Source: Bordetella parapertussis (GTDB taxonomy: Bacteria; Pseudomonadota; Gammaproteobacteria; Burkholderiales; Burkholderiaceae_A). From it: DNA of 44,457 nucleotides. The notes beneath the pieces were generated by a model, which saw nothing but the letters and a program-made list of their open reading frames with translations, did no database searches and had not been told where the DNA came from. This document shows positions 1-44,457 of this stretch, piece after piece. Made by a program: the position numbers and the translations under genes. The first letter of the stretch is position 1. Each line of letters opens with the position of its first letter. The stretch spans positions 1 to 44,457 of the forward strand of contig CAMAZF010000018.1 of NCBI GenBank assembly GCA_945862985.1, given 5' to 3'.

Positions 1-48
1 ATCTTCGCGCAACACTGCACCAGTTTCCAGAGACAGTCATGGCCCATC

Positions 49-149
49 CTCAATGACTTTCGCCATGTTTAAAACCCTCCGTGTTGTAAAAGCCCTCCGA
101 TGGAGGGCCGACGCGTGCTTCCCGTTTGGTTGCCTAGCGAGTGCTAGAC
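49..149. repeat. Direct repeat copy A (shortened)
   Basis: Positions 49-92 equal 721-764 and 91-149 equal 791-849. This copy lacks the 28 bases at 764-791 that copy B has between the two halves. It contains a 7-bp hairpin (GCCCTCC-GAT-GGAGGGC, 92-108) and a second small hairpin (CTAGC-GAGT-GCTAG, 134-147). Read on the minus strand it holds a terminator-like stem, then a GGAGGG ribosome-binding-like site, then ATG and codons for MAKVIE. Only about four T residues follow the stem here, so it should terminate less well than copy B. Confidence 0.85.
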
Positions 150-474
150 CACATTGCCGGAGGGCGACCACCTTGCCCGGGAGGGCAGGTTGGTATGGGC
201 GTTAGCCCAACTCTCAATGGTATAAAGAGAGCGCGTGAAAACCCAAGTAGTATCAAGGAGGAGGCAGAGATTGATTTCAAAGTACCGCAATGAAGTCCTC
301 GTCGGCTGCTTAGTCTATGTCGCGCTTGTAGCCAAAGACCTCGTTAGCCTCTTACGGCAGCTCACCTAGAGCGTCGGCGCTTAGGGCCCCCGTAGGCAGC
401 AAGGATCGAAGTTATTTATGAACTGAACCGCTCCGGGTTTCGTGGCAACTGTTTGTCGAGGCTCGCAGACAGTC
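150..474. other. Gene-free stretch, probable decayed DNA
   Basis: No convincing reading frame is present. On the minus strand short coding-looking pieces (for example one reading EANEVFGYKRDID) are separated by stop codons, which suggests an old decayed gene that I cannot identify. There are small G/C-rich inverted repeats near 160-215. I see no promoter or RNA gene that I would defend. Confidence 0.4.
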
Positions 475-646
475 AGATTGTGGGCGCGCTCAAACGCATC
501 GAGGCGTTCTGGCTTGGTCCTCCCGCCGGGATGTATCAAAGCTCGAAGCCCCGCTCATCGCACCACTCGATCAGCGCGGTCGACCGAAGTTCAGGGCAGT
601 TATCTAGGCGCAGTGCCTCAGGAAGGCCATAAACCTCGTCTGCTAG
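475..646 (-). pseudogene. Degraded IS3-family transposase (OrfB) fragment
   Basis: The minus-strand frame from 646 down encodes LADEVYGLPEALRLDN, then PEL, EWCDERGFEL, a stop codon, and YIPAGGPSQNAS. This follows the order of the IS3-family OrfB catalytic core: the second catalytic Asp in LRxDNGPE, then EW..., then the YIQPGKPxQNA motif. The in-frame stop inside the core and frame loss after QNA show it is not functional. It lies between the two copies of the hairpin repeat, but no clean IS ends or target duplication are visible. The family call is by motif memory; the rest of the element is missing or unreadable. Confidence 0.7.
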
Positions 647-720
647 CCGTCTCGATCGAAGCGCCAGATGTTAAAGCGCAGCCCAATGTGTTCAACAGCG
701 ACAGACGTGAAACGTCCGTT

Positions 721-849
721 CTCAATGACTTTCGCCATGTTTAAAACCCTCCGTGTTGTAAAAGAACGATGTGGAGGGCAGAAACAAAAAAGCCCTCCGA
801 TGGAGGGCCGACGCGTGCTTCCCGTTTGGTTGCCTAGCGAGTGCTAGAC
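721..849. repeat. Direct repeat copy B (full length)
   Basis: Full copy of the repeat seen at 49-149, with 28 extra bases (764-791) that include a GGAGGG able to pair with the CCCTCC near 747 and an A6 run. On the minus strand it starts just beyond the GNAT toxin gene and reads: small hairpin, strong terminator stem with T6, ribosome-binding-like GGAGGG, ATG and MAKVIE codons. The minus-strand frame from that ATG (738) stops after 31 codons, so no intact gene follows. Confidence 0.85.
786..808 (-). terminator. Rho-independent terminator of the toxin-antitoxin operon
   Basis: Minus-strand stem GCCCTCC/GGAGGGC with a 3-nt loop (808-792), followed by six T residues (791-786). It lies about 60 nt past the stop codon of the GNAT toxin gene and faces the right way to end that transcript. 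Confidence 0.8.
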
Positions 850-865
850 AAAGCTGTCAAGCGTT

Positions 866-1387
866 TTAGGTTGATTGGGGCGGTTTGATCGCCTGCATCA
901 AGCGACGCGCGTCCTTCAACAATAGGATCAACTGCCGATCGTGTGTTGGCGTGGACTCAAAACCGAAACGCCTATAAAACGCATCGGCCTCGGCATCAAT
1001 GGGGTGAGTCAGTAGCGCCCGGATTCCGGCCTGATCAGCAATGCCGACCGTGCGTTTAATAGCGTCCTGCAACAAACTGAAGCCCAGCCCACGCTTCTGG
1101 TAATCCAGATCCACAGCGAGCCTGGCCAGAATGACCAGCGGGATCGGATACTGCCCCATGCCACGCCAAATGCGCTCCGGGGCATCCAGCGTGTCGATCT
1201 GACCGACCGTCAAGCTGTAATACCCAGCGACGCGATCCTCGTCACAGGCCACAAAGGTGCGCGCCGAACCGCTGCCTTGCGCTTGGAGGGCATGATGCAG
1301 CAGCCATTGCGTGAGCGCAGGTTTTCCACAGTCAAACACTTCCAGGTGGTGCGAGGCCCTCAGCGCTTGGGGGGCCAAAATGTTCAC
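866..1387 (-). CDS. GNAT-family toxin of a DUF1778/GNAT toxin-antitoxin pair (TacT-like)
   Basis: Predicted N-acetyltransferase of about 173 residues. Known TacT/AtaT-type members acetylate the amino group of charged tRNA and block translation. Visible features are ILARLAVD followed by the acetyl-CoA loop YQKRGLG (about residues 96-102) and the catalytic-type Tyr138 in AFYRRFGFE, both characteristic of this toxin branch. I chose the GTG at 1387 because it overlaps the antitoxin stop (GTGA), giving the expected coupling; a GTG 12 nt earlier is possible. It is the second gene of the pair and is followed by a strong terminator. It appears intact. The tRNA target cannot be read from sequence. Confidence 0.88.
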   Translation of the reverse strand: MNILAPQALRASHHLEVFDCGKPALTQWLLHHALQAQGSGSARTFVACDEDRVAGYYSLTVGQIDTLDAPERIWRGMGQYPIPLVILARLAVDLDYQKRGLGFSLLQDAIKRTVGIADQAGIRALLTHPIDAEADAFYRRFGFESTPTHDRQLILLLKDARRLMQAIKPPQST

Positions 1388-1671
1388 TGACCTGCCCACA
1401 CAGGCTTGCGAGAAAACAGGTGGGCCAACCCGGGGTTGTCCGATTCTGGGCGGTCCAGCATCTCCAGTAGTGCTTGATATTGGCTACCAGACACCATGAA
1501 CAGGCGCTGGTCGAGCAAAGTCTGCTCCGCAGCTTGGTAGGCGGCGTCAAGAATAAAGTCGGTCAGAGACTTGTGGGCCACTTCGGCCGCACGGCGCAGC
1601 ACGGTCTCCTGCTCCGGGGTGGCACGCAGGCCGAGGCGTGCGGAGCGGGTGTTGGTCATGGCGGTAGGCAT
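1384..1671 (-). CDS. DUF1778 ribbon-helix-helix antitoxin (TacA-like)
   Basis: Protein of 95 residues. The N-terminal part (TRSARLGLRATPEQ..., about residues 7-50) matches the DUF1778 ribbon-helix-helix DNA-binding domain, and the C-terminal half, which in this family wraps the toxin, contains the DRPESDNPGLAHLFSRKPVW motif typical of these antitoxins. The ATG at 1671 was chosen over earlier in-frame starts because a GGAG lies 7 nt before it. It is first in the operon and overlaps the toxin gene by 4 nt. The family normally represses its own operon together with the toxin; a candidate operator lies just upstream. Confidence 0.88.
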   Translation of the reverse strand: MPTAMTNTRSARLGLRATPEQETVLRRAAEVAHKSLTDFILDAAYQAAEQTLLDQRLFMVSGSQYQALLEMLDRPESDNPGLAHLFSRKPVWAGQ

Positions 1672-1687
1672 GGGCGAACTCCAAAAA

Positions 1688-1713
1688 TGTACGAATGACT
1701 CAACGTTAGTACA
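1688..1713. promoter_or_regulatory. Candidate autoregulatory operator of the DUF1778/GNAT operon
   Basis: Inverted repeat TGTAC-N16-GTACA, with half-site centres 21 bp apart (two helical turns), located 17 bp upstream of the antitoxin start. This is the right position and geometry for a ribbon-helix-helix repressor, but 5-bp arms can occur by chance. Confidence 0.4.
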
Positions 1714-1855
1714 GAAGACGCACATATGTCCAGTGACGGGGCGTGGATCATGACCCCATCTTCACGATGGTGAGCGTCTCTGCACATCACGGGGCGGTTC
1801 AGGCCGAGTGGAATTGCACAAAGCAGGCATGCGGAATACTGTAGGCGCACATTTA

Positions 1856-1942
1856 ATGGCGAATGGAGAACCTGTCAGTTCGCTGGCTTTTGAACAGGAC
1901 CAGATCATGGCCGCGTTGGATTTTCTGTCTCAAGGTTACTGA
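1856..1942 (+). CDS. Possible 28-residue ORF coupled to the thioesterase gene
   Basis: Short reading frame MANGEPVSSLAF...LDFLSQGY whose TGA overlaps the thioesterase ATG by one base (TGATG). Its codons look like native coding sequence of this genome (GCC, CTG, CAG, GAC rich). The frame stays open upstream to 1754. It could be a leader peptide, or the surviving C-terminal end of a gene cut when the toxin-antitoxin block arrived. I recognise no family, and no good ribosome-binding site precedes the ATG. Confidence 0.3.
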   Translation: MANGEPVSSLAFEQDQIMAALDFLSQGY

Positions 1943-2370
1943 TGTCCACCCAACCCATATCCCTAGAGTCGTTCCCTCTGCGCTCCTACGAGAAACTGCG
2001 CTACGGCGACACGGATCGCCAGGGCCACGTCAACAACGCGGTCTTTTCGACCTTCCTGGAGACAGGGCGGGTGGAGTTTCTGCACGCGCAAGGGGCCCGA
2101 GTCATGGACGAGGACTGCTCCTTCGTGATCGCCCGTCTGGAGCTCGACTTTCTGAGAGAAGTTCTTTGGCCAGGCTCCGTTGAGATTGGCACGGGCGTGG
2201 AACGCGTCGGAACATCCTCCATCAGCCTCTCGCAGGCGGTCTTCCAGAATGGAGTGTGTGTGGCCAAGGCGAAGACCACCGTGGTTCATGTGAACAATCA
2301 GACGCGGCGCTCCCAGCCACTCTCAGAAGAGGCCGTGGGGCGTCTGAAGGCGTTGATGGTGACGGCGTAA
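1942..2370 (+). CDS. Acyl-CoA thioesterase, hot-dog fold (YbgC/4-hydroxybenzoyl-CoA thioesterase type)
   Basis: Cytoplasmic 142-residue protein of the usual length for a single hot-dog domain. The hallmark YGDTDRQGHVNNAVF (about residues 21-35) carries the catalytic-type Asp and the following HVNN turn, where the helix start binds the thioester carbonyl. The family hydrolyses short, medium or aromatic acyl-CoA esters; this protein's substrate is not predictable. An AAGG lies 8-11 nt upstream of the ATG. It is flanked by accessory genes on both sides and has no obvious operon partner. Confidence 0.85.
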   Translation: MSTQPISLESFPLRSYEKLRYGDTDRQGHVNNAVFSTFLETGRVEFLHAQGARVMDEDCSFVIARLELDFLREVLWPGSVEIGTGVERVGTSSISLSQAVFQNGVCVAKAKTTVVHVNNQTRRSQPLSEEAVGRLKALMVTA

Positions 2371-2374
2371 TCGA

Positions 2375-2573
2375 CTATACGAACCGGGCAGGCTTGCGTT
2401 TGGCTATGCCCGCTGCCATTCGGTTGGCCTCTTCAATCACCGCCGGGCGCTTGGCCGCTGGGGTGCAGAGCAGGGCAGGGTCAGGAAGCCACCCCATGCA
2501 CGCCGTCTTGAAAGTTGAGTCGAAACACAGGACGCACGGCGGCGAGGGCTTTTCGAATGATCAAGGATTCCAT
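2375..2573 (-). pseudogene. Possible frameshifted small gene, family unknown
   Basis: Two overlapping minus-strand frames look coding. One starts with ATG at 2573 (MESLIIRKALAAVRPVFR...) and stops near 2480. The other gives WLPDPALLCTPAAKRP and EEANRMAAGIAKRKPARFV and stops at 2375. The second could be a 40-residue ORF starting at 2497, but no ribosome-binding site is present. A single frameshift would join them. I do not recognise the product. This is the only content seen in the 280-bp gap between the thioesterase and nuclease genes. Confidence 0.3.
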
Positions 2574-2650
2574 ACAGTCATTAAACCTGAACGGATCAAC
2601 CCACGCAGGCTCACTCCGTGATCCGCTCGTAGGCGATCCTATCTTGCACT

Positions 2651-4561
2651 ATGGTCAATCCTCGCTACCTCACCAAGTCTCGCTTCAAGCTGGCCGTAGA
2701 GTGCCCCACCAAGCTCTTTTATACGGGCAAGGGCAGCCTCTACCGCAACACCAAGTCTGAAGACAGCTTCCTTCAGGCCTTGGCCGATGGCGGCTTTCAG
2801 GTGGGGAAAATGGCCACCATGCTGTTTCCCGAGGGCATTGAAGTCACCGAAACCAGCAATGCACAGGCCTTGGCCCGCACCCAGGCGCTCCTCTCACAGC
2901 ACACCAACATCACCCTGTTCGAGGCCGCGGTCGCGTTCGAGGGTTTTCTGGTTCGGGTAGACATCCTGGTCAAGCGTGGCCACTCCATCGACCTCATCGA
3001 AGTCAAGGCCAAGTCCTTCAATTCAGAGGATCCTCAAATCTCGGGCACGCGCACCCGCATCCTCTCGGACATGCTGCCCTACATCCAAGACATTGCCTTC
3101 CAAAAGCATGTGGTCTCGCTTGCATATCCTCAAGCCAGCATTCGCTGCTTTCTCATGATGCCGGACAAGGCCGTCACCGCTGCAGTCAATGGCCTAAACC
3201 AGTGCTTCAAAATCCGGCGGTCTCAAGCGCCCGGGCAGGCTCACCCCTCTACCGAGGTGCTGCTCTCTGCCCAGGCCGAATCGCATGTGCAGGCCTGCTC
3301 GCAGCTGCTCGCCAAGGTCCCTGTCGACGAATACGTCGAGCACGTGCTCACCTCACCCCTTGACTACCCAGGCGCTCGGCCCGGTGCTCAGAGTTCCCTG
3401 GCCGAGATGGCCATCCACTGGGCGCAGGCCTATGCCATTGACACCAAACTGGCTCCGGTGGCCCACTCAGGCTGCACGGGCTGCGAATTCCGCGAGCCTA
3501 CGGGTGGGCCGCTGCTCAGCGGGTATCACGAGTGCCTCAGTCAATCCATGGGCCTCACCCGTTCGCAGATCGATGCCGGCACCGTGCTCGACATCTGGAA
3601 CTTTCGCCAGAAGGACAAGCTGCTCGCACAAGGGGTTTATCAGTTCCACCAGGTCACCGAAGACGACATCAAGGTCAAGAACGACAGAGAGGGGCTGAGC
3701 TACAGCCAGCGGCAGTGGATGCAGGTCAAGGGCATCCCGCCTGAAGACGACCGAGGCGGCTTTTACTTCAACGCTGAATACTTCAACGATCAGCGGCGCA
3801 ACTGGCGCTACCCCCTGCACATGATCGACTTCGAGACCTGTACCGTGGCCCTGCCATTTTTTAAGGGCATGCGGCCCTACGAATCTGTGGCCTTTCAGTT
3901 CTCTCACCATGTGGTTCAAGCCGATGGGAGCATTCAACACCGCACCCAAGCGCTCATCGCTGCGCCGGGCGAGTTTCCCAACTACGCCTTTGTGCGCGCA
4001 CTTCGCAAAGCCCTAGGGCACGACAATGGCACCATCTTTCGCTGGGCGCCTCACGAGAACACCATCCTCACCCACATCCGCGATCAACTCCTCGAGCGGC
4101 AAGACTGCGAAGATGCAGCAGAGCTCATAGAGTTCATCGAGCGCATCACCACGGGCGGGCCCCGCGACATGGTGGACTTGCGCAAGATTGCCCTTGCGGC
4201 GTATTTCCACCCTCAAACCAAAGGCAGCACGTCCATCAAGGCTGTGCTGCCCGCTGTGCTTCAAACCTCCGAGCGTCTGCGCACTAAGTACGCTCGGCCC
4301 ATCTACGGAACCCTCATTCCCTCGCTCAACTTCACCGAAGGCATCGCCTGGGGACTAGACCCCTATGCGCAGCTCAAAGGCCTCGATCACCAAGAGGTGG
4401 CCGAAGGGGGTGCGGCTGCCATGGCCTATGCGCGTCTGCAGTTTGAAGATCTGCAGCCCACCGAGCGGTCTCGCATCGAGCAGTCTCTGCTGCGTTACTG
4501 TGAGCTCGACAGCATGGCCATGGTCATGATTCTTGAGGCCTGGCAGGAGTGGGCCGAGTAG
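2651..4561 (+). CDS. DUF2779 protein: Cas4-like PD-(D/E)XK nuclease fused to a DEDD-type exonuclease
   Basis: A 636-residue cytoplasmic protein with two apparent nuclease modules. The N-terminal module shows D104 and E117-V-K119 (RVDILVKRG...LIEVKA), the PD-(D/E)XK pattern. Four cysteines, C18 plus C275, C278 and C295, are arranged as in the iron-sulfur cluster of Cas4/AddB-like nucleases. The C-terminal DUF2779 module begins at HMIDFETC (D393, E395), continues through PYESVAFQFSHH, and ends with Y616-CEL-D620, the YxxxD form of an RNase-H-fold DEDD exonuclease. The protein is full length and appears intact. Its biological role is not established; nuclease activity is inferred from motifs. 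It stands alone on the plus strand, beside toxin-antitoxin genes, a setting compatible with mobile-element or defence functions. Confidence 0.85.
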   Translation: MVNPRYLTKSRFKLAVECPTKLFYTGKGSLYRNTKSEDSFLQALADGGFQVGKMATMLFPEGIEVTETSNAQALARTQALLSQHTNITLFEAAVAFEGFLVRVDILVKRGHSIDLIEVKAKSFNSEDPQISGTRTRILSDMLPYIQDIAFQKHVVSLAYPQASIRCFLMMPDKAVTAAVNGLNQCFKIRRSQAPGQAHPSTEVLLSAQAESHVQACSQLLAKVPVDEYVEHVLTSPLDYPGARPGAQSSLAEMAIHWAQAYAIDTKLAPVAHSGCTGCEFREPTGGPLLSGYHECLSQSMGLTRSQIDAGTVLDIWNFRQKDKLLAQGVYQFHQVTEDDIKVKNDREGLSYSQRQWMQVKGIPPEDDRGGFYFNAEYFNDQRRNWRYPLHMIDFETCTVALPFFKGMRPYESVAFQFSHHVVQADGSIQHRTQALIAAPGEFPNYAFVRALRKALGHDNGTIFRWAPHENTILTHIRDQLLERQDCEDAAELIEFIERITTGGPRDMVDLRKIALAAYFHPQTKGSTSIKAVLPAVLQTSERLRTKYARPIYGTLIPSLNFTEGIAWGLDPYAQLKGLDHQEVAEGGAAAMAYARLQFEDLQPTERSRIEQSLLRYCELDSMAMVMILEAWQEWAE

Positions 4562-4606
4562 GGGCAGGTATTTGACAGATATACGCAACACGTCATTATT
4601 TGAACC

Positions 4607-4888
4607 GTGCCGATAAGATCGTTTTAATGTGCCGACACCCAAAAACTATTTTCCGGATATGTGGTCAGGCGCTGGGTTTCAATTGCGCGACAGGCGCTGA
4701 GAAAGCTAGAAATGTTGGAGTGGTCCGAGAGTCTAGAGGATCTCAGAGTGCCTCCTGGCAATCGACTAGAAGCACTCAGAGGCGATAAAAGGGGCCAGTA
4801 CAGCATTCGGATCAACGATCAGTGGCGTCTGTGTTTTCGCTGGACTGCCGAAGGAGCTTTCGACGTTGAAATCGTTGACCACCATTGA
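4607..4888 (+). pseudogene. HigB/RelE-type toxin gene with an early nonsense codon
   Basis: From GTG 4607 the frame reads MPIRSF, then TAA (4625-4627), then CADTQKLFSGYVVRRW..., and continues to the stop at 4888. Family members begin with a segment like IKSF(K/R)C.DT..LF, so the stop sits inside the conserved first strand. The rest is well preserved: LRVPPGNRLEALRG, GQYSIRINDQWRLCFRW, VEIVDHH. The family consists of ribosome-dependent mRNA interferases. Internal starts exist (GTG 4661) but would drop the first strand and lack a good ribosome-binding site, so the toxin is probably dead. The sequence is richer in A/T than its surroundings. Confidence 0.8.
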
Positions 4889-4900
4889 ATTGAGAAAAAA

Positions 4901-5200
4901 ATGAGACGAATGACGCCTATTTCGCCGGGTGAAATCTTAGATGAGGAATTCCTAAAGCCCCTTGGCCTGTCCAAGTACAGGCTTGCTAAAGAGATCGGCG
5001 TCCCAGCGGGTCGAATCAGTGAGATTGTCGCGGGACGCCGCGCCGTAACTGCAGATACAGACTTACGGTTATGTAAATACTTTGGTTTAAGTGAGGGGTG
5101 GTGGTTGCGCGGCCAGGTACGCTACGACACAGAGCAGGCCAAGCGTACCTTGCACAAGGAGTTGGCAAAGATAAAGCAGTGTTCGTTGCTGGCTGTGTAA
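4901..5200 (+). CDS. higA: HigA-family XRE antitoxin
   Basis: A 99-residue protein with an N-terminal PISPGEILDEEFLKPLGLS segment and a helix-turn-helix (about residues 20-65: KYRLAKEIGVPAGRISEIVAGRRAVTAD..., shown in parts), the standard HigA layout of toxin-first operons. It begins 12 nt after the toxin frame ends. Known members bind HigB and repress the higBA promoter. With the toxin apparently inactivated, this copy may persist as an orphan repressor, or protect against related HigB toxins. A start at the second ATG (4910) is equally possible. Confidence 0.88.
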   Translation: MRRMTPISPGEILDEEFLKPLGLSKYRLAKEIGVPAGRISEIVAGRRAVTADTDLRLCKYFGLSEGWWLRGQVRYDTEQAKRTLHKELAKIKQCSLLAV

Positions 5201-5262
5201 GTATTGGTGGTGCGTAAGCACACGAAGTCCGACGACTTGAAGATTGGTTCGAGGTCCCAATA

Positions 5263-5469
5263 ATGGCCACACGCTCCCCCGCCGTCATCGGCGAGATCAT
5301 CGAGTTGGCGCTCAGCGACCATGTGAGCTTCCAGCAGATTCAAGCCATGTATGGACTGAAACCTGACGAGGTCAAGGCGCTCATGCGCCAACACCTCAAG
5401 CGAGGAAGCTACCTGGCCTGGCGTAGGCGAGTTCGCGCCTTCTCTGACAGACGGGAGACTTACAAGTGA
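5263..5469 (+). CDS. DUF2805 (TIGR03643-type) small protein
   Basis: A 68-residue protein. The pattern IIELALSDH.SF..IQ..YGL...EVKALMR.HLK...Y..WR.RV (about residues 12-58) matches the DUF2805 family, short helical proteins that resemble a helix-turn-helix and end in a basic WRxRV segment. Function is unknown. Its 3' end overlaps the convergent folB-family gene by 10 nt. It is unrelated to the adjacent higBA remnant as far as can be seen. Confidence 0.75.
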   Translation: MATRSPAVIGEIIELALSDHVSFQQIQAMYGLKPDEVKALMRQHLKRGSYLAWRRRVRAFSDRRETYK

Positions 5470-5843
5470 GTGCGCAGTTCGGCAAGCGCGCTTGCGCTCA
5501 CGTGTAAGCGCACACCCAGCGAGCCGCTCTGGGCCCTCACGGGAGACTTGCAGAGGGCGATCTCGAGCGACTCGATAGCCTCATAAGCCGCACACGCCTC
5601 GACAATGCGAGTGATGAGCCGCTCTTGAGTGTCGTAGTGGCCATCAGCGGCCAGGCGTTCAATTTCAACCACGAGCGGGTCGTAATCGAAGACATAGGCC
5701 ATGCCATCCTCTGGTATGAGCACGAGGCTGGAGCTGATCTGCAGTGTGAGATCGAGGATGTGATGATCGGGCACGGTATCGCCCGGGCCATACGTCCCAA
5801 TGCGGGTGGAGAGGCGAAGCCCCTGGAGTTCAATACAGCTCAT
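5460..5843 (-). CDS. FolB-family protein (dihydroneopterin aldolase-like)
   Basis: About 127 residues, the usual size of the dihydroneopterin aldolase/epimerase fold, which acts in folate synthesis. Visible are IELQGLRLSTRIGTYGPGD at the N-terminus, YDPLVVEIERLA in the middle, ETLI-like TQERLITRIVEAC, and CKSP near the C-terminus, where the catalytic Lys normally sits. An ungapped alignment puts Gly or Asp where the conserved catalytic Glu (E22 in the Staphylococcus enzyme) should be, so the canonical aldolase reaction is uncertain. The ATG at 5843 was preferred over a GTG 9 nt earlier. Both starts lie inside the 19-bp repeat that also marks the end of the DUF2130 gene. Confidence 0.75.
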   Translation of the reverse strand: MSCIELQGLRLSTRIGTYGPGDTVPDHHILDLTLQISSSLVLIPEDGMAYVFDYDPLVVEIERLAADGHYDTQERLITRIVEACAAYEAIESLEIALCKSPVRAQSGSLGVRLHVSASALAELRTHL

Positions 5844-5856
5844 GAGGCTCACGATT
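5838..5856. repeat. 19-bp direct repeat, left copy
   Basis: The 19-mer GCTCATGAGGCTCACGATT is identical to 6249-6267. On the minus strand this copy supplies the start codon region of the folB-family gene. The two copies flank the TumA-like gene, with a unit length of 411 bp. Confidence 0.95.
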
Positions 5857-5860
5857 TTCG

Positions 5861-6211
5861 TTATGCCAAGATTTGATAGCTCTGGGCGCGTACCACGGGG
5901 CGCAGAGCTCGATCATTCTTTTCCATTGTCACGAGTCCATAGCGCGACATGGTTTTGAGTGTGCGTGAGAGGTTACCTTGCTTGCGGCCAGTCAGGTCTG
6001 AAAGCTCGCTGATAGATGCAGGGCGAGCGGCACGGATAACCTCCAGGAGCGCGCGATTTTCGTCGCTTAACACCTGTGACAGTGATCGCATAGAGGTGAA
6101 CCAAATTTTCGGATCGGATGCTTTGGGCCTGATTTCTCCCTTTGCAATGGCCAACATCCGCTCACGAATCCGATCTTGTGAGGCGATGCCAATTTTAATG
6201 ACTTTCATCAT
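5861..6211 (-). CDS. TumA-like HTH antitoxin (HVO_A0114-type DNA-binding protein), without its toxin
   Basis: A 116-residue protein with a C-terminal winged helix-turn-helix (about residues 55-105: NRALLEVIRAARPASISELSDL, then TGRKQGNLSRTLKTMSRYGLV, in parts). This matches the HTH proteins that pair with TumE/DUF6516 toxins. In that pairing the toxin gene precedes the antitoxin; here only about 40 nt separate the start codon from the end of the DUF2130 gene, so no toxin gene fits. ATG 6211 or 6208 is preferred to a TTG at 6217. The gene lies exactly between two 19-bp direct repeats, which suggests that it was inserted. It could also be a MarR-like regulator. Confidence 0.7.
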   Translation of the reverse strand: MMKVIKIGIASQDRIRERMLAIAKGEIRPKASDPKIWFTSMRSLSQVLSDENRALLEVIRAARPASISELSDLTGRKQGNLSRTLKTMSRYGLVTMEKNDRALRPVVRAQSYQILA

Positions 6212-6248
6212 TTCCAAAGTATATCTGCTGGTGATATGTCTTGAAGTT

Positions 6249-6267
6249 GCTCATGAGGCTCACGATT
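6249..6267. repeat. 19-bp direct repeat, right copy
   Basis: Identical to 5838-5856. On the minus strand it spans the stop codon of the DUF2130 gene (TGA, 6262-6260), and a vestigial folB-type ATG lies at 6254, five bases after that stop. This suggests the two genes were once directly adjacent. Confidence 0.95.
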
Positions 6268-7462
6268 CCGCTCCTTCGCCTTCTCCCTTGAGGGCCTCGA
6301 ACTTGGCGGTCATGGTGGGGTTGCCGCGCGTGAGCTTTTTGATGGTGAGGTCCTCGGCCTTGTCATTGGCAAGGCGCAGGTTGTTTGCGGATTTGTAGAG
6401 CGCCTCCTTGGTTTTCTCCAAGTCCTTAATGGCCTCATCGATGCGCTTGACGGCCTCCTCAAACCCCTCGCTCGCCAGACGCCAGTTTCGCCCGAACGCA
6501 GTCTTGAAGTCGTCGAGCTGAGACTCGAATCGCGTGATGTCGATGTTCTGAGCACGCACCAACGCGAGTTCACGCTTGTAGGCCAGCGCATTGACCGAGG
6601 CATTGCGAAGCAGAGTGATGATGGGGATGAAGAACTGCGGCCGCACCACATACATCTTTGGAAACCGGTGGGAGACATCTACGATGCCGCTGTTGTAGAG
6701 CTCGTGGTCGGGCTCGAGCAGTGACACCAGCACCGCATACTCGCAGCCCTTCTCTTGGCGGTCTTTGTCGAGCTCTTTGAGAAAGTCCTCATTTCGCTTC
6801 TTGGTGGCGGTGCTGTCGTTCTCGTTCTTCATCTCAAACATGATGGAGACGATCTCGGTACCCGCTTCATCGAAGTCCCGAAAAATGAAGTCCCCCTTGC
6901 TGCCGCTGCTCGCATCGTTGTCCTTCTCAAAATATGCGCGGGGGTAGGCCGTATGCCGCAGCCGCTCGAATTCGATCTGGCAGTGCTGCTCGAGGGACTC
7001 ACCCACCATCTTGGTGGAGAGCTTTGCCTTGAGGTCTTTGAGCCGCTCAATCTGCTCTTCTCGATCCTTGATCTGAACCTCATATCGCTCTTTGAGTGAC
7101 TGTTCTGCGAGCTGCTTGGCCTGCTTTTCGGAAACCAAGGTGAGGCGAAGCGCATCACGCTCTTTTTCAACGGAGTTCACGGCCTGGGTCACCGCGAGCT
7201 GCTGGGCCAGCGACATGCGCTCAACCTGGGCCTTGAGTTCGGCCAGCTGGCGGTCCTTGTCGTTGGAGTCTTTCTGAAGCTGGGCAATGAGCTGGGCCTT
7301 AGCCAGTTCAATGGCGCTCTGCTTGTCCTTTTCGGCCAGGACCAGCCGCTCATGGATCTGTTGCTCGAAGGCGCGGTCACGGACTTGGCGCAGGATGTCG
7401 GCATAGCCTGATTCATCGATCTTGAAGGCTTTGCCGCAGTGGGGGCACTGAATGTCTTGCAT
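6260..7462 (-). CDS. DUF2130 protein: zinc-knuckle, coiled coil and PD-(D/E)XK-like domain
   Basis: A 400-residue protein. The N-terminus has a CPHCGKAF metal-binding knuckle (C6, C9). Residues of about 25-150 form a long charged, Gln/Glu/Lys-rich coiled coil. The DUF2130 domain follows with KGDFIF (D191) and IMFEMKNE (E210, K212), the D...ExK pattern of the PD-(D/E)XK nuclease superfamily. Its cellular role is not established. A GGAG sits 5 nt before the ATG. Downstream is the 19-bp repeat and then the inserted TumA-like gene; the folB-family gene was probably the original next gene. It is intact. Confidence 0.85.
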
Positions 7463-7568
7463 GGGAGCTCCGAGGCTGGATCAGAAGGTGATCCGTATTG
7501 TCCCGTAAGCCAGGATCAGAGGATGAGCTCGACGCTGCCGATCCGCCCATGCGAGAGAATAGATCCCC

Positions 7569-8768
7569 ATGAACACCACCGAACTCTTCCTGATCGCCAT
7601 GGCGATCATTTTCAGTCTGCCCTGGCTGATCTGGCGTCTGGGCCGCACCGATTACTACGCCCCCCTGGTTGTAGTGCAGATCATTGCCGGCATTCTGCTC
7701 GGGCCAGGCCTGCTCGGGCGTGTGTTTCCTGACTACTACCAGTTCGTCTTTACGCCGGCGGTGGTTCAGTCGCTCAATGGCATCGCCTGGTGGGCGGTCA
7801 TGCTTTTCGTGTTCGTTGCGGGCATGGAGCTCGATCTACGCAAGGCCTGGACCTACAAGCGAGAGACCACCATCACCGCAGGGCTGGCGCTGTTCACCCC
7901 ACTGCTGATGGGAAGCGCAGCGGCCGCGCTGCTGCTCTCCACCCCGGGCTGGATGGGGGAGGGCGCGCAGACCTGGCAGTTTGTGCTGGGCGTGGGCATG
8001 GCCTGCTCGGTGACGGCGCTGCCCATCCTGATTCTCCTCATGGAGAAGCTCGACATCCTGAGGCAGCCCCTGGGCCAGCGCATTCTGCGATACGCCAGCC
8101 TCGACGACATTGCAGTCTGGGCCCTGCTCGCGTTCATCCTCATGGATTGGCAGCGCATGGGCCGTCAGGCGGTCTTTCTGGTGGGGTTTGTCCTGGCGGC
8201 CTGGGCCTTTCGTCGCCTCATGGCCTGGCTCGCAGCGCGTGACCGTTGGTATGTGTCGCTCATCTGGCTGGCCGTGGTGGCGCTTGCGGCCGACTGGGCC
8301 GGCCTGCACTTCATGGTGGGAGCCTTTCTCGCCGGCGTGGTCATGGAGTCTGACTGGTTCGACCAAGAGAAGCTCGACCTGCTTCGTCATCATGTGCTGC
8401 TGGTGATGATGCCGGTCTTCTTCCTCTCCACGGGCCTGCGCACCAACTGGGAGCTGGGTGGCTATGCGGTGTTTCTGGTGGCTGGATTGCTGCTGGTGGC
8501 GTCCGTGGCCGGAAAGCTGCTGGGTGTTCAGCTTGCGGGCCGATGGCTGGGGTGGAAGCCAGGTGAGGCGGGCATTGTGGGCTGGCTGCTACAGACCAAG
8601 GCGCTCATCATGATCATCTTTGCCAACGTGCTGCTCGACAAGCAGATCATCAGCGCCGAGACCTTCACCGCCCTGCTGGTGATGGCTGTGCTGAGCACCA
8701 TGCTCACCGTTCCGCAGGTGGCCCCGCGGCTTGCCCGCCTGCGAGAGCTCATCGGGCGGTCTTCTTAG
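7569..8768 (+). CDS. CPA2-family cation:proton antiporter (Kef/NapA-type, membrane domain only)
   Basis: An inner-membrane protein of 399 residues, about 12-13 hydrophobic segments, without the C-terminal RCK/KTN nucleotide-binding domain found in KefB/KefC. Diagnostic segments are AGMELDLRK after helix 3, CSVTALPILILLMEKLDI, and ASLDDIAVW near residue 176, where the Asp pair is the ion-exchange site of CPA2 transporters. It probably exchanges Na+ or K+ for H+; the ion cannot be decided from sequence. The SRAP gene starts one base after its stop, so the two are probably co-transcribed. Confidence 0.88.
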   Translation: MNTTELFLIAMAIIFSLPWLIWRLGRTDYYAPLVVVQIIAGILLGPGLLGRVFPDYYQFVFTPAVVQSLNGIAWWAVMLFVFVAGMELDLRKAWTYKRETTITAGLALFTPLLMGSAAAALLLSTPGWMGEGAQTWQFVLGVGMACSVTALPILILLMEKLDILRQPLGQRILRYASLDDIAVWALLAFILMDWQRMGRQAVFLVGFVLAAWAFRRLMAWLAARDRWYVSLIWLAVVALAADWAGLHFMVGAFLAGVVMESDWFDQEKLDLLRHHVLLVMMPVFFLSTGLRTNWELGGYAVFLVAGLLLVASVAGKLLGVQLAGRWLGWKPGEAGIVGWLLQTKALIMIIFANVLLDKQIISAETFTALLVMAVLSTMLTVPQVAPRLARLRELIGRSS

Positions 8769-8769
8769 C

Positions 8770-9399
8770 ATGTGCACCAACTATGTCGCCACACAAAACC
8801 GCCAATGGGTGAAGTCGGCCCTGGGGGTGGAGCTGCCGGAGGCACCATTCCCGCAGGAGGCATATCCGGGTTATTTGGCGCCCATCGTGCACCTCGATGC
8901 AGTAGGCCAGCCCACCTGTGTGCTGGCGCGCTTTGGACTCATTCCCCATTGGGCCAAAGACAGCACCATTGGGCGCAAGACCTACAACGCGCGCAGCGAG
9001 ACGGTTCACGAAAAGCCCAGCTACCGCAGCCCATGGCGCAGGCGTCAATTCTGCTTGGCCCTCGCAGATGCCATCTACGAACCCAGCTATGAGAGTGGAA
9101 AGCCCGTACGCTGGTGCATTCAGCGCAGGGATGGTCTGCCCATGGCCCTCGCTTCACTCTGGGACCGCTGGACGGATCCTGCCACCGGCGAGATCGTCAT
9201 GTCCTTCACCATGCTCACGGTGAATGCGGATGTGCATCCAGTGATGCGCCAGTTCCACAAACCGGAGGACGAAAAGCGCTCGGTGGTGGTGCTCCAGGAC
9301 CCTCTGCCATGGCTGCATCTGAGCCTGCAACAGGCGGCTACCTTACTCACTCCTCCCGAGGTTGAGCTCGAGAGCTTTGCGCGACCGCGATCTCGCTAA
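8770..9399 (+). CDS. SRAP (YedK/HMCES-type) abasic-site DNA-protein crosslink protein
   Basis: A 209-residue protein that shields abasic sites in single-stranded DNA by covalent attachment. The start was moved to ATG 8770 because the catalytic Cys must be residue 2 (MCTNYV), exposed after Met removal. Other active-site residues are present: N73 in YNARSE, E104 in IYEP and H156 in HPVM. It begins immediately after the antiporter stop. The last 4 nt overlap the convergent DCC gene. Compared with E. coli YedK the C-terminal region is slightly different in spacing, but all key residues are in place. Confidence 0.92.
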   Translation: MCTNYVATQNRQWVKSALGVELPEAPFPQEAYPGYLAPIVHLDAVGQPTCVLARFGLIPHWAKDSTIGRKTYNARSETVHEKPSYRSPWRRRQFCLALADAIYEPSYESGKPVRWCIQRRDGLPMALASLWDRWTDPATGEIVMSFTMLTVNADVHPVMRQFHKPEDEKRSVVVLQDPLPWLHLSLQQAATLLTPPEVELESFARPRSR

Positions 9400-9773
9400 C
9401 GCATGCGGCACTGAATGGCGGGACGCACCTTCAGAAAGAGCCGATAGGCCACCTCGAGCAGTGCAGGCACACCTGGCAAGTGCCGAAGGGTGGCCAGCCA
9501 GCGCCAGCCCGGAATATGCCGCCAGAGTTCGAGGAAGGCACGGGCACCCGAGAGAGGTTCACCGGGCAACGGCTGCACATGAAAGCGCGCCATGAGCGCG
9601 CCCTGAGGCAATGGCAAAACAGCCGCATTGGAGGGTGAGGAGACATCGCACCAGTCGACGCGCTGGGCGCGGTCTAGGCGTTGATAGAGCGCAATCTCTT
9701 TGCTGCAGAGCGGGCAGGACCCGTCGTAGAAGACGCGGATCGATGCGGGGCTTTGCGGCGATGGGGTGTTCAT
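9396..9773 (-). CDS. DCC-family (DUF393) thiol-disulfide oxidoreductase-like protein
   Basis: A 125-residue protein with the family signature FYDGSCPLC (D17, C20, C23) near the N-terminus. The fold is predicted to resemble thioredoxin; few members have a defined role. The ATG overlaps the stop of the BciA-like gene by 4 nt, so the two are translationally coupled and read as a two-gene operon. The protein is intact and of normal length. Confidence 0.88.
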   Translation of the reverse strand: MNTPSPQSPASIRVFYDGSCPLCSKEIALYQRLDRAQRVDWCDVSSPSNAAVLPLPQGALMARFHVQPLPGEPLSGARAFLELWRHIPGWRWLATLRHLPGVPALLEVAYRLFLKVRPAIQCRMR

Positions 9774-10702
9774 GAGGAGTTGGAACCCACTGAAAGCAGA
9801 AGGTTCCGATAATGCTCCTCCAGCCGGTCCTGCCCCCAGCTTGGCGTGGCATCTGCGTCGTAGCGCTGCGTCTCCTCGTTCCAGACCAGCATCGATTCTG
9901 TGGCGTAGTAATGGCCGATCCGGGCGTACTCGGCCTTCTCGGCGAGGCGTGGCAGCACCAGGCTCAGCACATCCAGTCCGCGAGCGACGAGCCGCAGCAG
10001 TCCGGGGGGTACCCGTTTCACACGCACAGGTCTGCCCAGGACGCGCTCCAAGATGGCGGCCTGATCCATGGGGGTGAGGGCAGGGCCAGGGCCACCAATG
10101 GGCAGTACCGCACAGCGCGCGCTCGGGTTGGTGAGGCTGTTCACCAGAAAGCTCGCCAGGTCTCGGTCTGAAATGGGCTTGCAGGCCGTGAGCGTGCCGC
10201 TTCCAAACACCAGAAAAGGCTTACCCGCTGCGACCCGTTTGATCTGACCGCTCAGAGACTTGAAAAAAGCAGTGGGACGCACAATGGTCCATTGGAGTGG
10301 CGCAGCACGAAGGCTCGCCTCGAAGGCGAGCTTGGCCTCTTGGAAGACCAGCTTGGGCCGCTGAACGCAGATGGCTGAGAGCAACACAAAGTGTTGCACG
10401 TGAGCCTGAACGGCAGACTGCAGCAGCACCTGTTGAGCATCGTGGTCGACTCGCCATGCGTCCTCACGCGTGCCCGTGCGCGAGGCCATACAAGACACCA
10501 CCGCCTGCACACCCTCACGGCGCAGGCGCTCCGCAAGGGCGCTCGTGTTCGCGCGTGTGTTCGAGTGCGCGGTCCGAAGGTCCTCACGCGTGATGCACAC
10601 CACCCGATGTCCGGCCTGTTGCAGCGCCAGTAGGGTGGCTGACCCAATGGTTCCGCTGGCACCCGTGAGGGCCACGGTCAGAGACGGCGATGGTGCGTTC
10701 AT
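9770..10702 (-). CDS. BciA/DVR-like NAD(P)H-dependent 8-vinyl reductase homologue
   Basis: A 310-residue Rossmann-fold protein with TGASGTIG (G14, G17, G20) at the N-terminus. The middle segment IVRPTAFFKSLSGQ, then KPFLVFGSGTLTACKPISDRD, and the C-terminal YATESMLVW...YDADATPS.G.D.LEE.Y are the signature stretches of divinyl (proto)chlorophyllide 8-vinyl reductase (BciA in bacteria, DVR in plants). No other bacteriochlorophyll gene is in the window. It may therefore serve a remote photosynthesis cluster, or be a paralogue with another substrate. It is coupled to the DCC gene by a 4-nt overlap. Confidence 0.75.
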   Translation of the reverse strand: MNAPSPSLTVALTGASGTIGSATLLALQQAGHRVVCITREDLRTAHSNTRANTSALAERLRREGVQAVVSCMASRTGTREDAWRVDHDAQQVLLQSAVQAHVQHFVLLSAICVQRPKLVFQEAKLAFEASLRAAPLQWTIVRPTAFFKSLSGQIKRVAAGKPFLVFGSGTLTACKPISDRDLASFLVNSLTNPSARCAVLPIGGPGPALTPMDQAAILERVLGRPVRVKRVPPGLLRLVARGLDVLSLVLPRLAEKAEYARIGHYYATESMLVWNEETQRYDADATPSWGQDRLEEHYRNLLLSVGSNSS

Positions 10703-10787
10703 GCGCGCATTGTCAGCGCATTCCTTTTTCTGGGCCAGTGTCGTATTCTTCTATGCGTATAAATAAAAACAAGTCGGGAGAAAAACC

Positions 10788-11255
10788 ATGAAACAGTCCC
10801 TTGCAGCCCTTGCGCTGTGTGGCTCCATGCTGCTGGGTAGCCCCTTGGCGGCCCAGGCGGCGGACACCAAGGCCGTCTTGATCGATGAACTCAGTGCTTA
10901 TCTCGAGTTTGTCGACTATGGCGGCGCGGTGATTTTTGCAGAGCAAATCCCTCGGGCCGAATACAGCAAGATGATGATCATCGACGCGCGTGATGCAGGC
11001 CAGTTTGCGAAGTCTCACATTCCAGGTGCCGTCAACATCGAGTGGCGCAAGGTGCTCGAGCAGCGCGCTCAAATTCCCAAGAACAAGATGGTCCTCATCT
11101 ACTGCAACACGGGCAGCCTCTCGGCACAGGGCGGACTCGCGCTGCGCCTGGCTGGCTACGAGAATGTGCGCATTCTGCAGGGCGGGTTTGAGGAGTGGAA
11201 GGCCAAGGGCGGGCTCGACGCCAATGCCCACGCCACGGGACCAGCCAAGCACTAA
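10788..11255 (+). CDS. Periplasmic single-domain rhodanese
   Basis: A 155-residue protein with an N-terminal signal peptide (cleavage expected near AQAA, residue 25). One rhodanese domain covers about residues 45-145: MIIDARDAGQFAKSHIPGAVNI and the active-site loop YCNTGSLSAQ with C106, followed by GYENVRILQGGFEEWK. The family transfers sulfane sulfur or serves in thiol chemistry; the partner is unknown. A GGGAG lies 8 nt before the ATG. It is transcribed alone, between convergent and divergent neighbours. Confidence 0.9.
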   Translation: MKQSLAALALCGSMLLGSPLAAQAADTKAVLIDELSAYLEFVDYGGAVIFAEQIPRAEYSKMMIIDARDAGQFAKSHIPGAVNIEWRKVLEQRAQIPKNKMVLIYCNTGSLSAQGGLALRLAGYENVRILQGGFEEWKAKGGLDANAHATGPAKH

Positions 11256-11276
11256 ACCGCCTGGCTGGAGCCTCGT

Positions 11277-12443
11277 TCAATAAGAACGGGGCAGGTTGAG
11301 AATGTGCTCGGCCACGTAGGAGTAAATGAGGTTCGATGAGATGGGCGCGACCTGATACAGGCGCGTCTCTCTGAACTTCCTTTCGACGTCGTACTCTGCC
11401 GCGAACCCAAAGCCACCGTGGGTCTGGAGGCAGACATCCGCAGCCTCAAACGAAGCCTTGGCCGCGAGATACTTGGCCATATTGGCTTCCGCACCGCAGG
11501 GCTTCGCTGCATCAAAGAGCGCACAGGCCTTAAAGCGCATGAGGCTCGCGGCCTCCGTTTCCATATACGTCTGAGCAATCGGGAACTGCACGCCTTGGTT
11601 CTGGCCGATGGGCCTGCCAAAAACGACTCGGTCCTTGGCGTAGGTGCGCGCCTTGTCAATGCACCAGTAGGCGTCGCCAATGCACTCTGCGGCAATGAGC
11701 GCGCGCTCTGCATTGAGGCCATCGAGGATGTATTTGAAGCCCTTTCCCTCCTCGCCAATGAGCTGCTCGGCGGGAATCTCGAGGTTGTCAAAGAAGACCT
11801 CGTTGGTCTCGTGGTTCACCATGTTGCGGATGGGGCGAACCTCCATGCCGTGGCCGATGGCCTCACGCAGATCCACCAGAAAAATACTCATCCCTTCAGA
11901 CTTACGAGTGACCTGATCCAGCGGCGTGGTTCGCGCCAGGAGAATCATGAGGTCAGAGTGCTGAATGCGTGAGATCCAGACCTTCTGCCCGTTCACGACA
12001 TAACGATCCCCCTTCTTGACCGCAGTGGTCTTGAGCTGAGTGGTGTCGGTGCCTGTGGTGGGCTCTGTCACAGCCATGCTCTGAAGGCGAAGCTCGCCAG
12101 TGGCGATCTTGGGAAGGAACTGCTGCTTCTGGGCCTGCGACCCATGACGCAGCAGGGTTCCCATGTTGTACATCTGCCCGTGACAGGCACCAGCATTTCC
12201 ACCCGATCGATTGATCTCTTCCATGATCACGGAGGCCTCGGTCAGGCTCAGCCCCGACCCACCATACTCGGTGGGAATGAGCGCGGCCAGCCAGCCCGCC
12301 TGCGTCAGCGCGTTGACGAAGGCTTCGGGATAGCCGCGGGCCTCGTCAATCGCCTGCCAATACTTGGAATCGTATTGGCCGCAAAGGTCACGCAGGGCTT
12401 CGCGCAGAGGCTGGTGCTCATCGGGAATGGGGATCTCGTTCAA
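11277..12443 (-). CDS. Acyl-CoA dehydrogenase with helix-G catalytic Glu (isovaleryl/long-chain type)
   Basis: A 388-residue flavoprotein of the acyl-CoA dehydrogenase family that introduces a trans-2 double bond into acyl-CoA and passes electrons to ETF. Seen are MAVTEPTTGTD (about 123-133), DRVVFGRPI (271-279) and QTHGGFGF. The usual C-terminal EGT motif holding the catalytic Glu of MCAD-type enzymes is replaced by QVAPISSN. Instead a Glu (E246) is present in GLNAERALIA, where isovaleryl-CoA and long-chain dehydrogenases keep theirs. Substrate is unknown; branched or unusual acyl-CoA is plausible. It starts 38 nt after the TonB receptor gene and may share its transcript. Confidence 0.88.
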   Translation of the reverse strand: MNEIPIPDEHQPLREALRDLCGQYDSKYWQAIDEARGYPEAFVNALTQAGWLAALIPTEYGGSGLSLTEASVIMEEINRSGGNAGACHGQMYNMGTLLRHGSQAQKQQFLPKIATGELRLQSMAVTEPTTGTDTTQLKTTAVKKGDRYVVNGQKVWISRIQHSDLMILLARTTPLDQVTRKSEGMSIFLVDLREAIGHGMEVRPIRNMVNHETNEVFFDNLEIPAEQLIGEEGKGFKYILDGLNAERALIAAECIGDAYWCIDKARTYAKDRVVFGRPIGQNQGVQFPIAQTYMETEAASLMRFKACALFDAAKPCGAEANMAKYLAAKASFEAADVCLQTHGGFGFAAEYDVERKFRETRLYQVAPISSNLIYSYVAEHILNLPRSY

Positions 12444-12481
12444 TCGGGTGGTCCTTAGGGTATGTGGTCAGTTGGAGTGAT

Positions 12482-14479
12482 TTACGACCGCCACTCTACT
12501 TTCATCCAGACCGTTCGTCCCGGCTCGTTTACCCCGGTATTCACACTGGATAAGTACCCCGCGATGCTCGCATCACTCCGATTGAGATGCTCGTAGTGAT
12601 TGTGGTTGAGCGCGTTGTCGATGCCTACACTCAGCTGAAGGTCTCTGGCGATGGAGCGACTGGCGTGAAGTCCAAGCGTGGTGAAGCCTGGCGTCTCGGT
12701 GGCGCGATCCAGGCCAACAATGGTGCCAAAGCCCGGATGAATGCGGTCCTGTTTGGCCACCAGGCGCAGCACCCCCCCTAAGTTCCAACTGCCCAGCCGG
12801 TGGTCAAGCGCCACCTTCGCCTCAAGCGGCGGTGTCTGAGCCAAGGGCTTGTCCATGGTGGTGTTCTCCCCCTGAACCCAGGCCAGGCTCACCAGAACTT
12901 CGGTCGCAGGCGAGAGCCGAAGGCGTGCATCGGCCTCGAGCCCCACCCGCTGGGCATCGATGTTCTGGACCGAGGTGCTGCTCACCAGGAGATAGTCCCG
13001 AACCTGGCCCACATAGCCGCTCACTGACCAGCGAAGCGACCCCGTGGTGCCGAGTGCACCGACATCGAGCTGAAGGCTCTGCTCAGGATTGGCTGACGTT
13101 TGGGCCTGGAGCCCGCCCTTGGTGACGGCCTCCCAGTAGTCCAGCGGGCGCTGGCTGAGGCCCAATCCAATGTAGGCGTGCTTGTAGAGCTCCTGACCCG
13201 CAGCCTCGAGCCGTACAAAGGCAGACTGCAAAGACTCGCTCGTTTCGGCCAAGGGCTTGCCCATGGAGAACCGCTCGCCCTCCCATTCATCCAGCCTGGC
13301 ACCCAGCACGAGTTTGGACTGTTGACCCAAGGGACGGCTCACGTCCACGAACGCGCCACTGATCTGACTGCGGTAGTCGGTCATGCGCGGCATGTTGATG
13401 TAGGCCTGTGCAGCGGCGAGCGTCTTCTGAGTCGTCATGCGTCCGCGGTGCTCCTCCTCTCGGTGGTCTGCTCCCACCACCACGGAGTGCCCCGCGAGCC
13501 AGAGCTGTGCGGCCAGTCGCCCACCATGGGTGATCCGGTCGGGGTTCATCACCGAAAAGCAGTTGGGGTTCATCATGCTGACCATCATGCAAGCGGCCCC
13601 GCCCGCAGGCGCTTGACGCAGGCTGTAGTTGTCCATCACATGATCAATCGCGCTGCGATAGGCGCGTGCCTCGATAGACTCCACCACTCCGTCTTTGGGG
13701 GCCCAGGTGAGGCTCACCCCATTGCTGCGTCGATCAAACAGGGAGCCATCCATGCCTCGGTCTGCGTAGGCGGCGCGTCCAGCGCTCGACACCCCGTCGA
13801 GACCCACCGTGAGTGTGTCGGTGAGCTTGAGCTGCCCCCTCAGGGTGGCGCTTCGACGGGCATATGCAGCATGCACCGTCTCGCCATCCCCATCTTGATA
13901 ATTTCCAGCACGGGCGTGGGTCAGGTTGAGCTCGAGTGCGGCGCCCTCGGTGCTCTTGTGAAGGCTGAGTAGGGCATCACGACGGCCCCAGGAGCCCCCC
14001 ACCACGCTGGCGCGTACCCCTTGTGATGAGGCGCTGGGAAAGGCTTCATGTTCGAAGAGCACCACGCCCGCGGAGTGGCCGTTTCCGTAGCGCACGCTCT
14101 GTGGGCCTTTGATGACGCGCACCTCGTCATGTGCATCGGGAAAAACATAGGCCGTAGGAGGATCCATTCGTGCAGAGCACCCGCCATGAAACTCCATGCC
14201 GTCGACCAGAATGCCAAGCCGAGAGGCCGATGAACCCCGCAGAACGGGGTCCCCGTCGGTGCCGCCTTTTCGGACAACAGAGAAGCCCGGGATGTTCTTG
14301 AGAAAGCTCGCGCCGTCGTTGGCGGGAATGGGCTGCTGCGCAAGCCGCGGGTCGAGGCTGAGCTCAAGAGCGCTCTGGCTCGGGGTTCCGGTGACCACCA
14401 CAGTAGGGGTCTGCGATTGCGCGGCCGCAGACGTGACAAGCATGCAGCCCATGGCCGCACAAAGTGCATTTTTTTTCAT
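12482..14479 (-). CDS. TonB-dependent copper receptor (OprC/NosA type)
   Basis: An outer-membrane receptor of 665 residues. A signal peptide (residues 1-20) is followed by the TonB box TPTVVVTG, a plug domain and a 22-strand barrel. The plug motif GMEFHGGCSARMDPPTAYVFP holds C101 and M105, the CxxxM pair that binds copper in OprC, and is diagnostic of the TonB-copper family. ATG 14479 was chosen because GGAG lies 8 nt upstream; earlier in-frame starts have no such site. It follows the DUF2946 and redoxin genes in the same orientation, a common partnership for copper acquisition. It appears complete. Confidence 0.9.
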   Translation of the reverse strand: MKKNALCAAMGCMLVTSAAAQSQTPTVVVTGTPSQSALELSLDPRLAQQPIPANDGASFLKNIPGFSVVRKGGTDGDPVLRGSSASRLGILVDGMEFHGGCSARMDPPTAYVFPDAHDEVRVIKGPQSVRYGNGHSAGVVLFEHEAFPSASSQGVRASVVGGSWGRRDALLSLHKSTEGAALELNLTHARAGNYQDGDGETVHAAYARRSATLRGQLKLTDTLTVGLDGVSSAGRAAYADRGMDGSLFDRRSNGVSLTWAPKDGVVESIEARAYRSAIDHVMDNYSLRQAPAGGAACMMVSMMNPNCFSVMNPDRITHGGRLAAQLWLAGHSVVVGADHREEEHRGRMTTQKTLAAAQAYINMPRMTDYRSQISGAFVDVSRPLGQQSKLVLGARLDEWEGERFSMGKPLAETSESLQSAFVRLEAAGQELYKHAYIGLGLSQRPLDYWEAVTKGGLQAQTSANPEQSLQLDVGALGTTGSLRWSVSGYVGQVRDYLLVSSTSVQNIDAQRVGLEADARLRLSPATEVLVSLAWVQGENTTMDKPLAQTPPLEAKVALDHRLGSWNLGGVLRLVAKQDRIHPGFGTIVGLDRATETPGFTTLGLHASRSIARDLQLSVGIDNALNHNHYEHLNRSDASIAGYLSSVNTGVNEPGRTVWMKVEWRS

Positions 14480-14553
14480 AACCAATCTCCAAAGTGTGAA
14501 CAGCAAGAGATCGCCGCAGGCGCATTGCGCCGACAGCGATTCAGCGAGTGGAC

Positions 14554-14943
14554 TTAGGAGCGTTGGGGCGGCCCTTGCGGCGGGGCGTGGGCGAGGAGGG
14601 GGCGAGCACGGGGGGCCTCGAGAGACGGCACGAGACCCGAGAATGCATGGGCCTGAGGAGCAGGCTCACAGCCAATCAGGGTGTTGGGTGGGAGTGGGGC
14701 CGCGCCGGAGAGACTACAAACGGAGCAATGGTCAGACTGGTGAGAGGCGGAACTGGGCTGCGTGGGCGCCGGCTCTCCATCGAGCCGCATACGAACCATA
14801 CCGCCCTGGGTACAGACCAGAACCTCGCCTGGTTGGAGCTGAGTGGCAATGGAAATGGCGTGAGAGCGTCCTAACCCCTGAGCCCACAAGAGGCCTGCAA
14901 GGGCAATGAGCCAGAGCCAAATCCAGGAACGACGAAGCTGCAT
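14554..14943 (-). CDS. DUF2946 copper-associated membrane-anchored protein
   Basis: A 129-residue protein with an N-terminal membrane anchor or signal (residues 4-22, WIWLWLIALAGLLWAQGL), then a periplasmic part with HCSVCSL, the metal-ligand-like motif of DUF2946 proteins. The C-terminal half is rich in Pro and Ala. These proteins are commonly encoded next to copper TonB receptors, and the same holds here. Its start overlaps the redoxin stop by one base (TGATG). A 74-bp gap separates it from the receptor gene. Confidence 0.75.
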   Translation of the reverse strand: MQLRRSWIWLWLIALAGLLWAQGLGRSHAISIATQLQPGEVLVCTQGGMVRMRLDGEPAPTQPSSASHQSDHCSVCSLSGAAPLPPNTLIGCEPAPQAHAFSGLVPSLEAPRARPLLAHAPPQGPPQRS

Positions 14944-15560
14944 CAGTACTTAATCGAACATCCGTAGGGCTGGGACTCGGGGACGGAGACCGGCTTGCCA
15001 GCCGTTGCCTCACGCATGGCCTGCTCCATGTAGTTCACGGCCAGCGCAATATCGCGGGTGCTCGCTGATCGAATACTGTCGATGGCGCCGTGGTAGACCA
15101 CCACGCCTTCTGGGTTGATGAGCACCATCTCGGGAGTGGTCTTGGCGCCATAGCCTCTGCCAGTCTTGCCATCTGCATCAAGCGCCACCTGGGTGGGGAG
15201 CGACTTCATGGCGACGTTCCACGCCATGAGGTTTGGGCCGTCCTTAAACTCGGGGTGATTGCTGTTGGTGGAGCTGATCTGCAGCCAGCGCACATTGAGT
15301 TCACGCGCGGCACGTTGAGTCTTCTGCATGTTCCCGCTGTTGTAGTGCTTCTGAACAAACGGGCAGGAGGGGTTCACCCATTCCAGCGCGAGCCACCGCC
15401 CTTTGAATTGATTCAGGGTGACGGGGTTGCCCTGCACATCCACCAGGGAAAAGGCGGGTGCGGGCTGCCCGACCTTCACGGCAGCCGTGGCCACACCCGC
15501 TGCAGCAAGGGCTAGCACGGTGAGTGCAGCACCACATATTCCAAAAAGGTATTTCAACAT
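14943..15560 (-). CDS. Exported redoxin (AhpC/TSA-type thioredoxin-fold protein)
   Basis: A 205-residue protein. The start at 15560 is supported by GGAGG 4 nt upstream and by the signal peptide that follows (MLKYLFGICGAALTVLALAA, cleavage near residue 27). The thioredoxin-like domain contains GQPAPAFSLVDVQGNPVTLNQ (in parts) and WVNPSCPFVQKHY with C66 as the single active-site-type cysteine. A second cysteine, C201, lies in the C-terminal YGCSIKY and could act as a resolving or metal-binding residue. It heads the copper operon, so a role in periplasmic copper or thiol handling is inferred. Confidence 0.85.
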   Translation of the reverse strand: MLKYLFGICGAALTVLALAAAGVATAAVKVGQPAPAFSLVDVQGNPVTLNQFKGRWLALEWVNPSCPFVQKHYNSGNMQKTQRAARELNVRWLQISSTNSNHPEFKDGPNLMAWNVAMKSLPTQVALDADGKTGRGYGAKTTPEMVLINPEGVVVYHGAIDSIRSASTRDIALAVNYMEQAMREATAGKPVSVPESQPYGCSIKY

Positions 15561-15632
15561 GAGGCCTCCGGTGTGCTCCAATAGTAAGCGAAGTATCAAA
15601 CAGAAGACGTTGCAACCCAAGGAGAGATGACC

Positions 15633-16055
15633 ATGAAAAAAGTTTCCAAAGCCCTGCTCGCATCTGCGGCATTTGTTCTGTCTACCGCTGCGGCCGCGGC
15701 TGACAAAGTGGTGGTGCACATCAATGACGGAACGGACAAAGCGCCCGTCGTGCTCAATAACGTGAAGAACCTTCTGAATGCGATGCCTGCTGACACCAAA
15801 GTGGTCGTGGTGGGTCACGGCAAAGGCATTGACTTCATGCTCGACGGAGCAAAAGATGCGAAGGGCAATCCTTTTGACGCGACCATGCAGACACTCAAAG
15901 GGCGCGGCGTAGAGTTTCGTGCGTGCGCGAATACCTTCGCGTCCCGAAAGCTCGATCCCTCTACGCTCTCTCCCGAGGCCGTCATGATCCCCTCGGGCGT
16001 GGCCGAGATCGCCAAACTGCAGGCCAAAGAGGGATTCGTCTACCTCAAGCCGTAA
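15633..16055 (+). CDS. Periplasmic DsrE/DsrF-like protein
   Basis: A 140-residue protein with a clean signal peptide (MKKVSKALLASAAFVLSTAA, cleavage near AAA-D24). The mature part has the DsrE fold pattern: KVVVHINDG, NNVKNLLNA, TKVVVVGHGKGIDFML, and GVEFRACANT with a single conserved-type Cys98. The second of two nearby ATGs is chosen because GGAGAG lies 8 nt before it. It is divergent from the redoxin gene across 72 bp, which must hold both promoters. Function in sulfur or thiol chemistry is family-level inference. Confidence 0.85.
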   Translation: MKKVSKALLASAAFVLSTAAAAADKVVVHINDGTDKAPVVLNNVKNLLNAMPADTKVVVVGHGKGIDFMLDGAKDAKGNPFDATMQTLKGRGVEFRACANTFASRKLDPSTLSPEAVMIPSGVAEIAKLQAKEGFVYLKP

Positions 16056-16064
16056 GGTGCAGGG

Positions 16065-17213
16065 TTAGCCATCGGAGAGACGCAGCCGAGTGGGGTTGCG
16101 TTGCTCTCGGTGGTGCCACCAGAGTGCAAGCCCGCGGTACACACCGTGCACAAACTTGCTGTAGGGCATCAGCAGAAAGAATGCCAGCACGGTAGACAGG
16201 TGAAAGAGATGCACCAGGGGCATGGCTGCAGTGGTTCGCACAGCCAGTAAGGCCAGCCCACTGGCTGCAATCAAGAGCAGCAGCACCACGAACCCTACAT
16301 CCATCACCGACTGATCGGTCCGCTTCAGGATCGGGTGGCGTTTGGAACGAGTGGCCAGCAGGCCTGCACAACCCAACACCATCAAGACGCCGCCCAAGGT
16401 TCCCAGCAAAACGGGGACACTGAAGAAAGGGTAGGGGGCTTGCAGGTCAAAGACGTAGTGGTAGAGCGTGGCCACCGAGGTGGAGGCCAGGCAGAGCATG
16501 AAGCCATAGAAGACGAGGTGGTGGTGAATACGTCGTGACTGGCTGGGCGCATCGCTCTTGTCTGCGCAGCCATCGCCACCGCCATCCAGGTAGCGCATGG
16601 TGAGCACGGCTTCTGCAGTTTCTACCGCCTCTTGCAGGGGGAAGGCAGACTCTTGGCTGCTGGCTCTCAGCATGGCCCAGTACTTTGCACCGCTGATCAC
16701 CATGGCCAGCACCGAGAACAGAAACACCGGCCCGAAGAGGCTCACCAGGAGACCGTGCGAGGTGATCTCGTAGAACAGCCCAGGCCCGGGGGCCGCGATG
16801 AGTCGCGAGGGGTCCCCCATGCTCAAGGCCCCCACAATGAAGATCACAAAAAATGCCACCACGGCCGCAAGGCTCAAGGCCAGGCCTTGCTGCTGGTAGG
16901 CCTTGCCAAGCGCTCGGGGAAAGGCAAAGGCCGTGTAGGTTTCTTTGCGGATGGCTGCCATGGCCTGAGGGACTTCGATGGCAAAGGCATGGGGGGGTGC
17001 GTACTGGCAGGCGTGATAACAAGCCCCGCAGTTATGGCAGAGGTTGGCCAGAAAGTGCATAGACTCTGGCGTGAAGGTAAGGCGCCGCTCCATGGCGGGG
17101 AACACGGCGCAGAAGCCCTCGCAATATCGACAGGAGTTGCAAATGCCCATGACCCGTGCCCCCTCTTCAACGGCAGGGGTGAGGGGAATGATGGAAATAG
17201 GGGTGTGGGTCAT
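16065..17213 (-). CDS. tcuB: TcuB-type iron-sulfur membrane protein (tricarballylate utilisation, CitB family)
   Basis: A 382-residue protein with two N-terminal ferredoxin-like cysteine sets (C25, C28, C31, C35 and C59, C62, C65, C69), then about six membrane helices. In Salmonella TcuB passes electrons from the flavin of TcuA to the quinone pool during tricarballylate oxidation to cis-aconitate. The start overlaps the tcuA stop by 4 nt. It ends 9 nt from the convergent DsrE gene. Family assignment is firm; the true substrate of this TcuA/B pair is inferred. Confidence 0.88.
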   Translation of the reverse strand: MTHTPISIIPLTPAVEEGARVMGICNSCRYCEGFCAVFPAMERRLTFTPESMHFLANLCHNCGACYHACQYAPPHAFAIEVPQAMAAIRKETYTAFAFPRALGKAYQQQGLALSLAAVVAFFVIFIVGALSMGDPSRLIAAPGPGLFYEITSHGLLVSLFGPVFLFSVLAMVISGAKYWAMLRASSQESAFPLQEAVETAEAVLTMRYLDGGGDGCADKSDAPSQSRRIHHHLVFYGFMLCLASTSVATLYHYVFDLQAPYPFFSVPVLLGTLGGVLMVLGCAGLLATRSKRHPILKRTDQSVMDVGFVVLLLLIAASGLALLAVRTTAAMPLVHLFHLSTVLAFFLLMPYSKFVHGVYRGLALWWHHREQRNPTRLRLSDG

Positions 17214-18580
17214 GCCGCTCTCGCTGCCTCTCGGCCGGCAATGCGGCCAAATACGGTTCCAATGGTCATTCCAACGCCTGCCACATAACCCTGGCCCAGC
17301 ACGTTTCCGGCCATGATCTCTCCCGCGGCAAAGAGGTTGGGGGAGTAGTCATCAAACAAAACCTGGGCACGTTCGTTCACCTTCACACCCAAGTAGGTGA
17401 AGGTGAGGCCAGGCCGCAAGGGATAGGCAGTGAACGGAGCCGTGTCGATGCGTTGAGCCCAGTGGGTCTTGGCAGGCGTGAGGCCCTCGGTGTGACAGTC
17501 GTCCAGCACGGCATGGTCAAAGCTGCCCGGCACCACGGCCTGGTTGTAGGCCTCAACGGTGGCCATGAGCGCCTGAGGATCCAGCCCAATCTTGCCAGCG
17601 AGCTCCTCGATGCTGTTGGCCGTTTCACCTGGAAACACGGGGGGCATGAAGCGTCCCTGGGCCTTGGCGTCGATGATGGAGAAGCCAATCTGGTCGGGCT
17701 GTTGCGCCACCAGCCGACCCCAAATGGCATAGCGCTTGGGCCAGAAGTCCTCTCCCTCGTCATAAAACCGCTGGGCATGCTTGTTCACCACAATGCCCAG
17801 TGAGACGCAGTCAATGCGGGTCACGATGCCGCCATCATAGAGAGGCGCGCGCGCATCAATGGCCACACAGTGGCCCTGAGTGGGATCACCAATCGACTGA
17901 GCGCCCTGCTCAATGAGCTGCTTGAGCACCACGCCTTGATTGAATCGGCACCCACGAATGAGGAACTGATCGGCCGCTGGGCCCCAGGCCTCGCGCAGCC
18001 ACTCTCGGTTGGACTCAAACCCGCCAGAGGCGACGACCACCGCCTTAGCACGAACCTCTACCTCGGCCCCGTTCTGAATGAATCGGGCGCCCAGGCAGCG
18101 CGAGCCATCAAACAGCAGTTCTGTGGCGGGGCTGTCGTAGTGCACCTCAATGCCTCTCGCTGCAGCCGAACGGTAATAGGCATTCACCAAGGCCTTGCCA
18201 CCGCCCAGGAAAAAGTTGTTGGTGCGGCCCAGATGAAGGGTCCCGCCCAGGCAGGCCTGAAACCGAACGCCATGCTGCTGCATCCAGGGCGGGCAAGTCT
18301 CCGACTCCTGAATCACTAGTCGAGCCAAATGCTCTGTGGTCTTTCCAGCCGTCACCCTCAGAAGATCCTGAAAGAACTCCTCCTCTGGGTAAGACTCACT
18401 CAGGTGCCCAAGCGGTGCGTGGTGCATGACCCGAATGTTTCGGGTGTGAATGCTGTTACCACCGCGCTCAGCTTCGGGTGAGGACTCGTATATGGCAACG
18501 CGCTTTGCGCCCTCCTGGTGAGCACTCAGTGCCGCACAGAGGGCTGCGTTTCCACCGCCAATGACCAGGACGTCGAGCAT
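17210..18580 (-). CDS. tcuA: TcuA-type FAD-dependent tricarballylate dehydrogenase
   Basis: A 456-residue flavoprotein of the succinate dehydrogenase/fumarate reductase family. The N-terminal FAD site is VLVIGGGNAALCAALSA, with ERGGNS (39-43) after it, VVVASGGFE in the middle and a C-terminal LFAAGEIMAGNVLGQGYVAG stretch (shown in parts). TcuA oxidises tricarballylate to cis-aconitate. ATG 18580 fits both the FAD motif and the tight 2-nt gap after the SDR stop. It forms an operon SDR-tcuA-tcuB. No TcuC carrier is adjacent; the TctCBA importer 3-7 kb away could supply substrate. Confidence 0.87.
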   Translation of the reverse strand: MLDVLVIGGGNAALCAALSAHQEGAKRVAIYESSPEAERGGNSIHTRNIRVMHHAPLGHLSESYPEEEFFQDLLRVTAGKTTEHLARLVIQESETCPPWMQQHGVRFQACLGGTLHLGRTNNFFLGGGKALVNAYYRSAAARGIEVHYDSPATELLFDGSRCLGARFIQNGAEVEVRAKAVVVASGGFESNREWLREAWGPAADQFLIRGCRFNQGVVLKQLIEQGAQSIGDPTQGHCVAIDARAPLYDGGIVTRIDCVSLGIVVNKHAQRFYDEGEDFWPKRYAIWGRLVAQQPDQIGFSIIDAKAQGRFMPPVFPGETANSIEELAGKIGLDPQALMATVEAYNQAVVPGSFDHAVLDDCHTEGLTPAKTHWAQRIDTAPFTAYPLRPGLTFTYLGVKVNERAQVLFDDYSPNLFAAGEIMAGNVLGQGYVAGVGMTIGTVFGRIAGREAARAA

Positions 18581-18582
18581 GC

Positions 18583-19335
18583 TTAGAACTGGTAGCGACG
18601 CAGGCCACCATCGACGGGGATGACCGTACCCGTGATGTACTGTGCCAGAGGGGAGCACAAGAAGATGGCAAGCGCGGCGAGCTCTTCCGGTTCGCCGTAG
18701 CGACCCATGGGGATCTCGTGCTCGGACTGCCATGCCCGGAATTCTGGCGTGTAGTTGCGCAGAATCTGATCGCTCATGATGCGTCCCGGTGGGATGCTGT
18801 TCACCGTCACGCCCTTTTTGCCCACCTCGCGCGAGAGCCCCTTGGCCCAGGAGTGCATGGCGGCTTTGGCGCAGAAGGCGCCATTGATGCCTTCTGGCTC
18901 CGACTTACCGGTGATGTTGATCACGCGGCCCCAGCCGTTGTCCATCATCTGGTCGATCAGCCGGTCGGTGATCTGGCGGTGGCGTGTGAAGTTCAGGGTC
19001 ATGGCCTCGTTCCAGGTGGCCTCTTCGGTGTGCAGCTTAAAGGGGCGAGAGCCGCCTGCGTTGTTGATGAGGATGTCCACGCGACCAAGGCCCTTCAGAG
19101 CGGCGCTGGAGATCACCTCTGCAGCATCCTCATCCATCGAGTCCTTCACGAGAATGACGGGCGCTTGGCCGCCGTCTTTCACAATCTCGGCTGCGACCTC
19201 TTTGAGCTTGTCTTCACGGCGTCCCACGATGCACAGATGAACACCCTCTGCAGCCAAACCCTTTGCGATGGATCGCCCAATGCCTGCGCTTGCGCCCGTG
19301 ACCAGCCCTGTTTTTCCAATCAGCTTAAGATCCAT
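18583..19335 (-). CDS. SDR-family protein with a degenerate active site
   Basis: A 250-residue short-chain dehydrogenase/reductase. The cofactor site TGASAGIG (13-20), NNAG (91-94) and a C-terminal PVDGG are normal. In the catalytic stretch, INGAFCAKAA, Lys157 is present but the Tyr four residues earlier is Ala153, and the usual Ser in the preceding NISS-type motif reads NITGKSEPEG. The canonical Tyr-Lys-Ser mechanism is therefore not available. The protein is full length and well preserved, so this may be a specialised subfamily rather than a decayed gene. It is first in the operon with tcuA/tcuB and divergent from the GntR regulator. Confidence 0.85.
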   Translation of the reverse strand: MDLKLIGKTGLVTGASAGIGRSIAKGLAAEGVHLCIVGRREDKLKEVAAEIVKDGGQAPVILVKDSMDEDAAEVISSAALKGLGRVDILINNAGGSRPFKLHTEEATWNEAMTLNFTRHRQITDRLIDQMMDNGWGRVINITGKSEPEGINGAFCAKAAMHSWAKGLSREVGKKGVTVNSIPPGRIMSDQILRNYTPEFRAWQSEHEIPMGRYGEPEELAALAIFLCSPLAQYITGTVIPVDGGLRRYQF

Positions 19336-19363
19336 GTTGTGTCCCCTTACGTTAAATTGTGTC

Positions 19364-19379
19364 CAATTGTATACAATTG
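19364..19379. promoter_or_regulatory. GntR-type operator in the SDR-tcuAB / gntR divergent promoter
   Basis: A perfect 16-bp palindrome CAATTGTATACAATTG lies in the 48-bp gap between the divergent SDR and gntR genes, 4 bp before the gntR start codon. The core TTGTATACAA resembles known FCD-type GntR operators. Binding here would block both genes. Confidence 0.75.
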
Positions 19380-19383
19380 ACCC

Positions 19384-20043
19384 ATGGCCCAGTCAAGTAC
19401 CGCTGATCGCGTTTATCAAACGCTGACCTTTGAGATTCGAGATGGAGTCCTGCGCGCCGGAGACCGCCTGGCCGAGGAATCGGTTGCTCAACGGCTTGGC
19501 TGCAGCCGAACACCGGTTCGCGAGGCCCTCTCCAGGCTGCTGAGTCGAGGGCTCGCTGAACTTGGGCCGGGCCGCGTCCTGCTGGTGCGAACCCTCAACC
19601 GCGCGCAGATCGTGCAGCTTTATGAGGTGCGTCAGATCTTGGAAGGGGCCTCCGCTCGCCTTGCCGCCAAGCATGCATCCAAGGCGGAGGTCGATAGCCT
19701 CTTAGAGATGCTCGCTGCACAGCGAAAGTGCTCCAAGCGCAGCGGACCCAAAGTGGCGCATGAACTCGCTGCCATGAACACCGACTTCCATCATGCCTTG
19801 GTCGAGGCCGCCCATAACCCCTATCTGCAAGAGATGACCCAGCAGATGGAGGAATCACTCTGGCTGCTGGGAAACACCACCTATTCCGCCAAGGGGCGCC
19901 CCCTCCAAGCGCTGGCGGAGCACGAGCAGTTGGTTCAGGCCATCGGGGAGGGCGATGAGGCTGGGGCGGAGGCTTTGGCACGCGCTCACATTGAGCGCGC
20001 CCTTCAGGTGAGGCTCGCCATGCCCAGGCCACTCGCTCGATAG
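19384..20043 (+). CDS. GntR-family regulator, FadR/FCD subfamily
   Basis: A 219-residue regulator. A winged helix-turn-helix (about residues 8-70: ...AEESVAQRLGCSRTPVREALSRL...) is followed by an all-helical FCD ligand-binding domain (about 76-210) with FHHALVEAAHN and AHIERAL, where metal-coordinating His residues normally sit. FCD regulators typically sense carboxylic acids. It is divergent from SDR-tcuAB, with a perfect palindrome at the shared promoter, so it probably represses that operon and itself until a carboxylate ligand appears. Confidence 0.9.
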   Translation: MAQSSTADRVYQTLTFEIRDGVLRAGDRLAEESVAQRLGCSRTPVREALSRLLSRGLAELGPGRVLLVRTLNRAQIVQLYEVRQILEGASARLAAKHASKAEVDSLLEMLAAQRKCSKRSGPKVAHELAAMNTDFHHALVEAAHNPYLQEMTQQMEESLWLLGNTTYSAKGRPLQALAEHEQLVQAIGEGDEAGAEALARAHIERALQVRLAMPRPLAR

Positions 20044-20047
20044 AGGA

Positions 20048-20602
20048 CTAGCCTAGAAGCCCAAAGCCTCCGAGTAGCGCCCCCGCAAGAATCATGAAGA
20101 TGGGCTGTAGTTTGGTCTTGTAGGCAATGATCGTAATGATGACGGTCACAGCCATCATGCGCAGGTCCTCCACCCACGGCGTCAGCAGCAGCACGCCGGT
20201 CGCGAAGGTCAGGCCAATGGCCAAGGGCGCCAAGCCCTCCCGAAGTGCTCGCATGAACTTGCTGTGCGGGTTGCCGCCAATGATGCGTCCGGTGTAAACC
20301 GCAAGCAGTGCGGACGGCAGCAAGGCGCCAGCGGTCATGGCAGCGGCCCCCCAAACCCCTGCTGCCTGCCAGCCCAACACGGTCACGAAGAGCACGTTCG
20401 GGCCGGGTGCCGACTGGGCCAGTGCAATCGCCCCAACAAACTGCGCGTCTGTCAGCATGGCCTTCTGCCCTACCAGGTAGTCGTGCATGGCTGGGGCAAT
20501 GGCAAGAGCGCCGCCGGTTGCAAGCAGTGACAGCAGAAGAAATCGAAGAAAAATCTCCCCGAGCAGCGCCCAGTCGGGGGGAGGGAACAAGAGTGCGCTC
20601 AT
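20048..20602 (-). CDS. Chromate-transporter-family half-size subunit, second of pair
   Basis: A 184-residue membrane protein with about six hydrophobic segments and the CHR motif ALAQSAPGPNVLFV. Full-length ChrA is made of two such halves; short-chain CHR proteins are encoded as adjacent pairs, as here. Its ATG overlaps the end of the first half by 4 nt. True chromate export is only one possible function for short CHR pairs, and the carboxylate gene setting leaves the substrate open. It ends 4 nt from the convergent gntR stop. Confidence 0.85.
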   Translation of the reverse strand: MSALLFPPPDWALLGEIFLRFLLLSLLATGGALAIAPAMHDYLVGQKAMLTDAQFVGAIALAQSAPGPNVLFVTVLGWQAAGVWGAAAMTAGALLPSALLAVYTGRIIGGNPHSKFMRALREGLAPLAIGLTFATGVLLLTPWVEDLRMMAVTVIITIIAYKTKLQPIFMILAGALLGGFGLLG

Positions 20603-21162
20603 GCCGCCCCCTGCTTGGCTTCACGGGTAATCTGCCAATAGCGAATCAAGAGTGTGGGCAGGCCGAACAACAGAATGGCCATTGTGAGCTTAATTCCGAA
20701 GACACCCACGCCAATCACCGTGCAGGCCATGGCGAGCCAGCCCACCTTGAAGTCTCTCTGGGTGCTGAGCAGTCGGAACCCCATCGACAAGACCAACCCC
20801 ACGGAGACGGCGGACATGCCTCTGAGCGCGCCCTGAGCAACGGCCTGGTCAGAGACTGACTGATAAAAAATCGCCAAGGCCGAGACGATGAGAATCGGAA
20901 AGCTGAGGCAGCCCATCACGGCGGCGAACGCGCCCTTGGGTCCCTGGAACTTGTCGCCCAGCATGAGCGAGAGGTTGATGATGTTGGGGCCGGGCAGGGT
21001 CTGAGAGATGCCCAGCATCTCGACAAACTCCTTCTTGGTGAGCCACTGGCGATCAGCCACAATCATGCGCTCAGCCAGCGGAAGCACGCCACCAAAGGCT
21101 TGCAGGGACATCTTGGTAAAAGACCAATACAGGTCTGACCCACTCGGCGGCGCGGTAAGCAT
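20599..21162 (-). CDS. Chromate-transporter-family half-size subunit, first of pair
   Basis: A 187-residue membrane protein with SLQAFGGVLPLAERMIV and GISQTLPGPNIINLS, the characteristic FGG and PGP motifs of CHR transporters. It is coupled to the second half gene by a 4-nt overlap and is divergent from the binding-protein gene of the tripartite transporter. Together the two halves would form one heterodimeric transporter in the inner membrane. Confidence 0.86.
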   Translation of the reverse strand: MLTAPPSGSDLYWSFTKMSLQAFGGVLPLAERMIVADRQWLTKKEFVEMLGISQTLPGPNIINLSLMLGDKFQGPKGAFAAVMGCLSFPILIVSALAIFYQSVSDQAVAQGALRGMSAVSVGLVLSMGFRLLSTQRDFKVGWLAMACTVIGVGVFGIKLTMAILLFGLPTLLIRYWQITREAKQGAA

Positions 21163-21326
21163 GAAAGGGGATCCCTCTATAAGGAAAAATTTATGTGAAT
21201 GAACAACTTAGGGCGCGATTCTGATTTGAGTATTTCAGTATTGTCCCTAACAGATTCCCCCGCAAGTCTGGGCTAGTGTTGTGTTCGGCAAATCTCAGCC
21301 TTTTCTTTTAAGAAGGAGTTCCTTTC

Positions 21327-22340
21327 ATGACCTCACCCAAGCGCCAAACCCGGCGTTCCGTCCTTCAAGCAGGTGCAGCCCTCGGCGTCGCCGCAATGGC
21401 TGGTGGTGCAAGTTCGGTATTCGCAGAGACTTTTCCCTCGCGTCCCGTCACCATCGTGGTGCCCTTCGCTCCCGGCGGATTCAACGACCGCATCGCGCGT
21501 GCATTCGGCCCCTTCCTGCAAAAGCAGCTCGGCCAGCCCGTCACGGTGGTGAACAAGGGTGGTGCAGGTGCGCAGATCGGTCACCTCTTTCTGCTGCAGC
21601 AGCCCGCAGACGGCTACACCATTGCCATGACCTCCGTGAACTACATCTCCACCAACATCGGTCTCACGCAGGCGCCTTTCAAGCTCGAGGACTTCGATGT
21701 CCTGAACCTGCCTTCGAACGACTACTCGCTGATGGCCACTGCAGCAGAGTCCAAGTGGAAGAATGTCGGCGAGATCATCGCCGCTCTGAAGAAGGATCCC
21801 AAGAGCGTTTCCATTGGTGTGCAGCCAGGCTCAGCAGACCTGATCAACGTCACGCTTCTGCTGAAGGCTGCTGGCATCGATCCCGCTCAGGTTCGCATCG
21901 TGACCTACAAGGGCGGTGGCCCCACCCGTAATGCCGTTCTTGGAAGCACCGTCGATGTGGGCCTGGTCGGTGCTGAAGGCTGGGTGGCATTGAAGCCCCG
22001 TATTCGTGCGCTCATGACCTTTGCGGATGAGAAAGTCGAGAACTGGGAAGATGTTCAGACAGTAGAAGACTTCGGTAAGGCGAACAAGCTGAATGTGGAG
22101 TGGGTGCCTGGATCGCAGCGTGGCTGGACTGTGCAGGCCAAGCTGGCCAAGGACTTCCCTGACCGTCGCGCCAAGCTCCTCGACGCCCTGAAGAAGGCTC
22201 AGGACGATCCCGAGTGGGTCTCTGTGGCCAAAGAGCAGAAGTTCCCCAACCCCTGGTACGGCCCTGAGAAGAGCCAGCAGATGTACATGAAAGGTTCGGC
22301 TGCCCTGAATAAGCACATGGCAATGCTCAAGAAGGACTAA
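21327..22340 (+). CDS. tctC: Tripartite tricarboxylate transporter binding protein (TctC/Bug family)
   Basis: A 337-residue periplasmic binding protein. The N-terminus RQTRRSVLQAG (R9, R10) followed by a hydrophobic stretch looks like a twin-arginine signal. The mature protein has FPSRPVTIVVPFAPGGFNDR, VNKGGAGAQIG and MYMKGSAALNKHM (shown in parts), typical of Bug proteins, which bind carboxylates through the GG loop waters. AAGGAG lies 9 nt before the ATG. It precedes tctB and tctA, with a terminator-like hairpin in between, which would give binding protein in excess. The ligand is unknown; a di- or tricarboxylate is likely. Confidence 0.92.
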   Translation: MTSPKRQTRRSVLQAGAALGVAAMAGGASSVFAETFPSRPVTIVVPFAPGGFNDRIARAFGPFLQKQLGQPVTVVNKGGAGAQIGHLFLLQQPADGYTIAMTSVNYISTNIGLTQAPFKLEDFDVLNLPSNDYSLMATAAESKWKNVGEIIAALKKDPKSVSIGVQPGSADLINVTLLLKAAGIDPAQVRIVTYKGGGPTRNAVLGSTVDVGLVGAEGWVALKPRIRALMTFADEKVENWEDVQTVEDFGKANKLNVEWVPGSQRGWTVQAKLAKDFPDRRAKLLDALKKAQDDPEWVSVAKEQKFPNPWYGPEKSQQMYMKGSAALNKHMAMLKKD

Positions 22341-22360
22341 GATCCTTTGATGTCCCGAGG

Positions 22361-22400
22361 CCCCGGCTCCCATTCACTCGTGAGCCGGGGTTGTTATTTA
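22361..22400 (+). terminator. Terminator/attenuator between tctC and tctB
   Basis: Stem CCCCGGCTC (22361-22369) pairs with GAGCCGGGG (22382-22390), with a 12-nt loop and a following TTGTTATTTA. Its position suggests partial termination, so that the binding protein is made in excess over the membrane subunits. Confidence 0.8.
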
Positions 22401-22439
22401 TACGCCTCTAAAACGTAAATGGAATGATCGAAAGGTCTC

Positions 22440-22895
22440 ATGAAAAAGCGCATTGACTGGGGGCATCTCGCCATCCTCGTCCTGATTCTAGGTTGGGTCA
22501 TCTGGTACTGGATGGACGCCCGCAAAACATCACTCGACACCGAAAACCTCTTTGTCTTGCAGCCGCTTATTTTTATTGCCCTGGTGCTGGGCGCGCTGGC
22601 GCTGCCCCAGATCTTCCGCGCCGACAAACTGCCTGAAGAGCTCAAACCAGAGGAGATCAACAAGGCCGAGTTCGGTCGAATTCTCGCCCTGATGGTGGCC
22701 TATGTGCTGTTTGTCGCGGCCATGTTTGTGGTTGGTTTTGATTTTGCAGTGTGCGTGTTCTCCGCGGTTGCCCTATACATCTCCGGCGAGCGGCGAGCGT
22801 GGGTCATGATCGTCTTCTCGGTCTTGGCGACTGTGCTGATCATCAAGGGATATCAGCTCTTGGTGCCGTATCCCATGCCCATGGTTCTGCTCTAG
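22440..22895 (+). CDS. tctB: Tripartite tricarboxylate transporter small membrane subunit (TctB)
   Basis: A 151-residue inner-membrane protein with four hydrophobic segments (about 9-25, 40-57, 78-100 and 104-140), the normal TctB layout. AAAGG precedes the ATG by 5 nt. It sits between the tctC hairpin and tctA, with a 9-nt gap to tctA. Sequence conservation in this family is low, so the call rests on topology, length and position. Confidence 0.88.
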   Translation: MKKRIDWGHLAILVLILGWVIWYWMDARKTSLDTENLFVLQPLIFIALVLGALALPQIFRADKLPEELKPEEINKAEFGRILALMVAYVLFVAAMFVVGFDFAVCVFSAVALYISGERRAWVMIVFSVLATVLIIKGYQLLVPYPMPMVLL

Positions 22896-22904
22896 GAGAC
22901 CAAC

Positions 22905-24404
22905 ATGATTGACGCAGGCGCGTTTTCTTCAGCAGTTGATGTTCTTTTTTCAGGCATCGATGCCTGGATCTGGGTTCTGCCCGGCTTGGCCATTGGCCTG
23001 TTCTTTGGGGCCATGCCCGGTATCTCCATCACGATGGCCATGGCGCTCTTCCTGCCCATGACGCTCTACATGGAGTTTCTGCCGGCCATCATTTTTCTCA
23101 CCTCCATCTTTACCGGGGCAGGGTTTGGCGGCAGTGTGCCTGCCATTCTCATGAACATTCCAGGCACGTCATCTGCCGTGGCCACTACCTTCGATGGCTA
23201 CCCCATGTGTCGCAGGGGGCTGCACAATGAGGCGTTGGGAGCGGCGTTGGGTGCGTCCGTCACAGGCGCATTAATTTCTTACATCGTTCTGATGTTTCTC
23301 ATCGTCCCCCTCTCTAACATCGTTATCCGAATGGGCCCTTTTGAGATGCTCGGGATTGCCATCTGGGGCATGCTCATGCTGGGTTCACTGGCCGGCGCAA
23401 GCCTGGTGCGGGGCTTGCTGGCGGGGGTGCTGGGCCTGCTCATCGGCACCGTGGGCATGAATACGGCGGGCTACATGCGAGGCACCATGGGGGTCCCGCA
23501 GCTGCTCGATGGCGTGTCAGCGGTTCCTGCGCTCATGGGCCTGCTTGCCGCCAGCGCACTCTTTAATCTGGTGAATGCGAAGTTCATTGTGGAGGAGGGC
23601 GGAGGCCGAGAGATCAGCGTCGCCAAGCTCTTGAAGGGCTTTTTCTCTGTGCTCAACCATAAGGTCTGCCAGATTCGCGGAACCGCCATCGGCATTCTGA
23701 TTGGGGCCACGCCGGGGGTGGGTTCATCGGTCTCGAACCTGCTCTCCTATGCAGAGGCCCGTCGAACCTCCAAAGAAAAGGAGTCCTTTGGCAAGGGCAA
23801 TGTGGAGGGTGTGATTGCGGCTGAATCGGCCAACTCCAGTTCCGAAGGCGGCTCGATGGCCACCATGCTGGCGCTGGGCATTCCCGGCGGCGGCGCCACG
23901 GCGGTGCTCTTGGCGGCCTTTGCCATGCACGATGTGGTGGGCGGGCCAAACTTCATTGATAAGAGCAAGGATGTGGTCTACACCATCATCCTCAGCAATA
24001 TTGGTCAGTGCTTGCTGCTCTTTCCCATTGGCTTCCTGTTCGTCTACTTCGCGAGCTCCATTGTGAAGGTCCCACTGCGGTTCCTGATTCCAGTGACGCT
24101 GATCGCCGCCACCTTCGGTGCCTTTGCCATTGATGGAACCGCGGCCGGACCGGTCACTGTCGTGGTCTTCGCTCTGCTGGGATGGGCGCTCTCACGCTAC
24201 AAATACCCACCCTCTGCGGTGATTGTGGGCATTCTCCTGGGCGGGCTGGTAGAGGATGAGGCCCTCAAGTCACTCCAGCTCAGCTTTGGTAACGCCTGGT
24301 ACTTCTTGGAGCGTCCAGGCGCATTGGTGATCTTCGGCCTCATCGTGCTCTCGCTCCTTGCCACCTTCCGCGCGAAGCGAAAAGCTGCTCAGGTCAAGGT
24401 ATAG
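22905..24404 (+). CDS. tctA: Tripartite tricarboxylate transporter large membrane subunit (TctA)
   Basis: A 499-residue inner-membrane protein with about 12 helices. Family hallmarks are GLFFGAMPGISITMAMAL, GGSVPAILMNIPGTSSAVAT and ALGIPGGGATAVLLAAF (in parts), the two repeated GxPG regions thought to form the substrate path. It works with TctB and TctC in sodium- or proton-driven uptake of carboxylates. Its 3' end overlaps the convergent enolase-superfamily gene by 16 nt. Confidence 0.93.
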   Translation: MIDAGAFSSAVDVLFSGIDAWIWVLPGLAIGLFFGAMPGISITMAMALFLPMTLYMEFLPAIIFLTSIFTGAGFGGSVPAILMNIPGTSSAVATTFDGYPMCRRGLHNEALGAALGASVTGALISYIVLMFLIVPLSNIVIRMGPFEMLGIAIWGMLMLGSLAGASLVRGLLAGVLGLLIGTVGMNTAGYMRGTMGVPQLLDGVSAVPALMGLLAASALFNLVNAKFIVEEGGGREISVAKLLKGFFSVLNHKVCQIRGTAIGILIGATPGVGSSVSNLLSYAEARRTSKEKESFGKGNVEGVIAAESANSSSEGGSMATMLALGIPGGGATAVLLAAFAMHDVVGGPNFIDKSKDVVYTIILSNIGQCLLLFPIGFLFVYFASSIVKVPLRFLIPVTLIAATFGAFAIDGTAAGPVTVVVFALLGWALSRYKYPPSAVIVGILLGGLVEDEALKSLQLSFGNAWYFLERPGALVIFGLIVLSLLATFRAKRKAAQVKV

Positions 24405-25510
24405 CGACGAAAGGCGTAGCGCTCGAGTTTCTCTTCATCGAGTGCTACGCCAATACCTGGCGGAAACTGCAGACGAATGCTTCCGCTGGTCATGTCGAGC
24501 TTGTTTTCCACAATGTCATCCGTGGTCTTGATGGGCCCCACGCATTCAAGGCCATCGAGCACCGCGTGGCTGGTACTCGAAAACAAGAGCTCTGCCATGG
24601 TGTTCACACCCAGGCCAAAGCCGTGACCCACCACCACCCCGAGGCCAGCGGCCTCCGCCGTAGCCAGCATGCGGGATGCTTGTAGGAAGCCGCCTTGCTT
24701 CATGACCTTGAGCTTGACGAGGTCCACGGACTGGGTGCGGATCAGCGCGATCAGGCTGGCGTAATCGGTGACCGACTCATCGGCCATGACGGGCATGGAG
24801 ACGGACCTGCGAATCCTCGCCAACCCCTCGAGGTCGTCGGCAGCCACAGGCTGCTCCATGAGCTCAAGGGCATAGGGCTCCAGCAAGCGGCCCAGCTCTA
24901 GGCCCTCATCCACTGAGTACCCGGCGTTGGCATCCACTCGGAGCGCGAAGTCGGGGCCAACGGCCTCGCGAACGGCCCGCACGCGATCTGCGTCCGCCTT
25001 CACACCGCCACCCACCTTAATCTTTGCGGATCTCCAGCCCTTCTCGTGCCACTTCACCGCCTCTGCTGCGGCCTCTTCGGGACTGACAATGCCAATCCAT
25101 GCGTTGAGTCGAAAGGTGTCGCGCACGGGACCTCCGATGAGGGTCGCGACGGAGAGCCCAGCCTTACGGCCCATGAGGTCCATACAGGCCATCTCGATGG
25201 CTGCCTTTGCATCTAGAAATCCCGACTGCGCTTGGGCAAGACGACCCATCAGGGACTGCACATTCAGTGGGTCCTGGTGGAGCGCGGCTGGGGCAAGGTT
25301 CTCTACCAGCGCATCGAGCGATTGATCAATGGTCTCGGTGGAGTAGCCGGGGGAGGGGTCAATGTTCCCCAGGCCAATGTCGCCATCGGCATCGGTGATG
25401 CGCACCACGGCACTCTTTTGGGAGCGCTTGGTGATGTAGGCATTCTTGAAGCCCGGTCCTGCGAGTGGAACCTCTACACCGAAGACTTCAATCTGACGAA
25501 GCGAGGTCAT
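24389..25510 (-). CDS. Enolase-superfamily enzyme (muconate lactonizing/mandelate racemase group)
   Basis: A 373-residue protein with the N-terminal capping domain and the (beta/alpha)7-beta barrel. Catalytic and metal residues are visible: K163-I-K165 in AKIKV, metal ligands D193 (RVDAN), E219 (MEQP) and D244 (ADES), and a second Lys at about K268 in LVKLKVMKQGG. This pattern fits the MLE subgroup (cycloisomerases, OSB synthases, dipeptide epimerases), in which two lysines flank the substrate. Substrate is undetermined. Its ATG overlaps the TauD-family stop by 4 nt, so the two enzymes are co-translated. Confidence 0.88.
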   Translation of the reverse strand: MTSLRQIEVFGVEVPLAGPGFKNAYITKRSQKSAVVRITDADGDIGLGNIDPSPGYSTETIDQSLDALVENLAPAALHQDPLNVQSLMGRLAQAQSGFLDAKAAIEMACMDLMGRKAGLSVATLIGGPVRDTFRLNAWIGIVSPEEAAAEAVKWHEKGWRSAKIKVGGGVKADADRVRAVREAVGPDFALRVDANAGYSVDEGLELGRLLEPYALELMEQPVAADDLEGLARIRRSVSMPVMADESVTDYASLIALIRTQSVDLVKLKVMKQGGFLQASRMLATAEAAGLGVVVGHGFGLGVNTMAELLFSSTSHAVLDGLECVGPIKTTDDIVENKLDMTSGSIRLQFPPGIGVALDEEKLERYAFRRYTLT

Positions 25511-26379
25511 GCAGCCTCCGCGTAAGCGATGGGCTGAGTGCCCTTGATCTGGGCGCGGTGCATCAGACGACGGCTATTGGGGTCAAAGCTGTCTCGACGA
25601 TGCAGGGTGCCGAAGTTGTCCCAGACAATGGTGTCTCCCACCCTCCAGACCTGCTCCATGGTGAACTGAGGCTGCGTGGCATGCGCCCAGAGCGCGTCGA
25701 GGAGGGCTTCGCTCTCATCAACAGGGAGCCCAACGATGTAGCTGTTTCGACGACGCCCAAGGAAGAGGAGGGGCTTGCCGGAACCGGGATGACGAATGAC
25801 CAGTGGATGATGCGCGCCGGGAGCCTCACGAACGTCGGTGACGGGTTTCATGCCAATGCGCATGATGCCTGCCGAGTTGTACGTACTGTCGTGAACGGCC
25901 TTCTTGCCTTCAATGGCCTTATGGAGGTGTGTGGGCAGGCTGTCGTAGGCCAAGTAAAGGTTTGACCAGTAGGTGTTCCCTCCTTCAGGGGGGACTTCGA
26001 TCCCGTGGAGCACAGCGCCCTTGGGCACGCTCTGAGCATAGGTCATGTCGCTATGCCAAATGGCCTCGCCGTCTCCGAGGCCGCCGATGGGTGCCTCTCC
26101 TTGCTTGATATTGGAGATGACGTTGAGCTCTGGAAACTCGGGAAGGTAGGGCTTTCCCTGTGGATTGGGCCCTGGGGGTTCCAATTCACCAAGTTCGCGT
26201 GAGAAATTCAAGAGCTCTGGGTCTGACAGCGGCTGGTCGCGAAACCGCAGCACCAGATGCTGGGCCCACAACGCGTGGAGGCGCTCACGCGCCTCGGGGC
26301 TGATGGGCTTGCGAATATCCACATTGAGCACGTCCACACCAATGGATGCTGCAATGGGTCGAATTTGAATGTCGGTCAT
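25507..26379 (-). CDS. TauD/TfdA-family Fe(II)/2-oxoglutarate dioxygenase
   Basis: A 290-residue cytoplasmic oxygenase. The iron triad is H109-x-D111 (WHSDMTY) and H260 (GTLHRRDSF); the 2-oxoglutarate-binding Arg is R271 or R275 in RRLMHR. WDNFGTLHRRD is typical of the family, which includes TauD (taurine) and TfdA (2,4-D). It could hydroxylate a substrate that then enters the downstream enzymes; nothing in the sequence reveals which. It is divergent from the LysR gene across 69 bp and is the first gene of a two-gene operon with the enolase-superfamily enzyme. Confidence 0.9.
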   Translation of the reverse strand: MTDIQIRPIAASIGVDVLNVDIRKPISPEARERLHALWAQHLVLRFRDQPLSDPELLNFSRELGELEPPGPNPQGKPYLPEFPELNVISNIKQGEAPIGGLGDGEAIWHSDMTYAQSVPKGAVLHGIEVPPEGGNTYWSNLYLAYDSLPTHLHKAIEGKKAVHDSTYNSAGIMRIGMKPVTDVREAPGAHHPLVIRHPGSGKPLLFLGRRRNSYIVGLPVDESEALLDALWAHATQPQFTMEQVWRVGDTIVWDNFGTLHRRDSFDPNSRRLMHRAQIKGTQPIAYAEAA

Positions 26380-26441
26380 GTTGCTGTCCTTATCTAGAAT
26401 TTTTGCGATACTAAATCATTATTTCAAAAGATACGGTAATA

Positions 26442-26457
26442 TTTAATCATGATTAAA
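26442..26457. promoter_or_regulatory. Palindrome over the lysR start codon, candidate operator
   Basis: A perfect 16-bp palindrome TTTAATCATGATTAAA is centred on the lysR ATG, in an A/T-rich 69-bp divergent promoter. A related half-site, TAAATCATTA, lies about 30 bp upstream. The T-N-A-rich symmetry is compatible with LysR binding and autoregulation. Confidence 0.55.
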
Positions 26458-27477
26458 AGTCCCCAAAAAGCTTCGCCGTTCGACATCATGATGCCAGTCG
26501 AACTGGATCAGCCCATAGCGGGTAAACGTGCAGGTCCCAGGCTGACACGAAGTCATTTGGAGACCATCGTTTGGGTCTCGGAGGCCCGGTCCATCCATGG
26601 CGCCGCTCAGCGGTATGGAGACCATCAGCCTCTGCTCTCCAAGCGTCTCTCTGAGGCTGAGCAGATTCTTGGAACCGAGCTCTTCATTCGGTCTCGCTCG
26701 GGATGTATTCCGCGCCCGGAGGCGAAGAACCTGATTGGACGTGCAGCGCGTGTGCTGCGTGACCTTCAAGCCCTTGAGAGCCCTGGGGAGTTTGGCCCGC
26801 GTCAGATCCGCCTTGGCTGTATTCCGCGGGTGCTCCACACCCTGTTTCCTGCATTCCTTCAGGTGGCCGAGCAAGATGAGAACCCGGTCCAGGTTCAGGC
26901 CATCGAACTGTCCTCTAGTGAACTCTTTCATGACCTGCTTCGCGGCAAGCTCGATGCCGTGATTGGCCAGCTGACTGACTTTGCGAATGAGGATGGTCTG
27001 GTGAGCATGCCGCTCTATGAGGAGGTGACGGTATTTGTAGCCGACATCGACAACGCATCCATCAAGGGCGCCATGAGTGTAGAGAAGCTCATTCAGCACC
27101 CCATGATTCTGCCGGCCTACACCACCTCCACCCGCAGGGCCTTTGAGCGTCTGGTACTGAATGAGCGGCTTGAGCCTCCATCACCCATCATTGAGACCAA
27201 GTCCTTTGCCTCCAGCCTCGCTCTTCTGAAAGGGTCCAATTGCATCGCACTGGTTCCTGAACCGGTCGCGCAGCGCTACGAGGCCGCCAAGATGGTCAAG
27301 CGCGTCAAGCTGGATCGTCAGCTGGAGCCCGTAGGCATCTGCCTGTTTTACCGATTTGATCAAACCCTCGATCCGGTCATGCGCCAGCTCGAGCTGCTCA
27401 TTCGCAAGACTTTGAAGTTACCCGTAACCCCCTCATCGACTCGAAGGAGATCCCATGCTGACCGATTACGTAGCTGA
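26449..27477 (+). CDS. LysR-family transcriptional regulator
   Basis: A 342-residue regulator. It has an N-terminal extension of about 30 residues, a helix-turn-helix (about 32-90: LETIVWVSEARSIHGAAQRYG, then QPLLSKRLSEAEQILGTELF, in parts) and a periplasmic-binding-like effector domain. The first ATG lies inside a palindrome and has no clear ribosome-binding site; an internal ATG near codon 14 is possible. It is divergent from the TauD/enolase operon, and its 3' end overlaps the MmgE/PrpD gene by 23 nt, so it may control both sides. Confidence 0.87.
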   Translation: MIKSPQKASPFDIMMPVELDQPIAGKRAGPRLTRSHLETIVWVSEARSIHGAAQRYGDHQPLLSKRLSEAEQILGTELFIRSRSGCIPRPEAKNLIGRAARVLRDLQALESPGEFGPRQIRLGCIPRVLHTLFPAFLQVAEQDENPVQVQAIELSSSELFHDLLRGKLDAVIGQLTDFANEDGLVSMPLYEEVTVFVADIDNASIKGAMSVEKLIQHPMILPAYTTSTRRAFERLVLNERLEPPSPIIETKSFASSLALLKGSNCIALVPEPVAQRYEAAKMVKRVKLDRQLEPVGICLFYRFDQTLDPVMRQLELLIRKTLKLPVTPSSTRRRSHADRLRS

Positions 27478-28837
27478 TTTTGTTTGCACGACGCAGGCGA
27501 AAGACATTCCCGCCGACGTCATGGAGCTGGGCAAGAAGTCCATGCTCGATGGCATTGGGCTGGCCATGTCTGGGTCGGTGGCAAAGTCAGGAGAGCTGGT
27601 CCGAACCCACCTGCAGAGCCTGGGCGTGACCGATGGCCCTTGTACAGTGATCGGTTCCTCCATCCGCACCGCTCCTCGTTTTGCCGCGTTTGCCAACGGG
27701 GTGGGTATCCACGCCGATGACTACGATGACACTCAGCTGGCGGTTGCGACGGACCGTGTCTATGGTCTTCTCACCCACCCCACGGCGCCCTGCTTGCCCT
27801 CGGCCATGGCCAAAGGGGAGCAGCTGAATGCATCCGGACTCGATGTGTTTGCGGCTTATCAGGTTGGTGTGGAGGTGGAGTGCAAAATCTCCGAGGCCAT
27901 CAATCCTCGGCATTATCAAACGGGCTTTCACTCCACGGCGACCTGCGGTACGTTCGCATCTGCCGCAGCCGCTGGACGTCTGATGGGCCTGAACAAGGAG
28001 GCCATGCTGCGCGCCCTCTCTATTGCAGGCAGTCAGTCGGCTGGCTTACGTGAAAACTTTGGCACCATGACCAAGCCGTTCCATGCCGGTCGCTCCTCTG
28101 AGAGTGGGGTGGTGGCTGCGGAGTTTGCAAACATCGGATGGACGGCCGCGCCCACCATTCTCGAGGCGCCGCGTGGTTTCTTTAGTGCAGCAGGCGGCGG
28201 ATACGATCCGAAAGCCATCGATGGCGTGCTGGGTAAGCCCTGGACTTTCGCATCACCGGGCGTCTCCATTAAGCCGCACCCCTCGGGCTCGCTCACCCAC
28301 CCAGGCATGACGGAGATGCTCCGCCTGATCAAGGAGCATGGCATTCGCGCAGAGGACGTGGTGAAGGTGACGGTTGGAACGAACCACAACATGCCGAACG
28401 CGCTCATCCATCATCGCCCCACCAACGAGCTGCAGGCCAAGTTCTCCATGGAGTTCTGCATGGCCATTCTGTTGCTTGACGGCCGCGCAGGCTTGAACGA
28501 GTTCACCGACGAGGTGGTGATGCGCCCAGATGTTCAGGCCATGATTGCAAAGGTGGACTTTGGTGTGGACCCTGTGGCCGAGGCTGCAGGCTTTCACAAG
28601 ATGACGACCATCATCACCATCACGCTCAAGGACGGACGTGTGGTGAAGGGCTCGGCCGACTTCGGTCGCGGAAGCCCCGCCATGCCCATGACCTACGATG
28701 AAGTGGCCGACAAGTTCCGCGAGAACTGTGAGTTTGCAAAGTTCTCGAGCACCAAAGCCAATCAGGTCATCGAGCTGGTCCGCCGCATCGAGACGGTGGG
28801 CTCTATTCGGGAGCTCACCAGTCTGTTGGCGGTCTAA
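27455..28837 (+). CDS. MmgE/PrpD-family dehydratase
   Basis: A 460-residue protein of full length for the MmgE/PrpD family, which includes 2-methylcitrate dehydratase, cis-aconitate decarboxylase and iminodisuccinate epimerase. Seen are DGIGLAMSG, GVGIHADDYDDTQ, RHYQTGFHSTATCGTFASA and SIKPHPSGSLTHPGM (in parts), the conserved core. An AAGGAGAT 5 nt before the ATG fixes the start inside the end of lysR. With a LeuCD-type hydro-lyase and an ICL-family lyase nearby, a dehydration step on an imported tricarboxylate is a reasonable inference. Confidence 0.88.
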   Translation: MLTDYVADFVCTTQAKDIPADVMELGKKSMLDGIGLAMSGSVAKSGELVRTHLQSLGVTDGPCTVIGSSIRTAPRFAAFANGVGIHADDYDDTQLAVATDRVYGLLTHPTAPCLPSAMAKGEQLNASGLDVFAAYQVGVEVECKISEAINPRHYQTGFHSTATCGTFASAAAAGRLMGLNKEAMLRALSIAGSQSAGLRENFGTMTKPFHAGRSSESGVVAAEFANIGWTAAPTILEAPRGFFSAAGGGYDPKAIDGVLGKPWTFASPGVSIKPHPSGSLTHPGMTEMLRLIKEHGIRAEDVVKVTVGTNHNMPNALIHHRPTNELQAKFSMEFCMAILLLDGRAGLNEFTDEVVMRPDVQAMIAKVDFGVDPVAEAAGFHKMTTIITITLKDGRVVKGSADFGRGSPAMPMTYDEVADKFRENCEFAKFSSTKANQVIELVRRIETVGSIRELTSLLAV

Positions 28838-28847
28838 GAAAGGCTCG

Positions 28848-30422
28848 CTAGAGCCGGAAGCTGGCCTGCTCTTGCGCATCCAGCTGCGCAATCAGGCCAG
28901 TCTCCCACTCTAGGTAGCGACGGGCGGATTCCAGGTTCCCGTCGTGCCGGTCGTGCACAAAGAAAAGGAAGTCGATGCAGTCCTCATCCGGCGGACTGTG
29001 AGGGCTTGACTCCGTATCCAGGCCCGCCTGCAGCCAGGCCGTCATCCCGCCCTCTATCAGTCCCATCACCGAGAGGCCCGCTCGCTCACAGTCCTGGGCA
29101 ATGCATGCAGCCTGAACGGGGTCGTCATGCAACATCAAGACGGACTGCCCCTGGGGTAGCCCGGGGTTGCGGCCAAGCCGCGCGCGACAGGCCCACCGGG
29201 CGCCTGCGGCATGTTGCTTTCTGAAGGCCTGTGAGCCTCGAAAGTCGAGCAGCACCGCTTGTCCTGACACCAGAAGGCGATGGGCGTCTTGCGCACTCAA
29301 GGTGGGGAGCACCTTGGTCTGGGGCCCTTGGGGCGCGAATGCTCTCCAATCTGCAGGCAGGTCTGTTGAGGCGGTCTTGCGCAGAATGAGGGGCTCATAA
29401 CCCAAGGTCTTGAGCCAGATGGCAGCCAGTGCGGCGCGTAGGCCGGTGTCATCTGACAACACGATTCGGGCGCGGCGAATGCCCGCCGTCAGATCGGTGG
29501 CCTGCACGATCTGCCCGCTCCAGGCGTGCTGGGCCCCCGGGAGATGATCAGTCGCGTATTCCTCCTCGCTGCGCACATCGACCAGGAAGAGGCATCGCCC
29601 TGCATCCTGAGCCAGCGTCATCAGCGCGGGTGGATCGATCTCCTCTAGCCCGTGCTCGGCCATGAGCTGCTTGGCACGTGTGCGACTGATTGCGATGGCC
29701 TCGGGCGTCAGGCTAGGCATGGTGGGTTTTGGATTGTCACGCTGAAGGGTGTGGCCGGCCAGCGCCCAGCCCTGAGTGCCATTCTCAATGGCGTAAATAG
29801 GGTTGGGCAGCTTGAGCGTGGCCAGCCCCGACCAGCCAATGAGGCCTCGAGTGCGCCCAGCGCAGGTGATCACGATGGGCAGACTGGAGTCCTTCACCAG
29901 CTCGCCAACTCGGTGTGCGAGTTCGCCATTGGGCACGCACTGTGCGGTGGGCAGCGTCATTTTTGCGTACTCGTTCGGGGGGCGACAGTCGAAGAGTGCG
30001 AAAGACTTACCCTGTTGCATCCAGTCATGCAGTTCAGAAGGGGTCATCATGGTGGGGTGGTCTCGGTGCTCCACCAGTTCGCCCAGCGTCTTGCTGGGAA
30101 GGTTGACGCCCTTGAAGTGGGTGAATCCTGCTGCCGCCCAAGCCGGCGCGCCGCCTTGCATCCAGTCGACCCGCGTGTAGCCCATGGCGCGAAGCAGATC
30201 TGCCGAGCGTTCAGCAAGGCCGTCTCCGTCGTCCATCAGAATGATTTCGGCATGCACATGAGGGACGAGTCGAATGATTTCAGTCTCGAGCGTGGAGTAA
30301 GGGCAGTGCACGCTGAGGAATGGATGTCCCTCGCCGTACTGACCATGCTCGCGAATGTCGAGCAGAGCGACCTCGTCTTGGCTATGAATGCGGGCCTTGA
30401 CGGCCTGAGGGGTCATGCTCAT
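28848..30422 (-). CDS. Four-domain rhodanese-like protein, only domain 2 with active-site Cys
   Basis: A 524-residue cytoplasmic protein with four rhodanese modules (about residues 1-100, 125-225, 260-350 and 375-480). Only the second has the catalytic loop: TCAGRTRG with C187. The matching loops in modules 1, 3 and 4 read MDDGDG, LSDDTG and LHDDP, without Cys. A C-terminal tail of about 45 residues (FLFFVHDRHDGN...YLEWE) is outside the rhodanese fold. ATG 30422 was chosen for its 4-nt overlap with the hydrolase stop and the GGAG upstream. Three inactive modules suggest binding or regulatory roles. Confidence 0.86.
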   Translation of the reverse strand: MSMTPQAVKARIHSQDEVALLDIREHGQYGEGHPFLSVHCPYSTLETEIIRLVPHVHAEIILMDDGDGLAERSADLLRAMGYTRVDWMQGGAPAWAAAGFTHFKGVNLPSKTLGELVEHRDHPTMMTPSELHDWMQQGKSFALFDCRPPNEYAKMTLPTAQCVPNGELAHRVGELVKDSSLPIVITCAGRTRGLIGWSGLATLKLPNPIYAIENGTQGWALAGHTLQRDNPKPTMPSLTPEAIAISRTRAKQLMAEHGLEEIDPPALMTLAQDAGRCLFLVDVRSEEEYATDHLPGAQHAWSGQIVQATDLTAGIRRARIVLSDDTGLRAALAAIWLKTLGYEPLILRKTASTDLPADWRAFAPQGPQTKVLPTLSAQDAHRLLVSGQAVLLDFRGSQAFRKQHAAGARWACRARLGRNPGLPQGQSVLMLHDDPVQAACIAQDCERAGLSVMGLIEGGMTAWLQAGLDTESSPHSPPDEDCIDFLFFVHDRHDGNLESARRYLEWETGLIAQLDAQEQASFRL

Positions 30423-31372
30423 GCGTGTGTTCTCCAAGGCGTCAGAAAGTCCCAGAGCGCCTTATAGACCAATTCTGGGTCTTGCTCGGCGGGATAGTGT
30501 CCGGTGGGAATGTCGCAGCCTTGCAGGCTAGGGGCCCAGTCAGACCAGGCCTGCAGCACCCTAAAGTGCCGGCCGCAGTGGCTGTTGCTTCCCCACAGCA
30601 CCATGACGGGACACTCTATCTTTTTCTGACCGAAGTCTGCGGTGTCCATGGCCAGGTCAACGGAGACAGTGGCGCGATAGTCTTCACACACCGCATGAAT
30701 CTGCTCTGGGGTGGTGCAGCGCACGTACTCGGCCATGGCTTGCGGCGAGAAGATCTGCAGGCCGACGCCCTTTTTGTTGAGCTTGTACTGAATGTAATAG
30801 TTCAGGTCTGCGCAGAGCAGCTTCTCAGGAAAGGGGGCCTTTTGCGCCATAAAGAACCAGTGGTAGGCCTCGAGGCCCCAGCCCATGGTGACGTTGGTGA
30901 GCACGTGGTGCGTGGGGGCAATATCCAGAGGAACAAATGCCTTGATGCGCTCGGGGTGATCGAGCGCCATGCGAAAGCCCACGCGGCCACCGCGATCATG
31001 GCCCACCACGGCCATCTCCTGAATGCCAAAATGATCGGCAACCGCGAGGAGGTCTTCCGACATGGACCGAAATGAGTAACCACTGTGGTCCTCTCCGCCG
31101 TCGGGCTTGCTGCTGTCTCCATAGCCTCTCAGGTCCGGAATCAGCAGGGTGAAGTGCCGTGCAAGCGAGGGAGCGATCTTATGCCAGCTGGCGTGGGTGA
31201 GTGGGTTTCCGTGAATCAGCAGCAGTGCGGGGCCTTGTCCGCCCTTGACGCCGTGAATGGTGGCGCCACGTCCGGGAACGTCAAACCGCTCAAACCCCTC
31301 GAAGAGCGCTTCGCCCCAGGGCACAAAATCAGGAGCATGTACGGCTCTAATGTGATCAACAGAATGAATCAT
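30419..31372 (-). CDS. Alpha/beta hydrolase, haloacetate dehalogenase-like
   Basis: A 317-residue protein closely resembling fluoroacetate/haloacetate dehalogenases. It has LLIHGNPLTH, the nucleophile elbow GHDRGGR with D126, LDIAPT with acid D150, and catalytic-type H292 in TGHYPAEQ. The halide-binding set of fluoroacetate dehalogenase (His, Trp, Tyr) appears as H171-W172 in YHWFF and Y216, and CEDYR (229-233) is also conserved. Such enzymes cleave C-halogen bonds in 2-haloacids, but some members are ordinary esterases. The ATG at 31372 fits the domain start. It is divergent from the LeuC-type gene and coupled to the rhodanese gene. Confidence 0.78.
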   Translation of the reverse strand: MIHSVDHIRAVHAPDFVPWGEALFEGFERFDVPGRGATIHGVKGGQGPALLLIHGNPLTHASWHKIAPSLARHFTLLIPDLRGYGDSSKPDGGEDHSGYSFRSMSEDLLAVADHFGIQEMAVVGHDRGGRVGFRMALDHPERIKAFVPLDIAPTHHVLTNVTMGWGLEAYHWFFMAQKAPFPEKLLCADLNYYIQYKLNKKGVGLQIFSPQAMAEYVRCTTPEQIHAVCEDYRATVSVDLAMDTADFGQKKIECPVMVLWGSNSHCGRHFRVLQAWSDWAPSLQGCDIPTGHYPAEQDPELVYKALWDFLTPWRTHA

Positions 31373-31468
31373 GGAAATCTCTCGCAGCAGGTCGATTGAA
31401 AAACAGGGATGATCCTTGAAAGTACTCAGCGTACCGCTCTGTTCAACGTTTTCGATATAGAGGAAATC

Positions 31469-32752
31469 ATGGGGTCCACCCTTGTTGAGAAGATCCTGGC
31501 AGCACATGCTGGCCTGCCCGAGGTGCGGCCTGGCCAGACCGTCGTTGCATCCGTCGATTTCGCCATGCTCACCGATGCGCGTGCGCCGAATGCCCTGAAG
31601 ATGCTGAATCGATTGGGCGAGCAGCCCCTGCGCTTTGCGACCAAGACAGCCTTGGTACTGGACCACTACTCGCCTCCTCCGAATGTGGAGGCTGCTCGAA
31701 CCCACTCCGCGATGCGCAGCTTCTCTCAAAAGGAAGGAGCAGTCCTGTACGACATTGGGGACGGAATCTGCCATCAGGTGCTGCCCGAGAAAGGGCACCT
31801 CACCTGTGGTGACTTGGTGGTGGGCACTGACAGCCACTCCGTGACTTACGGTGCGTTCAATGCGCTGGGAATGGGCGTGGAGGGGACGGATCTCTCAGCG
31901 GTGATGGCGACGGGAAAGCTCTGGTTTCAGGTGCCTCACACCATCCTGATTCGCCTGAATGGTCGTCTGGCCCCTGGGGTCTGGGCCAAGGACATCACGC
32001 TCACGCTGCTGGGTCTTTTGGGCGCAGAGGGTGCAAACTACCTGGCCATTGAGTTTGTGGGTGAGGCCATTTCCCATATGGACGTAGATGACCGCATGAC
32101 CTTGTGCAATCACTGTGCCGAGCTGGGGGCCAAGGCCGTGCTCCTACAGGCCGATGAAAAGACACTGAGCTGGCTGGAGGCCAGAGGCGCAAAGCCGCCC
32201 AGGCCAGTGCATGCCGATGCAGACGCGGTCTACTTGCGTACCATCGAGATTGATGTCTCGGCCATTGAGCCCACCGTCTCTCGACCCCACGAGGTCGATG
32301 ACGTGGTCCCTGTCAGTCAGGTGAAGGGGGTTCCCATTCGGTTTGCCTTGATTGGAACCTGCACAAATGGGCGGCTCGACGATATTCGTCAGGCTGCAGC
32401 CATTCTGCGTGGCAAGCAGCTTGCTCCCGGGGTGCGAATGATCGTCACACCAGCCTCGCGCGACATCTACCTTCAGGCTGCCAGGGAGGGTCTCATTGAG
32501 GTCCTCACCGCGGCCGGGGCCTCAGTGGAGGCTGCAGGATGTGGCACCTGTATCAGTGTGACGGGGCATCTCTATCCGGGCGATCATGAAACCATCATCA
32601 GCACCGCGAATCGAAACTTCAAGGGACGATTGGGAAATGAACTGGCCGAGATCTGGCTGGGTTCTGCAGCCACGGTCGCGGCCTCTGCATTGCGTGGGGA
32701 GATCACTGACCCAAGAACCGTTGAGCATGGGACCTGGAGGGCCGCAGCATGA
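31469..32752 (+). CDS. LeuC/aconitase-family hydro-lyase large subunit (2,3-dimethylmalate dehydratase-like)
   Basis: A 427-residue protein of the aconitase superfamily. The three [4Fe-4S] cysteines are C298 (GTCTNG), C358 and C361 (GCGTC), and DSHSVTYGAFNALGMGVEGTD is the conserved substrate region. ATG 31469 follows an AGAGGAAAT site; the upstream frame is not supported. Its ATGA overlap with the small subunit and then with an ICL-family lyase repeats the gene order known for 2,3-dimethylmalate metabolism in nicotinate fermentation, though the biosynthetic LeuC reaction or another hydroxyacid is possible. It acts as the large half of a two-subunit dehydratase/isomerase. Confidence 0.85.
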   Translation: MGSTLVEKILAAHAGLPEVRPGQTVVASVDFAMLTDARAPNALKMLNRLGEQPLRFATKTALVLDHYSPPPNVEAARTHSAMRSFSQKEGAVLYDIGDGICHQVLPEKGHLTCGDLVVGTDSHSVTYGAFNALGMGVEGTDLSAVMATGKLWFQVPHTILIRLNGRLAPGVWAKDITLTLLGLLGAEGANYLAIEFVGEAISHMDVDDRMTLCNHCAELGAKAVLLQADEKTLSWLEARGAKPPRPVHADADAVYLRTIEIDVSAIEPTVSRPHEVDDVVPVSQVKGVPIRFALIGTCTNGRLDDIRQAAAILRGKQLAPGVRMIVTPASRDIYLQAAREGLIEVLTAAGASVEAAGCGTCISVTGHLYPGDHETIISTANRNFKGRLGNELAEIWLGSAATVAASALRGEITDPRTVEHGTWRAAA

Positions 32753-33273
32753 GCAAGTCGCTGATTCAGGGGCAGGCCTTGGTGCTGGGAGATGCAGTCA
32801 ATACCGACATCCACTGCTCCTCGAAGTACCTTCCCGGAAAGGACAACGTGTTCGTGGCTGCGCATGCTTTTGAAAAGCTCTCCGCAGGCTTTCCTGACCG
32901 CGTGAAGGCCTGCGCATCGCCCATTCTGGTGGCCGGTGAGCATTTCGGAATCAACTCCTCTCGAGAGCAGGCCGCGCACGTGATGCGCGAAATGGGGGTG
33001 CGGGCGGTGTTGGCCAAGTCCTTCGCCCGAGCGTTTTATCGCAATGGCATCAATAACGGACTCGCCCTGCTGGCCTGTCCCACCGGCGATATTCAGGAGG
33101 GTGACGTCCTCTCCATTGATCTTGCTTCCGGTCTGGTGCAGGTGGAGGGTCGGCCCGATCGCTCTGGAGACGGACTTCCGCCGGTGCTCTTAGATCTCAT
33201 CTCAGAAGGAGGACTTCTGAGCTATCTGGCTCGTCATGGAGGCTGGCCAGAACCGATACGAGCAGCACGATGA
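32749..33273 (+). CDS. LeuD-family hydro-lyase small subunit
   Basis: A 174-residue swivelling-domain subunit. NTDIHCSSKYLPGKD, where the YLxG loop governs substrate choice, and GEHFGINSSREQA are the conserved elements. It overlaps the large subunit gene and the lyase gene by 4 nt each. The YLPGKD loop is of the LeuD/homoaconitase-like type rather than AcnA. Together with the large subunit it should form a dehydratase or isomerase of a hydroxy-di- or tricarboxylate. Confidence 0.87.
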   Translation: MSKSLIQGQALVLGDAVNTDIHCSSKYLPGKDNVFVAAHAFEKLSAGFPDRVKACASPILVAGEHFGINSSREQAAHVMREMGVRAVLAKSFARAFYRNGINNGLALLACPTGDIQEGDVLSIDLASGLVQVEGRPDRSGDGLPPVLLDLISEGGLLSYLARHGGWPEPIRAAR

Positions 33274-34160
33274 GGCTGGCAGCAGATAAGCGCCGTGCCT
33301 TGCGCGCTGCGCTCAGAGGCACCGATCCGCTCTCGGCTCCGGGGGTCTATGACGGCTACGGTCTTCGTCTGGTTCAGGCGGCGGGCTTTTCCTTCGCCTA
33401 CGTCTCCGGTAATGCAGTGTCCGCCTGTCTCTTGGGCCGACCCGACCTTGGCTTGGTGGATCTCACCCTCATGGCCGATCACCTTCGACGCATTACGCCT
33501 TGTGTGGATCTGCCGGTCGTCTGTGATGCTGATGCCGGGCATGGTGGGCCTTTGAACATTCAGCGCCTCATCTATGAGTTTGAGCAGGCCGGTGTGGCGG
33601 GGCTCCACATTGAAGATCAGGTGCAGCCCAAGCAGTGTGCGCAGCTCCCAGGAGCCCGCTCCGTGGTCTCTCGGGAAGAGGCCGTGGCTCGTATTCGTGC
33701 GGCCTGTGCAGCCCGCTCCGGGCCAGCCGAGGATGCCATGGTGGTGATTGGTCGAACTGACTGTGCTGCTGCGCTGGGGGATGACGAGGCGATCGAACGT
33801 GCCCAGGCATACCTCCAGGCTGGAGCCGATGCCGTATTCGTTGAGCTCAAGCCCAGCCCCGATCTCCTCATTCGAGTTCGGAAGGCTCGGGAGCGCGTGG
33901 GTGGACCCTGCGTGGTCAACATGAGTGTGGATTCAAGCCTCATGGCCCTCGACCCATCATCGTGGCGCGCGGCAGGCATTGACCTCGCAATCTTTCCGGC
34001 GCTGGCTCGCGGCGCATTCGGACAGGCCATGCAAGAGGCCCTCGCGCTTCTCGCTTCTGGCCAACACCAGGCCCTCTCCCAGAGGCTGCTCTCATCCCAG
34101 TCCTATGGGGAGGTGCTGGGCCTGTCCGAGGCCCAGGCCTGGTCGGCTCAGTTTGAGTGA
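33270..34160 (+). CDS. Isocitrate lyase/PEP mutase-family enzyme (2,3-dimethylmalate or methylisocitrate lyase-like)
   Basis: A 296-residue TIM-barrel protein. APGVYDGYGLRLVQAAGF, the metal-binding DADAG (86-90) and HIEDQVQPK (113-121) match the lyase branch of the family. The usual active-site loop K(K/R)CGH reads K121-Q-C123-A-Q125: the catalytic Cys is kept but Gly-His are replaced. That supports carbon-carbon cleavage with an altered substrate pocket. It is the third gene of the hydro-lyase operon. A role in cleaving the isomerised acid into two smaller acids is inferred. Confidence 0.85.
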   Translation: MRLAADKRRALRAALRGTDPLSAPGVYDGYGLRLVQAAGFSFAYVSGNAVSACLLGRPDLGLVDLTLMADHLRRITPCVDLPVVCDADAGHGGPLNIQRLIYEFEQAGVAGLHIEDQVQPKQCAQLPGARSVVSREEAVARIRAACAARSGPAEDAMVVIGRTDCAAALGDDEAIERAQAYLQAGADAVFVELKPSPDLLIRVRKARERVGGPCVVNMSVDSSLMALDPSSWRAAGIDLAIFPALARGAFGQAMQEALALLASGQHQALSQRLLSSQSYGEVLGLSEAQAWSAQFE

Positions 34161-34169
34161 CCGTCCTGC

Positions 34170-35177
34170 TCAGCTGTGCCTTGCGCGAGCAAGTTTGATG
34201 GCCACGTCAAGGGCGCGGCGCATCGCACCTGGGTGAGCCTTGCCCTGACCCACAATGTCGTAGGCCGTCCCGTGGGCAGGTGTCGTGTAGAGCGTCTTGA
34301 GCCCGCCCGTCAGGGTCACGCCCTCTGAAAAGCCCAGGAGCTTCGTCGCAATCTGCCCCTGGTCGTGATACATGATGACCACGGCGTCGAAGGCTCCAGC
34401 CTTCGCCTTGAGAAAGACCGTGTCGGAGGGGAAGGGCCCCTCGGTCGCCAGGCCCTGAAGGCGCAGGGCCTCCAGGGTGGGGCCAATGATCTCAATCTCT
34501 TCTCGCCCAAAGAGGCCGCCCTCACCGCCGTGGGGGTTAAGGGCCGCGACGCCAATGCGAGGGCGCTCCATGCCCATCCCTGTCAGCACCGTGTGCGCAA
34601 GACGCACGGCCCCCTCAATGCGCTCGGGAATGACCAGGTCCACGGCCTCGCGTAGGCTCACGTGTGAGGTGACACGGAAGGTACAGAAGAGGTTGATGAG
34701 GTTGACCTCGCCGTAATAGCCCTGATGCTGATTCCAGTCTGCAAACATGGCGTGCTCATCGAGGTACTTCCAGCCGCCTCGATTCATCGCCCCTTTATTG
34801 AGGGGCGCGAAACACACCGCATCGATGTCGCCTGTGAGCGCCAGGTCGGTCATGACCTTGAGCGTCTCACCGCACAGGCGCCCAGACTCTGGGGATGCAG
34901 CGCCGCGTTGGAAGTCGCTGGGGTTGGTGTTCTTGAGGTCGATGAGGGGAATGACTGGGGTGGCCCAGCTGGCCTGTGAGAGGGATTCGATGGGCTGAAC
35001 CTCCAACGAGCAGCCGGCATCTTGCATGCCAAGATCGAGGACCCTTCGGTCTCCAATCACCACCACGCGCGCCTCCTCATGAAGGCTAGGGTCTGCCAAC
35101 ACACGAGCGGCGACTTCCGGGCCAATACCGGTCACGTCACCGAGCATGAGGCCGATGAGAGGGCGGTGCTGCTGCAT
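34170..35177 (-). CDS. PdxA-family dehydrogenase (PdxA2-like)
   Basis: A 335-residue NAD-dependent oxidative decarboxylase of the PdxA family. GDVTGIGPE opens the protein (PdxA itself has GDPAGIGPE). Metal-binding histidines are H172 (SHVSLREAV), H216 (NPHGGEGG) and H271 (YHDQGQIA). Catabolic PdxA2 proteins oxidise 4-phosphoerythronate or -threonate and related hydroxyacids, and several unassigned members lie in carboxylate clusters. AGGAGT lies 7 nt before ATG 35177. It is the last gene of the minus operon and ends 9 nt from the convergent lyase gene. A vitamin B6 role is unlikely in this context. Confidence 0.82.
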   Translation of the reverse strand: MQQHRPLIGLMLGDVTGIGPEVAARVLADPSLHEEARVVVIGDRRVLDLGMQDAGCSLEVQPIESLSQASWATPVIPLIDLKNTNPSDFQRGAASPESGRLCGETLKVMTDLALTGDIDAVCFAPLNKGAMNRGGWKYLDEHAMFADWNQHQGYYGEVNLINLFCTFRVTSHVSLREAVDLVIPERIEGAVRLAHTVLTGMGMERPRIGVAALNPHGGEGGLFGREEIEIIGPTLEALRLQGLATEGPFPSDTVFLKAKAGAFDAVVIMYHDQGQIATKLLGFSEGVTLTGGLKTLYTTPAHGTAYDIVGQGKAHPGAMRRALDVAIKLARARHS

Positions 35178-35187
35178 AGACTTACTC

Positions 35188-36096
35188 CTAAAGAGGGGAA
35201 AAGGGTAGACGCGGTCCCGCTTGAGACAGGTGGGAATGAAGGGGATGGCCAATCATGCGGGGGAGATCGGCGCTTGCGGCCATGAGACGCTCGAGAGACA
35301 CGCCAGTCTCAACGCCCTCGCAGTGCAGGAGGTGGACGAAGTCTTCGAGGCTTGCATTCCCCGAGGCGCCGGGCGCGTAGGGGCAGCCACCGATGCCGCC
35401 GGTGCAGGCATCGAAGTGCGCGACTCCAAGATCCAGTGCCGTCATCATGTTGGCCATGGCAAGGCCGCGGGTGTCGTGAACATGCAGCGTGATGCGCAGC
35501 GCCGGTGCCTCACGCTGCACAGACTGAACGAGTGCCCGAACCTGACTGGGGTAGGCCATGCCCGTGGTGTCACAGAGGCTGATGCCAGCGATGCCCTCGT
35601 CTCGAAAGACACGGACCCAATGCAAGACCTGTTCAAAGGGGACATCCCCTTCGAAGGGGCAGCCAAAGCTGCAGGAGAGTGAGGCATTGATGCTCACCTG
35701 GCCTTCCACTCGCCGAATGACCTGACGCAGGGTCGCAAAGGAGTCGGATGGGCTCATGCGCAGGTTGGAGCGGCTGTGCGACTCGGTGACGGACATGACG
35801 AGATTGAGCTCGTCTGGGTCACAGGCCATGGCTCGCTCGGCTCCGCGCTCGTTGGGAACCAGCACCGCCAGTGTGCAGCCCTCGCGTCGAGTGATGCCCT
35901 GCATGACCGCCTCAGCATCTGCCAGCTGGGGAATGGCTTTGGGCGACACAAACGAGGTGACCTCAATTTTGGGGAGGCCTGCTGCCATGAGGGCGTTGAC
36001 GTATTGGATCTTGTCTTCGGTGGAGACAGGCTTGGCCTCATTCTGAAGGCCATCCCGAGGGGAGACATCACAGAGCACCGCTCGAGTGGGTCGCAT
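35188..36096 (-). CDS. HMG-CoA-lyase-family enzyme
   Basis: A 302-residue TIM-barrel lyase. DVSPRDGLQNE (10-20), HVHDTRG with metal ligands H205 and H207, and GGIGGCPYAPGASGN with the active-site C238 are all present. The family cleaves 3-hydroxy-3-methylglutaryl-CoA to acetoacetate and acetyl-CoA; close relatives cleave citramalyl-CoA or other 3-hydroxyacyl-CoA acids. It lies 2 nt after the CoA-transferase gene, so a pair that activates a dicarboxylate with CoA and then cleaves it is the natural reading. Leucine catabolism proper is possible, but no other leucine genes are here. Confidence 0.88.
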   Translation of the reverse strand: MRPTRAVLCDVSPRDGLQNEAKPVSTEDKIQYVNALMAAGLPKIEVTSFVSPKAIPQLADAEAVMQGITRREGCTLAVLVPNERGAERAMACDPDELNLVMSVTESHSRSNLRMSPSDSFATLRQVIRRVEGQVSINASLSCSFGCPFEGDVPFEQVLHWVRVFRDEGIAGISLCDTTGMAYPSQVRALVQSVQREAPALRITLHVHDTRGLAMANMMTALDLGVAHFDACTGGIGGCPYAPGASGNASLEDFVHLLHCEGVETGVSLERLMAASADLPRMIGHPLHSHLSQAGPRLPFSPL

Positions 36097-36098
36097 GT

Positions 36099-37286
36099 CT
36101 AGCCCTGGGTGATGATGGAATCGAGGCGAAGCTGATTGATCTGCGCCTCACTCAGGCCTGCCTCAAGCAGGACGGCCTCGGTGTGCTCCCCGATCCTCGG
36201 CGCTCGACTGCGGATTTGTCCTGGGGTCTCACTCAGCTTAGGCACCACTCCGGGCTGGTGAACTGGAAGTCCGTCATAGGCCTCGGTCTTCAGAATCATC
36301 TCTCGGGCCCGGTAATGATCATCCTCGGCGATGTCTTTCGCGGTGTAGATGCGCCCGACGGGCACCCGAACCGCCTGAAGGGTTTCAATGACCGTCTCCA
36401 CATCTCGCGCCTGCGTCCACTCGGCTATGGCGTCGTCAATCTCGCTGGCGCGCTGGTTTCGGCCTGCGTTGTCTGCAAGGCTGGGGTCGTCGCGAAGGTC
36501 TAACCGCCCCATAGCCTCCATGAGCCGCTTGAAGATGCCATCTCCATTGCCCGCCACCAGGACCAGACCATCAGAACAAGGGTAGGCATTGGAGGGTGTG
36601 ATGCCAGGGAGCGCGGATCCTGCTGGCTCTCTCACCACGCCGGCTTCGGTGTATTCAGGTAGGAGGCTCTCCATGACATTGAAGACCGACTCATGCAGGG
36701 CCACATCAATCACCTGTCCTCGCCCCGTTTTCCTTCGCGCCTCCAGGGCTGCAAAGATGCCAATCACGCCATGAAGGGCTGCGAGGGTGTCTCCGATGGA
36801 GACCCCCACTCGAACCGGCTTGCGTCCAGGCTCCCCACTGAGATGTCGCAGGCCTCCCATGGCTTCGCCCACCACACCAAAGCCGGGGCTGTCTCGCCGA
36901 GGTCCGGTCTGCCCGAATCCTGAGATGCGCACCATGATGAGACCGGGGTTCTCCGCGCTGAGCGTCTCGTATGACATGCCCCATTTCTCCAGCGTTCCGG
37001 GACTGAAGTTCTCAATGAGGACGTCCGTCTGGAGGGCCAGCTGCTTGGCGAGCGCCTGGCCTTGAGGCTGTCGCAGATCAATGGCGATCGATCGCTTATT
37101 GCGCGACTGGACGTGCCACCAGAGAGAGGTGTCACCGCGCATGACGCGCCAGCGACGCAACGGGTCTCCCTCGGGAGGTTCGATCTTGGTGACCTGCGCA
37201 CCAAAGTCTCCGAGCGTCTTGGCGCAGAAGGGGCCCGCAATGAGCTGCCCCATTTCGAGGACTTTGAGTTCAGACAGTGCCAACAT
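36099..37286 (-). CDS. Family III (CaiB/BaiF) CoA-transferase
   Basis: A 395-residue protein. LKVLEMGQLIAGPFCAKTLGDFGA (in parts), KWGMSYETL and SRNKRSIAIDL are typical, and the catalytic Asp is D166 in GVSIGDTLAALHG. Family III enzymes move CoA between carboxylic acids through mixed anhydride intermediates. ATG 37286 lies within the 3' end of the monooxygenase gene, with a 17-nt overlap; an ATG 9 nt earlier is possible. Followed directly by the HMG-CoA-lyase homologue, it probably provides that enzyme's CoA-ester substrate. The donor and acceptor are unknown. Confidence 0.88.
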   Translation of the reverse strand: MLALSELKVLEMGQLIAGPFCAKTLGDFGAQVTKIEPPEGDPLRRWRVMRGDTSLWWHVQSRNKRSIAIDLRQPQGQALAKQLALQTDVLIENFSPGTLEKWGMSYETLSAENPGLIMVRISGFGQTGPRRDSPGFGVVGEAMGGLRHLSGEPGRKPVRVGVSIGDTLAALHGVIGIFAALEARRKTGRGQVIDVALHESVFNVMESLLPEYTEAGVVREPAGSALPGITPSNAYPCSDGLVLVAGNGDGIFKRLMEAMGRLDLRDDPSLADNAGRNQRASEIDDAIAEWTQARDVETVIETLQAVRVPVGRIYTAKDIAEDDHYRAREMILKTEAYDGLPVHQPGVVPKLSETPGQIRSRAPRIGEHTEAVLLEAGLSEAQINQLRLDSIITQG

Positions 37287-38466
37287 GACGCGCATCGTAG
37301 GCGTAAATGTGTGGCTGATCCATGAGGGTTTCTGAGAGCAGACGGAGCGCAAGGTTACGACCCCAGGCCAGAGGGCCTGAGAGCTGAAAGATCTCGCCCG
37401 CTCGAATGGCACCCGCCTGAACGGCCGCATTCCGTCTCCATCGCAGGTTCGCGAATGTGGCCAGGGCTTTCGCAGGCCTGTCTGGGTCCTGCCGCGCCAT
37501 CACGTTGGCAAGCACAACAGCGTCCTCTAAGCCCATGGCGGCACCTTGTGCCAAATGCGGCCGCATGGGGTGTGCGGCATCACCAATGAGTGCAATTCGA
37601 CCATCGGCTTGGGCGGCGGCCTGATGCAAGGGCGCTGTCGCCCAAAGGGGCCATGCAAGCCAATCCTGCGCCGCGAGCACGAGATCTCTCAGTTCTGAGG
37701 GATGAGGGGACAGGGCCTCGATCAGTGCCTGTGGTTCGACTGGCTCTCCCCAGCCTGGGCTGAGGTCTGCAAAGCTCGGGACGATGGCGACCATGGCCAG
37801 CGACTGCCCTCCCTGCACGGGATAGGTGACCAGATGCCGTCCTGGCGCCGAAAAGACCTGAACCGATCGCCCCCAGGCCGATGACGCATCCAGTTTCAGG
37901 ACGGTACGGACTGCTGTCTGGCCGGCTGCAACGGGTGCTTGAGCGGCGGGCAGGCTTGCGCGTAGTGGGCTCCAGAGGCCGTCGGCGCCAACCGCCCAAG
38001 GAGCCTGGAGACAGGCTCCACTCTGAAGTCTGAGCTGCACGCTGGAGTCCATCTCCTGTGCCGAGGCGATGGCCTGAGCCCATCGAATCTCGAGCCCTTG
38101 GGCCGCATGCGCTTGAAGCAGGATGCGACTCAGGTCTGAGCGAAGGATGGTGAGATAAGGCGAGCCGTAGCGCTCAACGGCTCTTGCCCCGAGCCGGAGG
38201 CTGCCCAGGGTGGCTCCGCGCTCGAGGGTACGAAGGATCAGTTGCTCGGGGTGGCCCGCTGCCTCACGTACGGCGGACCCCACACCCAAAGCATCCAATA
38301 CGCGGACTGCATTGGGACCGAGCTGAATGCCGCCTCCCGCGGGACTCGGCTGTGAGGCTTTATCTAGGGTGATCGAATGGATTCCCTTTTGGGCCAGCGC
38401 AATGCCAGCAGCCAGCCCTGCCACTCCGGCCCCCACGATCAGCGGTGGGAGGCGATGAGCGTTCAT
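37270..38466 (-). CDS. FAD-dependent monooxygenase (salicylate/3-hydroxybenzoate hydroxylase-like)
   Basis: A 398-residue class A flavoprotein monooxygenase. GAGVAGL (12-18) binds ADP, GADGLWS (160-166) is the DG motif, and GDAAHPMRPHLAQGA (295-309) is the GD motif that contacts FAD ribityl and flavin. The family hydroxylates aromatic or heteroaromatic acids with NAD(P)H. No ring-cleavage dioxygenase lies in the window, so its link to an aromatic pathway is unproven. It overlaps the upstream protease gene by 4 nt and the CoA-transferase gene by 17 nt, which places it in the same transcript. Confidence 0.87.
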   Translation of the reverse strand: MNAHRLPPLIVGAGVAGLAAGIALAQKGIHSITLDKASQPSPAGGGIQLGPNAVRVLDALGVGSAVREAAGHPEQLILRTLERGATLGSLRLGARAVERYGSPYLTILRSDLSRILLQAHAAQGLEIRWAQAIASAQEMDSSVQLRLQSGACLQAPWAVGADGLWSPLRASLPAAQAPVAAGQTAVRTVLKLDASSAWGRSVQVFSAPGRHLVTYPVQGGQSLAMVAIVPSFADLSPGWGEPVEPQALIEALSPHPSELRDLVLAAQDWLAWPLWATAPLHQAAAQADGRIALIGDAAHPMRPHLAQGAAMGLEDAVVLANVMARQDPDRPAKALATFANLRWRRNAAVQAGAIRAGEIFQLSGPLAWGRNLALRLLSETLMDQPHIYAYDARHVGTV

Positions 38467-39155
38467 GGTCCGTTGGGTGGTTGGAATAGGGCGAGCAGGG
38501 GGCTCATGATGAGATTGAGCGCGTCAAAGCTCAGCATCATGAGTGGTCGCATCCAGTAGTCGGCGAGCAATCCCGTGAGCAAGAGGCCCAGCAGAATGAA
38601 GAACCCGTAGGGCTCGACTCGTGAGACGGTGACGGCTGCGCGCCAGGGCAAGAGACCCACCAGAATGCGTCCGCCGTCCATGGGTGGAAGCGGAAGCATG
38701 TTGAAGACCGCCATGATGATATTGACCAGAATGCCGGCTTTTGCGACCTCTAGAAAGAATGGGTCTGGGCTTCCGAAGCCTGCCAAGAGTGTAAAGAGCA
38801 CAGCCCAGCCAATGGCCTGAAACCCATTGCTGCCTGGTCCCGCAAGCGCCACCCAGATCATGTCGCGCTTGGGGCGACGCAGGGCTCCAAAGTTCACTGG
38901 CACCGGCTTGGCATAGCCAAAGAGAAAGCTTCCGGCCGTGAGCACATAGAGTGCAATGGGAATCAGGATGGTGCCGACCAGATCAATGTGGGAGAGCGGG
39001 TTGAGCGTGATGCGACCGGCCTGCTCAGCGGTGTGGTCTCCGAACATGCGGGCGGCGTAGCCGTGCGCGGCTTCGTGCAGCGTGATGGCCAGCAAAACTG
39101 GGAGCGCATAGACCGAGAGGGTCTGGATCACACTCGCGAGATCAAAGGAGTCCAT
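38463..39155 (-). CDS. Site-2 protease family (M50) membrane metalloprotease
   Basis: A 230-residue inner-membrane protein with about six helices. The zinc motif H27-E28-AA-H31 (TLHEAAHGYAA) lies in the first helix pair, and FNMLPLPPMDGGRI supplies the third ligand Asp. GxxxN-type ALAGPGSN lies between. This is the short, PDZ-less YwhC/Rip-like group; substrates are unknown. ATG 39155 was preferred over an upstream start that would run into the tRNA gene. Its 4-nt overlap with the monooxygenase gene suggests read-through into the carboxylate operon. It could equally be an old housekeeping neighbour. Confidence 0.87.
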   Translation of the reverse strand: MDSFDLASVIQTLSVYALPVLLAITLHEAAHGYAARMFGDHTAEQAGRITLNPLSHIDLVGTILIPIALYVLTAGSFLFGYAKPVPVNFGALRRPKRDMIWVALAGPGSNGFQAIGWAVLFTLLAGFGSPDPFFLEVAKAGILVNIIMAVFNMLPLPPMDGGRILVGLLPWRAAVTVSRVEPYGFFILLGLLLTGLLADYWMRPLMMLSFDALNLIMSPLLALFQPPNGP

Positions 39156-39193
39156 ACAAGAGATGCCTTTGCGGAGCGGACGAGAAAAGAAAA

Positions 39194-39270
39194 TGGCGCG
39201 GCTGGCAGGATTCGAACCCACGACCCCCTGGTTCGTAGCCAGGTACTCTATCCAACTGAGCTACAGCCGC
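39194..39270 (-). tRNA. tRNA-Arg (anticodon ACG)
   Basis: A 77-nt cloverleaf: a 7-bp acceptor stem GCGGCTG/CAGCCGC, D-arm AGCTCAGTTGGATAGAG, anticodon stem-loop CCTGG-CTACGAA-CCAGG giving ACG (read as ICG), and a T-arm with GGTTCGAATCC. The 3' CCA is encoded (complement of 39194-39196), with G as discriminator. A T-rich tract follows. It lies 20 nt downstream of the FixJ-type gene's start-side neighbour region and upstream of the protease gene. Confidence 0.97.
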
Positions 39271-39289
39271 GCGAAAGAGCGGAATTCTA

Positions 39290-39919
39290 TCACGGGTTTT
39301 GTGCGGCACCAGGCACCGAGGCAGCCAGCGCTGTTTTCATGAGGTCTGCCATGGTGCGCGCCTCGATCTTGTCCATGATGTTGGCGCGATGCGCCTCGAC
39401 GGTCTTGATGCTGATGTTGAGGTCGTCGGCAATTTGCTTGTTCAGTCGACCCGCCACAATCCGCTCCAGCACTTGTGCCTCGCGTGGGGTGAGACGGGAC
39501 ACCAGCTCTTGTGCACGTTGGGCTTCTTGCACGCGCTCAGATTCTCCTCGGGCTTTCTCGAGTGCCTTGGCTGTCAGCGCACAGAGCTGTTCGTCGTTAA
39601 AGGGCTTCTCTAAGAAATCGATGGCACCCTTCTTCATACTCTCTACGGCCATGGGGACGGATCCGTGGCCAGTGATGAAGATGATGGGCAGTGCGACGTT
39701 GCGACGAATCAGCTCATCGTGGAGCTCGTTGCCGGTCATGCCGGGCATGCGCACATCCAAGATGAGGCAGCCAGGACCTGCAGGCATGGCTCCGAGGTAG
39801 GCAAGGAATCGCTCGGCAGATTCGAATGCGGCGACGCGAAAGCCATTTCCTTCAAGCAGCCAGCGCAGGGAATCACGGACGGCCTCATCGTCGTCTACAA
39901 CAAACACGGTCTCATGCAT
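39290..39919 (-). CDS. FixJ/NarL-type response regulator
   Basis: A 209-residue regulator. The receiver domain has VVDDDEAVRDSL (acidic pocket), phospho-acceptor D55 in CLILDVRMPGM, and the FITGHGSVPMAVESMKKGAIDFLEKPF switch region (shown in parts). A C-terminal LuxR-type helix-turn-helix (about 135-195) reads LTPREAQVLERIVAG...NKQIADDLNISIKTVEAHR. Its start overlaps the sensor kinase gene by 8 nt. FixJ-type pairs are often found beside the pyruvate dehydrogenase genes in Burkholderiales; control of aceE is a reasonable but untested inference. Confidence 0.92.
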   Translation of the reverse strand: MHETVFVVDDDEAVRDSLRWLLEGNGFRVAAFESAERFLAYLGAMPAGPGCLILDVRMPGMTGNELHDELIRRNVALPIIFITGHGSVPMAVESMKKGAIDFLEKPFNDEQLCALTAKALEKARGESERVQEAQRAQELVSRLTPREAQVLERIVAGRLNKQIADDLNISIKTVEAHRANIMDKIEARTMADLMKTALAASVPGAAQNP

Positions 39920-41450
39920 GGGTGGTCTCCAGGAGGAAAGGGTCTTGGGGCATTTGAGCCTCTAAGGGGAGGGAGAAACAAAACAGACTGCCGCCCTCGG
40001 GATTGTCTTCGAACCACAGGCGCCCTTGGTGGGCCTCAATGATAGACCGACAGATGTTGAGCCCCATCCCAAGGCCTTCTGCCTTCGTGGTGTAGAAAGA
40101 GTCAAAGAGTCGGTCACGAATCTCAGGGGGGACGCCCGGGCCCCGGTCGACCACGCAGAACACCATCTGCATGGATTGCACCCGCACGCGAACGCGAAGG
40201 GATCGGTCCTCGCTCTCTCGCATGGCCTCTAGGCCGTTCTTCACGAGGTTGAGCAGCACCTGTTCAATCAAGATGGGATCTACGTTCAGCGCAGGCAGGT
40301 GAGGGTCCAGCTCAGGCTTGATGGCCAGTCCGTATTGCCGGGCATCGATCTCGGCCAGGCCAATGGCCTCGGCCACAATCGTTGCAGGATCCACGAACTT
40401 GCGAATGGGGTCGCTGCGCCTCACAAAGCCACGGATGCGTTTGATGACGGTCCCGGCCCGCTCGGCCTGTCGGGCCGTCTTGTTGAGCATCTCAATCAGA
40501 TCGTCTGGAGGAATCACCTCCTGCTTGGAGGCGGCAGACCGAATGCGGGCTGCTGCGCCCATGGTGTAGTTGGCGATGGCGGTGAGCGGCTGGTTGAGCT
40601 CATGAGCGAGGGAGGAAGCCATCTCTCCCATATTGATGAGGCGGGAGGTCTGCTGCAGTCGGAGCTCTGTGTTTCGCTTGCTCTCCTGAATCATTCGTCG
40701 CTGCGTGATGTCGGTTGCAACCACCAACTGCACCACACGCCCATCGACCCACTGAATGCTTCGCATTCGAACATCAAACCAGCGCTGGGCAGAGGCGCTG
40801 AAGTACTCGCGACTCTCTGACCATGGCGTGCGAGGGGCCTCAGATAGGGCGCGGTGCCCCTTGTCGAGGGACTGACCGAACCATTTTCGGTAGGCCTCAT
40901 TGGCAAACAGAAGCTCGTTGTCGGGCAATGGAGGGGCCACGGAGACGGCCGCGTCGAGGGCCTGCAGCACCGTGATGAATCGCTCCTGCGCTTGTGCGAG
41001 CTCTTGTCGGATGCGGGTCGGCTCTGTGATGTCGTTCACCGAGGTCATCCATCCCACCTGCCGCCCATTCTCGTCTTGGAGTGGAGAGGTGTACATGCGA
41101 CAGGTCAGGCGAGTGCCATCTTTGTGCATGACTGTGACCTGACTATTGAGGCTGTTGATCTCTCCAAGCAGCAGGCGGCGAATGTTGAGCTTGTGCTGTT
41201 CGGTCTGTTCGGGTGGCCAATAGGCATAGGGCGGCATCTGTCCGATGAGATCGGACTGGCTCATACCGACCAGACGACAAAAGGCGGGGTTGACGTAGGA
41301 GATTCGACCCTGCAGATCGATGACCCTCATGCCTGTGGGCATGGAATTCTCCATGGCCCGCCGAAAGGCGATCTCTCGAGACAGCTCGGCCTCAGTTTTT
41401 CGGCGCTTCGGCCCGTAGAGGAGGCGAGAGAGGGCGGTCCACATGAACAC
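39912..41450 (-). CDS. FixL-like PAS sensor histidine kinase
   Basis: A 512-residue soluble kinase. Two PAS domains (about 30-145 and 155-255) are followed by the dimerisation/phospho-acceptor helix SSLAHELNQPLTAIANY with H283 and a HATPase_c domain with NLVKNGLEAM (N box), DRGPGVPP (G1) and GLGMGLNICRSI (G2). No membrane segment is seen. The PAS ligand is unknown; a haem-binding His as in FixL is not evident to me. It is divergent from aceE across 136 bp and is co-translated with the response regulator. Confidence 0.9.
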   Translation of the reverse strand: MFMWTALSRLLYGPKRRKTEAELSREIAFRRAMENSMPTGMRVIDLQGRISYVNPAFCRLVGMSQSDLIGQMPPYAYWPPEQTEQHKLNIRRLLLGEINSLNSQVTVMHKDGTRLTCRMYTSPLQDENGRQVGWMTSVNDITEPTRIRQELAQAQERFITVLQALDAAVSVAPPLPDNELLFANEAYRKWFGQSLDKGHRALSEAPRTPWSESREYFSASAQRWFDVRMRSIQWVDGRVVQLVVATDITQRRMIQESKRNTELRLQQTSRLINMGEMASSLAHELNQPLTAIANYTMGAAARIRSAASKQEVIPPDDLIEMLNKTARQAERAGTVIKRIRGFVRRSDPIRKFVDPATIVAEAIGLAEIDARQYGLAIKPELDPHLPALNVDPILIEQVLLNLVKNGLEAMRESEDRSLRVRVRVQSMQMVFCVVDRGPGVPPEIRDRLFDSFYTTKAEGLGMGLNICRSIIEAHQGRLWFEDNPEGGSLFCFSLPLEAQMPQDPFLLETTHA

Positions 41451-41467
41451 GAGTGTATCTGTCCTAG

Positions 41468-41483
41468 ACTAAATCCGTTTAGT
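41468..41483. promoter_or_regulatory. Inverted repeat in the fixL-like/aceE divergent region
   Basis: ACTAAA-TCCG-TTTAGT, two 6-bp arms with a 4-bp spacer, lies 17 bp from the kinase start in the 136-bp divergent region. A second loose inverted repeat, CACAA-N9-TTGTG, follows within 25 bp. Either could be a regulator site for aceE or the kinase. No promoter boxes are called. Confidence 0.45.
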
Positions 41484-41586
41484 TCACAATATGAAATGTT
41501 GTGCCGCATAGCGGAAAAAGCATTGTGTTGAGCGGGCAACTCCAGAACAATCAAGTCCAACCCAACACCCGCAAGAGGCCTTGCCC

Positions 41587-44292
41587 ATGTCCACGCTTCC
41601 CGAACATGTCAGTCAGCTCATGAACACGTCGTCCGATACCGATCCCCAGGAGACGTCGGAGTGGCTCGAAGCCCTTCAGGGCGTGATTCGTGCCGAGGGG
41701 CCGGAGCGTGCCCAGTTCCTCGTGGAGGCCCTGATTGATCAGACCCGTCGAAGCGGTGGAGCCATTCCTTTCTCTGCAAACACGGCCTATGTGAACACCA
41801 TTCCAGCCGCACTGGAGGAGCACTGTCCTGGCAACCTCGAATACGAGGAGCGCCTGCGCTCGTGGATGCGTTGGAACGCCATGGCCATGGTGGTGCGTGC
41901 GAATCGAGCCGATGGCGACCTTGGTGGACACATTTCGAGCTTCGCTTCGCTCGCCAACATGCTGGGTGTGGGCTTTAACCATTTCTGGAAGGGTCACGAG
42001 CATCCCAAAGGGCAGGACCTGCTGTTCATTCAGGGGCACAGCTCACCGGGAATCTACGCGCGCGCATTTCTGGAGGGGCGCATCAGCGAAGATCAACTCA
42101 ACAACTTCCGCCGTGAGGTGGATGGCAAAGGCCTCTCGAGCTATCCACACCCCAAGCTCATGCCGGACTTTTGGCAGTTCCCAACCGTGTCTATGGGGCT
42201 GGGCCCCATCATGGCCATTTATCAAGCACGGTTCCTGAAGTACATGCACGCCCGTGGTCTGGCCGAAACGTCTGAGCGCAAGGTCTGGGCCTTCTGCGGA
42301 GACGGCGAGATGGATGAGCCTGAGTCGATGGGGGCCATTGGCCTCGCCTCGCGCGAGAAGCTCGACAACCTCGTCTTCGTGGTGAATTGCAACCTGCAGC
42401 GCCTGGATGGTCCTGTTCGAGGAAACGGAAAGATCATTCAGGAGCTTGAGAGCGACTTCCGCGGCGCAGGGTGGAACGTGATTAAGGTGATCTGGGGGGG
42501 CTATTGGGATCCGCTCCTTGCAGTCGACCACGATGGCATTCTCAAAAAGATCATGATGGACACGGTCGATGGCGAATATCAGAACTACAAGGCCAACGAT
42601 GGTGCTTATGTGCGCAAGCATTTCTTCGGCAAGCATCCCAAAGCGCTCGAGATGGTTGCCAAGATGTCTGATGACGACATCTGGCGCCTGAATCGCGGTG
42701 GGCATGACCCCCACAAGATCTACTCCGCGTTCTCGGCTGCAGTGCGCCACAAGGGACAGCCCACGGTCATTCTGGTCAAGACCATCAAGGGCTTTGGGAT
42801 GGGCAAGGTGGCTGAGGGACGCAATACCGCCCACCAGACCAAGAAGCTCGACGATCAGAGCATTCATGAATTCCGCGATCGGTTTGGCATTCCCATCTCC
42901 GATGAGCAGCTGCCTTCGGTTCCATTTCTAAAGCCCGACGAGAACGCGCCAGAGATGAAGTACCTGCGCGAGCGACGTGCGGCGCTTGGCGGCTATCTGC
43001 CACATCGCCGCATGAAGGCTGACGAGCATATTCCGGTTCCCGCTCTGGATCTGTTTGCGCCCGTACTCGAGGCGACGCAGGAGGGCCGTGAGATTTCCAC
43101 CACCCAGGCCTATGTGCGCTGCCTCACCCAACTCCTACGGGATAAGACCATTGCGCCCCGCGTGGTTCCAATCCTGGTCGATGAGGCCCGCACCTTCGGT
43201 ATGGAAGGCCTGTTCCGTCAGATCGGAATCTATTCGGTTGAGGGTCAGAAATATGAGCCCGTAGATCGCGATCAGGTGATGTACTACCGCGAGGACACCA
43301 AGGGGCAGATCCTCCAAGAGGGCATCAATGAGGCCGGGGGCATGAGCTCCTGGATTGCAGCGGCGACGTCGTATTCGACCAACAACCGCATCATGATCCC
43401 CTTCTACATCTACTACTCCATGTTCGGTCTGCAGCGGGTAGGCGACCTGGCCTGGGCTGCAGGCGACATGCGCGCACGCGGATTCCTGCTCGGCGGCACC
43501 GCCGGCCGCACCACCCTCAATGGAGAGGGCCTGCAGCATGAGGACGGTCATAGCCACATCCTGGCGTCCACCATCCCGAACTGTGTCTCTTACGACCCCA
43601 CCTTTGCGCATGAGGTGGCCGTGATCCTGCACAGTGGACTCAAGCGCATGGTGGAGAACCAGGAGGATGTTTTCTTCTACATCACCCTCATGAATGAGAA
43701 CTACACCCACCCTGGGCTCAAGCCAGGGACGGAGGACCAGATTCTCAAGGGCATGTATCAGCTCGACTCAAAGGGCGATGCCAAGAGCACGCTGCGCGTT
43801 CAGCTGCTGGGTAGCGGCACCATCCTGCGTGAGGTGATTGCCGGCGCAGACCTGCTCGCACAGGACTTTGGCGTGGCCAGTGACATCTGGAGCTGCCCGA
43901 GCTTCAATGAGCTGCGCCGAGACGGTCTCGATGCAGAGCGCTATAACCTGCTGCATCCCACCGAGACTCCTCGCAAGAGCTTTGTGGCGAAGCAACTGGA
44001 GGGCCATGAAGGCCCCGTGGTTGCTGCGACCGACTACATGAAGACTTTCGCGGATCAGATTCGCCCGTTCATTCCCTCGGGACGCACCTACACCGTTCTG
44101 GGCACCGACGGCTTTGGTCGATCTGACAGTCGCGCCAAGCTTCGAGAGTTCTTCGAGGTGGACCGTCGTTATGTGGCAGTTGCGGCGCTCTACAGCCTGA
44201 TGAAGGAGGGCAAGATCAAGCCCGAGGTGGTGAGCCAGGCCATCCAGAAATACGGCATTAACCCCGATCGCGTGAACCCCGTGCTCGCCTAA
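41587..44292 (+). CDS. aceE: Pyruvate dehydrogenase E1 component, homodimeric type
   Basis: A 901-residue thiamine-diphosphate enzyme that decarboxylates pyruvate and acetylates the lipoyl groups of E2. The TPP/Mg motif is [12 protein letters not shown] near residue 238, ending in [15 protein letters not shown]. Other conserved stretches are [16 protein letters not shown] and [10 protein letters not shown]. Length is normal for the AceE type. ATG 41587 follows AGAGG by about 8 nt; an upstream TTG is not needed. aceF begins 17 nt after the stop. Confidence 0.97.
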
Positions 44293-44309
44293 CCCAAGGA
44301 GAACTGAAC

Positions 44310-44457
44310 ATGCCCACGATTGAGCTGAAGGTTCCGGACATTGGGGACTTTAAAGAGGTAGAGGTGATTGAGGTGTTGGTGAAGGCTGGCGATGCTTTGA
44401 GTGTGGAGCAGAGTCTGGTGACGGTGGAGAGTGATAAGGCGTCGATGGAGATTCCGT
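44310..44457 (+). CDS. aceF: Pyruvate dehydrogenase E2 (dihydrolipoamide acetyltransferase), 5' part only
   Basis: The first 49 codons are present before the window ends. They encode the start of a lipoyl domain: [22 protein letters not shown]..., with the lipoylated Lys at K43 in [14 protein letters not shown] lies 8 nt before the ATG. It is cut by the window boundary, not by a mutation. Confidence 0.95.

Follow-up and report, generated by a model that had tools for sequence, protein, structure and literature searches.

A patchily distributed gene island of Bordetella parapertussis and its possible role in the catabolism of a substituted C4-dicarboxylate

The window (the whole 44,457-nucleotide stretch of Bordetella parapertussis DNA analysed here) carries a core island at 16065–35180, which runs from TcuBA through a PdxA2-like dehydrogenase (Table 1). 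Pfam and NCBIfam profile matches found every island family where the first-pass annotation had placed it, namely TcuB/TcuA, TctCBA, MmgE/PrpD, LeuCD, the lyase, PdxA, an HMGL-like protein, CoA-transferase III, GntR and LysR. Missing from that annotation were the SDR, the two ChrA halves, the MLE-type enolase, TauD, the multi-domain rhodanese, the fluoroacetate-dehalogenase-like hydrolase and an FAD monooxygenase (FMO). Its island end, at 38466, is too wide: since FMO, CoA-transferase and HMGL have zero matches beyond PdxA2 in the same-genus genomes G002 (1.2 kb and 17.5 kb read) and G006 (1 kb read), we take the shared island to end at PdxA2 (~35180). The FMO–CoA-transferase–HMGL block is probably co-transcribed with PdxA2 and is outside the island common to G002 and G006.

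Table 1. Genes of the core island and of the adjacent block, with the basis of each assignment
Feature	Position	Strand	Basis
TcuB, membrane Fe-S partner of tricarballylate dehydrogenase	16065..17213	-	NCBIfam TIGR02484
TcuA, FAD tricarballylate-dehydrogenase-type flavoprotein	17210..18580	-	ORF to 18733; start (~18580) placed by homology
SDR dehydrogenase	18583..19335	-	Pfam adh_short_C2
GntR/FCD regulator	19384..20043	+	Pfam
Two ChrA-family halves	20048..21162 (20048-20602, 20599-21162)	-	Pfam Chromate_transp
TctC-TctB-TctA importer	21327..24404 (21327-22340, 22440-22895, 22905-24404)	+	Pfam
MLE-subgroup enolase superfamily enzyme	24389..25510	-	Pfam MR_MLE
TauD-type Fe/2OG dioxygenase	25507..26379	-	Pfam TauD
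LysR regulator	26449..27477	+	Pfam
MmgE/PrpD-family enzyme, putative isomerase/lyase of substituted C4-dicarboxylate	27455..28837	+	Pfam
Multi-domain rhodanese	28848..30437	-	Pfam Rhodanese, three stretches; four domains by eye
Alpha/beta hydrolase, fluoroacetate-dehalogenase-like	30419..31300 (start ~31290)	-	PDB matches
LeuC/HacA-type hydro-lyase large subunit	31409..32752	+	NCBIfam
LeuD/DmdB-type small subunit, C-S-x-K-Y-x-x-G loop	32749..33273	+	TIGR02087
ICL/PEPM-superfamily lyase, own clade, catalytic-loop Cys retained	33270..34160	+	Profile, tree and alignment
PdxA2-like dehydrogenase, altered substrate site	34170..~35180	-	Profile and alignment
Adjacent block: HMGL-like (35188-36096), CoA-transferase III (36099-~37285), FAD monooxygenase (37270-38466)	35188..38466	-	Pfam

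Synteny of the core island is largely preserved in three congeneric genomes (G002, G006 and G003) and partly so in G019. TcuA is 79% identical to its counterparts in G002 and G006, the SDR reaches 84% in G006 and G003 and has no match in the TcuA–GntR interval of G002, the TctCBA block is inverted in G003, and the hydrolase is unmatched in G006 and in G019. Among 379 genomes of the order, orthologs of LeuC, PdxA2 and PrpD occur in 19, 18 and 20 genomes, respectively, and all three meet in 15; the pairs LeuC/PdxA2, LeuC/PrpD and PdxA2/PrpD are shared by 16, 17 and 16 genomes (4/5 genera each). The three are found apart less often than together, also when they are unlinked. In genus g15, PrpD and LeuC lie on separate contigs in all eight genomes that have both, separate contigs of draft assemblies being proof of distance only where the contigs are long (G037 and G084). 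The MLE-type enolase, found at 440 bits or more in 20 of 374 genomes, tracks PrpD (18 genomes in common, of 20 each). The neighbourhood and co-occurrence check that the first-pass annotation had proposed for genes said to travel together thus came out positive. The block is more than a chance assembly: most of its synteny extends to G002, G006 and G003, and genomes from different families of the order carry its enzymes together.

Among the loci compared, TctC orthologs at 50% identity or more are limited to G002, G006, G003 and L053; the TctC proteins elsewhere have just 25–36% identity to that of the window, so those loci may import a different compound. In the same set of loci, TauD orthologs (at least 50%) are confined to G002, G006 and G003, and TcuA/TcuB orthologs (64% or more) to family f1, with TcuA-like genes (24–35%) in three more loci that have a related lyase (L061, L071 and L077). 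The ChrA pair is present in Neorhizobium and Phyllobacterium clusters as well. Two Rhizobiales plasmids carry orthologs of PrpD, PdxA2 and the hydrolase (70–72% for the latter) together with tartrate- and isopropylmalate-type dehydrogenases, and these stretches are devoid of LeuCD and the lyase; Pacificitalea has PrpD and PdxA2 and lacks the hydrolase. A minimal TctC–LeuC–LeuD–lyase cassette is found in Limnohabitans sp. 15K and on six other MAG contigs (L054–L060, n = 7), with an orthologous PdxA2 absent from six of the seven genomes; Cupriavidus sp. EM10 has a diverged version of this cassette. As the cassettes mostly lack PdxA2 and the Rhizobiales stretches lack LeuCD and the lyase, the island may combine two pathways that are frequently found together. 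Taken further, and with the f1-only TcuA/TcuB added, the island would consist of two or more side-by-side pathways with no common substrate: a tricarballylate unit (TctCBA and TcuAB, leading via cis-aconitate into the TCA cycle), a PrpD/PdxA2/hydrolase unit and a LeuCD–lyase unit. The joint occurrence of LeuC, PdxA2 and PrpD, linked or not, and the tracking of PrpD by the enolase argue against such a division, which we consider rather unlikely.

The island had also been credited with a logic like that of the 2-methylcitrate cycle (PrpC, PrpD or AcnD/PrpF, PrpB), only without a citrate synthase. The likeness consists in the same three superfamilies (PrpD, aconitase and ICL folds), but PrpD is far below the curated 2-methylcitrate dehydratase cut-offs (39.2 versus 950, 35.5 versus 575 and 31.1 versus 458 bits), the lyase below those of PrpB (201.7 versus 354.4 and 175 versus 353 bits), and LeuCD far below those of AcnD and AcnB. 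In the tree, the lyase lies outside PrpB, within a clade of 29 rows (100/99, with duplicates counted). Furthermore, a complete prpB–prpC–acnD–prpF set is present on contig C5, each member over its cut-off (PrpB at 414.6 and 512.1 bits). The lack of a citrate synthase holds for the island (none on contig C18) but not for the genome, which has two (on C12 and C5). A variant 2-methylcitrate cycle is already largely refuted and has become extremely improbable.

PrpD has IDS-epimerase and cis-aconitate decarboxylase as its nearest PDB entries, and its residues H86, D89, H108, H159, K207 and K273 are invariant in the 15 sequences aligned. These match the six conserved carboxylate-binding residues described in PMC12290011 (D89 corresponding to Glu91 there), by motif rather than by alignment. 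According to the same paper, characterised MmgE/PrpD substrates have a common 1,4-dicarboxylate C4 backbone, which tricarboxylates have too. The MLE-type enolase is below the TIGR02534 cut-off (187 versus 335 bits). The hydrolase best matches 3qyj (5e-83) and fluoroacetate dehalogenases (6e-72 to 4e-60) in the PDB. Its GHDRGxR, DIxPT, YHWFF, CxDYRA and GHYP motifs are invariant in 9 of 9 rows, so the fluoroacetate dehalogenase catalytic set, which we take to be Asp-His-Asp, two Arg and the halide-binding His/Trp/Tyr, appears to be kept.

TcuA exceeds both curated tricarballylate models (702.8 bits versus 369 for PRK08274, and 604.5 versus 372.55), and TcuB exceeds TIGR02484 (386 bits, cut-off 246.6) and falls under PRK15033 (481 versus 524). 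TcuAB is therefore a tricarballylate dehydrogenase by curated cut-off (TcuA in both models, TcuB in one of two), which raises the possibility that one or more tricarboxylates take part. LeuC is over the cut-offs of TIGR01343, PRK00402 and TIGR02086, and LeuD over that of TIGR02087 (LeuD/DmdB subfamily). An isopropylmalate dehydratase of leucine synthesis was rejected as their identity (leuC TIGR00170, 229 versus 560 bits; leuD TIGR00171, 39 versus 116), and the genome has a stronger PF00330 match elsewhere, at C22. The C-S-x-K-Y-x-x-G loop of LeuD is kept in 26 of 26 rows; the Arg that is presumably the substrate residue of homoaconitase/tricarboxylate-type LeuD (YLRT in 2pkp) is absent from all 26, including the window (YLPG). 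To judge by sequence, the invariant Lys of this loop could bind a third carboxylate.

These data bear on the pathway proposed in the first-pass annotation, in which a branched tricarboxylate is imported, isomerised by PrpD and LeuCD and cleaved by the lyase, one product then passing to the CoA-transferase for activation and on to the HMGL homologue for cleavage. The TcuAB scores, the backbone that tricarboxylates share, the LeuD Lys and the TcuA-like genes of loci with a related lyase are all consistent with it, but the absent Arg leaves a branched tricarboxylate unproven, and membership of the TctC family does not by itself define what is transported. The CoA arm fares similarly: CoA-transferases (29–38%) lie close to PdxA2 in g15, and CoA-transferase–HMGL–LeuC–LeuD operons occur on the two haloarchaeal plasmids read, but the CoA-transferase–HMGL pair is not next to PdxA2 in G002 and G006. 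Overall, we regard this pathway as unlikely.

In the lyase, D86, D88, K121 and C123 are invariant in 18 rows that include PrpB and L015, and the Lys and Cys are retained in 21 of 21; the metal Asp residues and the catalytic-loop Cys are what we assume to be the functional residues of the ICL/PEPM superfamily. The solved structures closest to the lyase include dimethylmalate lyase (3fa3), which scores much as PrpB does (142.8 versus 145.6 bits). Together with the assignment of LeuD to the LeuD/DmdB subfamily, this would fit a pathway for substituted maleates that arise when a ring or an amide is cleaved, as in nicotinate fermentation, in which LeuCD would hydrate a dialkylmaleate and the dialkylmalate would then be cleaved. 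Diverged LeuCD–lyase sets, found in Cupriavidus sp. EM10, B. plantarii and P. largidicola, adjoin an isochorismatase gene in B. plantarii and hydantoinase and RutB-like genes in P. largidicola; a Mo-hydroxylase is encoded within the f13 cluster. However, the window genes scanned include no hydantoinase or isochorismatase, and 3fa3, on a long branch, falls outside the lyase clade. We consider such a pathway distinctly improbable.

The PdxA2-like dehydrogenase belongs to the fold family of PdxA2 (D-threonate/D-erythronate 4-phosphate dehydrogenase) and has its His/Lys motifs, but is under the curated PdxA and PdxA2 cut-offs. All 17 rows depart from PdxA at the substrate residues (DEHx for GHTE, GVT for GVN and [YF]TT for RTS), which are kept in the genome's own PdxA, in three PdxA homologs of cassette genomes, and in 4jqp and 2hi1. 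Action on 4-phosphates is not supported, as none of the 17 rows keeps H-T, N and R (E. coli PdxA 136–137, 283 and 292), which we take to be the 4-phosphate substrate residues of PdxA/PdxA2. No SBD_N (DUF1537) kinase was found in the genome.

Gene content, synteny, co-occurrence, clade identity and residue changes were observed directly. From them we infer a class of substrate, a substituted C4-dicarboxylate (an alkyl- and/or hydroxyl-substituted succinate, maleate or malate), together with the steps and the sequence of a patchily distributed catabolism that would handle it mainly as the free acid rather than the CoA ester. We hold this reading tentatively, at a probability of about 0.45. TctCBA would import the acid, which MmgE/PrpD would epimerise, dehydrate or otherwise isomerise. 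TcuAB, in this lineage, may desaturate a substituted succinate and pass the electrons to the quinone pool. From the unsaturated acid, LeuCD would form a malate substituted at position 2 or 3, by hydration or isomerisation, and the lyase would split this malate by retro-Claisen cleavage into a 2-oxo acid (pyruvate or glyoxylate) and a short carboxylate. The PdxA2-like enzyme would oxidise a malate-type intermediate without phosphate, possibly joined in other lineages by the tartrate- and isopropylmalate-type dehydrogenases. The step from an imported carboxylate to LeuCD and the lyase, already in the first-pass annotation, is still the best logic, and the minimal cassettes agree with it. The MLE enolase, TauD, rhodanese, ChrA, SDR and hydrolase stand outside this order of steps. 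The extra enzymes differ widely by lineage (Mo-hydroxylase, LigJ-like amidohydrolase and BKACE), a diversity that suggests a wider substrate.

We found no published description of this cluster in the literature searched. It is possible, though we lean against it, that the island represents a CoA-independent route for an environmental succinate, maleate or malate with alkyl or hydroxyl substituents. Such a route would parallel the CoA route for itaconate and methylsuccinate but act on free acids; members of the MmgE/PrpD, PdxA2, LeuCD and ICL superfamilies would each have been recruited to new substrates for it, and its parts would be spread over Alpha- and Betaproteobacteria. As far as we found in the literature searched, no such route has been in print. 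If it exists, four families that default to 2-methylcitrate dehydratase, 4-hydroxythreonine-4-phosphate dehydrogenase, isopropylmalate dehydratase and methylisocitrate lyase are mis-annotated in these genomes and together form one pathway; curators could separate them by DEHxMF/GVT/[YF]TTP in PdxA2, CSxKYxxG in LeuD and [ST]GN in the lyase. The substrate would then indicate that these bacteria draw on branched or hydroxylated acids, a pool that to our knowledge is not tracked at present.

Several known systems resemble parts of the island. The hydrolase is a strong sequence match to fluoroacetate dehalogenase and Alr0039 with an apparently intact catalytic set, but is placed in a carboxylate island. 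The TcuA/TcuB model matches and a nearby importer resemble tricarballylate catabolism; its known importer is TcuC, in place of which the island has TctCBA, and here TcuAB sits within a larger shared island. In nicotinate fermentation, 2,3-dimethylmaleate hydratase (DmdAB) is paired with dimethylmalate lyase much as the island pairs a LeuCD/DmdAB-type hydro-lyase with an ICL/PEPM-superfamily lyase. Unlike 3fa3, the island lyase belongs to a clade of its own, which has an [ST]GN motif and, in some members, C-A-Q or C-G-Q where C-G-H would stand in the loop, and an importer takes the place of the ring-fermentation genes. The itaconate/methylsuccinate cluster, as described in PMC12290011 and PMC9875883, likewise has an MmgE/PrpD enzyme, the (S)-(R)-methylsuccinate isomerase, in a carboxylate catabolic cluster, with the same active-site positions by motif. 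That route depends on CoA (Ict, Ich, Ccl and an acyl-CoA dehydrogenase), whereas the island has LeuCD and a putatively CoA-independent lyase.

The enzymes of the island appear to converge on substituted succinates, maleates and malates handled as free acids, a reading to which we assign a probability of about 0.45. MmgE/PrpD (here PrpD) and TcuA would act on substituted succinates, LeuCD would interconvert maleate- and malate-type acids, the ICL-superfamily lyase would cleave 2- and 3-substituted malates, and the PdxA2-like enzyme (PdxA2), of the PdxA/TtuC/IPMDH type, would oxidize malate-type acids. These four steps follow the usual chemistries of the PrpD/TcuA, LeuCD, ICL-superfamily and PdxA/TtuC/IPMDH families, and all reactions are assigned to the island by family membership. 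As single substrates, citraconate, methylsuccinate and dimethylmaleate are candidates only. Searches of the openly licensed literature on the cluster or its substrates turned up no title or abstract that describes the cluster.

The gene list of the first-pass annotation was borne out by ORF and family searches of the window, which also recovered an SDR, two ChrA-family halves, an MLE-subgroup enolase, a TauD oxygenase, a multi-domain rhodanese, a fluoroacetate-dehalogenase-like hydrolase and an FAD monooxygenase (FMO). The rhodanese comprises three stretches by Pfam and four rhodanese-like domains by eye, of which only the second has, again by eye, a Cys in its active-site loop (CAGRTRG). A ChrA-type pair also accompanies the island genes on two Rhizobiales plasmids (26–38% identity), and it may serve to export an anionic product instead of chromate.

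Coordinates of features in the window, in other contigs of its genome and in compared loci
Feature	Location	Remark
ChrA-type pair	window 20048-21162	
ChrA-type pair	L172 22890-23991	Rhizobiales plasmid
ChrA-type pair	L173 23947-24982	Rhizobiales plasmid
Rhodanese	window 28848-30437	
Hydrolase	window 30419-31300	
FMO, CoA-transferase, HMGL-like	window 35188-38466	
tRNA-Arg(ACG)	window 39194-39270	near right side of island
Second lyase-LeuC-LeuD set	G000 C5:22197-25065 (L015 6198-9066)	downstream of ABC-transporter-like genes
prpB-prpC-acnD-prpF	G000 C5:53914-59757 (L016)	methylcitrate set; each above curated cut-off, adjacent
Broken PrpD gene	L053 14596-16012	Lake Lanier MAG
LeuC-LeuD-hydantoinase B-hydantoinase A-RutB-like-lyase	L181 5986-13092	Paraburkholderia largidicola
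CoA-transferase-HMGL-LeuC-LeuD	L175 5841-9844	haloarchaeal plasmid
CoA-transferase-HMGL-LeuC-LeuD	L179 3715-7841	haloarchaeal plasmid

The methylcitrate-cycle-like logic originally proposed for the island did not survive comparison with curated models, which both its PrpD and its lyase miss widely. In the lyase tree (88 rows, 78 of them different, midpoint-rooted, with some joins between long branches flagged unsafe), the island lyases form one clade of 29 rows including duplicates (support 100/99), which is separate both from DML and from the 23-row PrpB clade. In the lyase search the nearest named relatives (L053-L060) belong to the Betaproteobacteria and Burkholderiales, which makes Burkholderiales the probable order of the window's genome. 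A full prp set is encoded separately on contig C5 of the same genome (60 contigs, 2.17 Mb, 91.5% complete; the window is C18:1-44457), with bit scores against cut-offs of 512/353 for PrpB, 720/550 for PrpC, 1748/1420 for AcnD and 726/441 for PrpF. On these cut-offs, the tree and the separate set, the methylcitrate cycle was rejected. A role of LeuCD in leucine synthesis was likewise rejected on curated cut-offs, and iminodisuccinate catabolism on the 29–31% identity to the IDS-epimerase segment (best 15 matches among the loci compared).

The order TcuA-GntR-ChrA-ChrA-TctC-TctB-TctA-MLE-TauD-LysR-PrpD-rhodanese-LeuC-LeuD-lyase-PdxA2 is common to the window and two genomes of the same genus, G002 and G006, in which PrpD is 86–89% and LeuC 71% identical to the window proteins. 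G006 has TcuB and the SDR and lacks a hydrolase match; G002 has the hydrolase, and its TcuA-GntR interval lacks an SDR match, its compared stretch beginning within TcuA. A third congener, G003, keeps SDR through LeuD, including the hydrolase, with TctCBA inverted; its contig starts at LeuD, so the lyase region lies outside it. A 5-kb contig from a further genome of the same family carries a partial PrpD, rhodanese, LeuC, LeuD, lyase and a partial PdxA2, without the hydrolase. Although only a few bases separate PdxA2 from the FMO-CoA-transferase-HMGL block in the window, this block looks like an addition in the window's genome, since none of its three genes has a match past PdxA2, either in G002 (1.2 kb + 17.5 kb compared) or in G006 (1 kb compared). 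The ORFs found there have no NCBIfam match at 1e-60.

On the test that the first reading of the sequence had proposed, the island genes travel together across the order. At thresholds fixed before the search (E ≤ 1e-120 for LeuC, 1e-90 for PdxA2 and 1e-110 for PrpD), orthologs occur in 19, 18 and 20 of 379 genomes, respectively, each in five of 152 genera. LeuC and PdxA2 overlap in 16 genomes, LeuC and PrpD in 17, PdxA2 and PrpD in 16, and all three occur in 15. Four genera are common, giving a genus-level Fisher p = 1.2e-6 for each pair, a value that treats relatives as independent and is thus too small, genus-level values being less affected. The exceptions are LeuC without PdxA2 (G003, G079, G166) or without PrpD (G079, G318), PdxA2 without LeuC (G310, G372) or without PrpD (G310, G318), and PrpD without LeuC (G120, G232, G372) or without PdxA2 (G003, G120, G166, G232). 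At a cut of at least 440 bits, picked after the hits were seen, MLE occurs in 20 of 374 genomes, and the PrpD set includes 18 of them; the preset E ≤ 1e-90 gives 29/374 genomes and 8/151 genera. The MLE overlap test set LeuC and PrpD lists from the 379-genome sample against an MLE list from 374, with 152 genera for both. The hydrolase, sought in the same 374 genomes, is not specific to the island (47 genomes and 20/151 genera at E ≤ 1e-75).

One main rival to a single route is that separate pathways lie side by side, and besides the joint distribution just described, the arrangement of the genes elsewhere bears on it. In genus g15 of family f13, PrpD and LeuC are on different contigs in all eight genomes with both; some contigs are short, and in G037 (LeuC contig of 94 kb) and G084 (338 kb) the two are separated by at least tens of kb. 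A minimal TctC-LeuC-LeuD-lyase cassette occurs in Limnohabitans sp. 15K, where we read its flanks as leuS/lptE-like and proA-like genes, and on six MAG contigs (L054, L055, L057-L060). Orthologous PdxA2 is missing in six of these seven genomes (one without a hit at E ≤ 1e-40, five with 36–43% hits) and present at 57% in the other, G399. The complementary half is found on one plasmid from Neorhizobium NCHU2750 and one from Phyllobacterium zundukense. Both carry PrpD (74%), hydrolase (70–72%) and PdxA2 (53%), together with TctABC, an SDR, ChrA pairs and dehydrogenases of the tartrate and isopropylmalate types; the 33 kb examined contain no match to LeuC, LeuD or lyase. In Pacificitalea manganoxidans, PrpD (72%), PdxA2 (54%) and dehydrogenases of these two types lie in a stretch without a ChrA or hydrolase match. 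Both halves are united in a Lake Lanier MAG (L053), which contains LeuC-LeuD-lyase, class I fumarase, PdxA2, hydrolase, a fragmented PrpD, TctABC, a tartrate-type dehydrogenase and rhodanese. Its PrpD gene is broken across more than one frame, which may reflect sequencing error or decay. The curated TTC model (cut-off 470 bits) is passed by the tartrate-type dehydrogenase of L123 (580 bits) and by that of L053 (542 bits). In all four stretches of family f46 with MLE and lyase (L123, L125-L127), the MLE gene separates LeuD from the lyase and TctC is present; f46 stretches also carry an Amidohydro_2 (Pfam) amidohydrolase, presumably LigJ-like, an HpcH/HpaI aldolase and, in some, BKACE and an FMN dehydrogenase. 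Additions in f13 are a Mo-hydroxylase and CoA-transferases at 29–38%.

More distant LeuC relatives (34–45% identity) were found in 49 plasmid records. In three of the seven loci read, those of Cupriavidus EM10, B. plantarii and P. largidicola, an ICL-family lyase lies no more than about 6 kb away, with TctC upstream of the set in Cupriavidus. The P. largidicola gene order hints at a cyclic imide or lactam from which a substituted maleate would arise. Two haloarchaeal plasmids carry CoA-transferase-HMGL-LeuC-LeuD operons (LeuC 43–45%), in which a CoA-dependent step appears to stand in for the lyase; a Deinococcus locus has a LeuC-LeuD-leuB set, and a Skermanella locus neither an ICL-family lyase nor CoA-transferase-HMGL. 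In the second set on C5, the lyase loop is KKCGH and LeuC scores over two 3-isopropylmalate dehydratase subfamily models. Taken with the cassettes and distant loci, this set, beside its ABC transporter, shows that LeuCD hydro-lyases and ICL-superfamily lyases recur as a pair, often next to an importer. In L061, L071 and L077, a lyase related at 38–44% has a TcuA-like gene (24–35%) no more than about 5 kb away, which hints that the coupling of desaturase and lyase may not be confined to the island.

Residues bear on the other main rival, a tricarboxylate substrate (counts include the window row). The LeuD loop is KYxxG in 26/26 rows (mostly KYLPGK or KYNMGK; one with M after G), with C, S, K, Y and G invariant, and reads YLRT in the homoaconitase 2pkp and YLVY in 3vba. 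We take the Arg of YLRT to hold the third carboxylate; its loss argues against such a group at this loop, although the loop Lys would still allow one. In PdxA2, PGHTE is changed to DEHxM, GVN to GVT and RTS to [YF]TT in 17/17 rows and in the alphaproteobacterial plasmid copies. The canonical residues, presumably binders of phosphorylated substrate in E. coli PdxA, are kept in the genome's own PdxA, three cassette-genome homologs (L169-L171), 4jqp and 2hi1. A phosphothreonate route was rejected on these residues and on a search for an SBD_N kinase that found none in the 91%-complete genome.

The lyase keeps its catalytic-loop Lys and Cys in 21/21 rows, and [ST]GN replaces the SGG of PrpB in all of them; the loop is KRCGH in f46, KKCGH in f13, KRCAQ in relatives from the window's own family, L053 and five of the seven cassette contigs, KRCGQ in the other two and KQCAQ in the window. 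The nearest relatives of the hydrolase are Alr0039 and fluoroacetate dehalogenases, and it retains the fluoroacetate-dehalogenase catalytic set; it is 70–72% identical to proteins adjoining PrpD and PdxA2 on the two Rhizobiales plasmids, one annotated as a haloacetate dehalogenase. The solved structures closest to PrpD are those of IDS-epimerase and of cis-aconitate decarboxylases (1e-51 to 4e-38); 2-methylcitrate dehydratase reaches only 2e-7. Upstream of its HPTAP motif, PrpD has an eight-residue insertion that IDS-epimerase lacks and that varies little or not at all among the 11 aligned rows. Six positions invariant in 15 sequences correspond by motif to residues named in PMC12290011, according to which the known MmgE/PrpD substrates share a 1,4-dicarboxylate C4 backbone held by those residues.
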